Source: Candidatus Chromulinivoraceae bacterium | Lineage (GTDB): Bacteria > Patescibacteriota > Saccharimonadia > Saccharimonadales > Saccharimonadaceae | Assembly (NCBI GenBank): GCA_035478595.1 | Contig: DATIJL010000005.1 | Coordinates: forward strand, 1 to 52,184 | DNA length: 52,184 nucleotides | Direction: 5' to 3' | Part shown: one piece after another, positions 1-52,184 of the stretch | How the letters are laid out: the number at the start of each line of letters is the position of its first letter | How positions within the stretch are numbered: the stretch's first letter is position 1 | Translations under genes and position numbers: made by a program | The notes under the pieces: generated by a model | Told to the model about the DNA's origin: nothing | The model's database searches: none | The model's input: the letters and a program-made list of their open reading frames with translations, nothing else

Positions 1-397
<397 letters not shown>

Positions 398-608
398 TTA
401 TGTCCTTGTCACCTCTGTTACTGCTTGACAGTAACGCCGGTGATGAGGTAGACTTGACTAGTAATTGGTGTTTATCACCAATGTCAGTTTTTACAACTTA
501 CATACCGTGCCCTTTTTGGAACTCTGCTTTGCAGATGACCAAAATGGACATCGAAGCAAGGGTTGATCACACTACTTTTATAGTAGAACCAGTGATCTCA
601 AGCCTTGC
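398..608 (+). other. 23S-5S internal transcribed spacer with processing-type hairpins
   Basis: About 210 nt with no gene. It folds into successive hairpins: GTTACTG/CAGTAAC around 418-436, ATTGGTG/CACCAAT around 463-481, and a long stem 552-561 with 603-612 (CGAAGCAAGG/CCTTGCTTCG) that has nested arms GATCAC/GTGATC. Such hairpins are typical RNase III-like processing substrates in rRNA precursors (established for other bacteria; inferred here). An open frame from 400 crosses this region into 5S, but its peptide shows no protein character and it is rejected as a gene. Confidence 0.6.
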
Positions 609-717
609 TTCGGTGCCCATGGCGCTGAGGAAATACCTGTTCCCATTCCGAACACAGAAGTCAAGCTCAGCAGCGGCGATTATACTGCCAAAAGTGGGAA
701 ACTAGCACGGTGCCGAA
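609..717 (+). rRNA. rrf: 5S ribosomal RNA
   Basis: A 109-nt 5S rRNA. The ends pair as helix I (TTCGGTGCC at 609-617 with GGTGCCGAA at 709-717, allowing G-U pairs). The interior has the conserved CCCATTCCGAACACAGAAG block and the loop GGGAAACTAGCAC. It lies downstream of 23S on the same strand, as in a standard rRNA operon, and is followed five bases later by an intrinsic terminator. The ends are set by the helix I pairing. Confidence 0.95.
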
Positions 718-721
718 TTAT

Positions 722-752
722 AAAAAGGACTTCCGAATAGGAAGTCCTTTTT
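722..752 (+). terminator. Intrinsic terminator of the rRNA operon
   Basis: Inverted repeat AAAGGACTTCC/GGAAGTCCTTT (724-734 and 740-750) with a 5-nt loop and a T-run, directly after 5S rRNA. Confidence 0.92.
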
Positions 753-754
753 CT

Positions 755-783
755 TTGGCTTAAACCGCTTATGCTATTAATAA
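755..783 (+). promoter_or_regulatory. Candidate promoter for a small RNA
   Basis: TTGGCT at 755-760, a 17-nt spacer and TAATAA at 778-783. A transcript would begin near 790 and could run to the hairpin at 917-946. The match to the sigma-70 consensus is only moderate. Confidence 0.4.
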
Positions 784-789
784 AAAGTA

Positions 790-946
790 CCCCCTATCTC
801 CGCGTCTACAGGACTTATTGATATAAGATGAGTACATACTCATCTTTGGAACAAACAAGCTATCGTAGGCTTGTGAGACGTCTTATACAGGTGTTCCCTT
901 GGGGCGATAGAATATAAAACGACCACTCTTATGGGGGTGGTCGTTT
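790..946 (+). ncRNA. Candidate structured small RNA or leader RNA of unknown class
   Basis: The 718-1131 gap has no convincing ORF but has internal pairing: CTATCTCC near 793 with GGCGATAG near 903, CGTCT near 803 with AGACG near 878, and hairpins GATGAG/CTCATC and ACAAGC/GCTTGT. It ends in a strong hairpin AAACGACCAC/GTGGTCGTTT (917-926 and 937-946). A second hairpin GTTTGAG/CTCAAAC follows at 948-975. The overall shape is an elongated closed rod of about 157 nt. I do not recognise SRP RNA, tmRNA, RNase P or a known riboswitch. It could be 6S-like, a new small RNA, or only spacer. Confidence 0.35.
917..946 (+). terminator. Strong hairpin, probable terminator
   Basis: Ten-base stem AAACGACCAC/GTGGTCGTTT ending in three Ts. 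It would end the candidate RNA starting near 790. Confidence 0.6.
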
Positions 947-1053
947 AGTTTGAGTCAGGTTTTTAGGGCTCAAACAGGTGCGTACTCTATAGTATCGCAT
1001 CAGATGGATATAGGCAATATTATGAATACAATAATATAACGCTCATGTAAATA

Positions 1054-1082
1054 TTGACAAAAAGCATAAGCTATGCTATATT
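1054..1082 (+). promoter_or_regulatory. Promoter with embedded dyad, upstream of the KGG gene
   Basis: TTGACA (1054-1059), 17-nt spacer, TATATT (1077-1082): close to the sigma-70 consensus. The spacer holds a perfect inverted repeat AGCATA-AGC-TATGCT (1062-1076) touching the -10 element, which could be a repressor operator. Confidence 0.85.
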
Positions 1083-1131
1083 AGAGTACATACACATATC
1101 ACGTGTGAGGTAATAAAGGAGAACTATTCCT

Positions 1132-1371
1132 ATGGCAGGAACTAAAACTGGTGGCCAGAAGGCTGCTGCTAAGAACTTGGCAAAAGACCCTGACTTTTAC
1201 GCTAAAATTGGCGCTAAAGGTGGCCGTAATGGTAGTACGGGTGGTTTTGCCGCTAACCCAGCCCTGGCTCGTATTGCCGGCGCTAAGGGTGGCCGTATCT
1301 CTCGCCGTAAAAAAGCGAACACTACGGTCGCAACGACAACTTCTGATGAAGATATAGCACAGGCCGCTTAA
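1132..1371 (+). CDS. KGG-motif small basic protein (stress-induced KGG-repeat-like)
   Basis: A 79-residue protein with two GAKGGR copies (about residues 27-32 and 50-55) in a Lys/Gly/Ala-rich, low-complexity sequence. The motif resembles the KGG repeat found in stress-induced proteins such as GsiB and YciG; whether this protein responds to stress is inference. The start is firm: AAAGGAG lies 10 nt upstream of ATG and a near-consensus promoter ends about 50 nt before it. Monocistronic, between an upstream non-coding region and a bidirectional terminator. The strong promoter, good Shine-Dalgarno and dyad suggest an abundant, regulated product. It has no catalytic motif or membrane segment. A nucleic-acid-binding role is possible from its basic charge but is not shown. 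Confidence 0.85.
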   Translation: MAGTKTGGQKAAAKNLAKDPDFYAKIGAKGGRNGSTGGFAANPALARIAGAKGGRISRRKKANTTVATTTSDEDIAQAA

Positions 1372-1386
1372 GCGGAACCAGTTATA

Positions 1387-1426
1387 AAATTAAATATCGC
1401 CTCGTTAGAGAGGCGATATTTAATTT
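1387..1426. terminator. Bidirectional terminator between convergent genes
   Basis: A 17-bp perfect stem (1387-1403 with 1410-1426) with a 6-nt loop; the A-rich and T-rich outer ends give a U-tract on both strands. The stop codon of the minus-strand zincin gene lies inside the 3' arm. Confidence 0.92.
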
Positions 1427-1884
1427 GTCGTAATTTTATAACGTCGCAGTGCGCATATACGGGCTTCATTGACTTGCCAGTGAGCGTGGCAAGCTACGCA
1501 CTTATATTCAGCTGTTTTTATTTGAATTCCCGTAGCGCTGCATTGGGGACATAAGCTTCGCGCATGGAGCCAATCACGGTAGGTATCCAGGGAGTCTTCT
1601 ACGAAATCATCTGGTATGGTTACTTCGTAAAAAGGTGCGAGGTGAGTCTGTGCGTATTGCCAAGCAGCGCGTTCCATCTTGATTAGCTCTATGTCGCGGG
1701 TATACGAAGCATGTTCTAAAACGGCGTGCGCCACTTCGTGGAGTAGCGAACTGGTATCGTCTGTATCCTTAGGATAGGTGATCGTTTCGTTCTCTGGTGA
1801 CCAATGGAACTCGTTGCGAGCGTCAAAAAGTAGGTCAGGATAAGCCGACTGTAGTCTATTTATCAGTAAGGTAATCGATTGCAT
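1420..1884 (-). CDS. Small zincin-like metalloprotease with C-terminal zinc ribbon
   Basis: A 154-residue cytosolic protein with no signal peptide. HEVAH at residues 49-53 is the HExxH zinc/catalytic motif; Glu71 is a plausible third ligand. The C-terminus has two CxxC pairs (residues 112-115 and 129-132) forming a rubredoxin-like zinc ribbon. The combination resembles SprT-like or ImmA/IrrE-like zincins, but I cannot assign the exact family. The ATG at 1884 lies inside the end of the upstream ROK gene (29-bp overlap), so the two are co-transcribed and probably translationally coupled. Its stop is inside the shared bidirectional terminator. Substrate unknown; SprT-type DNA-protein crosslink repair is one possibility by analogy only. 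Confidence 0.75.
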   Translation of the reverse strand: MQSITLLINRLQSAYPDLLFDARNEFHWSPENETITYPKDTDDTSSLLHEVAHAVLEHASYTRDIELIKMERAAWQYAQTHLAPFYEVTIPDDFVEDSLDTYRDWLHARSLCPQCSATGIQIKTAEYKCVACHAHWQVNEARICALRRYKITTN

Positions 1885-2671
1885 AGTAATAGCATCCGTA
1901 CACGACGGCCATTTCGGGGTGTTTTGCTTGCCTGAATTTAGGGCAGGGAATGTGCGGAGGTAGTTTCTCTCGTAGAATGGCTTTTAGTTGGTCGTCGTAC
2001 TGCTTAAAATAAGTACCGATACTACCACCAATAATGATGGTATCTGGCTGTAGGAGTGGTACGATCGCGAGAAACCCTCGGCTGATTCTATCGGCAATCT
2101 GATTCCAAGTTCGCTTGCTTGTAATGTCGCGAGCGTACTTGCCATACACCTCTACAATGGCGTGACCAGAGGCAAAACGCTCCCACTCCTGCACTAATCC
2201 ATCGTATTCAACGAGCATACGTCCGCCTTCGCTATAGCGAAGACCGGGATCGATTTTGCCATTTGTAGTAATACCTGTGCCGATACCAGTACTAATCGTG
2301 ACATAGAGAGATGAGATTGGCATTGGCGTTAATACGCGAGTCTCAGCTAGTCCAGCCAGATTAGCATCGTTTTCTATAAACACGGGAGCATTGCCAAAGA
2401 CTCCTGAGAGAGCCTTTTGTGCGGTGAAGTTTTTCCAGCCTAAATTATTACACCATATGGCCACACCATCTTTAATAATGCCGGGTAGTGCAACCACGAC
2501 GGCTTCTATCTTTTCGCCTCCATAGGTTTCTTGCAATGTGCGGCGCAAAAGAGCTACATATTCAGCTTCTCGACGAGGTGTCGGAAACTTTATGGTTTTA
2601 CCTAGCGTTCCATCGCGCTTGAAGCCGGCGATGAGCGTTTTTGTGGCCCCTGTATCTACCGCTACTAACAT
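1856..2671 (-). CDS. ROK-family sugar kinase-like protein
   Basis: A 271-residue protein of the ROK (repressor, ORF, kinase) family. It shows the N-terminal phosphate loop DTGATKT (residues 6-12), the sugar-site segment ENDANLAGLAE with the catalytic Asp, the second phosphate loop STGIGTGI and the C-terminal IIIGGSIG adenosine motif. It has no DNA-binding domain, so it is probably a kinase (glucose, N-acetylhexosamine or similar) in the cytosol. The usual ROK zinc signature (GHxxxxxxGxxCxCGxxGC) is absent; the corresponding stretch has no cysteines. First gene of a minus-strand pair with the zincin gene. A possible extended -10 (TGC-TAAACT, 2683-2678) lies 6 nt before the ATG, so the mRNA may be leaderless. 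Confidence 0.85.
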   Translation of the reverse strand: MLVAVDTGATKTLIAGFKRDGTLGKTIKFPTPRREAEYVALLRRTLQETYGGEKIEAVVVALPGIIKDGVAIWCNNLGWKNFTAQKALSGVFGNAPVFIENDANLAGLAETRVLTPMPISSLYVTISTGIGTGITTNGKIDPGLRYSEGGRMLVEYDGLVQEWERFASGHAIVEVYGKYARDITSKRTWNQIADRISRGFLAIVPLLQPDTIIIGGSIGTYFKQYDDQLKAILREKLPPHIPCPKFRQAKHPEMAVVYGCYYYAIDYLTDK

Positions 2672-2699
2672 ATTCGTAGTTTAGCATACAATTCACGAG

Positions 2700-2728
2700 T
2701 TGCGCCTTTGCCTATAAAAAGTTATAGT
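2700..2728 (+). promoter_or_regulatory. Promoter of the LPQTG protein gene
   Basis: TTGCGC (2700-2705), 17-nt spacer, TATAGT (2723-2728). GTGAGGG at 2741-2747 is the likely ribosome-binding site for the ATG at 2758. Confidence 0.7.
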
Positions 2729-2757
2729 AAAGAAAAGTAAGTGAGGGAATAACAGAT

Positions 2758-3132
2758 ATGACACGAACAAATCAGGGTGGTTCGGTGTTGAGCTTTGTGA
2801 TCGTCGCGCTTGTACTGGCTGGTTTGCTTATTGGTGGAGCATATACGATACGCAAACTTACCACGCAATCTGATCAGGCACAGTCGCCGCCAGCACCTGC
2901 CCAGCAGGATAAAACGCCTGATACGAATAAATCACAGCAAGGTGCTTCAAACACAAGCGATCAGCCGCAGGCTACGACGCCTCAATCTAGTACGCAGACA
3001 CAAAGCACGAGTCCGGCCCGGTTACCGCAAACGGGACCTAGGGAGCTTATAGGAAGTATCGTTGCCGTAGCCGCCCTTAGTGGTATGGCGGTATCGTATG
3101 CTCGTTCGCGTCGGCCAGAGCTCTCGCTTTGA
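2758..3132 (+). CDS. Minimal LPXTG-type cell-surface protein
   Basis: A 124-residue protein built almost only of export and anchoring elements. Residues 10-31 form a hydrophobic signal or membrane segment. About 55 residues rich in Gln, Ser, Thr and Pro follow. Then come LPQTG (residues 89-93), a second hydrophobic stretch (about 97-114) and a basic tail with RSRR. This is the layout of a sortase sorting signal (LPXTG, membrane span, positive tail). No folded domain is visible between the two ends, so it may be a spacer, a decoy or a short surface filament component. No sortase is in the window. It has its own promoter and sits just upstream of the rpsA promoter. The alternative is a plain bitopic membrane protein in which LPQTG is accidental. 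Confidence 0.7.
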   Translation: MTRTNQGGSVLSFVIVALVLAGLLIGGAYTIRKLTTQSDQAQSPPAPAQQDKTPDTNKSQQGASNTSDQPQATTPQSSTQTQSTSPARLPQTGPRELIGSIVAVAALSGMAVSYARSRRPELSL

Positions 3133-3158
3133 CTTTTTACCTCTATATGAGGTACAAT
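3129..3158 (+). promoter_or_regulatory. rpsA promoter with embedded dyad
   Basis: TTGACT (3129-3134), 18-nt spacer, TACAAT (3153-3158). The inverted repeat TACCTC-TATAT-GAGGTA (3138-3154) fills the spacer and overlaps the -10 element. Confidence 0.8.
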
Positions 3159-3231
3159 AGGAGGTAATCTAGGTGCACTATTTAAGCGTGTCTCCAGAAA
3201 TATCAATTAAGGAAGGAGTCTTTTAAGACTT

Positions 3232-4308
3232 ATGGCAACAAAAGCCGCAATAACAATGGATGATTTGCTCGCTTCTCACGAAGACAGCGTCAAGCAAATA
3301 ACAGCAGGAGAAATGGTAACAGGTACGGTTCTTTCACTTCGTAAACACGAAGTACTGATCGACCTTGGCGCTCAGGGTGTTGGTTACGTACCACGCCGCG
3401 AGGTTGGGTTCTCTCGTGCACTTAAAGAAGGTGATGAAGTCACTGCAAGCGTTGTCGACGCTGAACTCGACAACGGTTACTCGCTCCTCTCACTTCGTAA
3501 GGCTGCTAAGGATCGTGGCTGGGAAGAAGTAGCTGCAAAGATGGAGACTGGCGACATTATCGAAGTCTCACCATACGATGCAAATCGTGGTGGTCTACTT
3601 GTAGAGTTTGAAGGTGTCCGTGGATTCCTACCAGTTTCGCAATTGTCAGCTGAACACTACCCACGTGTTGGTTCAAGCGACAAAGATGAAATCCTCCAGC
3701 GCCTGAATGCTCTTGTTGGTCAAAATCTTAAGGTTCGTATCCTTGATAGCGACCGCAAAGCTAACAAGCTTATCTTTAGTGAAAAAGAAGCTGTTAAAGA
3801 AGGCCTCGCTGAGCGCTTTGAAAAACTTAAGGTTGGCGATACTGTTTCTGGTGTTGTAACCGGCGTCGTAGACTTCGGCGTATTTGTAAACGTTGAAGGT
3901 ATCGAAGGTCTTGTGCACATCTCAGAAATCAGCTGGGAGCGTGTGAACAACCCAAGCGACTATGTAAAGGTTGGTCAAACAATCGAAGCTAAGATTATTT
4001 CAATCGACAAAGATCGTTTGAGCCTTAGTATCAAGCAGCTTACCAAAGACCCATGGCTCGATGAAGTTGAGCAGTTCAAGGCTGGCGACAAAGTTGAAGG
4101 TACGGTTACTCGTATCACTCCGTTTGGCGCATTCGTGCAGATTAGCCCTGCTGTTGAAGCCCTCGTGCACATCAGTGAACTTGGTGACGGTAATGATGTA
4201 GACCCTGAGAAGGTCTTTACCCTGAACGAGCGCAAGAGCTTTACTGTTCTTGATATCGACAAGGACAATCGCAAGATCTCTTTGAGCCTTGCTGACAAGA
4301 AAAAATAA
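3232..4308 (+). CDS. rpsA: Small ribosomal subunit protein S1
   Basis: A 358-residue protein with four S1 RNA-binding (OB-fold) domains at about residues 26-90, 106-185, 200-268 and 284-353. The third and fourth carry the classic signatures DFGVFVNVEGIEGLVHISE and PFGAFVQ...ALVHISEL. S1 helps the 30S subunit bind and unfold mRNA. Four domains match the short S1 of Gram-positive and CPR bacteria rather than the six-domain enterobacterial form. GGAAGGAG at 3211-3218 precedes the ATG. It is followed 66 nt later by infB with no terminator, so the two are probably one translation operon. The large share of genes here without a Shine-Dalgarno makes S1's role in start selection of interest. Confidence 0.95.
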   Translation: MATKAAITMDDLLASHEDSVKQITAGEMVTGTVLSLRKHEVLIDLGAQGVGYVPRREVGFSRALKEGDEVTASVVDAELDNGYSLLSLRKAAKDRGWEEVAAKMETGDIIEVSPYDANRGGLLVEFEGVRGFLPVSQLSAEHYPRVGSSDKDEILQRLNALVGQNLKVRILDSDRKANKLIFSEKEAVKEGLAERFEKLKVGDTVSGVVTGVVDFGVFVNVEGIEGLVHISEISWERVNNPSDYVKVGQTIEAKIISIDKDRLSLSIKQLTKDPWLDEVEQFKAGDKVEGTVTRITPFGAFVQISPAVEALVHISELGDGNDVDPEKVFTLNERKSFTVLDIDKDNRKISLSLADKKK

Positions 4309-4374
4309 ACCTTCCTATGTAATTTACAAGGAACTACGTTCGCCCAAGAGGTGGCGGGCAGAAAGGAGCTACGC

Positions 4375-6147
4375 ATGAGCCAAGAAAAAGTACTTGTTGT
4401 CTCTGACTCGATTACTGTTGGCGAATTGGCTGAAACGCTCAATTTGCCTGTCACCACTTTGATTGGCGAGCTTTTTAAGAACGGTATCGTTGCAACAATT
4501 AACCAACGAATCGATTTTGAAACAGCAACTATCATTGTAGAAGAGCTCGGTCTCGACGTGACGCTCGAAAAACGCGAAAACTCACAAACAGTTGAGCGTA
4601 AAGTTCATCAATTATCAGATAAGGCTGTTGACCGTCCACCTATCGTGGCAGTCATGGGTCATGTTGACCATGGTAAAACTAGCCTTTTAGACGCCATTCT
4701 CGGTACAAAAACGACCGAAGGTGAAGCAGGCGGTATTACCCAGCACATTAGTGCTTATCAGACGGTTCGCAAAAACCGTTCTATTACTCTACTCGATACA
4801 CCAGGTCACGAGGCGTTCGCTGCGCTACGTCAACATGGCGCGACGCTTACTGACGTTGTCGTTATCGTTGTAGCGGCTGACGATGGTGTAAAGCCACAGA
4901 CAGTGGAGGCTATCCGCTTTGCCCAGAATGCCAACGCTAAAATTGTTGTTGCTATTAACAAGATGGATAAAGAAACCGCTAATCCTCAGATGGTTAAAAC
5001 GCAGCTTGCAACCGAGCATCACCTTAACCCAGAAGAATGGGGTGGTGATACGGTGATGGTTGAGGTAAGCGCAAAAACTGGCCAAAATATCGACAAATTA
5101 CTTGATATGGTCCTTTTGGTAGCTGACCTTGAAGAGCTTAAAGCGGATATCGACGTCCCTGCGGAAGGTCTTGTTATCGAATCTCACATGGAGACTGGTC
5201 GTGGTGCTGTAGTCGGTCTGCTCGTACAGCAGGGTAAGCTTAAACCAGGTCATTTCTTAGTTGCCGGCACTGCTTATGGTAAAATCCGCACACTTCTTGA
5301 CTTTAAAGGCCGCACACTTAAAGAGGCTGGTCCATCAACTCCGGTAACGGTAACTGGTTTTAAAGAACTACCTCAGTTTGGCGATGTCTTTGTGATCGTT
5401 AAGAACGAAAAAGAAGCTCGTCACGCCTCGGAGCGTGCTCGTATTGATCGTGAAAAGAGCGCGGCAACCACTAACGTAACGGGCGCTGACCTTCTTAAGA
5501 TGATGAATCAAAAGCATGATACCCAAGAGGTGAATGTCATCGTGAAGGCCGACGTGCAGGGGTCTCTGACGTCTGTAATGGACAGCCTTCGTCTCGTTGA
5601 TACCGGCGGGGAAGTTAATATGCGCATTATCGGCAGCGGAGTCGGTAATATCTCTGAAAACGACATTCGTCTTGCTGAAGGTGATAACACTATTATCTAT
5701 GGTTTTAACGTTGAGCTTTCACCAGCCGTAAAGCGCTTGGCTATGCGCGAAAAAATCCAAGTACGTCTCTTCAAAGTTATCTACGAACTGCTTGACGATG
5801 CTCGCCAGTCTATGGAAGCATTGCTTGCTCCAGAGGTTGTTGAGACTGAACTCGGGAAATTGACCATCAAAGGTATTTTCCGTACGATGAAAGATCAGAT
5901 TATTGCCGGTGGTGAAGTCACGAGCGGTAAAGCTGTACCTAATGTGCTTGCTCGTGTAAAACGTGGTGATGAACAAGTTTCAGAGGTAGAAGTCTTGAGC
6001 GTTCAACGCCAGCAGCAAGAAGCAAAAGAAGTCTTTGAAGGCGAAATGTGTGGTCTTTCGCTAAAAATCGAGAAAAAATTCCAACTTGAAGAGGGTGACA
6101 AGCTCGAGTTCTTTACCCGTGAACTTGTAAAAAGAACGCTTAAGTAG
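4375..6147 (+). CDS. infB: Translation initiation factor IF-2
   Basis: The GTPase that places initiator tRNA on the 30S subunit and promotes subunit joining. A short IF2 N-terminal domain (about residues 8-60) is followed by the G domain with G1 GHVDHGKT (95-102), G3 DTPGHE and G4 NKMD, then the beta-barrel domain, domain III and the fMet-tRNA-binding C-terminal domain (ending near [10 protein letters not shown]). At 590 residues it lacks the long N-terminal extensions of model bacteria. I place the start at ATG 4375, not at the upstream in-frame GTG 4351, because AAAGGAG (4362-4368) sits 6 nt before 4375 and would fall inside the longer frame. Downstream there is an intrinsic terminator; nusA and rbfA are not adjacent. 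Confidence 0.95.
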
Positions 6148-6168
6148 GTATAAATAATAGCTCGTCCG

Positions 6169-6195
6169 AATGCTCCGATATCTCGGAGCATTTTT
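6169..6195 (+). terminator. Terminator after infB
   Basis: Stem AATGCTCCGA/TCGGAGCATT (6169-6178 and 6183-6192) with a 4-nt loop and TTTTT. Confidence 0.9.
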
Positions 6196-6220
6196 GGTTA
6201 CCATTTTGAGTCGCTTATAC

Positions 6221-6249
6221 TTGACTTAACAGAGAAAGTATGCTAGTAT
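6221..6249 (+). promoter_or_regulatory. Promoter of the acidic repeat protein gene
   Basis: TTGACT (6221-6226), 17-nt spacer, TAGTAT (6244-6249), with an extended -10 TGC just before it. Confidence 0.85.
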
Positions 6250-6310
6250 TTCACTATTAGTTAAAAATAAACACACGAAAATCACTAAGCACACTCCGAA
6301 GGAGAAAAAC

Positions 6311-7834
6311 ATGTCAGAACAGCTGTCCACCACGAGCGAACCTGAGAAGCAAGAAGTCTCTAACCCATACGAAGGTATGAATCGCGCCACCCTTGATGCG
6401 ATTGTAGAGGCAAAAGGATCTATCGACCCTGACTCTCCGACGCCAGGCGGTGATCTCCGTACTGCTGTGCGGGAGAAACTTGAAGAGTCTGGCGACCAAG
6501 CTGCTTTTCGTCGTGTGTATGACATGAACAATCTCGAACTAAACTCTTTTGTCGAGGGTGCGTCAGGTGAAGTTAAGGAACGTCGCGTAAGTGAGCTCAA
6601 GTCTATTATTGATGCTTACGATAATAACGAATCATTTGGTGATCGTCGTACTAAAATTCGCGAAGCACTTGAAGCTGCTGGTGACACAAGCGCATTCCGC
6701 ACTGTATACGACATGAATAACCTTGATCTTACAAGCTTTGTAAATGACGCTCGTCGCCAACTTGAAGATGAAACAAAGATGGATAAAGACCAGGCTCTCG
6801 AAACCGCCTATAGCGAGTACGAAGAGCGTGAAGGTACACCTTACGACGTCGATAAAGGGCGAGAGAAGGATTCCGACAACGCGCGAGAACTTGCGACCCT
6901 AGAGGCTGTTATAAAGGGCATTAACGAGAACCCAGAAGGTGCTAAGAAACTTGGTGTTTACGAAAAACTTCGTGAGATTCAGAAGCAGCTGGATGAAGCG
7001 CTTGCAAGTGCAGCTGAGCTTACGCCACCAGAAAAAGCGGATCTCAATGACTCCGGCCTCACACCCCCAGAAAAAGCTGATCTTGGTGATGACAAGGAAA
7101 AGGCTGATCTTACGCCTCCTGAGAAAGCTGATCTTGGCGACGATCTAACCCCTCCCAAGAAGGCGGATCTTGGCGATGACGAAAAGCCAGACCTTACGCC
7201 TCCTGAAAAGGCCGATCTTGGTACGGAAAAACCTACGGACGCGGAACTTCAAGATCTTATTGATAACCCTCCTGTGAAGGCTGATCTTGGTGATGATAAA
7301 GAGCCTACTAAGAGTCCCTGGTTGAAGCGTGCGTTCAGCCGTTTGCATGATTTTTACCTCTCAGGCGTAGTACGGGCAACTAACGGTGTGTCGAATACGA
7401 TGGAACGCTTCCGCTCATCTGACAAGAAAAAGGTTGCTGCCGTTGTTGGTGCATTGGCGGTTGTTGGTGCATTTGCAGCATGGCGTCTTGGTGCCTTTGG
7501 TCATGGCGGTGGCGGCGGAGCACATCAGGAGGTTCTTAATAACCAAGGCGGCGGTAATGGTGGTCATACTGGCGGAGAAGTTATTCCTCCAGTAGTACCA
7601 AAAAAGCCTGAGCTACCAAGTGCTGATGGCTCTGCGTATCCTTGGAACTGGGCCGAAAAAGTTGTAGGTCCTGATAAGGCAGAAGCTTGGTTAGAAGGTC
7701 TAAGCAAAGAAGCTGCTAAGGCTGGTCACGATGTTCAGTGGCACGGTAGTGGAACACACAAGTGGGTAAGTATTGACAACGTGAGCCGCACAAAGGACGT
7801 CATAGATATACTTCGTCCATTTGCAAACTCATAG
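6311..7834 (+). CDS. Acidic membrane protein with TPPEKADLGDD repeats
   Basis: A 507-residue protein I cannot assign to a family. The N-terminal part (about 1-236) is highly charged and contains a tandem duplication, each copy ending in a variant of VYDMNNLxLxSFV (about residues 70-80 and 135-145). Residues 237-332 hold five copies of a TPPEKADLGDD-like repeat plus a diverged sixth (NPPVKADLGDD). Then come a basic stretch, one transmembrane segment (about 373-394), a Gly/His-rich linker and an 80-residue C-terminal domain ending in a WVSIDN...DIL motif. It has no N-terminal signal, so the acidic part is probably cytoplasmic and the C-terminal domain outside. GGAG at 6301-6304 supports the ATG. 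It has its own strong promoter. It may be a scaffold or envelope-linking protein; that is a guess from its shape. Confidence 0.7.
   Translation: MSEQLSTTSEPEKQEVSNPYEGMNRATLDAIVEAKGSIDPDSPTPGGDLRTAVREKLEESGDQAAFRRVYDMNNLELNSFVEGASGEVKERRVSELKSIIDAYDNNESFGDRRTKIREALEAAGDTSAFRTVYDMNNLDLTSFVNDARRQLEDETKMDKDQALETAYSEYEEREGTPYDVDKGREKDSDNARELATLEAVIKGINENPEGAKKLGVYEKLREIQKQLDEALASAAELTPPEKADLNDSGLTPPEKADLGDDKEKADLTPPEKADLGDDLTPPKKADLGDDEKPDLTPPEKADLGTEKPTDAELQDLIDNPPVKADLGDDKEPTKSPWLKRAFSRLHDFYLSGVVRATNGVSNTMERFRSSDKKKVAAVVGALAVVGAFAAWRLGAFGHGGGGGAHQEVLNNQGGGNGGHTGGEVIPPVVPKKPELPSADGSAYPWNWAEKVVGPDKAEAWLEGLSKEAAKAGHDVQWHGSGTHKWVSIDNVSRTKDVIDILRPFANS
7018..7302 (+). repeat. In-gene tandem repeat encoding TPPEKADLGDD units
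   Basis: Five to six units of roughly 36-48 bp inside the acidic protein gene, each containing a variant of AARGCKGATCTTGGYGAYGA. Repeat units differ in silent positions, so the array is old rather than a recent slippage product. Confidence 0.8.
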
Positions 7835-7850
7835 TAATTCCTTGTACAAT
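7821..7850 (+). promoter_or_regulatory. Promoter of the 145-residue acidic protein gene
   Basis: TTGCAA (7821-7826), 18-nt spacer, TACAAT (7845-7850). The -35 lies in the last codons of the upstream gene. Confidence 0.7.
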
Positions 7851-7875
7851 AGATGTAAGTAAATAGGGGAAAACA

Positions 7876-8313
7876 ATGTTTCAACTTGATGAACAGTTTC
7901 TGAAGGATCTTGGTCTCGATCAACTTCCTGAGGATCAAAAGCAAGCGTTTCTAGATCATATCTATAATGAACTAGAGTTACGTGTCGGTGTTCGCCTATC
8001 AGATGGCCTCAGCGATGACCAGTTGAAGGAATTCGAATCTTTCGTTGATCGTGACGATACTAAGGTTCAGGAATGGGTTACAAAAAACGCACCCGACTAT
8101 CCAAACGATCCAAGCTATCAACAACTTAAACAAAACGCTCCTGAGGGTGCAGACGATGTTGTTGTTCTAGCAGAGTACGCCTCGCTTAAATGGCTGGGTC
8201 TTAATAGGCCCAACTATCGCGATGTTGTCTCTCAAGTTCTTGAAGAGCTAAAACAAGAGATCACTACTAACAAGGGTACGATCCTCGGTGACGAAACTGC
8301 TCAGGCAGCGTAA
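7876..8313 (+). CDS. Conserved-looking small acidic protein, possible DUF5663 type
   Basis: A 145-residue, soluble, helical, acidic protein (pattern LxLDQLPEDQKQAFLDHIY near residues 13-31, then LSDGLSDDQLKEFESFVD). The motif 'LP-x(2)-QK-x-AFLDHIYxELE' recalls a small family common in CPR genomes (I believe Pfam DUF5663), but no search was run. Function unknown. It has its own promoter and AGGGGAAA about 8 nt before the ATG. The neighbour upstream is the acidic repeat protein; the two may be functionally linked but have separate promoters. Its 3' end overlaps the convergent fmt gene by 13 bp, and its terminator lies inside fmt. Confidence 0.75.
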   Translation: MFQLDEQFLKDLGLDQLPEDQKQAFLDHIYNELELRVGVRLSDGLSDDQLKEFESFVDRDDTKVQEWVTKNAPDYPNDPSYQQLKQNAPEGADDVVVLAEYASLKWLGLNRPNYRDVVSQVLEELKQEITTNKGTILGDETAQAA

Positions 8314-9191
8314 CCGCGAAGAAAATCGGCGGCATTCATTAGACGGCCGCTAGGAGCAAGTAGCTCGTCAATTGATAAAAAAACACCGTCTCGGCATATA
8401 AGGTCGAGCGGTGTTTTTTGTTGATCTGATACATGAGCTTTGGTCAGGATAACAGGATTGTTGCCTATCATAACTTTGCTTTTAGGAAAGCCAAGATGCG
8501 CACGAATGCGTCGTTCAGCTTCAATGGCGGTCAGATCGTGTAGGGAAAGCTCTGCGTCGCTTTTTTGGAGGAGACTGCAGTAGGTGGCATCGGCGTCTCT
8601 TTGTGGTTCTGGTTTGAGGGTGTCATCCAAGATCGACGGCAATGTGTCTATAAGAAGCTTTGCTCCGATGCTTGCGAGTGTACGATAGAGCTCAGGACGC
8701 GTCTCGTTGCCTGTTAATGGGTGAATCTGAACCGCATACGTGGGGCCGGCATCCATAGCTGCAGAGAGTTGCATAATGGTAACACCTGTTTGTGCATCAC
8801 CGTTTATGATGGCAGATTCGATAGGTGAGGGGCCTCGATATTTTGGCAACAAAGAGGGGTGAACGTTGATAATACCGGGTGTAAAAAGATCTATAGTACT
8901 CTGCGGAATGATTTTACCGTAGCTAACCAAGACGCCAGCGACTGGTGTGTGAAGTGCCTGGATTTGCTGATTGATTTCAGCCACCTTAGTAGGTTGCCAG
9001 ACAGGAACATTATACTGGTCTGCCAGAACCTTAACACTCGGAGGTGCTAATTGATGGCCGCGTCCTTTTCTACTATCAGGTTTAGTGACGACAGCGGCAA
9101 TATGGTAACCGGCGGTAATAAGTGCCTGGAGGCTGGCGAGACTAAACTCCTCAGTCCCAAAGAATATGATTGTTTTTGACGTGTTTGTCAT
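8301..9191 (-). CDS. fmt: Methionyl-tRNA formyltransferase
   Basis: Transfers a formyl group from 10-formyl-tetrahydrofolate to initiator Met-tRNA. From the chosen start the protein has 296 residues. It opens with TIIFFGTEEFSLASLQAL, carries the folate-site motif SLLPKYRGPSPI, and keeps the catalytic Asn-His-Asp set (INVHP and MDAGP). A C-terminal OB-like tRNA-binding domain follows. The longer frame to 9308 only adds non-homologous residues that overlap def, so I start at ATG 9191. This overlaps the end of def by 41 bp; no clear Shine-Dalgarno is visible, so coupling to def translation is likely. Pairing with def is the usual operon for N-terminal formyl-methionine handling. Confidence 0.93.
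   Translation of the reverse strand: MTNTSKTIIFFGTEEFSLASLQALITAGYHIAAVVTKPDSRKGRGHQLAPPSVKVLADQYNVPVWQPTKVAEINQQIQALHTPVAGVLVSYGKIIPQSTIDLFTPGIINVHPSLLPKYRGPSPIESAIINGDAQTGVTIMQLSAAMDAGPTYAVQIHPLTGNETRPELYRTLASIGAKLLIDTLPSILDDTLKPEPQRDADATYCSLLQKSDAELSLHDLTAIEAERRIRAHLGFPKSKVMIGNNPVILTKAHVSDQQKTPLDLICRDGVFLSIDELLAPSGRLMNAADFLRGYAA
8378..8419 (+). terminator. Terminator embedded in the convergent fmt gene
   Basis: Stem AAAAAACACCG/CGGTGTTTTTT (8378-8388 and 8409-8419) with an inner CTCG/CGAG extension, giving a U-tract on the plus strand. It serves the small acidic protein gene but lies wholly in fmt coding sequence. Confidence 0.8.
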
Positions 9192-9729
9192 AATCAAGTG
9201 GTTGAAGCTCGCCTTTCTCGTCGAGCGTGAAGAAAGCTTCTGTTTGATCTTTAATATGATCAATAAAGACAACGCCGTTAGTGTGATCGATTTCGTGCTG
9301 AATAACACGCGCTAAAAAGCCTTCGGCTTTAAAACGCACTTCGTTGCCATCAATGTCGAGTGCTTTGACGCGGATTTTGGTATGGCGAGGTACGAGGCCG
9401 TAGATGCTATTAACGCTTAAGCAGCCTTCGTAATCGTTAACAATCTCGCCCTCGTATTTAACAATTTCTGGATTGATAAGAGGAGTAAAATCGCGAGTGG
9501 CCTTATCTTCAAAATCACTCCGAACAATCACAACGCGAACGTTGTGATCAACCTGAACAGCAGCAAGGGCAGCACTAATTTCGTGAGGACGAGAATCTTC
9601 CCAGTCGAGCGAAGCGCTGGTCATGTCTTCGACTAATTTGATAGCATCGTCATCGATAGCCCGTATTTTGGCAGATTTATTGCGTAGATGCGGGTTGGGC
9701 AGCGTAATAATGTCTTCTTTTTTCATCAC
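9151..9729 (-). CDS. def: Peptide deformylase
   Basis: Removes the formyl group from nascent proteins. The 192-residue protein has motif 2 YEGCLS (metal-ligand Cys) and motif 3 QHEIDHTNG (HExxH-type ligands and catalytic Glu). Motif 1, normally GxGLAAxQ, reads SAALAAVQ: the Gln is kept but both glycines are lost, which is unusual. The fold and length fit PDF; the divergent motif 1 may reflect a diverged CPR lineage. It begins 29 bp downstream of priA on the same strand and overlaps fmt, so priA-def-fmt probably forms one minus-strand unit. Together with fmt and map in this window it completes the start-Met processing set. Confidence 0.9.
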   Translation of the reverse strand: MMKKEDIITLPNPHLRNKSAKIRAIDDDAIKLVEDMTSASLDWEDSRPHEISAALAAVQVDHNVRVVIVRSDFEDKATRDFTPLINPEIVKYEGEIVNDYEGCLSVNSIYGLVPRHTKIRVKALDIDGNEVRFKAEGFLARVIQHEIDHTNGVVFIDHIKDQTEAFFTLDEKGELQPLDYDKHVKNNHILWD

Positions 9730-9758
9730 GCTCTATTATAACAGATACGGGCGTGCCG

Positions 9759-11699
9759 TTATAGCAAACTTGTAGGGTCGAGTTCAAATTGCCAATGCGT
9801 GGGAGGTAGATATTGCAGAGCGCTCGTTAGATCGGCTCGTTTCGATGATTTAAGGGTGAGCTGCCATCGGTATGTATCATGCTGCCGCTCATAAAAAGCT
9901 GGAGTTGGTCCAAGGATTTGAACGGTTTTTGGTAATTGCAAACGGAGATCGGCGGCAAACTTTTGTGCATTTTTAATGGCTGCAGCCTCTGTTTTGTAAA
10001 TACAAGTGAGCTTAAGAAGGTATGTATACGGTGGAAAACCACCTTGGCGGCGTTGCGAGAGCGCTGTTTGATAAAAATCAGCGTAATTCTGAGCAAGGCC
10101 GTTCGTAACGGCGGGGTGTGTAGGCTGGTAGCTCTGAACGATAACGCTTGTTGGATGATGTGATCGTCCGACTCGGCCGACAACTTGAGCGAGGAGCTGG
10201 AATGTACGTTCAGACGAACCATAATCAGGCAGGCTTAAGCCGGCATCTGCCTGGATGACGCCAACGGTGCGCAGTTTAGGGAGGTCGAGGCCCTTCGCGA
10301 TAACCTGAGTACCAATGATAATGTCGATATCACCATCATAGAGCTCTTTATAGCGCTCCTCGACGGATTCGCCGGTTTCATTATCACCATCAAAACGTGC
10401 AATAATTTTTTTAGGGAAGAGCTTTTTAAGTTCTGATTCTACGAGTTTTGTACCGATACCTTTATGAATGATGTCTGCAGCTCCACACTCCGGACAACTG
10501 GTAGGAACCTTTTCACGTAGTCCGCAAATATGACATTCTAGGCGGTGTTTATCCGCATGGAGTGTGAATGGTACAAAACAACGTGGACAAATAGCTGACC
10601 AGCCACAGTTTTCGCAGAGTGTTGTACTGGCACTACCGCGACGGTTATGGAATATTAGAGCCTGGTTTCCCTCACTCAAGGTTTGTTCAATTTGGGACAA
10701 TAGCTTGTCAGATAGAAAACGGTGTTTTTTGAAATGTGTACGTTTGGTCATATCGATAAGCGTGATAGTAGGCGAGACGGCATCGAGCCGGGCGCGCGTA
10801 TCCATTTTGATAATAGGGCGGCCAGAATGTTCAAACAAATAGTAGTCGGCAATTGACGGTGTGGCTGTACCAAAAACGACTCTTGCATCGTGCTGGCCTG
10901 CAAGAATACTTGCAGCACGCAGTGCGGAATAACGAGGCGATTGTTCCTGCTTAAAGCTGGGCTCGTGTGCTTCGTCGATGACAATAAGACCGATGTGGGT
11001 AAGTGGAGTAAATAATGCCGAACGTGGCCCTATAACGAGTCGGGGCGTTGTGCTCGTTAACGCGTCGAGCCATGCTTTGTGTCGCTCGGCCTCCGTCTGG
11101 CGTGAGTGGACTAAAATAATGTCTTCAAAATGATGTGAAAATTCATCGACAACCTGGGAGGTGAGGGCAATTTCAGGGACAAGAATAATAGTAGACTTGC
11201 CCGATTGCATGGTTTGCTTTGCGAGTTCTATGTAGACGGCTGTTTTGCCAGAACCGGTGATACCGTGTAAGAGTGCCGAGCCGGGCGTCATGTTAATGAT
11301 TGTGTCGTAGGCGGCTCGCTGATCTTTATTGAACACATTTTTTGTTCGATCTCGAAGTGCGATATGTGCAGCCTTAACAGTACTGCGGCGGGTTTTTTGC
11401 AGACCTCGAGGCAGAAATGTTTGAAGCACTATAGCAAGATGGGTCGCATAATAGGTACTCATCCATTCTGCCAATTTAACAAGAGGCTCTGGCAACGGAC
11501 TCGTTTCAATGACACTACTGATTTGCTTTGTGTCATAGGTAGGCTGCTGCACTTTTTTAGTAATGACACCGCTAAGGATTTTTTTGCCCACTTCTATTGT
11601 AACGATCTGTCCAATAGGAAGTGGCGTCTCTGAGGCATAGGTAAAGGCAGCGCTGTTTGCGCGAATAATCTGCGTTGGAGCCACCTCATAATAGTGCAT
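9759..11699 (-). CDS. priA: Primosomal helicase PriA
   Basis: A superfamily-2 DNA helicase that restarts stalled replication forks. From the chosen start it has 646 residues: N-terminal 3'-OH-binding region, Walker A GITGSGKT, DEAH box (VIDEAHE), then a zinc-binding insertion with four CxxC pairs (CENC, CPRC, CHIC, CPEC), helicase motifs V/VI (GTQVIAKGLD, QVVGRVGR) and the C-terminal domain. I start at ATG 11699 (MHYYEV). A consensus TATAAT on the minus strand (11712-11707) is 7 nt before it and overlaps the alternative ATG 11708, which would therefore not be transcribed. The message is predicted leaderless. Divergent from the phosphoribosyltransferase-like gene. Confidence 0.93.
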   Translation of the reverse strand: MHYYEVAPTQIIRANSAAFTYASETPLPIGQIVTIEVGKKILSGVITKKVQQPTYDTKQISSVIETSPLPEPLVKLAEWMSTYYATHLAIVLQTFLPRGLQKTRRSTVKAAHIALRDRTKNVFNKDQRAAYDTIINMTPGSALLHGITGSGKTAVYIELAKQTMQSGKSTIILVPEIALTSQVVDEFSHHFEDIILVHSRQTEAERHKAWLDALTSTTPRLVIGPRSALFTPLTHIGLIVIDEAHEPSFKQEQSPRYSALRAASILAGQHDARVVFGTATPSIADYYLFEHSGRPIIKMDTRARLDAVSPTITLIDMTKRTHFKKHRFLSDKLLSQIEQTLSEGNQALIFHNRRGSASTTLCENCGWSAICPRCFVPFTLHADKHRLECHICGLREKVPTSCPECGAADIIHKGIGTKLVESELKKLFPKKIIARFDGDNETGESVEERYKELYDGDIDIIIGTQVIAKGLDLPKLRTVGVIQADAGLSLPDYGSSERTFQLLAQVVGRVGRSHHPTSVIVQSYQPTHPAVTNGLAQNYADFYQTALSQRRQGGFPPYTYLLKLTCIYKTEAAAIKNAQKFAADLRLQLPKTVQILGPTPAFYERQHDTYRWQLTLKSSKRADLTSALQYLPPTHWQFELDPTSLL

Positions 11700-11706
11700 A
11701 TCTTTC

Positions 11707-11714
11707 ATTATACT
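11707..11714. promoter_or_regulatory. Overlapping divergent -10 elements (priA and PRTase-like gene)
   Basis: TATAAT on the minus strand (11712-11707) and TATACT on the plus strand (11709-11714) share four base pairs. The whole divergent intergenic gap is only 29 bp, so RNA polymerase cannot occupy both promoters at once. A second plus-strand candidate -10 is TAAAAT at 11717-11722. Confidence 0.65.
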
Positions 11715-11728
11715 GGTAAAATAAGCAT

Positions 11729-12385
11729 ATGTATTTTGAAAGTCGCGCACAGGCTGGGCAGGTTTTAGCTGCGGAGTTGGTGGAGAAGTATCGATATGAG
11801 AACTGTGCTGTCGTCGCGTTAAGTGATGGGGCTGTTCAAGTTGGGGAGCAAATTGCGAGCGCTCTGCACTGCATATTAACCATGCTTTTGGTTGAAGAAA
11901 TCCCAGTGCCTGGAGAGAACATGAGTTTTGGCGGTGTTTCTCAGGATGGTGGTTTTACGTATAATGGCATGTTTAGCGCGGGCGAGATTGAGGAATATAC
12001 CGGAGAGTTTCACGGTTATCTTGAAGAGCAAAAACGTGAAGCGTTTCAACGAATGAATCGTCTTCTTGGTGATGGCGGCATTATTGATAGCGACATGCTT
12101 CGTGATCATGTAGTTATTCTGGTTTCTGACGGTCTTGATAATGGATCAGCTATAGATGTTGCTATGGATTTTCTAAAACCAATTCGGGTTACAAAACTTA
12201 TTGTTGCGACACCGTTTGCAACCGTACCGATGGTAGACAAGTTGCACATTGTTGCCGATGAGCTGCATATCTTGGATGTTAAGGAGAACTTTATGGGCAT
12301 AGATCATTATTACGAGAAGAACGATATTCCTTCACATGAGGAAACGATAGCTAAAATTAACCAAATCGTGCTTAATTGGCGCTAA
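11729..12385 (+). CDS. Phosphoribosyltransferase-like protein with degenerate PRPP loop
   Basis: A 218-residue soluble protein with a PRTase type I fold. The beta strand and PRPP loop region reads VVILVSDGLDNGSA, where active enzymes have D-D-G-x-A-T-G-x-T; the second Asp and the Thr residues are altered. The N-terminal part (MYFESRAQAGQVLAAEL...VVALSDGAVQVGEQIA) matches the start of the family related to predicted PRTases fused to dienelactone hydrolases. It may bind a nucleotide without transferring, or have a shifted substrate. The start at ATG 11729 has no Shine-Dalgarno and its -10 lies 6-14 nt upstream, so the leader is absent or very short. Followed by its own gap and a winged-helix gene. 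Confidence 0.7.
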   Translation: MYFESRAQAGQVLAAELVEKYRYENCAVVALSDGAVQVGEQIASALHCILTMLLVEEIPVPGENMSFGGVSQDGGFTYNGMFSAGEIEEYTGEFHGYLEEQKREAFQRMNRLLGDGGIIDSDMLRDHVVILVSDGLDNGSAIDVAMDFLKPIRVTKLIVATPFATVPMVDKLHIVADELHILDVKENFMGIDHYYEKNDIPSHEETIAKINQIVLNWR

Positions 12386-12391
12386 ACAAAC

Positions 12392-12421
12392 TTGCCAAAA
12401 TGATGGTAAAAAGTGTAGAAT
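12392..12421 (+). promoter_or_regulatory. Promoter of the wHTH-recJ pair
   Basis: TTGCCA (12392-12397), 18-nt spacer, TAGAAT (12416-12421). Confidence 0.65.
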
Positions 12422-12463
12422 AAAAAGCAACGGAAGAGTCAGTGAGTTTAAATAAGGGAAGAT

Positions 12464-12763
12464 ATGTTAGACGTTTTTATTACCTCGAGAGTCCGGCGCA
12501 AAATTGTAGTTGTATATGCTAAATATCCGGATTTTCACACCCATGTGCGTGGCCTAGCTAAGCTAATTAAAGAAGATCCAGGTAATATTCAGCGTGAGCT
12601 GAAGCGGCTTGAGAAAGTTGGTTTTTTGACTAGCGATAAGCAGGGTAATACTAAAATCTATTCTACAAATAAGCAATTCCCAATTTTTAAAGAACTCCAG
12701 AGCATTGTCATTAAGTCTCAACAACAGGCTGCACGGCCTAAGCGGCCTTCTGCAGATCTCTAA
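12464..12763 (+). CDS. Winged helix-turn-helix DNA-binding protein
   Basis: A 99-residue protein with an ArsR-like winged helix fold: helix 1 (SRVRRKIVVVYAKYP), a recognition helix around IKEDPGNIQRELKRLEKVG (residues 36-54) and a beta wing ending in GNTKIYSTNKQFPIF. No metal-site cysteines, so it is not a classical metal sensor. AAGGGAAGAT upstream supports the ATG at 12464. Its TAA overlaps the recJ ATG by one base (TAATG), so the two genes are translationally coupled. It may control its own operon; no operator was identified. Confidence 0.75.
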   Translation: MLDVFITSRVRRKIVVVYAKYPDFHTHVRGLAKLIKEDPGNIQRELKRLEKVGFLTSDKQGNTKIYSTNKQFPIFKELQSIVIKSQQQAARPKRPSADL

Positions 12764-14457
12764 TGTCTCTATTTGAAGATATCTTGGCGTCACGCGGACT
12801 TGACGGAGCAACGCGGACGTCTTTTTTATCGCCCCAGTATGAATCACGCCATGATCCATTTTTGCTTCCCGATATGGAACCGGCTGTAGAGAGGCTCGTG
12901 AAGGCTCATGATTCCGGTGAACGAGTTATGATCTATGGCGATTATGATATTGATGGTCTTACGGCTACGACAGTCTTGTTGGACGCTCTAGAGAATTTTG
13001 GCTTTAAAGGTGTCGAGGCGTTTATTCCCAACCGCTTTGTCGAAGGCTATGGGCTGACGGTTGATGCAGTAGAGCGAATTGCGAAGATGGGTGCGCAGAT
13101 TATCGTGACCGTTGACTGTGGTAGCTTAAGTGAAAAAGAGATTATTCGAGCCAACGAGCTCGGTGTCGATATTATCGTTACAGATCATCATAATGTAGCA
13201 CCAATTCAACCACCGGCTATTGCTGTCATCAACCCGAAGCGCTTGCTTATGGAGTACCCAGAAGAATACGATCACTATGTTTTAAGGCAGGATTCAAAAT
13301 ATCAGGGTAAGATCTATCCTTTTCTCGATCTTGCAGGTGTTGGCGTGGCGTTTAAATTAGTGCAAGGTTTGCAGACTCGACTTAAGGGGCTACCGATTGG
13401 GCAAGAAAAGTGGCTCCTCGATCTAGTTGCTCTTGGTACGGTCTGTGATGTGGTGACGCTTATAGATGAAAATAGGGTAAATGTCTATTGGGGACTTAAA
13501 GTACTAGCTAAAACGCGTCGGCCTGGTCTGCAGGCACTCATGACTGTGGCTGGCATCGAGCCCGAAAAAGTGAATGCCAGGCATCTTGGCTTTGGTCTTG
13601 GTCCACGTATGAATGCCGCTGGCCGGCTAGAGACTGCTCAGCATGCGCTTGATATGCTCCGTGCAAAAGAGGGCATGGCGGCACTTGAGAAAGCACAGCA
13701 GCTCGATACGCTTAATGTAGCCCGCAGAAGCGACCAGGATAAGATTTTTAAGGCTGCTATTTTACAGGCAGGGCAGTTTCTAAGCGATCCGGTCTTGGTA
13801 GTGAGTCACCCCGATTGGAATCATGGAATTATTGGGATTGTGGCAGCTAAGCTGCTAGAGAAGTATAAGAAACCGGCGTATGTACTACAAGAGATGGGCT
13901 CGGAGAGCAAAGGCTCGGCGCGGAGTTACGGTGACTTTAGCGCGGCTGATGCTATTCGAGCGGCAGACGATATTATTACAAAAGGTGGTGGCCACAAACT
14001 TGCGGCTGGCGTAACACTACCCACGGAAAATATTGCTGCGTTTCGACAAAGAGTGAACGAATTTTATCGATCACAAAAATTGTTCAATCAAGAAGCTCTC
14101 CTACTCCCTAAGGCAGACACTTCGCTACTCGATTTTACCGACCTTCACGAGCACTTGCTTGAAGAACTGGCACAACTAGAACCGTTTGGTAATGGAAATC
14201 CTGAACCTGTTTTAAAAATAGAAAAAGTTCTAGTGATCAATCAGCGGCGAATGGGCGCAGATGCGCAGCATGTAAAGTTGGAACTGCAGGATATGAATCG
14301 GAGGGCGGTACAATTTTTGGCGTTTAATGCACCAGAGAATTTTTTTGTTCAACCAGGTGAGTATGTAACCGTCTGGTTTCAGCCAACAATAAATGAATGG
14401 CAAGGCAGGCGATCTGTTGAGGGGCGATTATTGCACCTTGAGCTGGAAAATGAATAG
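12763..14457 (+). CDS. recJ: Single-stranded-DNA exonuclease RecJ
   Basis: A 5'-3' ssDNA exonuclease of the DHH phosphoesterase family used in recombination and base-excision repair. The 564 residues include motif I YGDYDIDGLTA, motif II VDCG, motif III TDHHN, and the DHHA1 signature GGGHKLAAG; the C-terminal OB-fold (ending GRRSVEGRLLHLE) is present. Length is typical of short RecJ. It is coupled to the upstream winged-helix gene by a one-base stop/start overlap. Followed by a hairpin without U-tract and a convergent GC-rich gene. Confidence 0.93.
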   Translation: MSLFEDILASRGLDGATRTSFLSPQYESRHDPFLLPDMEPAVERLVKAHDSGERVMIYGDYDIDGLTATTVLLDALENFGFKGVEAFIPNRFVEGYGLTVDAVERIAKMGAQIIVTVDCGSLSEKEIIRANELGVDIIVTDHHNVAPIQPPAIAVINPKRLLMEYPEEYDHYVLRQDSKYQGKIYPFLDLAGVGVAFKLVQGLQTRLKGLPIGQEKWLLDLVALGTVCDVVTLIDENRVNVYWGLKVLAKTRRPGLQALMTVAGIEPEKVNARHLGFGLGPRMNAAGRLETAQHALDMLRAKEGMAALEKAQQLDTLNVARRSDQDKIFKAAILQAGQFLSDPVLVVSHPDWNHGIIGIVAAKLLEKYKKPAYVLQEMGSESKGSARSYGDFSAADAIRAADDIITKGGGHKLAAGVTLPTENIAAFRQRVNEFYRSQKLFNQEALLLPKADTSLLDFTDLHEHLLEELAQLEPFGNGNPEPVLKIEKVLVINQRRMGADAQHVKLELQDMNRRAVQFLAFNAPENFFVQPGEYVTVWFQPTINEWQGRRSVEGRLLHLELENE

Positions 14458-14470
14458 ATTCTGTTGATGT

Positions 14471-14508
14471 GTTCTCCTGGCAGCGAAATACTTCGCCACC
14501 AGGAGAAC
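14471..14508. terminator. Hairpin between recJ and the bPH gene, no U-tract
   Basis: Outer stem GTTCTCCTGG/CCAGGAGAAC (14471-14480 and 14499-14508) and inner stem GCGAA/TTCGC (14483-14487 and 14492-14496). Neither strand has a U-run after it, unlike the native terminators in this window. Confidence 0.6.
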
Positions 14509-14527
14509 GCCCATCTCTACACAGGGA

Positions 14528-15172
14528 CTACTCGACCAGTCCGACGACCAGCCGGTTCAGTTCGTAACCGCGGGGGATGAAGAAGACATCCTCGAGCGCC
14601 TGCTTCTGTCCGGCCGACTCGACAACGAGCGTGACGTACTCGGTACGGATCACCCGTCCCATAGCCAGCATCGTGCTGACTCGTGAGAAGTTTGTTGTCT
14701 TATCGGTCAGCTTGCTGAGCGGCATCTCCTTGAACTTGACGTTGAAGATGCCGCTCACGACGAGGAGTCGTTTGTTTGTGACGCAGATACGAGTGAAGTC
14801 CCACATCCACACGCGAACTACGACAGTTGCTGTTGCCGCGGCCCATAGAGCGATGACGAGTGGAGACATGCCGGTGACCAGGGCTATGATGCAACCCACC
14901 TGGACGCCAGCGAGACCAGCCCACCAAGCCCAAAGGCTGAGGGGATGTTCTCTGGTCTCCCAGAGGATCTCCTCAGCTTGAAAGGCAGCACCTTTCTTGC
15001 CGCCCAGAGCGTCCTTGACGCGCTTGCTTGGAACCCGAGGCTTGAAAAGCTCCAGGTCTGTTTGCGTGAAGCGCGCCTCTTTCCAGCCGCCTCTGAAGAA
15101 GCGGAGAATGACGAGGGAGCCGATGAGCGTGAGGAGTAGGGCGATCAGCCCAATGACGAGGCTTGAAGCCAT
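14528..15172 (-). CDS. GC-rich membrane protein with bacterial PH-like domain
   Basis: A 214-residue protein with an N-terminal membrane segment (about residues 4-24), two closely spaced membrane helices (about 80-125) and a C-terminal region that looks like a bPH_2 domain, as in YdbS-type proteins (start WDFTRICVTNKRLLVVSGIFN; then PLSKLTDKTTNFSR). Codons strongly prefer G or C at the third position (runs of CTC, GTC, CGC), clearly unlike the flanking recJ and rpsU genes. With its GC-rich leader this suggests transfer from a high-GC donor, perhaps an actinobacterial host. The ATG at 15172 is the first after an in-frame stop; the Shine-Dalgarno is weak. An AT-rich promoter lies 140 nt upstream. 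Function unknown. Confidence 0.75.
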   Translation of the reverse strand: MASSLVIGLIALLLTLIGSLVILRFFRGGWKEARFTQTDLELFKPRVPSKRVKDALGGKKGAAFQAEEILWETREHPLSLWAWWAGLAGVQVGCIIALVTGMSPLVIALWAAATATVVVRVWMWDFTRICVTNKRLLVVSGIFNVKFKEMPLSKLTDKTTNFSRVSTMLAMGRVIRTEYVTLVVESAGQKQALEDVFFIPRGYELNRLVVGLVE

Positions 15173-15319
15173 GATTGTTCACATCCATCCTGTAATGGTA
15201 GGGGACTTCTCGGGTTCTTGGGACTTGCCAAGACCATCTGAGACTATCGACGAAACGTTTTCATGCACCTCCCGGTGTGAGATGTGCGATCTTGAGTGAT
15301 GTTCTCTAAGACAAGTAAA

Positions 15320-15348
15320 ACTATATAATAAAATGATATATCTAGCAA
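15320..15348 (-). promoter_or_regulatory. Promoter of the bPH gene
   Basis: On the minus strand TTGCTA (15348-15343), 17-nt spacer, TATAGT (15325-15320). It gives a leader of about 140 nt, which contains the hairpin pair GGTTCTTGG/CCAAGACC (15213-15235). There is also a 7-codon ORF (15264-15244, MKTFRR) preceded by GGGAGG, though at only 3 nt spacing. An attenuation-type leader is possible. Confidence 0.6.
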
Positions 15349-15365
15349 TCACAGTGTAATCTGTA

Positions 15366-15394
15366 TTGCACCGGAGGGATTTCTCTGTTACAAT
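15366..15394 (+). promoter_or_regulatory. rpsU promoter, near-leaderless
   Basis: TTGCAC (15366-15371), 17-nt spacer, TACAAT (15389-15394). Only 10 nt separate the -10 from the ATG at 15405, leaving a 5' leader of about 4 nt. The GGAGGG at 15373-15378 is inside the promoter spacer and would not be in the mRNA. Confidence 0.85.
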
Positions 15395-15404
15395 AGCAGG
15401 CGAT

Positions 15405-15620
15405 ATGGTACAAGTAACACGTAAAGATGAACGCGAAGCGAACGAGAACATTCTCCGTCGTTTCAACCGCAAAGTATTGCAGAGCGGTGTCCTCGCTGAA
15501 GCTAAAGCAGCAATGCGCTTCTCGAAGTCACTCAGCAAGACTGAGCGTCGTGCAAAGGCGATTATTCGCAAAGAGCGCAAAGCTGATAAGTTAGCTAAAG
15601 CCCGATTGGGGATCCGCTAA
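15405..15620 (+). CDS. rpsU: Small ribosomal subunit protein S21
   Basis: A 71-residue, very basic protein with the S21 core (ENILRRFNRKVLQSGVLAEA followed by a Lys/Arg-rich helix). S21 lies near the anti-Shine-Dalgarno end of 16S rRNA. I start at ATG 15405 (MVQVTR), not the upstream TTG 15366, which forms part of the -35 element. The -10 just upstream predicts an mRNA with about 4 nt of leader, so this ribosomal gene would be translated without a Shine-Dalgarno. It is followed after 3 nt by yqeY, the usual rpsU-yqeY arrangement. Confidence 0.92.
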   Translation: MVQVTRKDEREANENILRRFNRKVLQSGVLAEAKAAMRFSKSLSKTERRAKAIIRKERKADKLAKARLGIR

Positions 15621-15623
15621 TTT

Positions 15624-16076
15624 ATGGCGCTTAAACAGCGCATTGAAAGCGATTTGAAAGCCGCCCTTTTAGGCGGCGATCGTTTTGTAGGGGAGACATT
15701 GCGCGGTTTAAAGGCTGCTGTTCTCAACGAAGAAGTAGCCCAGAACAAGCGGGATGTAGGACTTGAAGACGCGGTGATTGAGCAAATCATTGCGAAAGAA
15801 GTCAAAAAGCGCAATGAATCAGCGGCGATTTACGAACAAAACCAACGTGAGGATTCTGCTGCCGATGAACGTCGTGAAGCTGAAATTCTTAGTCGCTACT
15901 TACCTAAACAGCTCTCAGAAGCTGAACTTAAGACCGTAGTTGACGCCAAAGTTGCCGAACTTGGCGCTACGGATATCAAAATGATGGGTCAAGTCATCGG
16001 AGCCGTCAAAAAAGACGTCGGCAATACAGCTGACGGCGCAATGGTTTCAAAACTTGTTAAAGAAGTTCTTAGCTAA
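15624..16076 (+). CDS. yqeY: GatB/YqeY domain protein
   Basis: A 150-residue protein matching the YqeY family (GatB C-terminal tail domain): MALKQRIESDLKAAL, LRGLKAAVLNEEV, IEQIIAKEVKKRNES, RYLPKQLSEAEL, and the MGQVIGAVKK motif before the C-terminus. GatB uses this domain to recognise tRNA in the amidotransferase; the free-standing version has no proven role. It begins 3 nt after rpsU and precedes adk by 16 nt, so rpsU-yqeY-adk-map appear to be one operon. Confidence 0.92.
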   Translation: MALKQRIESDLKAALLGGDRFVGETLRGLKAAVLNEEVAQNKRDVGLEDAVIEQIIAKEVKKRNESAAIYEQNQREDSAADERREAEILSRYLPKQLSEAELKTVVDAKVAELGATDIKMMGQVIGAVKKDVGNTADGAMVSKLVKEVLS

Positions 16077-16092
16077 ATAAAAAGGAGAAGAG

Positions 16093-16638
16093 ATGATCGT
16101 ATTTTTTGGCCCCGCGGGCGCAGGTAAAAGCGTGCAGGGACAAATGCTAGCTGCGCGCAATGGTTGGCGTTGGTTAAGCTCGGGTCAATTACTACGCGAT
16201 ACGCGTGATATTGAGCTTATCAAAGAAATGCAGACCGGTCGTCTTGTAACTCCAGAGAAAGTTAACGAGCTAATGGTCGACGCGCTGAAACGTGCTAAAA
16301 AAGTCGATCATGTTATTTTGGATGGTTATCCACGACAGCTATCACAAGCTAAATGGCTTATTGAATCTCAAAAACAATATGATCGCTCTATTCAATTAGT
16401 GGTTGTTCTTGAAGTTCCAAAGAGTGAGCTTCTGAAACGTATTGAAGTGAGGGGTCGTGTTGATGATACGCCCGAGGCTGTTGATGAGCGTCTTCGTATT
16501 TATCGAACAGAGATCTATCCTATTTTAACATTCCTCACTGAGCAAGGTGTTAATGTTGCTCATATTGATGGTACAGGTACGGTTGGCCAGGTCCATGACC
16601 GTATTATGGATGAACTAGCGGCACATCAGCTGGTTTAG
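16093..16638 (+). CDS. adk: Adenylate kinase
   Basis: Interconverts ATP + AMP and 2 ADP. The 181-residue protein has P-loop GPAGAGKS (6-13), the AMP-binding stretch with SSGQLLRD, the DGYPRQ motif and the short-type lid around RIEVRGRVDDTPEAVDERL. The zinc-binding LID insertion of long adenylate kinases is absent. AAAGGAG lies 6 nt upstream of the ATG. Position between yqeY and map is part of the translation-linked operon. Confidence 0.92.
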   Translation: MIVFFGPAGAGKSVQGQMLAARNGWRWLSSGQLLRDTRDIELIKEMQTGRLVTPEKVNELMVDALKRAKKVDHVILDGYPRQLSQAKWLIESQKQYDRSIQLVVVLEVPKSELLKRIEVRGRVDDTPEAVDERLRIYRTEIYPILTFLTEQGVNVAHIDGTGTVGQVHDRIMDELAAHQLV

Positions 16639-16648
16639 AGGTAATGTA

Positions 16649-17401
16649 ATGCAACCATCTAAAACTCCCGCTCAAATCGATGCTATGCGTGAAGGCGGCA
16701 AATTGCTTGCCGGTATTTACGATAGGCTTAAAAATTATGTTCATGCCGGTATGAGCGAAAAACAGGTTGATGCCTGGGTATCAGACGAGATTAAAAAAGT
16801 AGGAGCAATCGCAACCTACAAGACATCTGAAGTTAATTTCCCTGGTGTGATTTGTATCAGTACGAATGATGCGATTGTGCACGGTATTCCGACTGACTAT
16901 GTATTTGAAGAAGGCGATGTCGTGAGTTTTGATCTTGTGATTACCTACAAGGGTATGAAGACAGACGCCGCATTTACGATGATAATTGACGAACAGCCAA
17001 CAGGTGTTAAAAAACATCTTATCAACACGACAGAGCGTAGTCTATATGCAGGGATTGATGTGATTAAAGGATCCGTCTATACAGGCGATATTGGCGCTGC
17101 AGTTGAGAAGGTTCTGAATGACGGTAAACTGGGTATTGTACGTGATCTTGTTGGTCACGGTGTAGGGCAGGAGATGCATATGCCACCCGAGATTCCAAAC
17201 TATGGGCGAAAAGGCACGGGCGTTCTTCTAAGACCTGGTGATACGATCGCCATTGAGCCAATGGCGATGCTTGGTAAGGAACGCATTACAACTGATGCTG
17301 ACGGTTGGACAATTCGCACGCGCGACGGTAGCCTTGCCGCTCATTTTGAACACACCGTGCTCATTACAGAAACGGGCGCAGAAATCTTAACCCAGCTCTA
17401 G
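16649..17401 (+). CDS. map: Methionine aminopeptidase, type I
   Basis: Removes the initiator Met after deformylation. The 250-residue protein keeps the five metal ligands: Asp in VVSFDLVI, Asp in KTDAAFT, His in GHGVGQEMH, Glu in IAIEPM and Glu in AHFEHTV; the substrate His in DAIVHGIP is also present. The usual 'DxGxxxxGYxxDxxxT' spacing reads DLVITYKGMKTDAAFT, slightly divergent. GAGGTAATG provides a weak Shine-Dalgarno. Last gene of the rpsU operon; its end overlaps the convergent murI gene by 15 bp. Confidence 0.93.
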   Translation: MQPSKTPAQIDAMREGGKLLAGIYDRLKNYVHAGMSEKQVDAWVSDEIKKVGAIATYKTSEVNFPGVICISTNDAIVHGIPTDYVFEEGDVVSFDLVITYKGMKTDAAFTMIIDEQPTGVKKHLINTTERSLYAGIDVIKGSVYTGDIGAAVEKVLNDGKLGIVRDLVGHGVGQEMHMPPEIPNYGRKGTGVLLRPGDTIAIEPMAMLGKERITTDADGWTIRTRDGSLAAHFEHTVLITETGAEILTQL

Positions 17402-18034
17402 TAAGTGGGCAACTCGCCGGCCGATAGCTTCGGACGGCTCGATGACTTTTGCATCGCCATTTGCGATCTCTGAAATGACGTCCTTAATCCAGTGATAGTG
17501 AGTGCAGCCTAGTACAATCACATCAGCACCTTGGTCGCAAACTTGGCGGATAGTTGTCTGGATGTGTTGTCGGTTGATTTGATTGTTCTCAATGAGGTAT
17601 GCCCAATCGTGACAATCAGGTTCAAGTACGGTGATGTTGCTGGCAAAACGTTTTTTTGTCGCGTTATACCGATCACTAGCTAGGGTTGCTGGAGTGGCGC
17701 AAACGGCAACTATATCGGTTTTTGTTAACTGTGAGGCGGTTCTTACCATTGGTTCAATGCCAATGAATTTTTGTTGGGGGTAACGGGAGCGAAGCGTAGG
17801 CAGGGCAATGGCCGTTGCGGTGTTACATGCAATGACCACAACATCACATTCCTCCGAAAGAAGCGGTTGGATAGCTGTGTCGGTTAGACGAATAATCTCG
17901 TCGGGTGTTTTGCTGCCATAGGGAACGTGCTGATGATCGTTAACGACGATCATCCCGGCTTTTGGAAATGTTTGTTGCAGGGCAGCGGCTACCGCTTCAC
18001 CACCCACGCCAGAATCAAATACGCCTAATTTCAT
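17387..18034 (-). CDS. murI: Glutamate racemase
   Basis: Makes D-glutamate for peptidoglycan. The protein (215 residues from the chosen start) shows GVFDSGVGG near the N-terminus, both catalytic cysteines (ACNTAT and GCTHYH) and the YGSKT stretch. I start at ATG 18034 (MKLGVFD). The extended -10 TGC-TATACT on the minus strand (18047-18042) lies 7 nt before it, so the message should be leaderless and the longer frame to 18058 cannot be transcribed from it. Divergent from ftsA, coupling wall precursor supply and division. No Shine-Dalgarno. Confidence 0.93.
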   Translation of the reverse strand: MKLGVFDSGVGGEAVAAALQQTFPKAGMIVVNDHQHVPYGSKTPDEIIRLTDTAIQPLLSEECDVVVIACNTATAIALPTLRSRYPQQKFIGIEPMVRTASQLTKTDIVAVCATPATLASDRYNATKKRFASNITVLEPDCHDWAYLIENNQINRQHIQTTIRQVCDQGADVIVLGCTHYHWIKDVISEIANGDAKVIEPSEAIGRRVAHLLELG

Positions 18035-18041
18035 TACACTT

Positions 18042-18117
18042 AGTATAGCACTAGGCATTATTTAGGGCGGTAAAGAGCGCGTGAGCGCTAGGCAAATGTG
18101 TCCATAAGCGCTATACT
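18042..18117. promoter_or_regulatory. Divergent murI-ftsA promoter region with direct repeats
   Basis: murI: extended -10 TGCTATACT (minus, TATACT at 18047-18042). ftsA: TAGGCA-like -35 (18089-18094), 17-nt spacer... TATACT (18112-18117), 7 nt before the ATG at 18125. Near-identical direct repeats AGCACTAGGCA (18047-18057) and AGCGCTAGGCA (18084-18094) sit at each promoter and could bind a shared regulator. Confidence 0.65.
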
Positions 18118-18124
18118 TTTACGT

Positions 18125-19366
18125 ATGCAAGAAACATCTCGATATGCTGTCGGTATTGATATCGGAACGACAACTGTTCGTTGTGTTGTAGGTCATATCG
18201 ACGCCACAACAGGAACGCCGACGATCGTAGGAATGGGACAGGCACCAAATAGCGGCATGCGAAAAGGTGTGGTCGCTAATTTAACTGGTCCAGCTCAAGC
18301 CATTGACGATGCACTGGGTGAAGCCGAACGTATGAGTGGCTATCAGGTAAATGCCGCCACTTTAAGTATTAATGGCGCACACATTTTAAGTACCAAAGCC
18401 GATGGCATGATTGCTGTTGGTGCGATGGATCACGAAATTGTTCATGAAGACCTCGCGCGCATCGAAGAAGTCGCGACACTCGGTAAAGTACCGGCAAACC
18501 GCGAAATTCTTGAGGTTGTGCCACATAGCTATCGGCTCGATGGTCAAGATAACATAAAGGATCCGCTTGGTATGACGGGTACACGGCTTGAAATTAACGC
18601 TAATGTTGTTTCGGCACTCGCACCGCACCTCGCTAATCTACAAAAATCAGCTGAGATGGCTAAGGTCTCACCACGAACGATCACACCGTCAGTACTCGCT
18701 GCGGCCCGTGCTGTTTTAAGTGAACAACAAATTGAAAACGGTGTCGCTGTTGTCGATATGGGCGGCGCAACTACAAGCGTTGCGGTGTTTGAAGAGGGAG
18801 ACCTGCAATATGTGGCTGTTGTTCCCGTTGGAGGTGTGAATATTACGAATGACCTGGCTATCGGTCTTAAGACTGATCCAGAGGTTGCTGAACAAGTAAA
18901 AGTTGGTCACGCTACGGTGGTGGCACGCAAGAACGATGAGCGTATCGCCATTAAACAAGGCAAAGAAACATTTAGCTTTGACTCAAGTGAGGTTGATGAA
19001 ATCGTTGAAGCACGGCTTGACGAAATTTTTGATGCAGTTGCAAAGGAGCTTAAAAAAGCAGGTCGCGCTGGTCAGCTGCCAAGTGGCGTTGTGCTAACTG
19101 GTGGCACTGCTAAGATGAAAGGCATTACTGAGTACGCTAAGGAAAAGCTTGGTCTCGCGGCACGCGTCGGTAAGTCATCAGGCTACGGTGGTGTTGCAGA
19201 AAATATTGAAGAACCACAGTTTGCGACAGTGGTTGGACTGATGCTTCTAGACGTTCAGAGCGCACCGCAAAACACGTCAAACCATCATGCGGGTGCAAAT
19301 AGCAAGAAAGCACTTAAGAATGCCGGTGGCATGATATCTAAATTTTTGGACAAGTTTAAGGCATGA
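18125..19366 (+). CDS. ftsA: Cell division protein FtsA
   Basis: Actin-like ATPase that anchors FtsZ to the membrane. The 413 residues from the chosen start carry the phosphate-1 motif GIDIGTTTVR, the 1C-domain insertion, phosphate-2 VDMGGATTSV, and the adenosine motif VLTGGTAKMKG. The C-terminus ends in an amphipathic helix (GGMISKFLDKFKA), the usual membrane-targeting tail. I start at ATG 18125 (MQETSRYAVGID) because TATACT at 18112-18117 leaves a 7-nt gap; the upstream ATG 18098 would not be transcribed. ftsZ follows after 64 nt. Confidence 0.94.
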   Translation: MQETSRYAVGIDIGTTTVRCVVGHIDATTGTPTIVGMGQAPNSGMRKGVVANLTGPAQAIDDALGEAERMSGYQVNAATLSINGAHILSTKADGMIAVGAMDHEIVHEDLARIEEVATLGKVPANREILEVVPHSYRLDGQDNIKDPLGMTGTRLEINANVVSALAPHLANLQKSAEMAKVSPRTITPSVLAAARAVLSEQQIENGVAVVDMGGATTSVAVFEEGDLQYVAVVPVGGVNITNDLAIGLKTDPEVAEQVKVGHATVVARKNDERIAIKQGKETFSFDSSEVDEIVEARLDEIFDAVAKELKKAGRAGQLPSGVVLTGGTAKMKGITEYAKEKLGLAARVGKSSGYGGVAENIEEPQFATVVGLMLLDVQSAPQNTSNHHAGANSKKALKNAGGMISKFLDKFKA

Positions 19367-19430
19367 TTTGTTTTTGAACAATAAATGTTATACTAAAGAA
19401 TGAATAGAAATCGGGGGAGACTATAATTCC

Positions 19431-20648
19431 ATGCCTGAAGTAAAACCAAGCGAGATACAGACATTTGCCAGCATTAAAGTTGTTGGTGTTGGTGGTGCTG
19501 GCGGCTCTGCTGTAAACCGCATGAAGGATGCCGGCCTAACCGGTGTTCAATTTATTGCAATGAACACGGATGCGCAAGCACTACATAATTCTAAAGCAGA
19601 TACTAAAATTCATTTAGGTCACAATACTACAGGAGGCCTTGGTGCCGGAGCCGATCCTTCACAGGGACAGCGTGCCGCCGAGGAATCACGTGACGATATC
19701 CGTGATGCACTTGAAGGTGCTGACATGGTCTTTGTTACTATTGGTGCTGGTGGCGGTACTGGTAGCGGCGCAGGGCACGTAGTAGCTGAGATTGCTCGTG
19801 AGATGGGTATTCTAGTTGTCGGTGTTGCAACAAAGCCGTTCAGTTTTGAAGGTGAAAAGCGCCGTCAGAACGCAGAGTGGGCTATTGCACAGCTTGGTCG
19901 CCAAGTTGATACACTTATTACCATTCCGAACGACCGTCTTTTGCAGACGATTGATCGCCGCACGCCGCTTCTTGAGACATTTAAGATTGCTGACGATGTA
20001 CTTCGTCAGGGTGTGCAGGGTATTTCCGAGCTTATCACTGAACATGGTCTCATTAACCTCGACTTTGCCGATGTAAAGGCTATCATGAGCAACGCAGGGT
20101 CTGCACTTATGGGTATTGGTCGTGCGAGTGGAGACGATCGTGCCGCACAGGCTGCTCAGCAAGCTATCGAATCACCGCTAATCGAAGTATCAATTGATGG
20201 TGCTAAGGGCGTTCTCTTCAACGTTACTGGTGGCTACGATATGAGCATGAGCGAAATCCAAGAGGCTGCTGAAATTATTACCAGCGCCGTTTCGCCCGAT
20301 GCTAACATTATTTTTGGTGCAACACTCAAGCCGGAACTTGAAGACGAACTCATCATCACTGTTATCGCAACTGGTTTTGATAGTGCGTACTTCCACGAGC
20401 AGGCAGCTCAACTAGAGACGCCAACCGGTCTTGTTGCTGACACTAAGGCCGCTGCTAAGCCAATCTCTGAAGAAGTAGACGAAGCCGTACAAGATATTAG
20501 CATGGATCTTGATCAGTCTGATGCCGCTGCAGCATTTGCTGAAGAACCAACCCATGATATCTGGAGCACTCCACAAGACGATGACGAGTCGGATACGCCT
20601 GCGTTCCTTCGCCGCCGCAAGAAGAACAAGCATTCTGACGAATCCTAA
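19431..20648 (+). CDS. ftsZ: Cell division protein FtsZ
   Basis: Tubulin-like GTPase that forms the division ring. The 405-residue protein has [14 protein letters not shown] at the nucleotide site, the tubulin signature GGGTGSGAG, the T7-loop region [11 protein letters not shown] and a C-terminal linker rich in acidic residues. It ends with the conserved peptide [11 protein letters not shown], which binds FtsA. GGGGGAG at 19413-19419 lies about 11 nt upstream of the ATG. A weak promoter (-10 TATACT at 19389-19394) suggests extra transcription besides read-through from ftsA. nrdR follows after 13 nt. Confidence 0.96.
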
Positions 20649-20661
20649 GAAAGGAGCTAGT

Positions 20662-21111
20662 GTGAGCGCAAAATACAAGATTGGTGATAGTCGCGTGATC
20701 GAGTCGCGTGAGGCTGCCGATGGCATGACTATTCGCCGCCGCCGTGAGTCACTTGATGGCAAATATCGTTTTACGACGTATGAGCGAATTGAACGACCAA
20801 ACCTTGCGGTCATCAAAAAAGATAGCTCGCGTGAACTTTTTGATCGCGATAAACTAGCTACAGCTATTAAGCGTTCAGTAGGCAAGTTCTTCACATCTGA
20901 GTTGGAGATTGAAGAGATGATCAATAATGTTGAAGATCGGCTCTATAGTCTCAACGAAACAGAAGTAACATCGCGCCAGATCGGAGACTTGGTACTCGAC
21001 GAACTCGCCGGTCTTAATGAAGTCGCCTACGTCCGTTTTGCAAGCGTGTATCACGAGTTTAAAACACTCGACGAGTTTGAAGAAATTTTGAAACAACGCC
21101 GTAAGGTATAA
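20662..21111 (+). CDS. nrdR: NrdR-like ATP-cone regulator lacking the zinc ribbon cysteines
   Basis: NrdR represses ribonucleotide reductase genes by binding NrdR boxes through an N-terminal zinc ribbon, sensing dATP with an ATP-cone. This 149-residue protein has the DSR...IRRRRE...RFTTYE backbone and a full ATP-cone (RELFDRDKLATAIKRSVGK to VAYVRFASVYHEF). All four zinc cysteines are missing: the usual C3, C6, C31 and C34 positions hold Ala, Lys, Ser and Gly. The GTG start at 20662 has AAAGGAG 5 nt upstream, and there is no alternative upstream start with cysteines, since ftsZ ends there. It may bind DNA through a zinc-free ribbon or act without DNA binding. First of three genes reaching VKOR. 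Confidence 0.88.
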   Translation: MSAKYKIGDSRVIESREAADGMTIRRRRESLDGKYRFTTYERIERPNLAVIKKDSSRELFDRDKLATAIKRSVGKFFTSELEIEEMINNVEDRLYSLNETEVTSRQIGDLVLDELAGLNEVAYVRFASVYHEFKTLDEFEEILKQRRKV

Positions 21112-21116
21112 AGCAT

Positions 21117-21374
21117 ATGAAAACAATTGTTGTATATGAAGACGACACTGAATCTGCACGAGATGTAAATGAATACCTTCGTGACTTTTCAAGACAAACG
21201 GGCCACCAACTCGAAACGCTCGATCCTCGAACAAAAGAAGGCACAGATTTTTGTCGTGCCTATGACATTGTTGAATATCCAAGTCTCGTTGCCATAAGCG
21301 ACGATGGTGTGATGCAAAATCTATGGCGTGGTTTGCCGCTTCCTACTATTAGCGAAGTGAGTTACTATGTATAA
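21117..21374 (+). CDS. Small thioredoxin-fold-like protein without CxxC
   Basis: An 85-residue protein starting KTIVVYEDDTESARDVNEYLRDF and having EYPSLVAISDDGVMQNLWRG, which resembles the cis-proline strand of thioredoxins (YPSLV). It has only one cysteine (near residue 42) and no CxxC, so it cannot be a classical dithiol thioredoxin. It starts 5 nt after nrdR and overlaps the VKOR gene by 8 bp, so it is made with VKOR. It could be a partner or docking protein for disulfide transfer; this is inference from context. Confidence 0.55.
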   Translation: MKTIVVYEDDTESARDVNEYLRDFSRQTGHQLETLDPRTKEGTDFCRAYDIVEYPSLVAISDDGVMQNLWRGLPLPTISEVSYYV

Positions 21375-21984
21375 CAAATTGTTTCAACATGCCCGTGAGC
21401 GTTCGGATGTGTGGATTTTCTCTACAATGTTGGTAGGTGCGGCACTGAGCCTGCTTGCAGCTTTTGTACTTTCGGTTGATTCACTAGAGATTGCTAAAAA
21501 TCCGAACGCTGTGCTGAGCTGCAGCCTCAATGCGGTTATTAATTGCGCAAGTGTGATGAAGCATCCAAGTGCTGAAATGTTTGGTTTTCCAAACAGCTAT
21601 ATCGGTTTGATGGCTGAACCAGTGGTCATTACTATAGCCATTGCTGGACTTGCCGGTGTGCGGTTTCCGCGTGCATTTATGGCGGTAGCTCAGGCGTTTT
21701 ATGGACTCGGACTTATATTCGCGTTTTATCTCTTCTCGGTAAGTGCATTTCAAATTGGCGCACTGTGTCCGTGGTGTTTACTTGTCACACTCTCCACGAC
21801 GCTCGTATTCATGTCTATGCTTCATTACAATATACGTGAAGACAACTTGTATGTTTCCGAGAGACATAATGTATACCTGAAAAAATGGATCGCAAGCGGT
21901 TATGACCGTCTACTGACGGCAAGTATTATTGCTGTTTTGATCTTCATTATCTTATTCAAGTATCACGATGGCTTGTTCGGATAA
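21367..21984 (+). CDS. VKOR-family disulfide bond formation protein
   Basis: A quinone-linked membrane oxidase that regenerates disulfide donors. The 205-residue protein has four to five membrane helices, the active-site CPWC (134-137), the loop cysteine pair C52 and C60 (SCSLNAVINC), and the conserved PNSYIG serine stretch. This arrangement is characteristic of bacterial VKOR; no DsbA-like domain is fused. The window has several exported Cys-containing proteins that might be substrates (pilin, LCP, surface protein). Its TAA is followed by 24 more sense codons in the same frame before a second stop (see findings). Confidence 0.9.
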   Translation: MYNKLFQHARERSDVWIFSTMLVGAALSLLAAFVLSVDSLEIAKNPNAVLSCSLNAVINCASVMKHPSAEMFGFPNSYIGLMAEPVVITIAIAGLAGVRFPRAFMAVAQAFYGLGLIFAFYLFSVSAFQIGALCPWCLLVTLSTTLVFMSMLHYNIREDNLYVSERHNVYLKKWIASGYDRLLTASIIAVLIFIILFKYHDGLFG

Positions 21985-22059
21985 ATCTCAAAAAATGGTG
22001 TCAATCATGAAGAATTCTTAGAACGACTGGGAATCCCTCACGATTATGTGGTTGAATAA

Positions 22060-22290
22060 AAGCAAGAAACAGAGTAAACTAGCCATAGAAACACTTCGCT
22101 TTATATAGCGAGTGAGCGGTTATCGCCCGCGAAGTTTTTGGAAAGAACGGTGAGAGCTTAGTAGAATCCAACGCATCCACGGCGTTACAGTGGCAAATGA
22201 GTGCTAAAAAGTATCCCTTTTTAGAAACTGGATGGTACCGTCCGAGGCAACCCGGATTCCAGTGTTCTAAGAAGGGATTTTTGTTTTGTA
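22060..22290 (+). promoter_or_regulatory. T-box riboswitch, isoleucine type
   Basis: A leader RNA upstream of GNAT-ileS. It has the T-box core TGGTACC (22233-22239) between pairing arms ACTGGA/TCCAGT (22227-22232 and 22258-22263), a stem I region with the GGTGAGAGC element, and a plausible Ile specifier ATC at 22166-22168. A 14-bp terminator stem (22213-22226 with 22265-22278) is followed by TTTTG. Its 5' arm can instead pair as CTAAAAAG/CTTTTTAG (22204-22211 and 22217-22224). Uncharged tRNA-Ile should favour read-through. The specifier position is assigned by analogy. Confidence 0.85.
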
Positions 22291-22321
22291 AAAATCCTAT
22301 AATAAGTAAGGATATGCCGCC

Positions 22322-22843
22322 GTGCAACAAACATTCACTATTGCTCCAATGACCGAAGCTGATATAGAGCCTGCTACCGCTATGCGTTTGCAGTCATGGC
22401 TGGATACCTATGTGAATAACGAGGCAGGCGTAACCCGCGAATGGGTTGAGGCTCGTAATAAGCAGCAACTATCACCAGAAAAAGTAGCTGCACGTCTTGA
22501 ACGATTTAAGACTGCAAAAGTTGTCGGGTGGGTTGCAAAAGATGAGAATGAAAAGATTATTGGTGTCGCAACTCCCTACGCAGATGCGGATGGCGTACAA
22601 CATGTCGGGTCTATATATGTCGACAAAGCTTGGCATGGAACGGGTATCGGAGGAAGGCTAATGGAGAAAATAATTGCATGGTCTGACCCAACAAAGGCAA
22701 TTGTTCTTAGTGTTGCAGCCTATAATGAACGCGCTAAGGCTTTCTATCGCAAATGGGGATTCGAAGAAATTCCCGATTCTAAAATGCTTCATGAAGATGT
22801 AATTCCCATAATAGTAATGACCAGAAAAGGAGACAAGCAATGA
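22322..22843 (+). CDS. GNAT-family N-acetyltransferase
   Basis: A 173-residue acetyl-CoA-dependent transferase. It shows the GNAT motif A VGSIYVDKAWHGTGIGGRLMEK (acetyl-CoA loop HGTGIGG), motif B NERAKAFYRKWGFEE near residues 138-152, and typical N-terminal strands. GTG start at 22322 with TAAGGA upstream. Its end overlaps the ileS start by 4 bp (ATGA), so it is co-translated with ileS and controlled by the same T-box. Substrate unknown; the isoleucine control hints at a link with aminoacyl or translation quality control, but this is speculative. Confidence 0.88.
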   Translation: MQQTFTIAPMTEADIEPATAMRLQSWLDTYVNNEAGVTREWVEARNKQQLSPEKVAARLERFKTAKVVGWVAKDENEKIIGVATPYADADGVQHVGSIYVDKAWHGTGIGGRLMEKIIAWSDPTKAIVLSVAAYNERAKAFYRKWGFEEIPDSKMLHEDVIPIIVMTRKGDKQ

Positions 22844-25704
22844 AATTCAAATCAAACACTCGCCGTCGCGCTCTAGAATACGAAAAAGACCTTGTTGCGC
22901 AGTGGAAGAAGAATAAAACGTTCGAAAAGTCTGTCGAGATGCGACCGGTTGATAACTCGTATGTTTTTTACGACGGTCCTCCGTTTATTTCCGGTGTTCC
23001 ACACCACGGGACGCTCCTTAGCTCGATCGTAAAAGATGCCGTACCACGATATCAAACTATGAAAGGTAAACGTGTTGAGCGTGTCTGGGGTTGGGACTGT
23101 CATGGTCTGCCTGCTGAAACATACACCGAAAAAAAGCTCGGCATTAAAGGTAAGCAAGAGGTCCTAGACTACGGTCTCGAAAACTATATCAACGCTGTTC
23201 GCGATAATATGAACCAAACTAGCGCTGCCTGGGAAGACACGATTGATCGTATCGGTCGTTGGGTTGACTTTAAGGGCGCCTATAAAACCATGGACAAAGA
23301 CTACATGGAGAGTGTCTGGTGGGCGTTCAAGACTCTATATGAAAAAGAGAAAATCTATGAGGGCGAAAAGGTGCTTATGTACTGTACTCAGGATGCCACA
23401 CCGCTCTCAAAGGCCGAAGTCACGATGGACAGCGGTGCGTATCAGGATGTTACTGATCCGAGTGTATTTGTGAAGTTTAAACTTAAGGGCGAAAACACCT
23501 ATCTACTTGCATGGACGACGACACCATGGACACTTCCTGCCAACACTGCTGTTGCAGTTAACAAAGACTTTACGTATGTCGAGGTGGAGCTAGATGGTGA
23601 GCGGATGATTATCGCCAAAGATCTACTTGCAAAAGTTCTGACTGACGAAAAACATCAGCCTCTTGAATATAAAGTTGTACGAGAACTAAAAGGCAAAGAC
23701 TTAGTAGGCAAAGAATACGAACCTCTTCTTGGTGTTGATCGTGGCGAAAACGCTCACAAAGTATGGGCGGCTGATTATGTTAGTGCTGAAGATGGTACAG
23801 GTATCGTTCATCTGGCACCCGCCTATGGTGAAGAAGACTTTGTGTTGGCACAACAAAAGGGAATCCCCGTCGTTCATACGATTGATGCAACCGGTCACTT
23901 CACTGAGAGCGATTGGAAGGGCGAATATGTATGGGATATTAACAAGACGATTGCTAAAACCTTGCATGAGCGCGGTATCGTCTGGAAAGTTGAGTATGTT
24001 CGCCACAGTTATCCGCACTGTCATCGCTGTGGCACTAAGTTAATGTATCGCGCACACCCAAGCTGGTTCATGAATATTGCCGATCAACGTGAGCAAATGC
24101 TTGTCGAAAACACAGAGCATGTTAACTGGTTCCCTCCGCACATCAAGCATGGCCGTTTTGAAAAAACAGTACAAACGGCGCCAGACTGGAATCTCTCTCG
24201 TGACCGTTTTTGGGCAACACCGATGCCTGTCTGGAAGGGTGTCGATGAAAAAGGCAAAGAACGTGTTAAGGTCGTGGGCAGTTTTGATGAACTTGAACAA
24301 CTTTCGGGCGAGCGTCTTAACGATTACCACCGTCCATGGATCGATGATGTTACGTTCGAGATAGACGGTGTAAAATACGCTCGTATTGACAAGGTGATGG
24401 ACAGTTGGTTTGAGGCTGGCAGTATGCCATTCGCTCAGTTCCACTATCCGTTTGAAAACGTCGAAAAATTTGAAGCCAACTTTCCTGGTGACTTTATTGT
24501 TGAATATGTTGGTCAGGTGCGCGCGTGGTTCTACTACGTACACGCAGTTAATATTGGTTTATTCGGTCAGAATGCCTTTAAAAATGTGATCGTAACCGGT
24601 ACTGTTGCTGGTAACGACGGTCGCAAAATGAGCAAGAGCTACGGTAACTTTACCGATCCGAACGAGTTGATGGATATGTACAGTGCCGATTCGCTCCGCT
24701 TCTTGCTACTACAATCGCCACTGCTTAATGGTGAGGATTTTGCGCTCATCGATAAAGATGTTGCCGACGTAGCACGCAAACTGAGTATGGTTTGGAATAT
24801 GTACGATTTCTTTACGATGTACGCTGAGGTTGATGGTTGGGAGTTCAAGGGTGATCTTTCCGACCCGAGCGAAGAGCTCGAAAACCCGCTCGACCAATGG
24901 ATCGTCAGTCGTGTTCACCAGCTTAATCAAGAGGTTGAAAAGAATATGGATGGCTATGATGTGCCAAACGCCGTCAAACCAATCTTGCCGTTTATTGAGG
25001 ATGCCTCAAACTGGTATGTTCGTCGTAGTCGTCGTCGTTTCTGGAAATCAGGTGATGATACTGATAAAAATAACGCCTATCGTACGCTGCATTATGTTCT
25101 GACACAACTTTCATTGATCATGGCGCCGTTTACACCGTTTCTTGCCGATGAGCTGTATCGAAAGTTAACGGGTGACGAGAGTGTCCATCTTCTTGATTGG
25201 CCGGCTACTGGACGTGTGAACGAACTAGTTACAAAAGATATGGAAACGGTCAGGGAGTATGTGAATACTGGTCTGAGTATTCGTGCCAAGGAGCGCCTTA
25301 AGGTTCGCCAGCCACTTGCAAGTGTTACGGTTCCAACGCTTGGTGAATTTGTGAATTTTGAAGATATCCTGACCGAAGAGTTGAATATCAAAAAGGTTAA
25401 AGAGGGCAGAGAGCTTTCACTCGATCTCACGGTAACGCCCGAGCTTAAACGTGAAGGGTTGGCTCGCGAGGTGATTCGCCATGTACAAAATGCTCGCAAG
25501 CAAGCTGGACTTAATGTTGATGATCGAATTGAATTGAGTCTTGTAAGTGATAGTAATGAGCTATATAAAGCAATAAAAGAGTTCGAGGAAACGATTGTAG
25601 CTGAAACGCTTGCCCAGAAGATAACAGACTCAGTGTACTCGTATGAGGCTGATGTGATAGTAGAATCAATGCCATTGAAACTCTCATTGCAAAAGAAGAA
25701 GTAG
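22840..25704 (+). CDS. ileS: Isoleucyl-tRNA synthetase, type 2-like
   Basis: Charges tRNA-Ile. The 954-residue class I synthetase has the HIGH-type motif as PHHG (54-57) in YDGPPFISGVPHHGTL, an editing domain (CP1, with TTTPWTLPANTA), a CHRC zinc motif (about 389) and KMSKS (about 596-600). The PPFxxGxPHxG pattern is that of the eukaryote-like type 2 enzymes, which are often less sensitive to mupirocin (established for type 2 in general). Under T-box control with the upstream GNAT gene. Confidence 0.95.
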   Translation: MKFKSNTRRRALEYEKDLVAQWKKNKTFEKSVEMRPVDNSYVFYDGPPFISGVPHHGTLLSSIVKDAVPRYQTMKGKRVERVWGWDCHGLPAETYTEKKLGIKGKQEVLDYGLENYINAVRDNMNQTSAAWEDTIDRIGRWVDFKGAYKTMDKDYMESVWWAFKTLYEKEKIYEGEKVLMYCTQDATPLSKAEVTMDSGAYQDVTDPSVFVKFKLKGENTYLLAWTTTPWTLPANTAVAVNKDFTYVEVELDGERMIIAKDLLAKVLTDEKHQPLEYKVVRELKGKDLVGKEYEPLLGVDRGENAHKVWAADYVSAEDGTGIVHLAPAYGEEDFVLAQQKGIPVVHTIDATGHFTESDWKGEYVWDINKTIAKTLHERGIVWKVEYVRHSYPHCHRCGTKLMYRAHPSWFMNIADQREQMLVENTEHVNWFPPHIKHGRFEKTVQTAPDWNLSRDRFWATPMPVWKGVDEKGKERVKVVGSFDELEQLSGERLNDYHRPWIDDVTFEIDGVKYARIDKVMDSWFEAGSMPFAQFHYPFENVEKFEANFPGDFIVEYVGQVRAWFYYVHAVNIGLFGQNAFKNVIVTGTVAGNDGRKMSKSYGNFTDPNELMDMYSADSLRFLLLQSPLLNGEDFALIDKDVADVARKLSMVWNMYDFFTMYAEVDGWEFKGDLSDPSEELENPLDQWIVSRVHQLNQEVEKNMDGYDVPNAVKPILPFIEDASNWYVRRSRRRFWKSGDDTDKNNAYRTLHYVLTQLSLIMAPFTPFLADELYRKLTGDESVHLLDWPATGRVNELVTKDMETVREYVNTGLSIRAKERLKVRQPLASVTVPTLGEFVNFEDILTEELNIKKVKEGRELSLDLTVTPELKREGLAREVIRHVQNARKQAGLNVDDRIELSLVSDSNELYKAIKEFEETIVAETLAQKITDSVYSYEADVIVESMPLKLSLQKKK

Positions 25705-25795
25705 ATAGGTGTAGAGATGCTCCCATGAGTCCCCGTATGGCCAGGTGATCCTGTAGAGAATATAAGCACAACACATATTGTGTGTAAAAATAGGG

Positions 25796-25823
25796 TTGAT
25801 ACCCATATTGCTAATGGTATACT
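25796..25823 (+). promoter_or_regulatory. Pilin promoter, leaderless
   Basis: TTGATA (25796-25801), 16-nt spacer, TATACT (25818-25823); the ATG at 25831 is 7 nt downstream of the -10. Confidence 0.85.
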
Positions 25824-25830
25824 AGAAATC

Positions 25831-26376
25831 ATGCGCAACACTATGTATCTTCGGCAAGGATTCACTCTAGTTGAAATACTGATTGTAATTGTTGTGGTTG
25901 CTATCTTGGCGGCTACTAGCGTGGCGGCGTATAGTGGCGTACAGGGGCGGGCTCGTGATTCGCAACGTGTCAATGATATGGATGCGATCGTCAAGGCCCT
26001 TGAGATGTATAAGATACAAACCGGCAACTATCCGGCTGCTAGCAGTACTAATACTATTGCAAGTTGGGAGGTTAGCTCTATTAATCCTAGTCAATTTCTT
26101 TCGTCACTGAAAACAGCAGGCGTAGCTACGGCTATACCAGTAGATCCTATAAATAATAGTACTTCTAATCTGAAGGGCTTTTTATATAGGTACTATCGCT
26201 ATAATGCTGGAACGAATGGATGTGATCCTGCGAGAGGGGCTTATTATGTATTGGTCGTAGGTTCTGCCGAGTCTGCAGTCGGTGGTCAGCTTAGCTCATC
26301 TCTAGGTTTTCAATGCTCGGGACGCAACTGGAACACTGAAGGTGGCTGGGTTACGGGTGCATATACGAACTATTAG
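25831..26376 (+). CDS. Type IV pilin-like protein
   Basis: A 181-residue prepilin. A short leader MRNTMYLRQG precedes FTLVEILIVIVVVAIL, giving the prepilin cleavage site G|FTLVE and the hydrophobic N-terminal helix. The C-terminal globular part has two cysteines (residues near 131 and 165) that may form the D-region disulfide, with VKOR as a possible oxidant source. The pilin assembly machinery is not in this window. I start at ATG 25831 because the promoter places transcription there, leaving no leader RNA. Type IV pili in Saccharibacteria relate to twitching and host contact (known for some members). A terminator follows at 26428. Confidence 0.9.
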   Translation: MRNTMYLRQGFTLVEILIVIVVVAILAATSVAAYSGVQGRARDSQRVNDMDAIVKALEMYKIQTGNYPAASSTNTIASWEVSSINPSQFLSSLKTAGVATAIPVDPINNSTSNLKGFLYRYYRYNAGTNGCDPARGAYYVLVVGSAESAVGGQLSSSLGFQCSGRNWNTEGGWVTGAYTNY

Positions 26377-26427
26377 TTGACGATAGATAGCGCGATCGTC
26401 GTGGGGAGAGTGCCTCTGTTTCTATCC

Positions 26428-26453
26428 GCATATCTTGTCACATGTGCTTTTTT
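26428..26453 (+). terminator. Terminator after the pilin gene
   Basis: Short stem GCATAT/ATGTGC (26428-26433 and 26442-26447) followed by six Ts. Confidence 0.6.
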
Positions 26454-26483
26454 GTAAGCTAAGTACATATATAAACAATTTAC

Positions 26484-26575
26484 TTTACAATCGTGCACAT
26501 AAGTGATACTATGAGCTTAGATTCAGAGCGTGGAATGTGGATTTGAAAGGAAGACGAGGGTATCGTCTTTTTTTG
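26484..26575 (+). promoter_or_regulatory. Promoter and attenuator-like terminator ahead of the envelope locus
   Basis: TTTACA (26484-26489), 17-nt spacer, TACTAT (26507-26512). About 40 nt into the transcript there is an intrinsic terminator, stem AAGACGA/TCGTCTT (26551-26557 and 26563-26569) with a T-run. The Wzz gene starts 50 nt after it with GAGAGGA as Shine-Dalgarno. This arrangement means transcription into the locus must pass the terminator, suggesting attenuation or a short separate RNA. Confidence 0.6.
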
Positions 26576-26624
26576 TATCCAAAAGCTCAATAGTCACAAA
26601 GTTGTTTATAGAGAGGACAACCAA

Positions 26625-27569
26625 ATGGAAGAAAAAACTGTGCAGGAAATAAATCTGTATCACTTACTTAGATTTTATGTAAAAAAATGGGGATGGATTT
26701 TCTCACTAACCATACTTGGCGTCGTAGCTGGTTTTGTCTATAACAACTATATTCAAACTCCTCTTTATAAAAGTGACGCAACACTCCTTGTTGTTACGCC
26801 TAATGATGGTGCTTCGGCCCAGAACACTACCTTGATCAATAACTATATTGAGCTTTTCAAGTCTCGTCGCGTTCTCGAGCCGGTCGTTAATGAGCAAAAG
26901 GCAAACGTGTCTTATGACACGCTCCTTGGATTCGTGGATGCCGTCAATGACAAAGGCACTCAGGTTATCAAGGTCTCTATATCCACGAAGGACGCTCGTG
27001 TTAGTCAGCAGCTAGCCGAAGGTGCCATAGGGTCATTTAAGCAGCAGGTGAAGAAGCTTTATGCTACTGATAATGTCAGGGTCGTTGACGATGCCAATCT
27101 GCCTAATGCGCCATACAATGTACGTAAAATGATGATACTCGCCCTAGGCGCTGCTGCTGGACTGGCATTGTCTGTCATAGCTCTATTCTTCGTATATGAT
27201 TTCAATCTTAATCGTAATCAAGGCGATGATACTTTCAGCACGACTAATGTTAAGTTGAAGAAAAGAAGTGGATCTAGGGGACTCTTTGCTCGTTTTAAAA
27301 ATAAGATTAAAAAAATTAAAAGAAATTATATCAAAAAGTCTTTGTCTAAAAGAGCTGCTCGACAGGAGAAGACGGGTAAGGTTATGCGCAGTGTCTTTTT
27401 CTATGAGGTAGGCAAGAAGAATGGCCAAACGACACGTAGTAAAAAAACCAAAGCGACGACAGGCGCTAAAGCGCAGGTGTCCCCTAGAAAATCAACAGTA
27501 AAGGCTGCTACTACAAAACAGCCAACGTCGCAAATTAAAAAGAAAGTGAACAGAAAACCTAAGTCATAA
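26625..27569 (+). CDS. Wzz/YveK-type polysaccharide chain-length protein
   Basis: A 314-residue inner-membrane protein that controls polymer length or export. It has an N-terminal membrane segment (about 25-45), an extracytoplasmic Wzz domain (YKSDATLLVV...), the second segment (about 168-190) after the PNAPYNVRK proline motif, and a long basic Lys-rich tail of about 110 residues. The tail lacks the P-loop kinase domain of fused Wzc proteins, so it resembles YveK/CpsC type without an adjacent kinase. The extended basic tail is unusual. First gene of the envelope locus, with an attenuator-like leader. Confidence 0.85.
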   Translation: MEEKTVQEINLYHLLRFYVKKWGWIFSLTILGVVAGFVYNNYIQTPLYKSDATLLVVTPNDGASAQNTTLINNYIELFKSRRVLEPVVNEQKANVSYDTLLGFVDAVNDKGTQVIKVSISTKDARVSQQLAEGAIGSFKQQVKKLYATDNVRVVDDANLPNAPYNVRKMMILALGAAAGLALSVIALFFVYDFNLNRNQGDDTFSTTNVKLKKRSGSRGLFARFKNKIKKIKRNYIKKSLSKRAARQEKTGKVMRSVFFYEVGKKNGQTTRSKKTKATTGAKAQVSPRKSTVKAATTKQPTSQIKKKVNRKPKS

Positions 27570-27652
27570 CAATATCCAGCGTATGGTCGCTTTGGGAAAC
27601 AATTAAACTAACAGTTCATTATTATTACCAAATATAACGAAGAAAACTCTAG

Positions 27653-28321
27653 ATGTACCGTAACTTCTTAAAACGAACATTTGACTTGATATCCGCCCTT
27701 TTTCTTCTATCATTTTTATTTATCCCGTTTACCATAATTGCGGCCTGGATTAAGCTTGACTCTCGTGGTCCTGTCTTATTTAAGCAAAAGAGAGCTGGTA
27801 AGGATCTGAAGCCATTCACCGTGTATAAGTTTCGGACTATGGAAACTTGGGCACCTCGAAATGTCGCAACAAGGAATCTACGTGATAGCGGCACGTATAT
27901 TACTCGCTCAGGAAAGATAATGCGTAAAATATCAGTTGATGAATTGCCGCAGCTATTTAATGTCTTGCGTGGCGAAATGAGCATAGTTGGACCTCGGCCT
28001 GTCGTATTACAAGAACAAGACCTTTTCGCTGAGCGTGAAAAGTATGGTGCAAACGCATGCAGGCCAGGTATAACTGGCTGGGCTCAAGTAAATGGTCGTG
28101 ATGAAGTTCGTACGGCGGAAAAGGCTAAACTTGATGGTATCTATGCCGCAAGTTTTGGTTTTGTGATTGATGCTAAGTGTCTCCTTAAGACTATCTCTGC
28201 TGTTTTTCTGACAAGGGGTCATCGTGAGGGTTACGAGTTTGACGATGATGGTAGTGACAGTATGCATCTAGAAAGAGAATTAACCCCAGGTGGCGAACTT
28301 GATGAGGGTGTGGTGGTATGA
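27653..28321 (+). CDS. Initiating sugar-phosphate transferase (WcaJ/RfbP-like)
   Basis: A 222-residue polyprenyl-phosphate sugar-1-phosphate transferase that starts repeat-unit assembly on undecaprenyl phosphate. It has one N-terminal hydrophobic segment (about 10-33), KFRTM, the DELPQLFNVLRGEMSIVGPRP core and PGITGWAQVNGRD. It lacks the four extra N-terminal helices of full-length WcaJ. The C-terminus has an acidic extension. A weak promoter (TATAAC near 27636) may add to read-through from the Wzz gene. Its stop overlaps the start of a GT2 remnant (ATGA). Confidence 0.92.
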   Translation: MYRNFLKRTFDLISALFLLSFLFIPFTIIAAWIKLDSRGPVLFKQKRAGKDLKPFTVYKFRTMETWAPRNVATRNLRDSGTYITRSGKIMRKISVDELPQLFNVLRGEMSIVGPRPVVLQEQDLFAEREKYGANACRPGITGWAQVNGRDEVRTAEKAKLDGIYAASFGFVIDAKCLLKTISAVFLTRGHREGYEFDDDGSDSMHLERELTPGGELDEGVVV

Positions 28322-28431
28322 AATTTTACGTTTTGCTGTCGGTCTATAAAAATGAGCGGCCCGAATGGTCCAACCAATGTTTTGCGCGTTTATGCGTGAA
28401 CAGTAGAGGCAAAGGGATCTCTAGATGTTGA
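28318..28431 (+). pseudogene. Truncated GT2 glycosyltransferase remnant
   Basis: The frame starts at ATG 28318 and overlaps the previous stop as ATGA. It reads KFYVLLSVYKNERPEWSNQCF for its first 22 codons, exactly like the start of GT2 (WcaA-type) glycosyltransferases. It then loses similarity and ends after 37 codons at a TGA inside the next gene. The GT2 body, including the DXD motif, is missing. This looks like the 5' end of a gene left after deletion or replacement of downstream DNA; the junction is near 28380. No other remnant of this gene was seen. It could still make a short peptide. Confidence 0.7.
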
Positions 28432-29591
28432 TAGTCAAAATTCTAAGCATGCGCAGTTTGAATATGCTCGCCCTATTAGTGTATTGTTACCTCAGTAGTA
28501 TACAGGTAGGCTCCACTGCACTGAACGTCTCTGCTCTATCGAATTCATCGATAGCTATCTTCTTTCTTACGTCATTGCTAATTATATATAGGGGTAGGAA
28601 GATTATATATCCAGCGATCTTTGGTAGTCGAAAAATATTAATTCTCATATTACTAACTGCCGTTGTCACCTTATTGACAGGGACGACAATATTTCTGGTA
28701 CCCATGCTATTTGCGGTAATGGCAATGGCAAGTGATCTAAGATTATTACTAAAATACTACCTATCTTGGTCAATTCTTCTGTTTGTCGGCATAGTAGTAT
28801 TGCATGTGCTTGGGGTTATGAATGGAGGAGATGTGGTGCAGAAAGTGGATGGAATCGAGATCGTATCTCACTCACTAGGGTTTGGTAATCCGAACGGGGC
28901 ATTTACGTATTTATTTAGTATTCTTATTACAGGCTATGTCTTGCTGGGTAGCTCATCACGAAACAAGATTCTATTTACGACTCTCGCATTAGTTTCCATT
29001 ATTATCATATACAATCAAACATTATCCCGCACTGGTCTCCTGTGCTGTCTATTAGTAATAGCTTTCGGTCACTTTAACAAGGCAATGTCTTGGAGAAAAA
29101 TTAAGCGTGTATTACCTATACTGTTCATCCTCCTTACTCTCGGTAGCGTATTTCTGGCTATGCATAATAATCAAATGGGTGATAACATAAACGATCTAAT
29201 GTCAAACCGGCCCTACTGGTGGGGTATACGTGTAGAAGATGGTGAGCTGTCAAATTTACTTGGAAATGCCGATTCTTTCGCGACAAACTACGCGCAAGGG
29301 CAAGATTCGGCGCCACTAGATAGTTTCTTCTTAAGGATATGGTTTAGAAATGGCCTACTCATACTGTTAGTGTTTTTCGTATTTTTTCGCTTATGGTCTA
29401 AACGACTACAGAATAGAATGTTAGTACTTGGGACGTTAGTAACATTGCTCTATGGCTTCTCGGAATACGGAATTATGTCAAACCCCGGGAGGAATGTCGT
29501 ATTGCTGATTATGATGGTACCTATTTTTAGTAAATATGCGGTAAGCCAGAAGATGAATCTTTTTGTTGGAGATACTTTCCGTGATAAGTAA
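28425..29591 (+). CDS. Wzy-like O-antigen/polysaccharide polymerase
   Basis: A 388-residue protein with about ten membrane helices and a periplasmic loop between the later helices (GDNINDLMSNRPYWWGIRVEDGEL and the following residues), as in Wzy/O-antigen ligase-type proteins. These join lipid-linked repeat units outside the membrane. Sequence of this class is poorly conserved, so the call rests on topology and position. AAAGGGA precedes the ATG at 28425. A+T-rich codon use is marked from here to about 33 kb. Overlaps the next gene. Confidence 0.75.
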   Translation: MLIVKILSMRSLNMLALLVYCYLSSIQVGSTALNVSALSNSSIAIFFLTSLLIIYRGRKIIYPAIFGSRKILILILLTAVVTLLTGTTIFLVPMLFAVMAMASDLRLLLKYYLSWSILLFVGIVVLHVLGVMNGGDVVQKVDGIEIVSHSLGFGNPNGAFTYLFSILITGYVLLGSSSRNKILFTTLALVSIIIIYNQTLSRTGLLCCLLVIAFGHFNKAMSWRKIKRVLPILFILLTLGSVFLAMHNNQMGDNINDLMSNRPYWWGIRVEDGELSNLLGNADSFATNYAQGQDSAPLDSFFLRIWFRNGLLILLVFFVFFRLWSKRLQNRMLVLGTLVTLLYGFSEYGIMSNPGRNVVLLIMMVPIFSKYAVSQKMNLFVGDTFRDK

Positions 29592-30753
29592 GGCAAAATC
29601 CATTATTAGCTATGGTGTGTGGGCAGCTCGATATTCCGTGGTGAACTTTTGTGCCATAGTGGCAACTAGGTTACTTAGGTTAGGAAGTGAATATGAAGAC
29701 GCATGGCTGATAGCAGAACTACCTAACGAGGCTAGAGATAATGGATACTGGCTCTATCAATTTATTAGCGAGGATCACCCCGAGATAAATGTTTACTATG
29801 CTATCAAACGGAGCTCCCCGGATTATGATAAGCTGTCTAATAAAAAGAGGGTGATCGAGTACGGTTCGTTTAAGCATTATCTGGCACATGTTTCGTGCGT
29901 AAGATCTATTAGTACGCATATATACGGGGCTAGTCCTGGAAGATACTTCTGCAGACTTTTTCTGCCTCTTATGTACAAGAAGGAAGAGGTATTTTTACAG
30001 CATGGCATACTAGCTAATGTTATTAATCTTCGTGGGTACAATGGGGTTACTATATATACGACAGATAGCGAGAAAGATTTGTTCTTGAAATCTGGTCACA
30101 AGAGACCAGAAAACCTTAAACAGACCGGCCTGGCTCGTTTTGACAATCTTACAGACGCATCGTCGGATTCAAACATACTGCTAGTTATGCCCACCTTCCG
30201 ATCATATCTACACGATCTGTCTCACACTGTGAGCGATAATGATTTTATATCTTCCACGTTCTATGCGAACTGGAACTCTTTGCTGAATAATATTGGATTC
30301 TTAGACCTTGTAGCAAAAAATAATTTAAGAGTAATTTTCTACCCTCATCGACAGATGCAAGTTTTTAATCATCTATGGGCTTTTAGCGACATCATTACGA
30401 TTGGTAATCCTAATGATTACGACATACAGCAGTTACTTAGAAGCGCAAAGTTGATGATAACAGACTACTCCAGTACGTATTATGACTTTATGTATATGAG
30501 GAAACCTGCCATAGTGTATCAGTTCGACAAGAATGAAGTACTAGGGACACACTACCAGCAATCCGGAAGCTACCCCTTAGCAATCAATCTTGTATCGGAA
30601 GAAGACGTAATAGATACTTTAAGCAAAATAATCAAGAGCCATTATAGACTACCTAAGCAAGCTGCTAGAGAGGTAGACGGCTTTTACCCGTATGAAGATA
30701 CTAAGAATAGGCAGAGAATTTTTGCAATATTATCAGAGGAAAAAAAGAAATGA
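29581..30753 (+). CDS. TagF/TagB-like polyol-phosphate transferase
   Basis: A CDP-glycerol-type glycerophosphotransferase family member that adds polyol phosphate to wall polymers. From GTG 29581 it has 390 residues. Diagnostic motifs: QHGI (about 140-143) and the MITDYSSTYYDFMYMRKP stretch followed by IVYQFD. The upstream TTG 29563 is a possible start, but TTGGAG (29566-29571) sits 9 nt before GTG 29581, which overlaps the Wzy stop by 11 bp. Its presence means the locus makes a polymer with teichoic-acid-like phosphodiester decoration. Last residues overlap the next gene (ATGA). Confidence 0.88.
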   Translation: MISKAKSIISYGVWAARYSVVNFCAIVATRLLRLGSEYEDAWLIAELPNEARDNGYWLYQFISEDHPEINVYYAIKRSSPDYDKLSNKKRVIEYGSFKHYLAHVSCVRSISTHIYGASPGRYFCRLFLPLMYKKEEVFLQHGILANVINLRGYNGVTIYTTDSEKDLFLKSGHKRPENLKQTGLARFDNLTDASSDSNILLVMPTFRSYLHDLSHTVSDNDFISSTFYANWNSLLNNIGFLDLVAKNNLRVIFYPHRQMQVFNHLWAFSDIITIGNPNDYDIQQLLRSAKLMITDYSSTYYDFMYMRKPAIVYQFDKNEVLGTHYQQSGSYPLAINLVSEEDVIDTLSKIIKSHYRLPKQAAREVDGFYPYEDTKNRQRIFAILSEEKKK

Positions 30754-31709
30754 AAGACCTGATGGTCAGCATAATTATACCGGTGAGAAACCACGAGAAA
30801 TATGTTGCTAGATGTGTGAAATCGATACAATCACAGACATATACTAACTTAGACATAATAATAGTACTTAACGACTCGTCTGATCAATCCAGGGCGATAT
30901 GTAAAAAACTTGAATCCACGGACTCCAGAATAAGAATTATGGATATCAAAGAAGCTGGTGTTTCAAGAGCCCGTAATGTAGGTATTGAATTAGCGCTAGG
31001 AGACTACATAGTATTTGTCGATGCTGATGATTTCGTACACAGTTTCCTAATCCAGCGCCTATATACAGAAGCGAATAAAAATGAAGCTGACATTGTTGTA
31101 GCTAACTATGAAAAGTATGCTATCGATGCGTTGGGAAGGGAACATAATAGCAAACTTATGAACCGTAGAGTGTCAGCCAACCTTTATGCAAAAGGTATGC
31201 TGCTCGGAAGCCAAGGTTATGATGGATATATTTGGAGTAAAATGTACCGCTCTAAAGTTTTGTCGAAGACTAGATTCGATGAGAGATTGTCATTCTCAGA
31301 AGATACTGACTTTCTCCTTAGGCTATTGCGGCAGGATTTGCAGGTCTTTATTAGTCAATTTGTGGGCTATTTCTACAGTCAAGATACTAGTGGGATAACA
31401 AAAGACTCCTCAGGAAAGCAAAGGTTGGAGTCGCTTGCACTATCTGAAACATTTATCAGGGAGGCGGTCAATGATGGAGTTCGCGCTGCTGCACAGTGCT
31501 ACTATTGGCGTAATGCCTATTACATATTGTCGCAAAACAATATCTCATCCGGAGATCAGAATAGGGTGTGGAATGCAATGAGGAGGTATCGCACGGTTGT
31601 CATTATGGATATTTCCTCACCAATAAAATATCGGCTGATCGCATTGTTATCTCTAATCGGCAAGGGTATTTTCATACGCATAATGTCAAGACTGGCGAGT
31701 GGTAATTAA
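30750..31709 (+). CDS. GT2 family glycosyltransferase
   Basis: A 319-residue GT-A fold enzyme. The N-terminus VSIIIPVRNHEKYVARCVKSI, the nucleotide-binding SSD-type segment and DADD (91-94) are present, as is SEDTDFLLR near residue 190. It adds a sugar to the lipid-linked repeat unit in the cytosol. It has no membrane segment except a weak hydrophobic C-terminal helix. The start overlaps the previous stop by 4 bp. Unlike the upstream remnant, this one is intact. Confidence 0.92.
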   Translation: MKDLMVSIIIPVRNHEKYVARCVKSIQSQTYTNLDIIIVLNDSSDQSRAICKKLESTDSRIRIMDIKEAGVSRARNVGIELALGDYIVFVDADDFVHSFLIQRLYTEANKNEADIVVANYEKYAIDALGREHNSKLMNRRVSANLYAKGMLLGSQGYDGYIWSKMYRSKVLSKTRFDERLSFSEDTDFLLRLLRQDLQVFISQFVGYFYSQDTSGITKDSSGKQRLESLALSETFIREAVNDGVRAAAQCYYWRNAYYILSQNNISSGDQNRVWNAMRRYRTVVIMDISSPIKYRLIALLSLIGKGIFIRIMSRLASGN

Positions 31710-33012
31710 AGTGCTTTTTAGGTCAAAATTGGGTATGAAGGTTCTTCGACTAACGAAGAATAGAACAGTTAAAAACAGCGCATGGATTATCTCGGAGCGT
31801 ATTGTTAGTATTGGCCTCAATACCATAGTCACCATCTTAGCTGCGCGACATCTTGGCGCTGAGAACTACGGAATTATTAGCTATGGAGCATCTTTCGTTA
31901 CATTATTCTTGGGAGTAATGAGACTAGGGTTGGATGCGATAATCGTCAATGAATTAATAAAGCACAAAGACAAACAAGGTGAAATACTGGGTACATCCGT
32001 GAGACTTAGGCTTATTTCAGGCTTTATGTCAATCATGATGATATCAATCCTGATATTTGTACTGAATCACAACAGCGCATTAATACAAGCTGTTGCTGCA
32101 GCACAGGCGATTATGCTGATATTTCAGGCTTTCTATATACTTGACTATTGGTTTCAAGCACGGCTTGAGTCAAAATATGTTTCAATAGCAAAAGTCTTTG
32201 CCTCGGTATTTATCTTTATGTATAGTCTCTACCTCCTGATATCTGGTAGGGGCGTACTATGGTTTGCGTTTAGTCTCTCCATTAGCAGTTTAGTTATTTC
32301 GTTCATGCTGCTATATTTCTATAAAAAAAATGAAGGACAAGATCTGACATTTTCAACAGAAACTGCAAGGTATTTGCTGGGTAAGAGTCATCATTTCATT
32401 ATAGCCAATATAATCGTGTCAGTTTATCTGCAGATTGATAAGATAATGATCGTTAATCTACTCGGAAATGTACAGTTGGGTATATATTCAGCAGCCTATA
32501 CAATATGTGTAGCATGGGGTTTCTTGCAAGAAGCAATAATAACTTCTATACGACCCTCTATATTTCATGCCAAACAATACTCAGAGGATGCATATCTAAA
32601 GAAACTTAAACAGTTATACTTTATTCTTTTTTGGGTGAGTGTCTTTATTTCTGCGATTATATCTATATCGGCGCCTTTGTTAATCAACGTACTATTTGGC
32701 ATTGAGTATAAAGATGCTGCATTCGTCACTAGTGTCATGGTCTGGTTCATGCCACTTTCTACGCTCGGCTCTGCTCGAAACGTATGGCTGGTAAGTGAAG
32801 ACAATGGCAAATATACGAAATATTTCTTGACATATGGCGTGGTGGTTAATGTGGCTCTCAACCTCCTGTGGCTACCGAGTAAAGGCATAGCGGGCGCTGC
32901 TGTTGCCACTATTATTACTGAAATCGTAACGCTTTTTCTAGCTCCGTTATTATACAAATCAACGCGTCGGCACAATAGGATAGTGATTGACGCTATTTTG
33001 CATAGACTATAG
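31699..33012 (+). CDS. Wzx-type lipid-linked oligosaccharide flippase
   Basis: A 437-residue MOP-superfamily transporter with 12 or more membrane helices, which moves undecaprenyl-linked repeat units outward. Helix 1 begins with NSAWIISERIVSIGLNTIVTI and is followed by ARHLGAENYGIISYG, typical of polysaccharide biosynthesis flippases. The GTG at 31699 overlaps the GT2 stop; the true start could be GTG 31711 or ATG 31735. With Wzy, Wzz and the initiating transferase this makes a complete Wzy-dependent pathway. Confidence 0.9.
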   Translation: MVIKVLFRSKLGMKVLRLTKNRTVKNSAWIISERIVSIGLNTIVTILAARHLGAENYGIISYGASFVTLFLGVMRLGLDAIIVNELIKHKDKQGEILGTSVRLRLISGFMSIMMISILIFVLNHNSALIQAVAAAQAIMLIFQAFYILDYWFQARLESKYVSIAKVFASVFIFMYSLYLLISGRGVLWFAFSLSISSLVISFMLLYFYKKNEGQDLTFSTETARYLLGKSHHFIIANIIVSVYLQIDKIMIVNLLGNVQLGIYSAAYTICVAWGFLQEAIITSIRPSIFHAKQYSEDAYLKKLKQLYFILFWVSVFISAIISISAPLLINVLFGIEYKDAAFVTSVMVWFMPLSTLGSARNVWLVSEDNGKYTKYFLTYGVVVNVALNLLWLPSKGIAGAAVATIITEIVTLFLAPLLYKSTRRHNRIVIDAILHRL

Positions 33013-33064
33013 CTTTTTTGAGACTTATACGGACCGATGGGACAGTGAAAAGTGAGTATCGATG

Positions 33065-33091
33065 TTGACATGCGGCATGAAGTTGTATAAA
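33065..33091 (+). promoter_or_regulatory. Promoter of the VanZ-LCP pair
   Basis: TTGACA (33065-33070), short 15-nt spacer, TATAAA (33086-33091). Gap of 30 nt to the ATG. Confidence 0.55.
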
Positions 33092-33121
33092 TGTAAAATT
33101 TAACCTCAAAACAGGAACCAT

Positions 33122-33598
33122 ATGAAGAACAAATTGAAACTAAGATATAAATACCTACTACTCGTTGCATGGATGCTCGTAATATTCTCATTTTCTAGCG
33201 AAGTGAGGAGCGTATCACATGCTCGAAGCGAAGCTATTGTGAGTGTAGTGACACATACATTTCACGTCAAGGCGAGTAATGATTTAGTAAACTTTATTAC
33301 TCGTAAGTCTGCGCACACGTTCTTATATCTCATACTCGGAATACTAATGTTTAATGTAGTGAAGGAGTATAACAAGAGCGGTAATGGAGAGCGGGCAGGG
33401 GATTTGAGATTAGCTGTGTTATTAAGTATTCTGCTGTGCATGGCATATGCGAATAGCGACGAATTTCATCAGATATTTACTCCTGGAAGAGGAAGCTTGG
33501 TAAGTGACGTGGTAATTGATACGATTGCTAGCAGCGTCGGAGTCGGCGGTTATTTGCTTGTTGCCACACGATACGGAAAGGGACAGGATAATGAATAA
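33122..33598 (+). CDS. VanZ-family membrane protein
   Basis: A 158-residue protein with four hydrophobic segments and the VanZ signatures RKSAHTFLYLILGIL and SDEFHQIFTPGRGSLVSDVVID. VanZ proteins give low-level teicoplanin resistance in enterococci, though most relatives have unknown roles in the cell envelope. It overlaps the following LCP gene by 8 bp, a pairing that suggests a joint role in polymer attachment. Confidence 0.9.
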   Translation: MKNKLKLRYKYLLLVAWMLVIFSFSSEVRSVSHARSEAIVSVVTHTFHVKASNDLVNFITRKSAHTFLYLILGILMFNVVKEYNKSGNGERAGDLRLAVLLSILLCMAYANSDEFHQIFTPGRGSLVSDVVIDTIASSVGVGGYLLVATRYGKGQDNE

Positions 33599-34739
33599 AA
33601 AGATAAATATACGAGCGATCACGACGCGTCTCGCCATTTTAAAGAACAGGCGTGTGTTGCAGCGTCTCATCGGGGCGGTCCTAGCTATTAGCTATGGCCT
33701 TGCTGAGTATTCTATTATTCGGACGGGTTTAGTGCCTACCAAGTACTTACTTATAAGTGGGTTCATTACTGTAATCGCAGTTGCCTTACTTGAGCTAGTA
33801 CTAGTATGGAGAAAGATGAGTCTTCGTAGGGGTATTGTTTATATGGTGCTAGCTGGACTGTTTATTATTATAAATGTAGGTATTTCTTTCCTTGGCTTTA
33901 CCACATCTAACTTCTTGGATAGAATTCAAGTTGGTAGAGGAACGAGCCAGAGTGCATTACCGGAACTTGACGAGACAAAACCGTTTTCTATCTACATTAG
34001 TGGTATCGATACGTATGGTGGAATTGATACTGTATCAAGAAGTGACGTTAATATACTGGCGGTGGTGAATCCGAAATTACATAAAATCTTACTAGTAAAT
34101 ACCCCCAGGGATTATTACGTTCAGTTGCATGGTACAACTGGTCTTCGGGATAAGTTAACGCATAGTGGTCTGTACGGTATAGATATGTCGGTGAAAACTA
34201 TGGAGGATCTATATGCGACGCCGATTGACTATTATTTAAGAATCAACTTTACGTCGCTAGTTAACATAATCGATGTACTGGGTGGGGTCGATGTTGACTC
34301 GGCATATAATTTTAAGGTTGGTAGTGACAATTTTGTTATTGGCAGCAATCATTTGGACGGAAAGAAGGCTCTAGAATTCACTCGCGATAGATACTCATTT
34401 GAAGAAGGTGACCGAACTCGTGGTGAAAACCAGCAAAGAGTCATCGAAGCCATTATATCAAAAATGAGTGGCTCGAGCTTACTGCTCCATTATCCAGACA
34501 TACTAGGATCTCTTCAGAATAGTTTCCAGACTAATATGAGTTCTAGTGACATGGCTAGGCTGATTAGATACCAACTAGATAGTATGGCAAAGTGGCAGGT
34601 CAGATCTACGAGCGTCAATGGATCAGACAGCCATAATTACACGTACAGTATGCCAACTACCATGCTGTATGTCATGGAGCCCGACATGACCTCAGTAGTA
34701 GCCGCCAGAACTGAGATACAACAGTACAAATCGCAATAA
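33591..34739 (+). CDS. LytR-CpsA-Psr (LCP) family transferase
   Basis: A 382-residue envelope enzyme that attaches undecaprenyl-linked polymers to the wall. From ATG 33591 it has three N-terminal membrane segments (about 24-110) and an extracellular LCP domain with RSDVNILAVVNP, NTPRDYYV, DKLTHSGLYG and LDGKKALEFTRDR. The key Arg and Asp residues are present. The longer frame to 33516 is a shadow in the VanZ gene. It closes the envelope locus and probably attaches its polymer. Confidence 0.92.
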   Translation: MNKKINIRAITTRLAILKNRRVLQRLIGAVLAISYGLAEYSIIRTGLVPTKYLLISGFITVIAVALLELVLVWRKMSLRRGIVYMVLAGLFIIINVGISFLGFTTSNFLDRIQVGRGTSQSALPELDETKPFSIYISGIDTYGGIDTVSRSDVNILAVVNPKLHKILLVNTPRDYYVQLHGTTGLRDKLTHSGLYGIDMSVKTMEDLYATPIDYYLRINFTSLVNIIDVLGGVDVDSAYNFKVGSDNFVIGSNHLDGKKALEFTRDRYSFEEGDRTRGENQQRVIEAIISKMSGSSLLLHYPDILGSLQNSFQTNMSSSDMARLIRYQLDSMAKWQVRSTSVNGSDSHNYTYSMPTTMLYVMEPDMTSVVAARTEIQQYKSQ

Positions 34740-34840
34740 GTATCTAGGAAGTGCCAGGGAGTACTATCCTAAGTGTCAAGGTTAGAGTAGAGGGAGTCAC
34801 GGTTATATCTCGGATTCCGAATTGATAATAGCTTTGTAAG

Positions 34841-35524
34841 CTATCCAACAGTGGTTGATAAAACGATCTGCTTAGCTTGAGTGTAAAAACTGGACGTAAA
34901 AAAATTGAGTGCATCACTTTTGGAACTAAAAGCTTGATCTGCCTCGCTTGCCACGAGACCAAAGCTACGAGCACTAAACTGAAACAGCACTTTCTGTTGG
35001 TTTGCTGGATCATAAACATACCAATCATCGGTCAGAGGATGACACTTTAAGTATTCTTTCATCGAAAAGCGCGTAGATGGCTTGGCGGAATGAACCGAGA
35101 TAAGTCCACTGTTCGCAATGAACTTCGATTTATCATACATTGGGCTCGCGATCGTTTCGCAGTAATATACAGACTGTGCTAGCCCCTTAATCTTAACCGG
35201 AGTCATAGATACGATGTCGGTAAGAATAGCATCTTTATTACAGACAACGGGCATAGGTATCTCGCCAACAAAGAACCACAAACCGATTGGTGAACTCGGG
35301 TCTGTCTCCCAACCATTCGTGCCTACGTAGCCAAACTCATAGTTAATTGGCTGACCGTTAAGCTCATTCCAGACATTGATGCCCTCATACCAACTTGTTG
35401 GATAGGTAAAGCTGATATTCTTCACAGTCGCTTGGTAGGTGTCGTATAAAGTAAATGGCGGTTTGAAATGTTCAGTTACTAATTTCTCTTGAATCCAGTT
35501 GATTGTATATTTTTTGTCGTTCAT
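34841..35524 (-). CDS. Hypothetical 227-residue protein
   Basis: I do not recognise this protein. It has no signal peptide and no long hydrophobic stretch. It contains aromatic-rich segments (FTYPTSWYEGINVWNELNG, NGWETDPSSP, LWFFVGEIP) typical of a beta-rich fold, and three cysteines. A consensus promoter (minus strand TTGCCT 35561-35556, 17-nt spacer, TATTAT 35538-35533) leaves 8 nt before the ATG, so the message would be leaderless. This is the only gene between the envelope locus and the GC-rich orphan region. An overlapping frame on the same strand (34744-35028) is a shadow. Confidence 0.7.
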   Translation of the reverse strand: MNDKKYTINWIQEKLVTEHFKPPFTLYDTYQATVKNISFTYPTSWYEGINVWNELNGQPINYEFGYVGTNGWETDPSSPIGLWFFVGEIPMPVVCNKDAILTDIVSMTPVKIKGLAQSVYYCETIASPMYDKSKFIANSGLISVHSAKPSTRFSMKEYLKCHPLTDDWYVYDPANQQKVLFQFSARSFGLVASEADQAFSSKSDALNFFTSSFYTQAKQIVLSTTVG

Positions 35525-35532
35525 ATATGACG

Positions 35533-35561
35533 ATAATAGTATCGTAAACTACTTAAGGCAA
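35533..35561 (-). promoter_or_regulatory. Leaderless promoter of the 227-residue protein gene
   Basis: TTGCCT (35561-35556), 17-nt spacer, TATTAT (35538-35533), ATG at 35524. A dyad ACGAT-AATAGT-ATCGT spans the -10. Confidence 0.75.
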
Positions 35562-35584
35562 TATTCGGCTAGTGAGGAGGGTTT

Positions 35585-35752
35585 TTGAGGTTGGACTCAT
35601 CATATCTGAGTGTAGAAAGCTCTTCCGGCTACGACTGGCGTCGTAGCCGCATAGAAGAAGGCGGTTCGCCACTCTTATCCAAAATCAAGGTGAGGAAGCT
35701 ACTGGACAGTCGAGCCTACGGCTCGACTGAACCCATGATGCCTCTGGCGTAA
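35585..35752 (+). CDS. Candidate small GC-rich ORF or structured RNA
   Basis: An open frame of 55 codons from TTG 35585 (or TTG 35591) preceded by AGGAGG at 35575-35580. The peptide (MRLDSSYLSVESSSGYDW then RRSRIEEGGSP) has no known domain. The same DNA forms strong hairpins GGCTACGAC/GTCGTAGCC and AGTCGAGC/GCTCGACT, so a structured RNA is an equally good reading. About 53% G+C by eye, above neighbours. No promoter was found. Too short and odd to call with confidence. Confidence 0.35.
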   Translation: MRLDSSYLSVESSSGYDWRRSRIEEGGSPLLSKIKVRKLLDSRAYGSTEPMMPLA

Positions 35753-35795
35753 GCTGGGGGGTCATTAAAAAGTTGCGGCTGAAACTAAAACTAAT

Positions 35796-35824
35796 TTGGT
35801 TTAATGTAATTTATCTTTTAAAAT
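35796..35824 (+). promoter_or_regulatory. Promoter of the 61-residue orphan gene
   Basis: TTGGTT (35796-35801), 17-nt spacer, TAAAAT (35819-35824); AGGAGG at 35855-35860 precedes the ATG at 35866. Confidence 0.65.
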
Positions 35825-35865
35825 ATATGAGTTGACATATTCACAAGAACGACCAGGAGGTAGTC

Positions 35866-36051
35866 ATGAGCGACTCACTGCCAAATGACGAAAGAGTCAA
35901 GGAGATAATTGCCAAGGCTCTTGAGATTGGGGTGATCGACAACGATCTCGCTAACGATCTTCGCAAGGAGAGCCCGGGAGAGGCCCTCAAGGCACTATCT
36001 GCCATCTTGGCCCTAAAGGGGTATAGCCTGAGAAGACTCTTTCCGGAATAG
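35866..36051 (+). CDS. Small soluble orphan protein, GC-rich
   Basis: A 61-residue helical, charged protein (MSDSLPNDERVKEIIAKAL then IGVIDNDLANDLRKE, ending GYSLRRLFPE). Not recognised. AGGAGG 5 nt before the ATG and an AT-rich promoter upstream make it a good gene. Lysine and glutamate codons favour AAG and GAG, unlike the native genes. A 13-bp hairpin follows (36078-36108) without U-run. It belongs to the run of GC-rich small genes between 35.5 and 37.0 kb. Confidence 0.7.
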   Translation: MSDSLPNDERVKEIIAKALEIGVIDNDLANDLRKESPGEALKALSAILALKGYSLRRLFPE

Positions 36052-36077
36052 AGTACTTCTGGCTCCAGTGAATAGTC

Positions 36078-36108
36078 ATAGCCCTGCATCGATGAGATGC
36101 AGGGCTAT
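36078..36108 (+). terminator. Hairpin after the 61-residue gene, no clear U-tract
   Basis: Perfect stem ATAGCCCTGCATC/GATGCAGGGCTAT (36078-36090 and 36096-36108), loop GATGA, followed by TTACTT. Confidence 0.65.
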
Positions 36109-36219
36109 TTACTTGTCAAAAGAATAATACCCCGCCCCCAATGGCTACAAAAGGACAGGCTACGTCTCTGTTGCACTTAAAGATTGTAGGACCATGTCTT
36201 ACTCCTAATGTTGTCTTTC

Positions 36220-36249
36220 TTGATAAAACGTTAAACATCTTATTATAAT
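36220..36249 (+). promoter_or_regulatory. Promoter reading toward an 18-bp hairpin
   Basis: TTGATA (36220-36225), 18-nt spacer, TATAAT (36244-36249). A transcript from about 36256 would begin with the 36271-36311 hairpin and run antisense to the 88-residue gene; no plus-strand gene follows. Confidence 0.55.
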
Positions 36250-36270
36250 ATTGATACTTTCAGTTATTTT

Positions 36271-36311
36271 CTTCATAGCTAACCCGCAAGTTATGCGGGT
36301 TAGCTATGAAG
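36271..36311. repeat. Perfect 18-bp inverted repeat
   Basis: CTTCATAGCTAACCCGCA (36271-36288) and its exact complement (36294-36311) with loop AGTTA. Lies 6 nt past the stop of the minus-strand 88-residue gene and may end its transcript, but no U-tract follows on either strand. Could also be an operator or recombination site. Confidence 0.75.
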
Positions 36312-36316
36312 TCTAC

Positions 36317-36583
36317 TTAGTCGCTCATGACGACGAAGTAGCCCTTGCCTGGAGCATTCAAGAGAAGCCTTTGTCTCTTCAGGCTACCAAACGACGCGAG
36401 CACTCCTGGGAGAGTGGCCCTCTGATTCGCATCCAGCAACGCTACGAGAATGCGGACTGAAACGGATTCGTTCTTCATCCGAGGACCAACCAACCCCGCC
36501 TTCTTGCCGTCGATGGCCTGGTTGTCCGCCGGGGTAGCGATCCTCCGCAACTCGTTGAGGACGCGCATATCAAAATCGTGCAC
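36317..36583 (-). CDS. GC-rich orphan protein, 88 residues
   Basis: An unrecognised, basic, soluble protein. It starts with GTG 36583 (HDFDMRVLNELRRIATPAD) or ATG 36568; GATGGGA lies 5 nt upstream of the GTG. Third codon positions are strongly G/C (CTC, GTC, GCG), unlike native genes. A minus-strand TATAAT (36628-36623) gives a leader of about 33 nt. The competing plus-strand frame (36251-36460) has poor protein character. Likely imported with its neighbours. Confidence 0.65.
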   Translation of the reverse strand: MHDFDMRVLNELRRIATPADNQAIDGKKAGLVGPRMKNESVSVRILVALLDANQRATLPGVLASFGSLKRQRLLLNAPGKGYFVVMSD

Positions 36584-36665
36584 AATTTTCCCATCATGTA
36601 TAGTGTTTGACGTAGGACAGTGATTATAATAGCATATACCTTGTCGTTTATTAGGAGAGAGTACT

Positions 36666-36767
36666 ATGATATTAAATAGGCTTGTGCGCCATACACAAGC
36701 AGTTGCTTTTCTATCATTATCCTACACTTCATGTTTACATTTTTTGCCCACCCACTACTATGAGTAA
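36666..36767 (+). CDS. Candidate 33-residue ORF
   Basis: ATG 36666 with GGAGAG about 8 nt upstream and a possible promoter TTGACG (36607-36612), 17-nt spacer, TAGCAT (36630-36635). The peptide starts MILNRLVRHTQAVAFLSL. No similarity recognised; it could be a leader peptide or chance ORF. Confidence 0.25.
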   Translation: MILNRLVRHTQAVAFLSLSYTSCLHFLPTHYYE

Positions 36768-36826
36768 GATATATACGAGGGTTCGGTAGAGTTGTATATT
36801 TTGACTATTACGAGATGGGCATACGC

Positions 36827-37006
36827 CTACAGGAACCTCGGTGAGATGTCGGCACATTCGATCTCAAGGCGACCGCCGTCAGGAATGTTACCAAGACGTC
36901 GGCAAAGCGTCGGATCGCAACATTCGGGCGTTTCTTGGCCACCACAAGGAGACAAGTGGGTTTCAGCCTTTGTGCTGGATTTCTGTGACCAAAGTCCGAT
37001 TGACAT
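36827..37006 (-). CDS. Small cysteine-rich orphan protein, GC-rich
   Basis: A 59-residue ORF, just under a common length cut-off. It starts at ATG 37006 (MSIGLWSQKSSTKAE) and has five cysteines (21, 29, 30, 35, 51) in the pattern CGGQETPECCDPTLC and IECAD, which suggests metal binding or disulfides. G/C-rich third positions match the other orphan genes here, and it has better protein character than the two opposite-strand frames. No Shine-Dalgarno is visible. Real expression is not assured. Confidence 0.45.
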   Translation of the reverse strand: MSIGLWSQKSSTKAETHLSPCGGQETPECCDPTLCRRLGNIPDGGRLEIECADISPRFL

Positions 37007-37028
37007 TTTATTGTTTTTATGCTTAAAT
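37000..37028 (+). promoter_or_regulatory. Promoter of the 68-residue acidic protein gene
   Basis: TTGACA (37000-37005), 17-nt spacer, TTAAAT (37023-37028). It overlaps the start codon of the divergent cysteine-rich ORF. Confidence 0.65.
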
Positions 37029-37059
37029 GTGATCAGGAAAACACTAAAACAAAAAAATA

Positions 37060-37266
37060 ATGCTGTTTAAACACCATATCTCATTCAAACAAATCGACCC
37101 GCTAGGGGATGGCCTCCGTGAGGAGATTGTTCAGGAGCAATCCGAGCCTAATGCTATCACGCTTGAGGAAAATGTTGACGAAGACCAGTTAGATCGCTAT
37201 TGGCATTCTGTTGAAGATGACATCGAACACGATCCTGAGTGGTTTCATTTTACTGAAGACAACTAG
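37060..37266 (+). CDS. Small acidic protein
   Basis: A 68-residue soluble, strongly acidic protein (VDEDQLDRYWHSVEDDIEHDP, ending EWFHFTEDN). Codon use returns to the native, balanced style, so this gene marks the right edge of the GC-rich stretch. A promoter with TTGACA lies upstream; the ATG has little Shine-Dalgarno. It is followed after 32 nt by a zincin gene with which it may be linked. The acidic, histidine-tryptophan-rich tail could bind a metal or basic protein; function unknown. Confidence 0.7.
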   Translation: MLFKHHISFKQIDPLGDGLREEIVQEQSEPNAITLEENVDEDQLDRYWHSVEDDIEHDPEWFHFTEDN

Positions 37267-37298
37267 CCTTACTATACTTTTTATAGTAGAATTGTAGT

Positions 37299-37676
37299 AT
37301 GCATTTATCCGACGAAGCATTCGACCATCTTATCTCACAGGCAATGGATGAGCTGCCTCAAAAGTATATTGAAGGTCTCGATAACGTTGTCGTTACATAT
37401 GCAGATGAGCCAACCGAAGAACAAAAACAAAAGTACCATCTCGACGAACACCATATACTGTTAGGTCTTTACGAAGGCATTCCCTTAACGCAACGTGGCA
37501 ATAATTATACATTTGTGTTGCCGGATAAAATTACGTTGTTCAAACATTCTATTCTTGCCGTCGTACACGACGAGGCGGGACTTTTTGAACAAATTAAGCG
37601 AACACTGTGGCATGAAATAGCTCACTATTATGGCCTTAATCATGATCGCATCCACGCTATTCAGAGACACACGTAA
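37299..37676 (+). CDS. Zincin-like metallopeptidase (PF06262 type)
   Basis: A 125-residue protein with HEIAHYYGLNHDRI, an extended HExxHxxGxxH/D zinc motif near the C-terminus, and the N-terminal start FDHLISQAMDELP. This matches the small 'possibly metallopeptidase' family (formerly DUF1025, zincin_1). Its role is unknown. A -10 element TAGAAT (37287-37292) is 6 nt before the ATG, so the message may be leaderless. A palindromic terminator overlaps its stop. Cytosolic; no signal peptide. Confidence 0.88.
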   Translation: MHLSDEAFDHLISQAMDELPQKYIEGLDNVVVTYADEPTEEQKQKYHLDEHHILLGLYEGIPLTQRGNNYTFVLPDKITLFKHSILAVVHDEAGLFEQIKRTLWHEIAHYYGLNHDRIHAIQRHT

Positions 37677-37697
37677 AGCGTAAAAATTTTTACGCTT
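37676..37697. terminator. Palindromic terminator
   Basis: Self-complementary AAGCGTAAAAA/TTTTTACGCTT, overlapping the zincin stop codon. Works as a short hairpin with A/T-rich centre. Confidence 0.6.
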
Positions 37698-37699
37698 AT

Positions 37700-37727
37700 T
37701 TGAGGTGTGCTAAACTTAGAGTATATG
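37700..37727 (+). promoter_or_regulatory. Promoter of the Ig-like surface protein gene
   Basis: TTGAGG (37700-37705), 16-nt spacer, TATATG (37722-37727); TGGAGGAT about 6 nt before the ATG at 37762. Confidence 0.6.
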
Positions 37728-37761
37728 TGAGCGTCATGAGACATGCACATGTGGAGGATAA

Positions 37762-39111
37762 ATGGGGTTACAACTACGGCGCAGATCATCTGCATCCGTG
37801 TACATCATTGGTATTCTAGTTGGCGTGGCTGCGTTTGTGTCGCAACCGCTATATAACTTAGTTTCGTCGCAAGTTGCGAACGCGGCCACTGTGTCTCTTA
37901 GCACACCACAACTCTTGTCTCCTACAGATAATGCAATCGTAAACGGCACGACGATCACGAGTGAGTGGCAGTCAGTAACAGATGCAACAAATTATATTTA
38001 CGAAAGCTACAACGATGCTGCAGCAACAAGCATGCGACATACGGCGACCTACGCCACAACGAGCACAACAGAGACGAATGTGACTGATGGTACGGTTTTT
38101 TGGTGGCGAGTCAAGGCAGTAGCGACGAGCGGTGCTGAAAGCGACTGGAGCCCGCTCTGGAAGGTGACTGTCGATAATTCGGCTCCCGTCGTTACGATGT
38201 CCGGCGACAAGCCAGTTGTAGGTTCAACGTTTAATCTCTCGGCAACGGCAACCGATGTAAGCGGCGTTGGAGGTTGTCAATATCAGATTTTTGACAGTAC
38301 TGGCGCCGTGGTTCTACCAGCTGACGGAAGCAAGGTTTCGTTCGCTTGTGACGGTTCGGTGACTCCAGTTGATGTCAGTGGTTTTGCAAGTGGAGATTAT
38401 ACGGTAAAGATATGGAGCGTGGATATGCTTGGTAATGCGAGTGTTCAAAATGCGGCACAGCAAACGTTTACGGTAGACCATATCGCGCCTGTTGCAACGG
38501 TCGCTATTATGAGTACTGCAAACCCAATGGCGAGCACAGACATAAAGCTTGCGGGTACGGTAGATAATTCTGATCTGCAGTCATTCAAGCTTTATGTTGA
38601 TGGAGTCGAAGCCGCTGATCTTATAAAAAATATTGACAGTGTGGGTAGTTGGGCCTACACACTAAGCGGTGGACTTGCGCAAGGTTCGCATACTCTTCTA
38701 GTTGTCGCCATAGATAGCCACGGGAATGCGAGTACTAAGATATCGTCACCAGACTCCTTTGTATCAGTAAGTGTGAGCGCCTATATTCCCCCCGTCGGTA
38801 GTGGTAACGTGGCACCGCTTACGTTGACGCAAACACTGCCGCAGCTGGTAGCGCCGCCCCAGACAGTTACCATTGTGCCGGCGGTACCAATAACGCCCGC
38901 TGGTCAAAACGACCAAGCGGTATTAGGTGCGAAAACATCTAAAGATGATAGCAACGCCAACGTGGCCGCGACGCCGTCGGTTGTCGCACCAAGTGAAACT
39001 GGCTGGAAATTACTAGGAATAGCCTGGTACTGGTGGCTACTGGCATTAGCGATAGGGGTAGGTTCTATGTGGACGACTTCGGCGCTAAAAAGCCGTCGCC
39101 AAACTGCTTAA
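37762..39111 (+). CDS. Exported surface protein with Ig-like repeats and C-terminal anchor
   Basis: A 449-residue protein. Signal region at residues 12-41 ending NAATV (cleavage after ANA). About three beta-sandwich (fibronectin/Ig-like) domains follow, recognisable by PTDNAIVNGTTITSEWQSV, YTVKIWSVDMLGN and SHTLLVVAIDSHGN. A Pro/Thr/Val-rich stalk precedes a C-terminal membrane helix (WYWWLLALAIGVGSMW) and a short basic tail. No LPXTG motif, so it is membrane-anchored from the C-terminus. It is probably a stalked adhesin or binding protein on the cell surface. Next to a CAP-domain surface protein. Confidence 0.75.
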   Translation: MGLQLRRRSSASVYIIGILVGVAAFVSQPLYNLVSSQVANAATVSLSTPQLLSPTDNAIVNGTTITSEWQSVTDATNYIYESYNDAAATSMRHTATYATTSTTETNVTDGTVFWWRVKAVATSGAESDWSPLWKVTVDNSAPVVTMSGDKPVVGSTFNLSATATDVSGVGGCQYQIFDSTGAVVLPADGSKVSFACDGSVTPVDVSGFASGDYTVKIWSVDMLGNASVQNAAQQTFTVDHIAPVATVAIMSTANPMASTDIKLAGTVDNSDLQSFKLYVDGVEAADLIKNIDSVGSWAYTLSGGLAQGSHTLLVVAIDSHGNASTKISSPDSFVSVSVSAYIPPVGSGNVAPLTLTQTLPQLVAPPQTVTIVPAVPITPAGQNDQAVLGAKTSKDDSNANVAATPSVVAPSETGWKLLGIAWYWWLLALAIGVGSMWTTSALKSRRQTA

Positions 39112-39183
39112 GCTACGCATAATATACATATAAAACCAGACTCTCGCTTTTTTAGCAAAAGTTGTTTATACTTTGGGACAAGG

Positions 39184-40080
39184 GTGAAGACAAAGAAGAA
39201 AAACACACAAGTCACGCGGCTTCAAAAATGGCTCCGGCACCATCTTAAAATGGCGCTCGTACCACATGGAGCCAATCAATATAGACCGCATCTCATTCGC
39301 CGTCACAGTTTATTACTCGTGGCGGTTCTTGTTTTTATTATGCAGGTTAGCTTGAGTTTTTCAGCCAACGGTACAGTTCTTGGCGCGCAACAACCAATTA
39401 CACCGAACGATCTTTTAAGTGAAACAAATCAGCAACGCTCGAGTAACAATCTTCAGTCACTAAAGCTAAGCGACGCGCTGTCTAGAGCGGCATTCATGAA
39501 GGCACAGGACATGTTCAAGCAGCAGTACTGGGCGCATACCGCGCCGGACGGTAAAACACCATGGTATTGGTTTAATGAAGTAGGTTACAACTATGCCTAT
39601 GCGGGTGAAAATTTGGCTAAAGATTTTTCTACGGCTGGCGCAGTGACAACTGCCTGGATGGCTTCGCCAGATCATCGGGCTAACATCTTAGACGCACACT
39701 ATACCGAGATGGGGATTGCAACTGTAGATGGTTCACTTGAAGGTCGACCAACAACACTTGTTGTGGTGCTTTATGGAGAGCCAGTTGCAACGCTTGCCGC
39801 AGCTTCTGCTCAACCGTCACTAAAGGCCTCAACCAGTGGTTCGATTAGTATTATGACCCGAGTTGCCATGATGGCAGAATCACTTACGCCTGCTGCAGTC
39901 ATGGTTTTGATAGTTTTGACGATCATGGCTGGTGTGGCGTTGTTGACACAAGCTAGTCGTAATAAATTACCAAAGATGTTCCGCACAACATGGTATCGTC
40001 ACCACGGTGCATACAAGTTCGTTAGTATCATTTCGCTTGCTGTTGTGTTTATAAGTTTGTACAGCGGCGGCCAGATCTAG
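39184..40080 (+). CDS. CAP-domain (SCP/YkwD-like) membrane protein
   Basis: A 298-residue protein with an N-terminal membrane segment (about 44-62), an extracellular CAP domain (residues about 78-200 with FKQQYWAHTAPDGKTPWYWF, YAGENLAKDF and AWMASPDHRANILDAHYTEMGI) and two C-terminal membrane helices. CAP domains bind lipids or carbohydrates or act as putative proteases; bacterial YkwD types have uncertain roles. GTG start with a TATACT -10 (39167-39172) only 11 nt upstream, so the leader is about 4 nt. It probably acts with the preceding surface protein. Confidence 0.88.
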   Translation: MKTKKKNTQVTRLQKWLRHHLKMALVPHGANQYRPHLIRRHSLLLVAVLVFIMQVSLSFSANGTVLGAQQPITPNDLLSETNQQRSSNNLQSLKLSDALSRAAFMKAQDMFKQQYWAHTAPDGKTPWYWFNEVGYNYAYAGENLAKDFSTAGAVTTAWMASPDHRANILDAHYTEMGIATVDGSLEGRPTTLVVVLYGEPVATLAAASAQPSLKASTSGSISIMTRVAMMAESLTPAAVMVLIVLTIMAGVALLTQASRNKLPKMFRTTWYRHHGAYKFVSIISLAVVFISLYSGGQI

Positions 40081-40092
40081 TATCCTAGAGTA

Positions 40093-40920
40093 ATGAAGAT
40101 TTCAAAAGCCGTTATTCCAGTTGCAGGATGGGGCACACGCCGCCTACCGATTACCAAAGCAATTGAAAAATGTATGTTGCCAATCGGAAACCGTCCGCTT
40201 GTTGATTATGTGGTGCAAGATTGCATTGCCGCGGGTATCACTGATATCTACTTTGTGGTAAGTGAGTGGATGACGCAGTTACAAGCGTACTACAGCGATA
40301 ACGGTGTGCTGGATGCGTATCTTATCGGCAACGGCAAAGAGGGGATGCTGTCACTTGTACGACCACCGCAGAATGTATCATTCCATTTTATTGTGCAAAA
40401 TACCAACGGCAAATACGGTACCGCTATCCCGGTCAGTCTGGTTATGCCCAAACTCGAGGTAGGTGAGTCTGTCGTAGTACTGATGGGCGATGATTTTATA
40501 TATAATGCCGATGGAAGTAGTGAAGTGCGCCGTTTGCTTGATGCAACACCAGAAGGTGGAAACGCCATGCTCGGAGTGAATGTTCCACGTGGTGCAGTGA
40601 GCCACTACGGTGTGCTTGACCTTAACGAGCGTCATGAGTTTGTTCGGATTGTCGAAAAGCCACGACCAGAGGATGCACCAAGCACGCTCATTAACGTCAG
40701 TAAGTACGTGTTGAACTACGATGTTATGAAGGCAATCACGAGTTATTCGGCAGTACCGATTTCAGGTGAATATTATATTACTGAACCAATTAACCAATAC
40801 GTTGCTACTGGCGGAAGCGTGGTGGTTGTTCCGGCGCATGGTCAATATCTTGATGGCGGAAGTGTTGAGGGTTGGTTACATGCCAATAATATCGTACACG
40901 GAACGTCAGCAGCTCAGTAA
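40093..40920 (+). CDS. galU: UTP-glucose-1-phosphate uridylyltransferase-like
   Basis: Makes UDP-glucose for the envelope locus. The 275-residue protein shows the nucleotidyl loop GWGTRRLPITKAIEK, MGDDFI, GVNVP and VEKP motifs of GalU. The usual PKEMLP reads EKCMLP, a departure from the canonical enzyme, though the Lys is kept. It could use a related sugar phosphate. A -10 TATCCT (40081-40086) is 6 nt before the ATG, so the message is probably leaderless. A parS-like site lies inside it at 40581. Confidence 0.88.
   Translation: MKISKAVIPVAGWGTRRLPITKAIEKCMLPIGNRPLVDYVVQDCIAAGITDIYFVVSEWMTQLQAYYSDNGVLDAYLIGNGKEGMLSLVRPPQNVSFHFIVQNTNGKYGTAIPVSLVMPKLEVGESVVVLMGDDFIYNADGSSEVRRLLDATPEGGNAMLGVNVPRGAVSHYGVLDLNERHEFVRIVEKPRPEDAPSTLINVSKYVLNYDVMKAITSYSAVPISGEYYITEPINQYVATGGSVVVVPAHGQYLDGGSVEGWLHANNIVHGTSAAQ
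40581..40596 (+). other. Possible parS-like site
   Basis: TGTTCCACGTGGTGCA differs from the common parS consensus TGTTTCACGTGAAACA at four positions, with the core CCACGTGG intact. It lies about 2.6 kb upstream of parA, inside galU coding, and may be coincidental. Confidence 0.25.
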
Positions 40921-40923
40921 CTG

Positions 40924-40956
40924 TTGCTAAACAAGCGCTCATCTGTTACAATGAGC
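40924..40956 (+). promoter_or_regulatory. rplU promoter with dyad
   Basis: TTGCTA (40924-40929), 17-nt spacer, TACAAT (40947-40952). An inverted repeat GCTCAT-N8-ATGAGC (40937-40956) spans the -10. AAAGGAT follows before the ATG. Confidence 0.75.
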
Positions 40957-40986
40957 AAGATTGATTAATAATTTTAAAGGATATCT

Positions 40987-41295
40987 ATGACAAAAGCAGT
41001 CGTTAAGATCGGTGGCAAACAGTTTATTGTTGCCGAAAAAGAGACCCTACTGGTGGACCTCCTCCAGGAAGGCACTAAAGAGCTCACCTTAGACGCACTG
41101 TTGGTTATTGACGGAGATACAACCACCGTCGGCGCACCAGCGGTAAAGGGTGTAAAAGTAACCGCCAAGGTAGTTGAAGAACTAGTAAAGGGCGATAAAG
41201 TCCGTGCCATTCGCTACAAGGCAAAAAAGCGTGTTCACAAAGAAATGGGACACCGCCAAAAATACTCAAAGATCGAAATCGTTTCTATTAAATAG
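40987..41295 (+). CDS. rplU: Large ribosomal subunit protein L21
   Basis: A 102-residue ribosomal protein with KAVVKIGGKQFIVAEKE at the start, the VGAPAVKGVKVTAKVVEE centre and the basic tail RYKAKKRVHKEMGHRQKYSKIEI, all typical of L21. Usually rplU is followed by rpmA (L27); here rpmA is not adjacent. AAAGGAT gives a moderate Shine-Dalgarno. The promoter carries a dyad that might allow autogenous or repressor control. Confidence 0.95.
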   Translation: MTKAVVKIGGKQFIVAEKETLLVDLLQEGTKELTLDALLVIDGDTTTVGAPAVKGVKVTAKVVEELVKGDKVRAIRYKAKKRVHKEMGHRQKYSKIEIVSIK

Positions 41296-41305
41296 AACAT
41301 CAATA

Positions 41306-41364
41306 GTTTCTCGGTTTTAGGGTATGGTGGTAACCCGCAAGATATAATCCTAAAATCGAGAAAC
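41306..41364 (+). promoter_or_regulatory. Long inverted repeat flanking the ABC transporter promoter
   Basis: Arms of 16 nt (GTTTCTCGGTTTTAGG 41306-41321 and CCTAAAATCGAGAAAC 41349-41364; one G-U pair) enclose 27 nt with a -10 TATAAT (41343-41348). The 3' arm ends 3 nt before the ATG at 41368. It could be a double operator or, in longer transcripts, a start-masking hairpin. Confidence 0.65.
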
Positions 41365-41367
41365 CTC

Positions 41368-43167
41368 ATGAAAACAATTGAATCCAAGAAGCGTTTTGCT
41401 TCGCTACGGGCATATGTCCGTTTTATAGCTACATTTAAGGGCCGCTTCATTGCGGTTTTTAGCCTTTTCGTCATTTCAAGTGTATTACTTGCCGTCTTGC
41501 CAGTATTTATTGGTGAGTTTGTTGCAACATTGAGTACTCAGCCAGTCTCAAAAAATACGTTATATTGGCTGGTTGGTATTCTGATTGCTATCAGTGTTGG
41601 CCATGACGTGCTTTGGCGCAGTGCGGAGCTGTTTTTCCGTAAGCTTATCAACGCAAAAGGCTATGAGTTTGAGAATATCGTTTTCCAGGCTGTTATGAGC
41701 AAGCCGTATCCTTATTTTATTGATAAATTTACCGGTAAAATAAGTAGCTATGTTGCACTAATAGGGCGTGAGTTCAGGGATTTTATTAATAATCTTTGCT
41801 ACCAGTATGCTGATTTGCTCGTAAAACTGCCGATTATTGCGGGTATTATGTTTAGTGTTAATGTGACTACGGGTGTAGTCTTTGTGGTCTCGATTGTCAT
41901 AATGTTTGTTGCGGGTCGCAAACTTGTTGGTCGTGCGGTAAGTACTGAACGTGATCTTACAGACATTGGTGCAAACCTTGATGGGTATTCCATTGATGTT
42001 ATTAGCAACTTTGTAAGTGTTAAGGCATTTCGTCGCGAGCGATCGGAGTTTAACGAAATCGTAAAGCGGCGTAAGGAAGTGGCCGATGCGTCAAGCCGAG
42101 CATTTTTTTGGAGTATCGTCTTCTGGGGTGCAATGAGCCTTATGGTGCGATGGGTTATATGGCCGGCAACGATCTTACTTAATGTCTATCTGTTCATGCA
42201 TGGACAAATAAGTGTTGCACGGATAACGACATTTATTTCGACGTTACTGATTTTCTCTGACTATATTTGGATGGTCATCTGGAACGTGTCACAGTTTACG
42301 ATAAAACTCGGACGCATAGAAGAGGCTTATCGGTACCTATTTGGTGATAGTAACGTAACGACAGAGCATTTTAACGGGCAACACCAGTTAAAAAAACACG
42401 ATATGCTCGTGTTTGATAAAAGCTTGAGTTTTAAAAATCTGACGTTTTCATACCCGGACAAACCGGAGCGTGAGATTTTGAGTTCGATTGATCTGACGAT
42501 TAAGAAAAATGAGAAGGTTGGTATTGTAGGTGCAAGTGGAAGTGGCAAGACGACTCTTATTAAATTACTACTTGGCTATTACGAATTACCTACTGAAATG
42601 GTTGAGATCGATGGCCAGCCTGTCGACAATCGACAATTAGTTGATTTGATCGCCTATGTACCACAGGATACGCCACTGTTTCATCGCTCGATTCGCGAAA
42701 ATATCGCGTATGGTTCAGATAAAGACGCAACTCAAGAGGAAATTGAACGGGCAGCAAGCCGAGCTCATGCCCATGAGTTTATAACTCAGACCTCTGGTGG
42801 CTACGAGGCTCTTGTTGGTGAACGCGGCATTAAGCTCTCGATGGGCCAGCGCCAACGTGTCGCTATTGCGCGGGCATTTCTCGACGACAAGCCGCTCCTT
42901 ATTTTAGATGAGGCAACCAGCGCGCTTGATAGCGAGTCCGAAGTGCTTGTGCAGGAAGCGTTAGAACGTCTTTGGAACGACAGAACGGTCATTGCAATCG
43001 CCCACCGCCTATCAACTCTGCGCCATATGGATAGGATTATTGTTATGGACGGAGGTCGACTCATTGAACAGGGAACACATAAACAGCTCCTTGAGAGAAA
43101 AGGCCGCTACTATCGTCTATGGCAGCACCAGAGCGGAAATGTGTTGGTAGAAGAAGAAACCGATTAA
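41368..43167 (+). CDS. ABC exporter (fused membrane and ATPase domains)
   Basis: A 599-residue homodimer-type exporter. N-terminal membrane domain with six helices (residues about 20-330), then an ATPase domain with Walker A GASGSGKTT, Q-loop, signature LSMGQRQR, Walker B LLILDEATSALD and the switch His in AHRLS. Substrate unknown; related proteins export lipids, peptides or drugs. No good Shine-Dalgarno precedes the ATG, and the start is enclosed by the 41306-41364 inverted repeat. No peptidase domain. Confidence 0.93.
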   Translation: MKTIESKKRFASLRAYVRFIATFKGRFIAVFSLFVISSVLLAVLPVFIGEFVATLSTQPVSKNTLYWLVGILIAISVGHDVLWRSAELFFRKLINAKGYEFENIVFQAVMSKPYPYFIDKFTGKISSYVALIGREFRDFINNLCYQYADLLVKLPIIAGIMFSVNVTTGVVFVVSIVIMFVAGRKLVGRAVSTERDLTDIGANLDGYSIDVISNFVSVKAFRRERSEFNEIVKRRKEVADASSRAFFWSIVFWGAMSLMVRWVIWPATILLNVYLFMHGQISVARITTFISTLLIFSDYIWMVIWNVSQFTIKLGRIEEAYRYLFGDSNVTTEHFNGQHQLKKHDMLVFDKSLSFKNLTFSYPDKPEREILSSIDLTIKKNEKVGIVGASGSGKTTLIKLLLGYYELPTEMVEIDGQPVDNRQLVDLIAYVPQDTPLFHRSIRENIAYGSDKDATQEEIERAASRAHAHEFITQTSGGYEALVGERGIKLSMGQRQRVAIARAFLDDKPLLILDEATSALDSESEVLVQEALERLWNDRTVIAIAHRLSTLRHMDRIIVMDGGRLIEQGTHKQLLERKGRYYRLWQHQSGNVLVEEETD

Positions 43168-43185
43168 ATTCCTTCGTGCTCATGC

Positions 43186-43191
43186 TACAAT
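43186..43191 (+). promoter_or_regulatory. parA promoter (extended -10)
   Basis: TGC-TACAAT with TACAAT at 43186-43191; no convincing -35. GAGGGAAG precedes the GTG at 43218. Confidence 0.6.
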
Positions 43192-43217
43192 AGGGTAAAA
43201 GAGGGAAGTAATAAACA

Positions 43218-43982
43218 GTGACGACAGTCATTTCGGTAACCAATCAAAAAGGTGGTGTAGGCAAGACGACCAGTGCGGTCAATATTGCATACTATTTGGC
43301 AAAGCAGGGTAAGAAGACACTGTTGATTGATTTTGATCCCCAGGGAAACGCTACGAGCGGCCTAGGGATCAATAAGCAGTCGCTTGAGGCTACTATGAGC
43401 GATGTTATTTTAGAGACAACGCAGTTGGTTGATATTATCATAGCGACCGATCATAAAAACCTGTATCTTGCACCAACTACGCCGCAACTTGCAAATACAG
43501 AAGTAGAGCTGGCTCAGGCAAATCGTCGTTTTACACGGCTTAAAAACGCGATCGGAACTTTACCGCAGAGCTATGATTTTATTTTGATCGACAGTCCACC
43601 GAGCCTTAGCTTGTTAACTGTGAACGGGCTGATTGCAGCACAGTATGTGCTTCTCCCCGTACAGGCAGAGTTCTATGCACTTGAAGGACTCGGACAGTTA
43701 CTTGAGACAATGAAACTCGTACGAAAGAGTATGAACCCTACGCTCGATCTCATCGGTGTTTTGCCAACAATGGTAGATGGCCGTACGACTCTTAGCGGTC
43801 AGGTGCACGAGGAGATTAAAAAGCACTTTCCTGGCAAAGTATTTAAGACGACAATTCCACGTAACATCCGTCTTGCAGAGGCTCCAAGCCACGGCTTGCC
43901 GGTGGGCGCATACGATAAGTTCTCTAAGGGCGCGAGGGCCTACAAGGCAGTTACCAAAGAACTTATAGAGCGGGCTAGTTAG
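43218..43982 (+). CDS. parA: Chromosome partition ATPase ParA
   Basis: A 254-residue Walker-type ATPase with the deviant P-loop KGGVGKTT (residues 11-18), LIDFDPQGNAT and the IDSPPSLSLLT motif; the signature lysine is present. It binds DNA nonspecifically and is moved by ParB. Start is GTG 43218. parB follows after 27 nt, forming a standard parAB operon. Usually near the origin, so this region may be origin-proximal (inference). Confidence 0.95.
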   Translation: MTTVISVTNQKGGVGKTTSAVNIAYYLAKQGKKTLLIDFDPQGNATSGLGINKQSLEATMSDVILETTQLVDIIIATDHKNLYLAPTTPQLANTEVELAQANRRFTRLKNAIGTLPQSYDFILIDSPPSLSLLTVNGLIAAQYVLLPVQAEFYALEGLGQLLETMKLVRKSMNPTLDLIGVLPTMVDGRTTLSGQVHEEIKKHFPGKVFKTTIPRNIRLAEAPSHGLPVGAYDKFSKGARAYKAVTKELIERAS

Positions 43983-44009
43983 ATAGAGAAATAAGATGGA
44001 GGGAGTAAC

Positions 44010-44903
44010 ATGGGCGTGAAAAAAGGTTTGGGGCGCGGATTTGACGCATTGATCCCAACGGAACTTCTGGACGAATCGTTTGATCCAACGGCAGCCCAGG
44101 ACGATCGCGTCAGCGAACTACGTAATATTAAAATTACGGAGATTTCTGCTGATCCTGATCAGCCACGTCGTGCTTTTGACGAGGTTGCCCTTGAGGAGCT
44201 TGCTGCTTCCATCACTGAACATGGCATTTTGCAACCAATTGTGGTGACACCACAAAAAAATGGCTACCAGATTGTAGCCGGTGAACGTCGGTATCGCGCG
44301 GCTAAGATGGCGGGTCTTGATAAGATGCCAGCTCTCGTACGCACCTTGTCTAACCAGCACAAGCTAGAACTTTCATTGATTGAAAACCTACAGCGCCGCG
44401 ACCTTAATCCTCTCGAGACAGCCACGGCATATCTCAAGTTACGCGACCAGTTTAATCTTACGCTTGATGAGATTGGTCAACGTGTTGGCGGCAAATCGGT
44501 GAGTGCCATTAGTAATACCTTGCGTCTTTTGCGCTTGCCAGAATCTGTACGTGAAGCGCTACTTGATGGTCGCCTTCGTGAGGGTCAGGCTCGTCCGCTG
44601 ATTAACCTTGATGCAGATGTGATTGAAGAAATTTTGCCACGTATCCTTAAAGAGGAGTGGAGCGCACGTAAGATAGAGCAGTTTATCGTGCAGATTAAAA
44701 AAGCTGCTAAGTCGCCAATTGAGAATGAGCAGCGCCAAAAAGTGGCGGCTATGCCATATGAAGATGAAACGAATCGGCTTGTTAAACGCTTCTCAACTGA
44801 TGTGAGCGTGAAGACAAATGCTAAGGGCGCTGGCCAAATCGTTATTAGATTCAAGAGCGATCTTGACTTTAAGCGTATCAAGAAACTTCTAGGCGATAGC
44901 TGA
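44010..44903 (+). CDS. parB: Chromosome partition protein ParB
   Basis: A 297-residue CTPase/DNA-binding protein. N-terminal GLGRGFDALIP, then the ParB/Srx CTP site with GERRYRAAK (box II), the helix-turn-helix domain (LTLDEIGQRVGGKSVSAISN) and a C-terminal dimerisation domain. GGAGGGAG 7 nt before the ATG. No perfect parS site was seen in the window; the nearest candidate is at 40581. A bidirectional terminator follows. Confidence 0.95.
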   Translation: MGVKKGLGRGFDALIPTELLDESFDPTAAQDDRVSELRNIKITEISADPDQPRRAFDEVALEELAASITEHGILQPIVVTPQKNGYQIVAGERRYRAAKMAGLDKMPALVRTLSNQHKLELSLIENLQRRDLNPLETATAYLKLRDQFNLTLDEIGQRVGGKSVSAISNTLRLLRLPESVREALLDGRLREGQARPLINLDADVIEEILPRILKEEWSARKIEQFIVQIKKAAKSPIENEQRQKVAAMPYEDETNRLVKRFSTDVSVKTNAKGAGQIVIRFKSDLDFKRIKKLLGDS

Positions 44904-44930
44904 TAGTCCTTTATACTTTATGAAATTGAT

Positions 44931-44958
44931 AGTCCGGTTCTAGAAGAACCGGACTTTT
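44931..44958. terminator. Bidirectional terminator between parB and lepB
   Basis: Stem AGTCCGGTTCT/AGAACCGGACT (44931-44941 and 44945-44955) with TTTT on the plus side. Overlaps the lepB stop codon. Confidence 0.85.
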
Positions 44959-45551
44959 GTAAATGGGTAGATCCGCATATTTACGGGTCCAACTACATCG
45001 TAAAAGGGAATAAGTCCTAGACCGCTTCGTGAGTCGTATGAATAATCACCTTCGCGGTGGTCACCTGAAACGAATAGCGTACCGTCGGTTACGACCGTAT
45101 CAACATTGCCACTGGTTGGCGAACCGGGATGGCTCGTAGTGTCGTTTGCCTGAGCTTTATCTGGTTGAAAACCATTGGGGTTTTGCTGATTATAAACCGT
45201 TAGGACGCCGTCTTTTACGACGACTCGCTCACCCGGGAAGGCAATAACACGTTTTACAATAAATTCATCGCCAGTACCGGCATTGTATTGTGGGTTTTTA
45301 AATACGATAATTTGTCCGCGGTTTGGAATGTATGTTTTGTTTTGTAATTGTGCCCATGTAACAGGTAGGCGATTAACGATGAGGCGATCGCCAGTATATA
45401 GCGTAGTCTCCATACTGGGACCAAGTACATTAAAGCTACGAAAAACGTATGTATTAATAAGAAGTGTGCCAATTAGTACGCAGACGATAAAGATAAGGAT
45501 ATTGAGTGCATCCTTAAAAAGAGGGTGGCGCTGCATAAATGTGGCTTCCAT
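44940..45551 (-). CDS. lepB: Signal peptidase I
   Basis: Cleaves signal peptides of exported proteins. The 203-residue protein from ATG 45551 has one N-terminal membrane helix (about 13-34), the catalytic Ser46 in GPSMETT, Lys100 in VKRVIAFPGE and the box E stretch SGDHREGDYSYDSR. The start is set by the promoter: minus strand TTTACA (45587-45582), 17-nt spacer, TATAGT (45564-45559), ATG 7 nt later; the longer frame to 45626 is excluded. So the message is leaderless. Shares its terminator with parB. Confidence 0.93.
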   Translation of the reverse strand: MEATFMQRHPLFKDALNILIFIVCVLIGTLLINTYVFRSFNVLGPSMETTLYTGDRLIVNRLPVTWAQLQNKTYIPNRGQIIVFKNPQYNAGTGDEFIVKRVIAFPGERVVVKDGVLTVYNQQNPNGFQPDKAQANDTTSHPGSPTSGNVDTVVTDGTLFVSGDHREGDYSYDSRSGLGLIPFYDVVGPVNMRIYPFTKVRFF

Positions 45552-45558
45552 TAGACTA

Positions 45559-45587
45559 ACTATACACCTTTTCGTGGCCTCTGTAAA
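45559..45587 (-). promoter_or_regulatory. lepB promoter, leaderless
   Basis: Minus strand TTTACA, 17-nt spacer, TATAGT; the last base of the -10 is 7 nt from ATG 45551. Confidence 0.8.
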
Positions 45588-45611
45588 AGCAAAACAGTTA
45601 TGATTTTTAGG

Positions 45612-45640
45612 TTCAAAAAATGACACGGATCATATATAGT
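45612..45640 (+). promoter_or_regulatory. Promoter of the second LCP gene
   Basis: TTCAAA (45612-45617), 17-nt spacer, TATAGT (45635-45640). The gap of 13 nt to ATG 45654 gives a leader of about 6 nt. Confidence 0.65.
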
Positions 45641-45653
45641 AAGTGAAGTATTT

Positions 45654-47315
45654 ATGAGACAGCAACGACATTCACTAGACGGATTTGTTCCGCGTCGCCC
45701 TGGTGGCACGGAGCGTCGCATTGGCAAGCCATCAGATGAACTTCCATCTCGTTTTATGAGTGTTCATAAAGATGGTGATGCGCCAAAAGACCAATTGGCT
45801 ATTCCTGGCCGCGCCGAACTGGGCGTTGCTCGAGACGATATAACGAGCTCGCTAAGCGGTATTGACATGAACGACATGCCGCCGCAGAAGGGCAAGCGTG
45901 GTCGTAAAGTTAAGAAGCCTAAGAGTAAAAAACGCCGTATCATCAAGTGGACTATTATTGTCATCCTTTTGGCTATTCTAAGTCTTGGAGGCTTTTTGGT
46001 ATATAAAGCATTACATGCTGGGGGTAATATCTTCCAGGGAAGTATCCTTGATATCATTCAAAATCAGCCACTTAGGCAGGATGCCAATGGTCGGAGCAAT
46101 ATTCTCATTTTGGGAACATCTGAAGATGACCCAGGACATGGTGGCGCGTACCTGACTGACTCTATGATGGTTATGAGTATCGACCAGAACAAGAAAATCG
46201 TAGACATGTATAGTATTCCGCGTGATCTCTATGTAAAGTACGGCATGGCTTGCAACAGTGGTTACGAAGGCAAGATCAACGAGTATTATAGTTGTAGTAA
46301 CACCGACATGACGAGTCCATCTGCTGAACAGGATCGTCTTACAAAGACACGTCAATTTATCGGCAACATCTTTGGCATGGATATCCAGTACGCCGTCCAC
46401 GTTAATAACACTGTGATTAAAGCAGCTGTAGACGCCGTAGGTGGGGTTGATGTTGATATTGAAGGTGACGGTTCGGTGCCGGCTGGTGTGCAACCTGGTA
46501 GTATTCTTGATCGTAACTTTGACTGGCGCTGTAGCTACAAGTGTTTCTATGTAAAATATAGTCCGGGCGTTCAACATCTGGACGGTATCCACGCATTATT
46601 CCTTGCCGAGGCTCGTGGTGATAGTGCTCCAACATACGGGCTTGCAAAATCTAACCCTGATCGTGAAATTAATCAGCAAAAAATCATCGTTGCCTTGAAG
46701 CAAAAAGCCGTCAGTACTGGCACGTTCGCTGATCCCACTAAGGTTTCTAGTTTACTAGATGCGCTGGGCGACAATTTACGAACGAACTTCCAAACAAAAG
46801 AAATTCGCACACTTATGAAGCTTGGAAGTGATGTTAAACCAGAGAACATCAACCGTATTAGTCTTGATGCTGGCGATAATTCGCTATTTACGGATAGTAA
46901 TTATGGTGGGGCGAGTGTCGTTGTACCTTCTGCCGGTGAGTTTGATTACTCAGCAGTTCAGGCTTTCTTGAAGCAAAAACTCAGCAGTGATCCTGTTACT
47001 CGTGAAGGTGCAAATGTCGAAGTTCTTAATGGATCGGGTGTTGCTGGTGTTGCACAGACTCAAGCTAGTAAACTCACAAGTGCAGGCTTTATCGTCGGTA
47101 ACGTTGATACAGCTCCAGCGGGGAATTACGACGCAGTCGAGATTTACCAAATTGGTGACGGCATGACCGCTACAAAAGCAAAACTAGAATCAACCTTTGG
47201 CGTAAAGACTAAGACGTCAGCTCCTCCTGTAACCGTTCCATCTGGTGTAAACTTTGTGGTCATCTTTGGCAAAGATCCATCTGCTGCCTCTAGCTCATCG
47301 ACCAATGCTGGTTAG
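45654..47315 (+). CDS. LytR-CpsA-Psr protein with C-terminal LytR_C domain
   Basis: A 553-residue envelope polymer transferase. Basic cytoplasmic N-terminus of about 95 residues, one membrane helix (about 98-118), the LCP domain (SNILILGT, LTDSMMVMSI, IPRDLYV, KINEYYS, VDAVGGVDVD and LDGIHALFLAEAR) and a C-terminal LytR_C domain (VEVLNGSGVAGVAQTQASKL). Catalytic-site Arg and Asp residues are kept. It differs from the LCP at 33591 by its long basic N-terminus and extra domain, so the two probably attach different polymers. Divergent from lepB. Has four extra cysteines that could form disulfides. Confidence 0.92.
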   Translation: MRQQRHSLDGFVPRRPGGTERRIGKPSDELPSRFMSVHKDGDAPKDQLAIPGRAELGVARDDITSSLSGIDMNDMPPQKGKRGRKVKKPKSKKRRIIKWTIIVILLAILSLGGFLVYKALHAGGNIFQGSILDIIQNQPLRQDANGRSNILILGTSEDDPGHGGAYLTDSMMVMSIDQNKKIVDMYSIPRDLYVKYGMACNSGYEGKINEYYSCSNTDMTSPSAEQDRLTKTRQFIGNIFGMDIQYAVHVNNTVIKAAVDAVGGVDVDIEGDGSVPAGVQPGSILDRNFDWRCSYKCFYVKYSPGVQHLDGIHALFLAEARGDSAPTYGLAKSNPDREINQQKIIVALKQKAVSTGTFADPTKVSSLLDALGDNLRTNFQTKEIRTLMKLGSDVKPENINRISLDAGDNSLFTDSNYGGASVVVPSAGEFDYSAVQAFLKQKLSSDPVTREGANVEVLNGSGVAGVAQTQASKLTSAGFIVGNVDTAPAGNYDAVEIYQIGDGMTATKAKLESTFGVKTKTSAPPVTVPSGVNFVVIFGKDPSAASSSSTNAG

Positions 47316-47321
47316 ATGATG

Positions 47322-47327
47322 TATAAT
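47322..47327 (+). promoter_or_regulatory. -10 element of the 259-residue membrane protein gene
   Basis: TATAAT at 47322-47327 with TCGACC (47298-47303) as possible -35 at 18 nt. Gap of 12 nt to the ATG, leader about 5 nt. Confidence 0.65.
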
Positions 47328-47339
47328 AGGCACTAGATT

Positions 47340-48119
47340 ATGGAGCTTTTACGATTACCAAACAAACGCTCGCTTTTTAGTGAGATCATCTATGTCGGAT
47401 TAAACCTTGCACTTGCCGCGGCTATTCTGGGAGTTGTATGGGCGATAGAAACACCTTGGGTAGCTTTCCTTCTTATACTTTTAAGTAAGTGGCGCGTTCT
47501 TGCAGTGAGGCCCCGCTATTGGTTTGCCAACCTACAGTCTAACATTGTCGACATTATTGTAGGTCTTAGTATCGTGGTGTTGTTGTATGCTGCAAATGGC
47601 GCACTCGTCGTACAAGTCCTTATTGCGCTTCTGTATGCATTTTGGTTGCTGTTTATTAAGCCACGTTCCAAGAGATCATTTGTCGCTGTACAAGCGGGTG
47701 CCGCAACCTTTTTAGGCGTCACAGCCCTCATGACTGTATCGTATGGTTGGTGGTCGTCACTTGTTGTGCTACTTATGTGGGTGATAGGATACAGCGCAGC
47801 TCGTCACGTACTTGGTAGCTATGAAGAAGCGCACGTCTCATTCTATAGCCTTGCATGGGGACTTATATTTGCTGAACTTGGTTGGTTGTTTTACCACTGG
47901 ACGTTCGCATATAGCATTCCCGGTGCGGGTGGTGTAAAACTGCCACAGGGAGCACTCATTACGATTGCCCTCAGTTTTGTGGCCGAGCGGGCCTATGCTA
48001 GTTACGAAAAGCATGGCTCTGTTCACTCGAACGATATGATCATGCCTCTACTATTATCAGTCAGCGTCATTCTTATTTTGGTTGTTTTCTTTAATACGGT
48101 AAATGTTGGCGCAGTTTAA
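47340..48119 (+). CDS. Polytopic membrane protein of unknown function
   Basis: A 259-residue hydrophobic protein with about seven to eight membrane helices and few polar loops. No family recognised. It lies between the LCP gene and htrA on the same strand with its own close -10 element. Conserved-looking features include LLSKWRVLAVRPRYWF and a HVLGSYEEAHVSFYS loop. May work in the envelope with its neighbours; function not assignable. Confidence 0.7.
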   Translation: MELLRLPNKRSLFSEIIYVGLNLALAAAILGVVWAIETPWVAFLLILLSKWRVLAVRPRYWFANLQSNIVDIIVGLSIVVLLYAANGALVVQVLIALLYAFWLLFIKPRSKRSFVAVQAGAATFLGVTALMTVSYGWWSSLVVLLMWVIGYSAARHVLGSYEEAHVSFYSLAWGLIFAELGWLFYHWTFAYSIPGAGGVKLPQGALITIALSFVAERAYASYEKHGSVHSNDMIMPLLLSVSVILILVVFFNTVNVGAV

Positions 48120-48152
48120 GCATTGATTCAGTTTAGGAGGGTAGGCTAAAAG

Positions 48153-49385
48153 GTGATGGAAGAGAACGATACAAAACACAAAGAACAAGAAACGGTAGTG
48201 TCTGTGACACCTAAGGCGCATGCAACAGAATCAGTAGTGGTCGCACGAAAACGATCACCTCGTAAGCTCATCGCCATTATTATCGTTCTTATTATCGCAC
48301 TGTGTATTATCGCAGGTATCGTTGGTGCGAAAATCTATTCGTACGTTGCTGGTAATCAGGCATCTAATGTAGCGCAACACCAAACAGTTGCTAATGATGG
48401 AAATAAGCCAGTGACACAAGAAGAGACGGATATTGCTAATGTTGTTAGTAAGGTTTCGCCAAGTGTGGTTTCAATCCTTACTACATCGCCAAGTACTTCA
48501 TCAGACTATGCCACTCAGGAAAGTGCTGGAACGGGCATCATTATTAGCAAAGATGGTTACATCCTGACGAACAAGCATGTGATTGATGGTGCTACAACGG
48601 TGAGTATCGCGCTTTCTGACGGTACTACATATGACAACGTACAAGTGCTTGGCAGTGACCCGCTCAATGACGTAGCATTCCTGAAAGTACCTAACGTGAA
48701 TAATCTGACACCAGCAGAACTTGGAGATTCTTCGACTATTCAAGTAGGTCAAAAGGTCATAGCAATTGGAAACTCACTCGGCCAGTATCAGAATACGGTT
48801 ACGAGCGGAATTATTTCGGGAACCGGCCGTCCTATCTCTGCACAATCTGGTAGTACGGTTGAAAATCTGACGGACCTTATCCAGACAGATGCCGCAATTA
48901 ACCCTGGCAACTCAGGTGGTCCGCTTCTCAACCTAAGCGGTCAGGTCATCGGTATTAATACGGCAATCATTCAGGACGCCCAGGGTATCGGATTCTCGAT
49001 TCCGGTTGATGCCACCAAGGGAATCATGAAGGGTGTGCTAGCCGGTAAAGGCGTGCACCGTGCCTTTCTCGGCGTGAACTATATTCCTATTGCTGCCGAC
49101 GTTGCAAAGCACTATAACTTATCAGTTAAGCAAGGCGGCTATGTCTTTAATGGTGATAGCAAGACGGCTGTTGTAAGTGGTGGTCCGGCAGATAGAGCTG
49201 GTATTAAAGATAAAGACATTATTACCAAAGTTGGTAGTATAGGTGTTGGGGCACGTGGCGATGTATCAAGCCTTGTAGCGGAATATGCACCTGGTGATAC
49301 AATTCAGCTGACAATCCTACGCGGTGACCAGACGCTTACCGTTAACGTAACTCTTTCTGAGTATACGGGAAACAGCGGAAGCTAA
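48153..49385 (+). CDS. HtrA/DegP-type serine protease
   Basis: A 410-residue membrane-anchored quality-control protease. N-terminal cytoplasmic tail, one membrane helix (about 38-60), trypsin-like domain with His142 (NKHVIDG), Asp173 (NDVAFLKV) and Ser254 (GNSGGPLL), then one PDZ domain (about 305-400 with SGGPADRAGIKDKDIITKV). Start GTG 48153 or ATG 48156; AGGAGG at 48136-48141 lies 11-14 nt upstream. It degrades misfolded exported proteins. Overlaps the convergent prmC gene by 4 bp; its terminator is inside prmC. Confidence 0.93.
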   Translation: MMEENDTKHKEQETVVSVTPKAHATESVVVARKRSPRKLIAIIIVLIIALCIIAGIVGAKIYSYVAGNQASNVAQHQTVANDGNKPVTQEETDIANVVSKVSPSVVSILTTSPSTSSDYATQESAGTGIIISKDGYILTNKHVIDGATTVSIALSDGTTYDNVQVLGSDPLNDVAFLKVPNVNNLTPAELGDSSTIQVGQKVIAIGNSLGQYQNTVTSGIISGTGRPISAQSGSTVENLTDLIQTDAAINPGNSGGPLLNLSGQVIGINTAIIQDAQGIGFSIPVDATKGIMKGVLAGKGVHRAFLGVNYIPIAADVAKHYNLSVKQGGYVFNGDSKTAVVSGGPADRAGIKDKDIITKVGSIGVGARGDVSSLVAEYAPGDTIQLTILRGDQTLTVNVTLSEYTGNSGS

Positions 49386-50236
49386 AGTTTTTCTAACACG
49401 ATAATAAACCCGCGCTTTGCCCGTACGGCAAAGCCGCGGGTTTTTGCGTAGGTACTGATTGCTGCATGTTGACGAGGATCAGCCTCAAGAAATACAAGAC
49501 CATTCGCGGTAATGCGCGGGGAAGCCTCGTCGATCAATTTATAAATCAGAGCAAGGCCATCGTTATCAGCAAATAAGGCAAGAGCCGGTTCGTAGTTGGT
49601 TTCGGGCGAACGCTCCCATTCCGGATCAACGTAAGGCAAGTTGGCGATAATGATGTCGGGGGAGAATGGGTAATCAGTCAAAAGATCACTCAAGATAGGT
49701 GTGACCTCGGCTTTTAGAGCTTTTGCATTTGACTTTGCAACATTAAGCGCATGGTTGCTGATATCGCAAATAGTAATGTCGAGTTCTGGATGTTCGAGCT
49801 TGGCAGTTATACCGAGGCAGCCACTACCAGTTCCGATATCTACCAGCCGCTTTGGTATGTCGTGAATAAGTGAAAAGGCTGGTGGCAAAAGTTCATCTAG
49901 CAAAGTAATAATCGTTTCCGAATCGGGGCGGGGAATTAGTGTTGCCGGGGTTACTTTGAATGGTCGACCATAAAATTCTTTATGACCTATGATGTAGGCT
50001 ACTGGTGTACGATCAAGCCGTAGTTCTATGCGAGCATCAGCAATCTCGAGGTTTCTGGACTCAAGCTGCTCATCGTCGTGAGCATGCAGATACGTCCGAC
50101 TTTTACGAAGGGTATGGGCTAAAATGATTTCAGCATCAAGGCGAGGTGTCGGAATGCCCGCGTTTTTGAGACGGGCGGCGGCTGCTAACAGCCAGTCTTT
50201 AATTACTTGCGTTTTTAGCAGCGAGTTCTCGTTCAT
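49382..50236 (-). CDS. prmC: Release-factor glutamine methyltransferase PrmC
   Basis: Methylates the Gln of the GGQ motif in release factors. The 284-residue protein has the N-terminal RF-binding helix bundle and a SAM-binding Rossmann domain with [11 protein letters not shown]. The catalytic motif, normally NPPY, reads NLPY (199-202). The ATG at 50236 overlaps the end of prfA by 38 bp, so it is translated after prfA; Shine-Dalgarno weak. The pairing with prfA fits its job. Confidence 0.93.
49406..49445 (+). terminator. htrA terminator embedded in prmC
   Basis: Stem AAACCCGCG-CTTTGCC (49406-49421) with GGCAAAG-C-CGCGGGTTT (49427-49443), one bulge, followed by more Ts (TTTTT at 49441-49445). 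It lies wholly in the prmC C-terminal coding region. Confidence 0.8.
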
Positions 50237-51269
50237 AACTTTGTAGGTGCTCTATTAGGTCATCAATTTGGCCGTTCATTGCAGCGGGAATATTACTGCG
50301 CGAGTATCCGATACGGTGATCTGTAATGCGATCCTGAGGAAAGTTATAGGTGCGGATTTTTTCGCTGCGGTCGCCTGAGCCAATGAGGCTGCGGCGTTCG
50401 GCGGCAAGCTTAGACTGTTCAGCGTCGATTTTTTGCTGCAGGAGACGAGCTCGAAGAACACCCATAGCTTTCTCTTTGTTTTTAATTTGTGATTTTTCAT
50501 CCTGGTTAGTTACAACCATGCCACTTGGAATGTGGGTAATACGTACCGCGGAGTCGGTTGTATTGACCGACTGCCCGCCATGGCCGCTGGCGCGGTAAAT
50601 ATCTATGCGCAGATCGTTTGGATTAATTTCGATATCTGTCTCTTCGGCCTCGGGTAGGACTGCCACGGTAACCGTACTGGTGTGGATACGCCCCTGAGAT
50701 TCGGTTGACGGTACGCGCTGAACGCGGTGCACACCAGATTCGAACTTAAGTTGCGCATAGGGCGAATCGCCGCTAATTTTAAAGACAACTTCTTTATAGC
50801 CACCCGTGTCGTTGGCACTTTCGCTTATGAGTTCTGTTTTTAGACTATGCATTTCGCAGTAGCGCAAATACATACGGTAGAGCTCGGCGGCAAATAAACT
50901 AGCTTCATCGCCGCCCGCACCAGCACGGATCTCTATAATGACGTTCTTCTCGTCGTTAGGGTCTTTTGGTGCCAGTTTTATAAACAGGTCGTCCTCAAGC
51001 TTGGCGAGTTTTGCTTCGTCCTCGCTAATTTCCATTTTAGCGAGCTCTGCAAGCTCATCGTTACCATTTGCTAACTCGCGCGCCTCTACCAGGTGAGCTT
51101 CAAGCGTTTGACGCTCAATGGCGAGTGCTAAAATCCCGTCCAGTTCGGTAAAACGCCGGTTTTTTGCAGAAAATTCCGGGTCATTGTATGCACTTGGCGA
51201 TGCCAAAAAATCAGCCAATTTGGCTTTTTCGGCTTGGAGGTCTGGGATATTGAGGGTAATACTTGGCAT
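50199..51269 (-). CDS. prfA: Peptide chain release factor 1
   Basis: Recognises UAA and UAG stops. The 356-residue protein has GAGGDEA, the codon-recognition tripeptide as PST (187-189; usually PxT such as PAT), and GGQ (231-233) in [11 protein letters not shown]. Starts 3 nt after the stop of the upstream small membrane protein gene. Since UGA also acts as stop in this window, an RF2 is expected elsewhere. Coupled with prmC downstream. Confidence 0.95.
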
Positions 51270-51272
51270 AAT

Positions 51273-51599
51273 TTACTGCTTTTTCTGGGTTGCTAAAAGG
51301 ACGATTCCAATGATAAGCGCGGGAAGCCAGGTTAAAACTCCCACGGTACCTGTGAGGAAGAGAAGTACGTTAAGGCCGGTTGTAAGCGCTGACTGGCTAC
51401 CGAACAGTTCGCTGTCGGTTGAAGAATTTCCGGCAAAAACAAAGTTCATCAACGCATATATAATAACCGTTACGATAATAAGTGCCGTAGGTGTGACAAG
51501 CAAGGTTATGCCAGCGATCTTGCGCCCGTTACGCTTTTTTGATGGTTCGAGCGGCTGTGGTACTGGCGGATTGTACTGGTCTTGCTGTGGTTGCATCAT
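51273..51599 (-). CDS. Small membrane protein with Pro/Gln-rich N-terminus
   Basis: A 108-residue protein. A Pro/Gln-rich cytoplasmic start (QPQQDQYNPPVPQPLEPSKK) is followed by two membrane helices (about 28-50 and 77-102) and a short KKQ tail. Similar layout occurs in DUF4190-like or tandem-helix proteins, but no family is certain. AAAGGAAG sits just before the ATG pair (51599/51596). A promoter with minus-strand TACAAT (51629-51624) lies after the rpmE terminator, and prfA follows 3 nt after its stop. Confidence 0.65.
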   Translation of the reverse strand: MMQPQQDQYNPPVPQPLEPSKKRNGRKIAGITLLVTPTALIIVTVIIYALMNFVFAGNSSTDSELFGSQSALTTGLNVLLFLTGTVGVLTWLPALIIGIVLLATQKKQ

Positions 51600-51623
51600 C
51601 TTCCTTTGGTTATCTTCTCTTAT

Positions 51624-51652
51624 ATTGTAACAAAAAGAGACCTCTTTATCAG
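51624..51652 (-). promoter_or_regulatory. Promoter of the orf-prfA-prmC unit
   Basis: Minus strand CTGATA (51652-51647), 17-nt spacer, TACAAT (51629-51624). It overlaps the rpmE terminator. Confidence 0.55.
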
Positions 51653-51664
51653 TAGTGAGGTCTC
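51632..51664 (-). terminator. rpmE terminator
   Basis: On the minus strand stem GAGACCTC/GAGGTCTC (51664-51657 and 51644-51637) with a 12-nt loop and TTTTT. Confidence 0.85.
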
Positions 51665-51679
51665 CTTAAGGTAAAAACG

Positions 51680-52000
51680 CTAGTTTTCGGTTTTTTTACT
51701 TTTGAGGGCGTTAAGCTTTTTAGCCTTAGACGCAAGTTGTTCCTTGCGAGCTTCAGCGGCAGCAAAACGAGCCTTAAAGCGGTCGACACGACCTTCGGTG
51801 TCGATGATCTTTTCTTCGCCCGTAAAGAATGGGTGAGAAGCTGATGAGATGTGGACTTTAACGAGTGGGTATTCGTTGCCATCTTCCCATTTAATAGTTT
51901 CGTTGGTTTGCGCTGTACTTTGTGTAAGGAAGGCAAACCCAGCCACGTCGTCGCTAAATACGACCGGGCGGTAGTTAGTTGGGTGTATACTGCTTTTCAT
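51680..52000 (-). CDS. rpmE: Large ribosomal subunit protein L31, type B-like
   Basis: From ATG 52000 a 106-residue protein beginning [18 protein letters not shown], with [20 protein letters not shown], matching the non-zinc (type B) L31 core; the zinc cysteines of type A are absent. The Ala/Lys-rich C-terminal extension is long. The frame to 52123 is excluded because the promoter (minus strand TTGACT 52038-52033, 17-nt spacer, TACAAT 52015-52010) leaves only 9 nt before ATG 52000. The leader is about 2 nt, so the gene is nearly leaderless. Confidence 0.92.
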
Positions 52001-52009
52001 ATCCCGACT

Positions 52010-52038
52010 ATTGTATCTGTTTTTGGGGGAAAAGTCAA
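52010..52038 (-). promoter_or_regulatory. rpmE promoter
   Basis: Minus strand TTGACT, 17-nt spacer, TACAAT; start codon 9 nt past the -10. Confidence 0.85.
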
Positions 52039-52107
52039 AGGGTAATGCTTGGTGCAAACGAGTTGGTAATGGAGTGGGTAAATAATTTGTGCGGATGTTT
52101 ATAAAAA

Positions 52108-52136
52108 CAAAAAAACTACGCATTTTAGAGCATAGC
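52108..52136 (-). terminator. Terminator of the truncated edge gene
   Basis: On the minus strand CTATGC-TCTAAAAT-GCGTAG (one G-U pair) followed by a run of seven Ts. Confidence 0.6.
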
Positions 52137-52184
52137 TTACGAATATTCGGGGTACTGCTTCGGGCGACCGCTCACTGCCTTGTC
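52137..52184 (-). CDS. C-terminal end of a protein gene (partial)
   Basis: The last 15 codons of an open frame on the minus strand, running out of the window (reads [15 protein letters not shown], then TAA). A terminator follows directly. In many bacteria rho precedes rpmE, but the fragment is too short to identify. Confidence 0.4.

Follow-up and report, generated by a model that had tools for sequence, protein, structure and literature searches.

Promoter-like hexamers abutting start codons suggest leaderless or near-leaderless genes in a Saccharibacterium and its relatives

In a window of 52,184 nucleotides (the whole stretch of DNA analysed), taken from the genome of a Saccharibacterium, gene after gene carries a -10-like hexamer only 6 to 11 nt ahead of its start codon, which raises the question of whether transcription of these genes begins at or next to the start codon itself, i.e. 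whether their mRNAs are leaderless. Leaderless genes are already known in bacteria. An earlier note on the window had listed 12 such gaps (the nucleotides between -10 and start codon), all of which were reproduced here; ten of its hexamers match TATAAT at 5-6 of six positions, while those of the ROK kinase and galU do so at only four. Together with two genes that were not in its list (def and a phosphoribosyltransferase ORF), the hexamers and starts are as follows:

2678..2683, minus strand: weak -10 TAAACT (4/6) of the ROK kinase, gap 6 to ATG 2671
9735..9740, minus strand: -10 TATAAT of def, gap 8 to ATG 9726 (added here)
11707..11712, minus strand: -10 TATAAT of priA, gap 7 to ATG 11699
11717..11722, plus strand: -10 TAAAAT of a phosphoribosyltransferase ORF (Pfam PF00156), gap 6 to ATG 11729 (added here)
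15389..15394, plus strand: -10 TACAAT of rpsU (named S21 from matches under curated cut-offs), gap 10 to ATG 15405, predicted near-leaderless
18042..18047, minus strand: -10 TATACT of murI, gap 7 to ATG 18034
18112..18117, plus strand: -10 TATACT of ftsA, gap 7 to ATG 18125
25818..25823, plus strand: -10 TATACT of a pilin, gap 7 to ATG 25831, with -35 TTGATA at 25796-25801 (spacer 16)
35533..35538, minus strand: -10 TATTAT of an orphan ORF, gap 8 to ATG 35524
37287..37292, plus strand: -10 TAGAAT of a zincin, gap 6 to ATG 37299
39167..39172, plus strand: -10 TATACT of a CAP-domain ORF (Pfam CAP), gap 11 to GTG 39184, the weakest case
40081..40086, plus strand: weak -10 TATCCT (4/6) of galU, gap 6 to ATG 40093
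45559..45564, minus strand: -10 TATAGT of lepB, gap 7 to ATG 45551, with -35 TTTACA at 45582-45587 (spacer 17)
52010..52015, minus strand: -10 TACAAT of rpmE, gap 9 to ATG 52000, predicted near-leaderless, with -35 TTGACT at 52033-52038 (spacer 17)

A histogram of gaps, as the earlier note had proposed, was made from 30% of the 1.14 Mb genome (344 kb), with starts picked blind to promoters and a strict signal defined as a 5/6 TATAAT hexamer at a gap of 6-8 nt, and the peak at 6-8 is indeed present. The strict signal precedes 32 of the 122 head-to-head genes, compared to ~3.6 expected (1.2 per position in shuffles), with 16 genes at gap 6, 11 at gap 7 and 5 at gap 8; a -10-like hexamer is thus found above chance at the fixed distance predicted for leaderless genes. 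Its lower edge is sharp, gaps 0-5 contributing only 2 genes in total. In the same pipeline, control gaps gave no peak and E. coli gave 0/70 with the signal. The window alone has the signal at five of 12 head-to-head genes (control mean 0.6) and, without significance (p 0.10), at three of 26 co-directional genes at least 20 nt behind their neighbour. In the genome sample the signal is weak in co-directional genes at least 50 nt from their neighbour (10/105), the hexamer is rare ahead of close-behind genes (4/72), and ~70% of the head-to-head genes lack the strict signal. Divergent double promoters were rejected as a general rule, only 3 of 60 head-to-head pairs having the strict signal on both sides (the priA pair was scored as one-sided in this count, which used an alternative priA start).

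The layout recurs when the starts of orthologues are fixed by homology, and it is conserved in four genes: ftsA (hexamer at gap 6-8 in 73 of 82 orthologues and at 6-11 in 80; Shine-Dalgarno (SD) site in 5), priA (26 and 28 of 30; SD in 3), lepB (18 and 24 of 26; SD in 4) and def (19 and 22 of 27; SD in 2). The phosphoribosyltransferase ORF has it at gap 6-8 in 11 of 25 orthologues, and at 9-11 in five more. For rpsU and rpmE, gap 6-11 is found in 25/30 and 22/28 orthologues, respectively, and gap 6-8 in only 6/30 and 6/28; their modal gap is 9-10, so that they are not leaderless in the strict sense. Orthologues were too few for murI (2), the ROK kinase (2), galU (5) and the zincin (6), and among the genomes compared there were none of the pilin, the 35524 orphan or the CAP-domain ORF. 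A contrasting gene lies behind ftsA:

19431..20648, plus strand: ftsZ, SD-led

Its orthologues have the hexamer at gap 6-8 in 2/90 cases and an SD site in 81/90, while those of rplU have the hexamer at gap 6-11 in 0/11 and an SD site in 6/11. Orthologues of the ileS-like gene at 22840 are divided between 16 that are -10-led and 23 that are SD-led, with 0 having both and 4 neither. The proposal that genes start in two ways, either from a promoter set right against the start codon or through an SD site, is supported (hexamer in 80/82 for ftsA, SD in 81/90 for ftsZ). The accompanying idea that ribosomal, division and secretion genes make up the leaderless class is not supported, a functional class being rejected on account of ftsZ and rplU in a comparison that covered few genes per function. 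Among 163 -10-bearing genes drawn from eight genomes of the own order, SD sites are scarce (10/163), and this mutual exclusion is partly mechanical, because the hexamer occupies part of the SD window; lepB in the window also scores an SD-like 4-mer.

Promoter elements around the hexamers were found in the own order (a -35 or extended -10, and an initiator), unevenly by gene. A -35 of at least 4/6 is enriched at spacer 17, in 29 of the 163 genes compared to a mean of 7 at the other 21 spacers. Orthologues of rpmE have a -35 at this spacer in 15 of 21 cases, and those of rpsU that carry a -10 have one of at least 4/6 in 38 of 72; no clear one is present in priA (3/46) or def (3/32) orthologues. 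A TG ahead of the hexamer is kept in the orthologues of def (T 26/32, G 30/32) and of the 22840 gene (T 16/16, G 15/16). The -35 elements reported earlier within the window hold for lepB and rpmE, that of the 35524 orphan is moderate (TTGCCT, 4/6, spacer 17), and that of rpsU is weak (best 3/6). As for the initiator, nucleotide 6 after the -10 is a pyrimidine in 65% and nucleotide 7 a purine in 71% of 60 leadered promoters from the same own-order genomes. At gap 6, the A of the ATG falls on nucleotide 7, and nucleotide 6 is a pyrimidine in 59 of 72 genes, compared to 60/141 for close genes led by an SD site (p 4e-8) and 277/446 for divergent or distant genes without a -10 (p 8e-4). Since a pyrimidine before the start is thus common in the latter as well, the initiator evidence is moderate.

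The TTGACA peak at spacer 17 (in the own order as a whole and in rpmE and rpsU) and the conserved TG in def and 22840 orthologues argue against reading the hexamer as an A/U-rich, SD-free ribosome-binding signal, as used by some Bacteroidota, on an mRNA that begins further upstream, and so does the fact that, in the own genome, the hexamer seldom precedes genes close behind a neighbour. Such a reading would suit the AT-rich upstream regions, the 292 of 1006 ortholog rows with neither -10 nor SD, and the genomes from other classes, in which no -35 peak was seen (7 of 87 -10-bearing genes from eight genomes at spacer 17). Given the -35 and TGn findings, it is judged unlikely in the own order, and its overall probability is very low; in the other classes, where the -35 peak is unseen, it is less firmly excluded.

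From the hexamer positions, promoter features, conservation and SD scarcity observed, we infer where the mRNAs begin and how their translation is initiated. It is very probable that many unit-first genes have a housekeeping-type promoter fused to their start codon, with an mRNA that is leaderless or has a leader of 1-2 nt and is started SD-free, as far as sequence can tell. The promoter would consist of a TATAAT-like -10, often with TGn or a middle-position G ahead, and sometimes a TTGACA at spacer 17. RNA polymerase would start ~7 nt past the -10, i.e. at the A of the ATG for gap 6 and 1-2 nt upstream of it for gaps 7-8, giving an mRNA with no leader or one of 1-2 nt. The claim that the start codon lies at or near the 5' end would then hold for gaps 6-8 (0-2 nt predicted), while genes with gaps 9-11 are not strictly leaderless; rpsU and rpmE would share the layout with a leader of ~2-4 nt. 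In the absence of a leader, the ribosome would therefore have to start on a 5'-terminal AUG without SD pairing, and genes of the other kind (ftsZ downstream of ftsA, for instance) would be started via SD sites by the same ribosomes, the 16S anti-SD being kept in relatives.

Loss of the anti-SD or of initiation factors is not supported as a cause. The 16S check comprised 14 loci, of which five (L043, L044, L046, L051 and L055) showed a stretch other than the 3' end, and the 9 relatives with a displayed 3' end all carry the anti-SD. IF3 was found in 19/21 genomes, and the window itself contains S1 and IF2:

3232..4308, plus strand: likely ribosomal protein bS1, with 4 S1 domains
4375..6147, plus strand: translation initiation factor IF2

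The -10s could also be real without the 5'-AUG transcripts being protein-making, if polymerase started further downstream or if upstream promoters supplied the translated mRNA, and the spread of gaps from 6 to 11, as well as the -10-bearing genes that closely follow a same-strand neighbour (10 of 81 ftsA rows), would be in line with this. However, if transcription begins ~7 nt past the -10, a sharp lower edge at gap 6 is expected, because promoters that truncate the start codon would be selected against. Moreover, protein comparison shows the starts to be conserved, and few of them have an SD site in front (10/163). This reading is therefore very improbable. Longer transcripts from more distant promoters may be made in addition.

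How far promoters fused to start codons extend through the phylum is less clear-cut. In pooled genomes of other classes the gap peak is weaker, and not every genome has it. In genome G024, head-to-head genes carry the signal no more often than expected (2/18 versus 1.6). The signal is not limited to unit-first genes, since genes that follow a neighbour at a distance of under 20 nt also have it in genomes G015 (6/37) and G143 (7/43). Tentatively, leaderless initiation might be a trait that the Patescibacteria have in common, perhaps from their ancestor, and that affects roughly one fifth to one third of head-to-head genes, with the mode fixed per gene class-wide and the ribosomal-protein genes with the strongest promoters forming a separate group with conserved 2-4 nt leaders, perhaps setting the first nucleotide of the RNA. 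One ribosome would then run both start routes as standard, a reduced epibiont lineage would rely on a start route of which the E. coli control shows no sign, and SD-independent initiation would be testable in a natural setting.

Similar layouts have been described in other phyla. According to PMC3160421, TA-led leaderless genes make up more than 20% of genes in Actinobacteria and Deinococcus-Thermus, likewise beside SD-led genes and with a TANNNT-type -10 placed so that its first T is ~12 nt ahead of the start codon; the main text of that paper contains none of the terms TM7, Saccharibacteria and candidate division. In contrast to those groups, a mid-GC Saccharibacterium is concerned here, and the layout is nearly invariant per gene across relatives. 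For Deinococcus-Thermus, a -10 motif adjoining the ORF gives leaderless mRNA for ~30% of ORFs (PMC12340547), the same abutting layout, although in another phylum and with experiments. The main text of that source names no Patescibacteria, Saccharibacteria or TM7, while its all-bacteria figures may include the group. Another close known system is the class of leaderless genes in GeneMarkS-2, of which the StartLink paper (PMC9581028) gives a summary. A literature search found no report of leaderless genes for the Saccharibacteria group, nor did the matches listed for transcription start sites mention Saccharibacteria or TM7x. Leaderless expression cassettes could be tried for Saccharibacteria.

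SD-seeking programs may miscall starts in this large, mostly uncultured lineage, and a -10 rule could mend N-termini, here those of murI, ftsA and priA. The earlier note had used the -10 to choose starts, and AT-rich DNA offers a hexamer near some ATG, yet there is practically no chance that the pattern is an artefact of start codons picked to fit promoters, because the peak stays with promoter-blind starts (the first ATG per ORF or the coding-score start, in the own genome) and with homology-set ones, and is lacking at control gaps and in E. coli. The corrected starts of the earlier note agree with the orthologue starts of ftsA, priA and lepB, and the family models of murI, ftsA and priA begin within a few residues of them. 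For murI, TIGR00067 scores 145.9 bits (cut-off 146.65), with residue 4 aligned to profile position 2, and the rpmE start fits NF002462 at position 1.

The observation that promoters abut start codons in this genome is real, and stronger than could be known from the window sequence, in which the earlier note had listed twelve such genes. All twelve gaps (the nucleotides between the -10 hexamer and the start codon) were reproduced, and ten of the hexamers match TATAAT at 5 or 6 positions, whereas those of the ROK kinase and galU do so at 4 only. As for their proposed leaderless status, three of the twelve (gaps 9-11) are near-leaderless instead, and two are weak. Two genes absent from that list, def (9726) and a phosphoribosyltransferase ORF (11729), have the same layout, the latter divergent from priA:

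11699-11729: starts of priA (minus strand) and the phosphoribosyltransferase ORF (plus strand), 29 nt apart
11707-11712 and 11717-11722: the -10 hexamers of this pair, nearly back to back, so that each promoter's -35 region lies inside the other gene

Because the -10 had helped to choose these starts, the test was redone with promoter-blind starts on 343,572 bases of the same genome (1,135,732 bases in 19 contigs, the window being contig C5), i.e. the window and 16 other stretches (one 603-base stretch was left out), with 338 genes from our own gene finder. With the first ATG as start, a hexamer matching TATAAT at 5/6 positions lies at gap 6, 7 and 8 in 16, 11 and 5 of 122 head-to-head genes, against a shuffle expectation of 1.2 per position and a total of 2 over gaps 0-5 (Poisson p about 7e-20 for the excess at 6-8), while coding-score starts give 16, 11 and 6. 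The earlier note had called for such a histogram, and the peak at 6-8 is present in this sample. Among its co-directional genes, the signal occurs in 10/105 at least 50 nt behind their neighbour, 8/24 at 20-49 nt and 4/72 at less than 20 nt. The window alone gives 5/12 head-to-head genes (control mean 0.6) and 3/26 co-directional genes that lie at least 20 nt from their neighbour (p 0.10). The same pipeline found the signal in 0/70 head-to-head genes in 250 kb of E. coli K-12, or in 2/70 versus a control of 2.6 with any near start allowed.

Each orthologue was aligned with the window protein to place its start, ATG being preferred and promoters playing no part, and a 5/6 match to TATAAT at gap 6-11 was scored. 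A hexamer precedes ftsA in 80/82 orthologues (73 at gap 6-8). Among search loci, taken from at most the best 30 of the 38 to 40 genomes that gave a match, the counts at 6-11 (and 6-8) are 28/30 (26) for priA, 24/26 (18) for lepB, 22/27 (19) for def, 25/30 (6) for rpsU and 22/28 (6) for rpmE. Duplicates, edges and rows without a start were left out (ftsA 3, ftsZ 4, lepB 4, rpmE 2), and 9/94 ftsA and 3/30 def loci gave no alignment row. A larger set, 23 window genes with at least 8 orthologues each, gives 79/81 for ftsA, 72/79 for rpsU, 46/52 for priA, 22/25 for lepB, 32/41 for def, 21/27 for rpmE and 16/25 for 11729; adk (11/74), parB (5/27) and 50199 (7/21) are mixed, and values near zero occur in ftsZ (2/88), 20725 (0/62), 12464 (1/54) and map (3/72), among others. 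Some genes have neither signal, such as 12763 (-10 in 0/26, Shine-Dalgarno (SD) site in 2/26). A leaderless class defined by function (ribosomal, division and secretion genes), as had been suggested, finds no support in the few genes of each function compared: ftsZ, directly 3' of ftsA, has a hexamer in 2/90 and an SD site in 81/90, and rplU a hexamer in 0/11. Outside Saccharibacteria, ftsA mostly lacks the -10-led layout. An ATAAGCG or TTATG box, possibly a regulator site, recurs directly 5' of the ftsA -10 in many of the relatives' loci L018-L042 and L181-L240.

Over 1006 ortholog rows, 319 have only a -10 (gap 6-11), 363 only an SD site, 32 both and 292 neither; rows with both are few partly for a mechanical reason, the hexamer occupying part of the SD window. 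Telling in this respect is gene 22840, a class I tRNA synthetase that we read as IleRS, which is -10-led in 16 and SD-led in 23 of 43 orthologues, with both signals in 0 and neither in 4. No 16S was located in the genome's own assembly. All 9 relatives for which the 16S 3' end could be viewed have an intact anti-SD, IF3 was found in 19/21 genomes, and the genes for a likely S1 and for IF2 lie inside the window, so that the parts for SD initiation exist beside the leaderless layout. The 16S of L045, L047-L050 and L052-L054 ends in GGATGGATTACCTCCTTTCT, deviating just 5' of the anti-SD from the usual GGTTGGATCACCTCC. In genome G000, the IF3 C-terminal domain has two copies, each close to the beginning of a contig (C9:369-620 and C19:155-406), which may reflect a duplicate in the assembly or a mixture of strains.

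The hexamer also has the surroundings of a promoter. In eight own-order genomes, a TTGACA-like element (at least 4/6) is enriched at spacer 17 (29/163 genes, versus 13/163 at spacer 18 and a mean of 7 over 21 other spacers tried). It lies at spacer 17 in 15/21 rpmE, 38/72 rpsU and 22/79 ftsA orthologues (27/79 at 18 for ftsA), with no such enrichment for priA (3/46) or def (3/32). Just ahead of the hexamer, def conserves both T and G (26/32 and 30/32), as do rpsU (61/72 and 64/72) and 22840 (16/16 and 15/16), and ftsA conserves the G alone (70/79). Leadered promoters of the same genomes (n=60) have a pyrimidine at nt 6 (65%) and a purine at nt 7 (71%) past the -10; in gap-6 genes the A of ATG is nt 7, and a pyrimidine stands at nt 6 in 59/72. 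Since two controls bracket this value (60/141 SD-led close genes, p 4e-8; 277/446 divergent or far genes without a -10, p 8e-4), the evidence for an initiator is real but moderate. For rpsU (named S21 from matches below curated cut-offs) and rpmE, which have the best -35 elements among eight genes examined, the gap in relatives is mostly 9-10; their expected leader of 2-4 nt leaves no room for an SD site, and one idea is that the longer gap may serve to set the first RNA nucleotide.

For head-to-head genes pooled at gap 6-8 with any near start, the counts are 51/168 (12.2 expected) in four family and three order genomes, 3/20 (0.5) in one same-class genome and 36/172 (10.2) in eight other-class genomes of the phylum, without excess in genomes G161 (1/14 vs 1.7) and G024 (2/18 vs 1.6). 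In the 87 hit genes of other-class genomes, the -35 element does not peak, with counts of 7 at spacer 17 and 9 at spacer 13. Genes that follow a neighbour by less than 20 nt exceed the control in G015 (6/37), G143 (7/43), G176 (5/28) and G045 (5/33), the last three being genomes of other classes; such genes have few SD sites in G143 and G108 (0.07 and 0.03). In 61 named loci, 53 of which are titled Saccharibacteria, Saccharimonadia or Saccharimonadales, the signal occurs in 33/100, but these loci have neighbourhoods in common. From 15 named loci of other CPR, three of which bear just the title 'bacterium', come 3/20 head-to-head and 6/91 far co-directional genes, which is suggestive at best.

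The mechanism is established, leaderless genes being well described in Actinobacteria and Deinococcus-Thermus (PMC3160421, PMC12340547 and PMC9581028); here it occurs in a lineage without a report in the literature searched. No report for Saccharibacteria or Patescibacteria was among the matches listed, and since this search lacks most subscription papers (the GeneMarkS-2 paper is likewise outside its scope), that absence is not proof. 'Leaderless' appears in the references or for other things in PMC7441243, PMC6851277 and PMC10434106, and Shine-Dalgarno for other matters in PMC12369343 and PMC10849945. YchF, which is kept in CPR, promotes leaderless translation (PMC12641178).

In an FtsZ scan of named genomes (best 80 of 575 relatives), the top relatives are mostly titled Candidatus Saccharibacteria, with at most 86% identity. 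The stretch at 28000-34000 has a lower GC (about 0.40) and was possibly acquired; its tested genes (27653, 28425 and 30750) each have at most one orthologue in Saccharibacteria loci. The stretch at 35560-36800 has scant coding by our own gene finder and several inverted repeats by eye, and includes:

35866-36051: small ORF with an SD site

Follow-up and report, generated by a model that had tools for sequence, protein, structure and literature searches.

A cysteine-less NrdR from one family of Saccharibacteria that probably represses ribonucleotide reductase genes without a zinc site

NrdR is a switch protein for the synthesis of DNA building blocks. It is usually presented as a zinc-ribbon protein and has been discussed as an antibacterial target. 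Saccharibacteria are tiny parasitic bacteria with reduced genomes. Zinc-free (C-minus) forms are known for the ribosomal proteins L36 and L33. Such forms have also been described for ribosomal protein S4 (PMC3087516), and the degenerate zinc ribbon of Haloferax TFE-alpha, which has lost most of its cysteines, is still functional (PMC5861453). In NrdR of Escherichia coli, the zinc ligands are Cys3, Cys6, Cys31 and Cys34, the ribbons pair through the dimer residues R27, R29 and E42, and V51, K53, E59, K65 and K76 serve the two nucleotide sites (PMC12176259). In the complex of Streptomyces coelicolor NrdR with DNA, the contacts are made by R12, D15, R17, R26-29 and R37, and the R17A substitution abolishes DNA binding (PMC9110341). 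Among papers available without subscription, our literature search returned no text linking NrdR to Saccharibacteria or Patescibacteria.

The gene presented in this work lies in the window, i.e. the whole stretch of DNA analyzed, 52,184 nucleotides from a Candidatus Chromulinivoraceae bacterium. Its open reading frame starts with a GTG codon at 20662, 13 bp past the ftsZ stop codon, and ends with the stop codon at 21109-21111. The features of the locus are as follows.

19431-20648, forward strand: ftsZ, directly upstream of nrdR
20650-20656, forward strand: Shine-Dalgarno-like AAAGGAG, 5 bp ahead of the GTG start
20662-21111, forward strand: nrdR, encoding a Cys-less NrdR of 149 aa (whole-protein NrdR profile TIGR00244, 142.3 bits against a curated cut-off of 124.65)
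20662-20787, forward strand: ribbon domain without zinc ligands, residues 1-42, with predicted strands at 10-17, 23-30 and 36-42
20665-20688, forward strand: remodelled first knuckle SAKYKIGD, residues 2-9, with Cys3 replaced by Ser2 and Cys6 by Tyr5, then Ile7-Gly8 (per-position counts over 25 Cys-less proteins)
20734-20745, forward strand: invariant RRRR motif, residues 25-28, making DNA backbone contacts according to PMC9110341
20749-20763, forward strand: remodelled second knuckle SLDGK, residues 30-34, with Cys31 replaced by Ser30, Cys34 by Gly33 and an invariant Asp-Gly turn
20806-21063, forward strand: ATP-cone (PF03477, 70.2 bits; about 69.3-70.2 bits over our searches, above the cut-off)
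21117-21374, forward strand: 85-aa open reading frame without Pfam match, thioredoxin-like by eye, without CxxC
21367-21984, forward strand: VKOR-family membrane protein (PF07884, 111 bits)

When the protein is aligned with E. coli NrdR without gaps, the invariant ESR and RRRR motifs serving as anchors, the zinc ligands of the latter fall on Ser2, Tyr5, Ser30 and Gly33. The whole protein of the window contains no cysteine. The first-pass annotation of this DNA had rightly seen that all four zinc cysteines are replaced, but it gave the replacements as Ala, Lys, Ser and Gly, its assignment in the first knuckle being one residue off. The ribbon profile PF22811 (Zn_ribbon_NrdR) matches with 45.0 bits for a cut-off of 27.2 over profile positions 10-42 only, so that the first knuckle goes unrecognized. 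Among the defining features of NrdR that could be tested, the zinc site is the one that is missing, none of the 25 members of the clade described below having a ribbon cysteine where two CxxC motifs coordinate one zinc in NrdR; every other feature is present.

Compared with NrdR of E. coli and S. coelicolor (TIGR00244; structures 9fxk, 9fvr, 7p37 and 7p3f), the protein of the window has the same domain order, the same dimer residues, the same nucleotide residues in the cone and the same DNA-contact residues except Asp15, which is here Glu; its paired operators are likewise spaced by 14-17 bp. In contrast, it has no CxxC pairs, the knuckles being a hydrophobic segment and an Asp-Gly turn, and it is one residue shorter at the N-terminus. 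The NrdR of sister Saccharibacteria (e.g. loci L024, L032 and L043) is an orthologue with the same ftsZ-nrdR neighbourhood and the same NrdR-box motif, but it retains the four cysteines (Cys4), and in other families its own nrdJ-type gene follows nrdR. The C-minus forms of L36, L33 and S4 are comparable in that a structural zinc is gone while fold and role are kept, and L36 in nearly all of this order has S-P-D-D in place of CxxC, which resembles the S-P/L-D-G of Cys-less NrdR; they are, however, structural parts of the ribosome and not sequence-specific, nucleotide-gated DNA-binding regulators. TFE-alpha is likewise a transcription factor whose ribbon functions after losing most of its cysteines, but one cysteine and weak zinc binding are kept and it is not a sequence-specific repressor.

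The Cys-less ribbon is real and clade-wide. A match to the protein was obtained in 57 of the 61 genomes around that of the window. The N-terminus of NrdR could be read in 35 genomes of the same family, of which 25 have a ribbon without any of the four cysteines and ten are Cys4. All but one of these 25 proteins are devoid of cysteine at any position, and in other families of the order the orthologues that were inspected are Cys4. A signature of the Cys-less first segment was found in 245 of the 295 species and 36 of the 61 genera of the family, which is a lower bound since it misses some Cys-less members (e.g. G010 and G019). The same signature matched in none of 188 genomes across 36 other families of the order, and the reversed signature, used as a control, gave no match in any genome. 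Among the 80 named loci listed (GTDB genomes), the Cys-less ones are seven from Saccharibacteria only, although independent losses may exist beyond the loci listed; the genome of the window would accordingly be that of a Saccharibacterium. Viral contigs gave two weak matches, with 3 and 5 ribbon cysteines, and no informative relative. In a tree built from ATP-cones alone, the ribbon columns being left out, a single branch has all Cys-less proteins on the same side (support 76/80, with 74% of bootstraps). A single loss of the zinc cysteines would be the simplest reading, with moderate support.

The first-pass annotation had named a sequencing or start error hiding the cysteines, or relatives with intact CxxC pairs, as results that would speak against it. 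With 25 genomes read directly, 245 species reached by the signature and seven independent named Saccharibacteria records, an artefact of sequencing, assembly or start-site choice is practically inconceivable, and we reject sequencing error on the counts of 25/35 genomes and 245/295 species. A start-site error is rejected as well and would hide nothing, since an upstream in-frame start would fall within ftsZ and the nearby extra residues include no cysteine. Intact CxxC pairs do exist, but only in more distant relatives and sister genera; they thus date the change and are no sign of error.

Counts over the 25 Cys-less proteins reveal a common pattern at the former zinc site. The Cys6 site is occupied by Tyr, Phe, Leu, Ile or Val in 24 proteins, and two residues later Ile or Leu is found in all 25, followed by Gly in 23. 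The Cys31 site is always Ser, Thr or Ala, and the Cys34 site is always Gly, preceded in every protein by Asp, whereas the same region of Cys4 relatives is without such residue preferences. These data indicate that the former cysteine sites follow a new consensus instead of drifting, and that the ribbon is remodelled rather than decayed. Moreover, the DNA-contact set (R/K12, E15, R17, RRRR and R37, in E. coli numbering) is present in 25/25 proteins. Glu at position 15 is also found in 27/27 Cys4 relatives, i.e. in all 52 NrdR compared in the order. The dimer residues R27, R29 and E42 are kept (E42 in 25/25), and in the cone K52, K64 and K75 are invariant and V50 and E58 nearly so, which corresponds to the nucleotide-site residues of E. 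coli. Pooled pN/pS was 0.126 in the ribbon as against 0.214 in the cone, values of which only the contrast is meaningful since synonymous sites are near saturation; this contrast points to purifying selection that is stronger on the ribbon than on the ATP-cone. The alignment with relatives proposed by the first-pass annotation therefore spoke for its first reading, a zinc-free ribbon, as contact and dimer residues are invariant and the zinc-site replacement is coordinated and conserved.

The structure prediction that it had also suggested gave a three-stranded ribbon in spite of the missing cysteines. When Cys4 relatives were included in the alignment, AlphaFold predicted strands at 10-17, 23-30 and 36-42 with a mean pLDDT of 87.8 (ribbon about 85-88). 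With only eight Cys-less sequences, the same three strands were obtained with a mean pLDDT of 81.9 (ribbon 83-84). AlphaFold may force a family fold onto a sequence unable to adopt it. Within the modelled ribbon, confidence is lowest for the first ten residues (pLDDT 61-65). According to Foldseek and VIA-align 2, the best solved match of the model is E. coli NrdR (9fxk_A, Z 15.1 over residues 4-149, 146 aligned, rmsd 5.9), the large rmsd probably reflecting a mobile domain linker. The model thus suggests that the NrdR-like tertiary fold, including the three-stranded ribbon, is kept.

The search for NrdR boxes near reductase genes, the remaining check of the first-pass annotation, found them in all 23 reductase regions of Cys-less genomes. 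Paired boxes close to ACGCTATATATAGNGT are present in 20 of 22 nrdR upstream regions of Cys4 genomes (19 from other families and three from the same family). A PWM trained on 40 boxes, all from Cys4 genomes, was applied to 500-bp reductase upstream regions of Cys-less genomes, and all 23 of these scored higher than any of 143 control windows (median 23.5 bits vs -5.3 bits; Mann-Whitney P 8e-15), each with a shuffle P below 0.01. The spacers between tandem boxes are 14-17 bp in all 23 regions, and four NrdR proteins bind box pairs of such spacing in vitro (PMC12051234). Since one half-site is often degenerate, the published box expression, which is strict, recovers pairs in no more than 4 of these 23 regions, and it also misses those in 4 of 6 same-family Cys4 regions; it is too strict for these genomes and the trained PWM was therefore used. 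In the genome of the window itself (G000), two box pairs lie upstream of nrdA, including C1:45474-45489 with 45506-45521. A second reductase gene, of the B12 type, is preceded by one strong box and a weaker one paired with it.

In L121, L123, L125-L128, L130, L131 and L135, the proximal nrdA operator has conserved non-canonical outer half-sites (about ACYAYAYA) with two good inner half-sites, and in several genomes a separate distal pair is found alongside. In the genome of the window, near-perfect NrdR boxes outside reductase operons occur at C12:33941 (L161:1442), just upstream of a greA-like gene, and at C11:102823 (L162:1324), each pair having a weak second half. Two less complete genomes, G002 (76%) and G018 (85%), have reductase genes with good NrdR boxes and no NrdR match.

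The genome of the window also encodes a second NrdR-like protein (C19:10679; L153:2680-3159), which keeps four cysteines and R17 and has WRRRxC and N-S-R motifs instead of IRRRRE and E-S-R. This paralog is found in about half of the Cys-less genomes and is widespread in the order. It might be the one that reads the boxes, the Cys-less protein having lost DNA binding and sensing nucleotides or forming mixed oligomers; we regard this as unlikely. Indeed, Cys4 genomes of other families have the paralog just as well, alongside a normal NrdR, its cone is weak (15.8 bits for a cut-off of 25.8), it fails TIGR00244 (48.8 vs 124.65), and such a division of roles would leave the invariant DNA-contact residues of the Cys-less protein unexplained. 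Moreover, PF22811 searches of draft genomes, some of them incomplete, detected no paralog in G001, G007, G009, G011, G015, G024 and G036 (97-100% complete) nor in the less complete G019, and 9/9 reductase regions of genomes without a detected paralog retain boxes. Since the boxes persist where no Cys4 paralog is detected, the Cys-less NrdR is most likely their reader. The other reading of the first-pass annotation, that DNA binding was lost and the cone reused, is left without support, boxes being retained where the Cys-less protein is the only NrdR-type protein found.

It is very unlikely that the ribbon has become a pure oligomerization module, with the dimer interface kept, DNA binding lost and an unrelated regulator reading the boxes. 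The tetramer does need ribbon pairs (PMC9110341), which could explain why R27, R29 and E42 are kept, but invariance extends to R17 and R37, which lie on the DNA face, and box sequence and spacing fit NrdR geometry and the motif of Cys4 relatives. Zinc or another metal might still be held by ligands other than cysteine, such as Asp9, Asp32 or a His. Asp32 is invariant, Asp, Asn or Glu is found at position 9, and haloarchaeal TFE-alpha keeps weak zinc binding with one cysteine (PMC5861453); this is nevertheless most improbable, as the Cys-less proteins have no conserved set of four ligands (the cysteine sites being Ser or other, aromatic or aliphatic, Ser/Thr/Ala, and Gly) and 16 of 25 ribbons contain no His.

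Taken with the invariant contacts, the purifying selection, the coordinated replacement of the zinc site and the boxes in 23/23 regions, the reading that the first-pass annotation had put first is favoured: very probably, the ribbon of this NrdR is free of metal and the protein continues to repress reductase genes through NrdR boxes of the usual kind. It also seems likely that a metal-dependent DNA-binding fold was made metal-free once in one bacterial family, both zinc knuckles being exchanged for an Asp-Gly turn and a hydrophobic plug, with operator code and allosteric control unchanged over hundreds of species. Both CxxC knuckles would have been replaced in the common ancestor of a large subgroup of the family, the first by a hydrophobic-x-Ile-Gly-Asp segment and the second by a Ser/Thr-Leu/Pro-Asp-Gly turn. 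The ends of the three-stranded sheet may then be held together not by a metal but by a tight turn and a small hydrophobic contact, and the DNA-gripping surface (R/K12, E15, R17, R26-R29 and R37) and the dimer residues came through unchanged. When ATP and dATP are both in the cone, a tetramer would bind a pair of NrdR boxes separated by about three turns of the helix; sitting on the boxes upstream of the reductase genes, it would switch them off when dATP is plentiful. If the Cys-less protein is confirmed to fold without metal, to bind DNA, to act as a repressor and to sense dATP, zinc would be dispensable for NrdR, as judged from a clade of several hundred species that keeps operators and DNA-gripping surface, and the clade would offer a recipe for a metal-free ribbon.

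The locus had been described as lying between ftsZ and a VKOR gene, which is right for ftsZ, but the 85-aa open reading frame intervenes on the VKOR side. Relocation of nrdR to ftsZ as a trigger of the loss of the zinc site is rejected, the ftsZ-nrdR order being ancestral in the order. In Cys4 genomes of other families, a reductase gene (nrdJ-type) directly follows nrdR; within the family, nrdJ-type genes at this place were superseded by class I or class III genes located elsewhere, and a small open reading frame, often with VKOR, took their place, in some Cys4 members too. The 85-aa frame follows nrdR in most of the family, i.e. in nearly all Cys-less and several Cys4 same-family genomes. The VKOR neighbour is rejected as a cause, as several Cys-less genomes lack it next to nrdR and two Cys4 loci, L030 and L032, have it there. 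In L030 (G033:C15), an in-frame TAA interrupts the Cys4 nrdR, which is either a broken gene or an assembly error.

A lineage-wide sparing of zinc is rejected as a simple cause. L36 is Cys-less (CxxC replaced by S-P-D-D) in nearly the whole order, Cys4-NrdR genomes included, so that its loss does not track the NrdR change, and the genome of the window retains the Cys4 NrdR-like paralog and a CxxC-type segment in IleRS. In this genome, both L36 (C16:112025; L246) and L33 (C16:99475; L245) are Cys-less. Since L36 is Cys-less order-wide and L33 is so in the genome of the window, a trend away from structural zinc may have set in before NrdR changed. The loss of zinc from NrdR would then fit a wider pattern in these reduced genomes, in which the L36 zinc site was lost earlier. 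Finally, a small protein at C11:2311 (L004:1333-1767) of the genome of the window carries a stand-alone ATP-cone without ribbon or reductase, and similar short open reading frames are found in many relatives.
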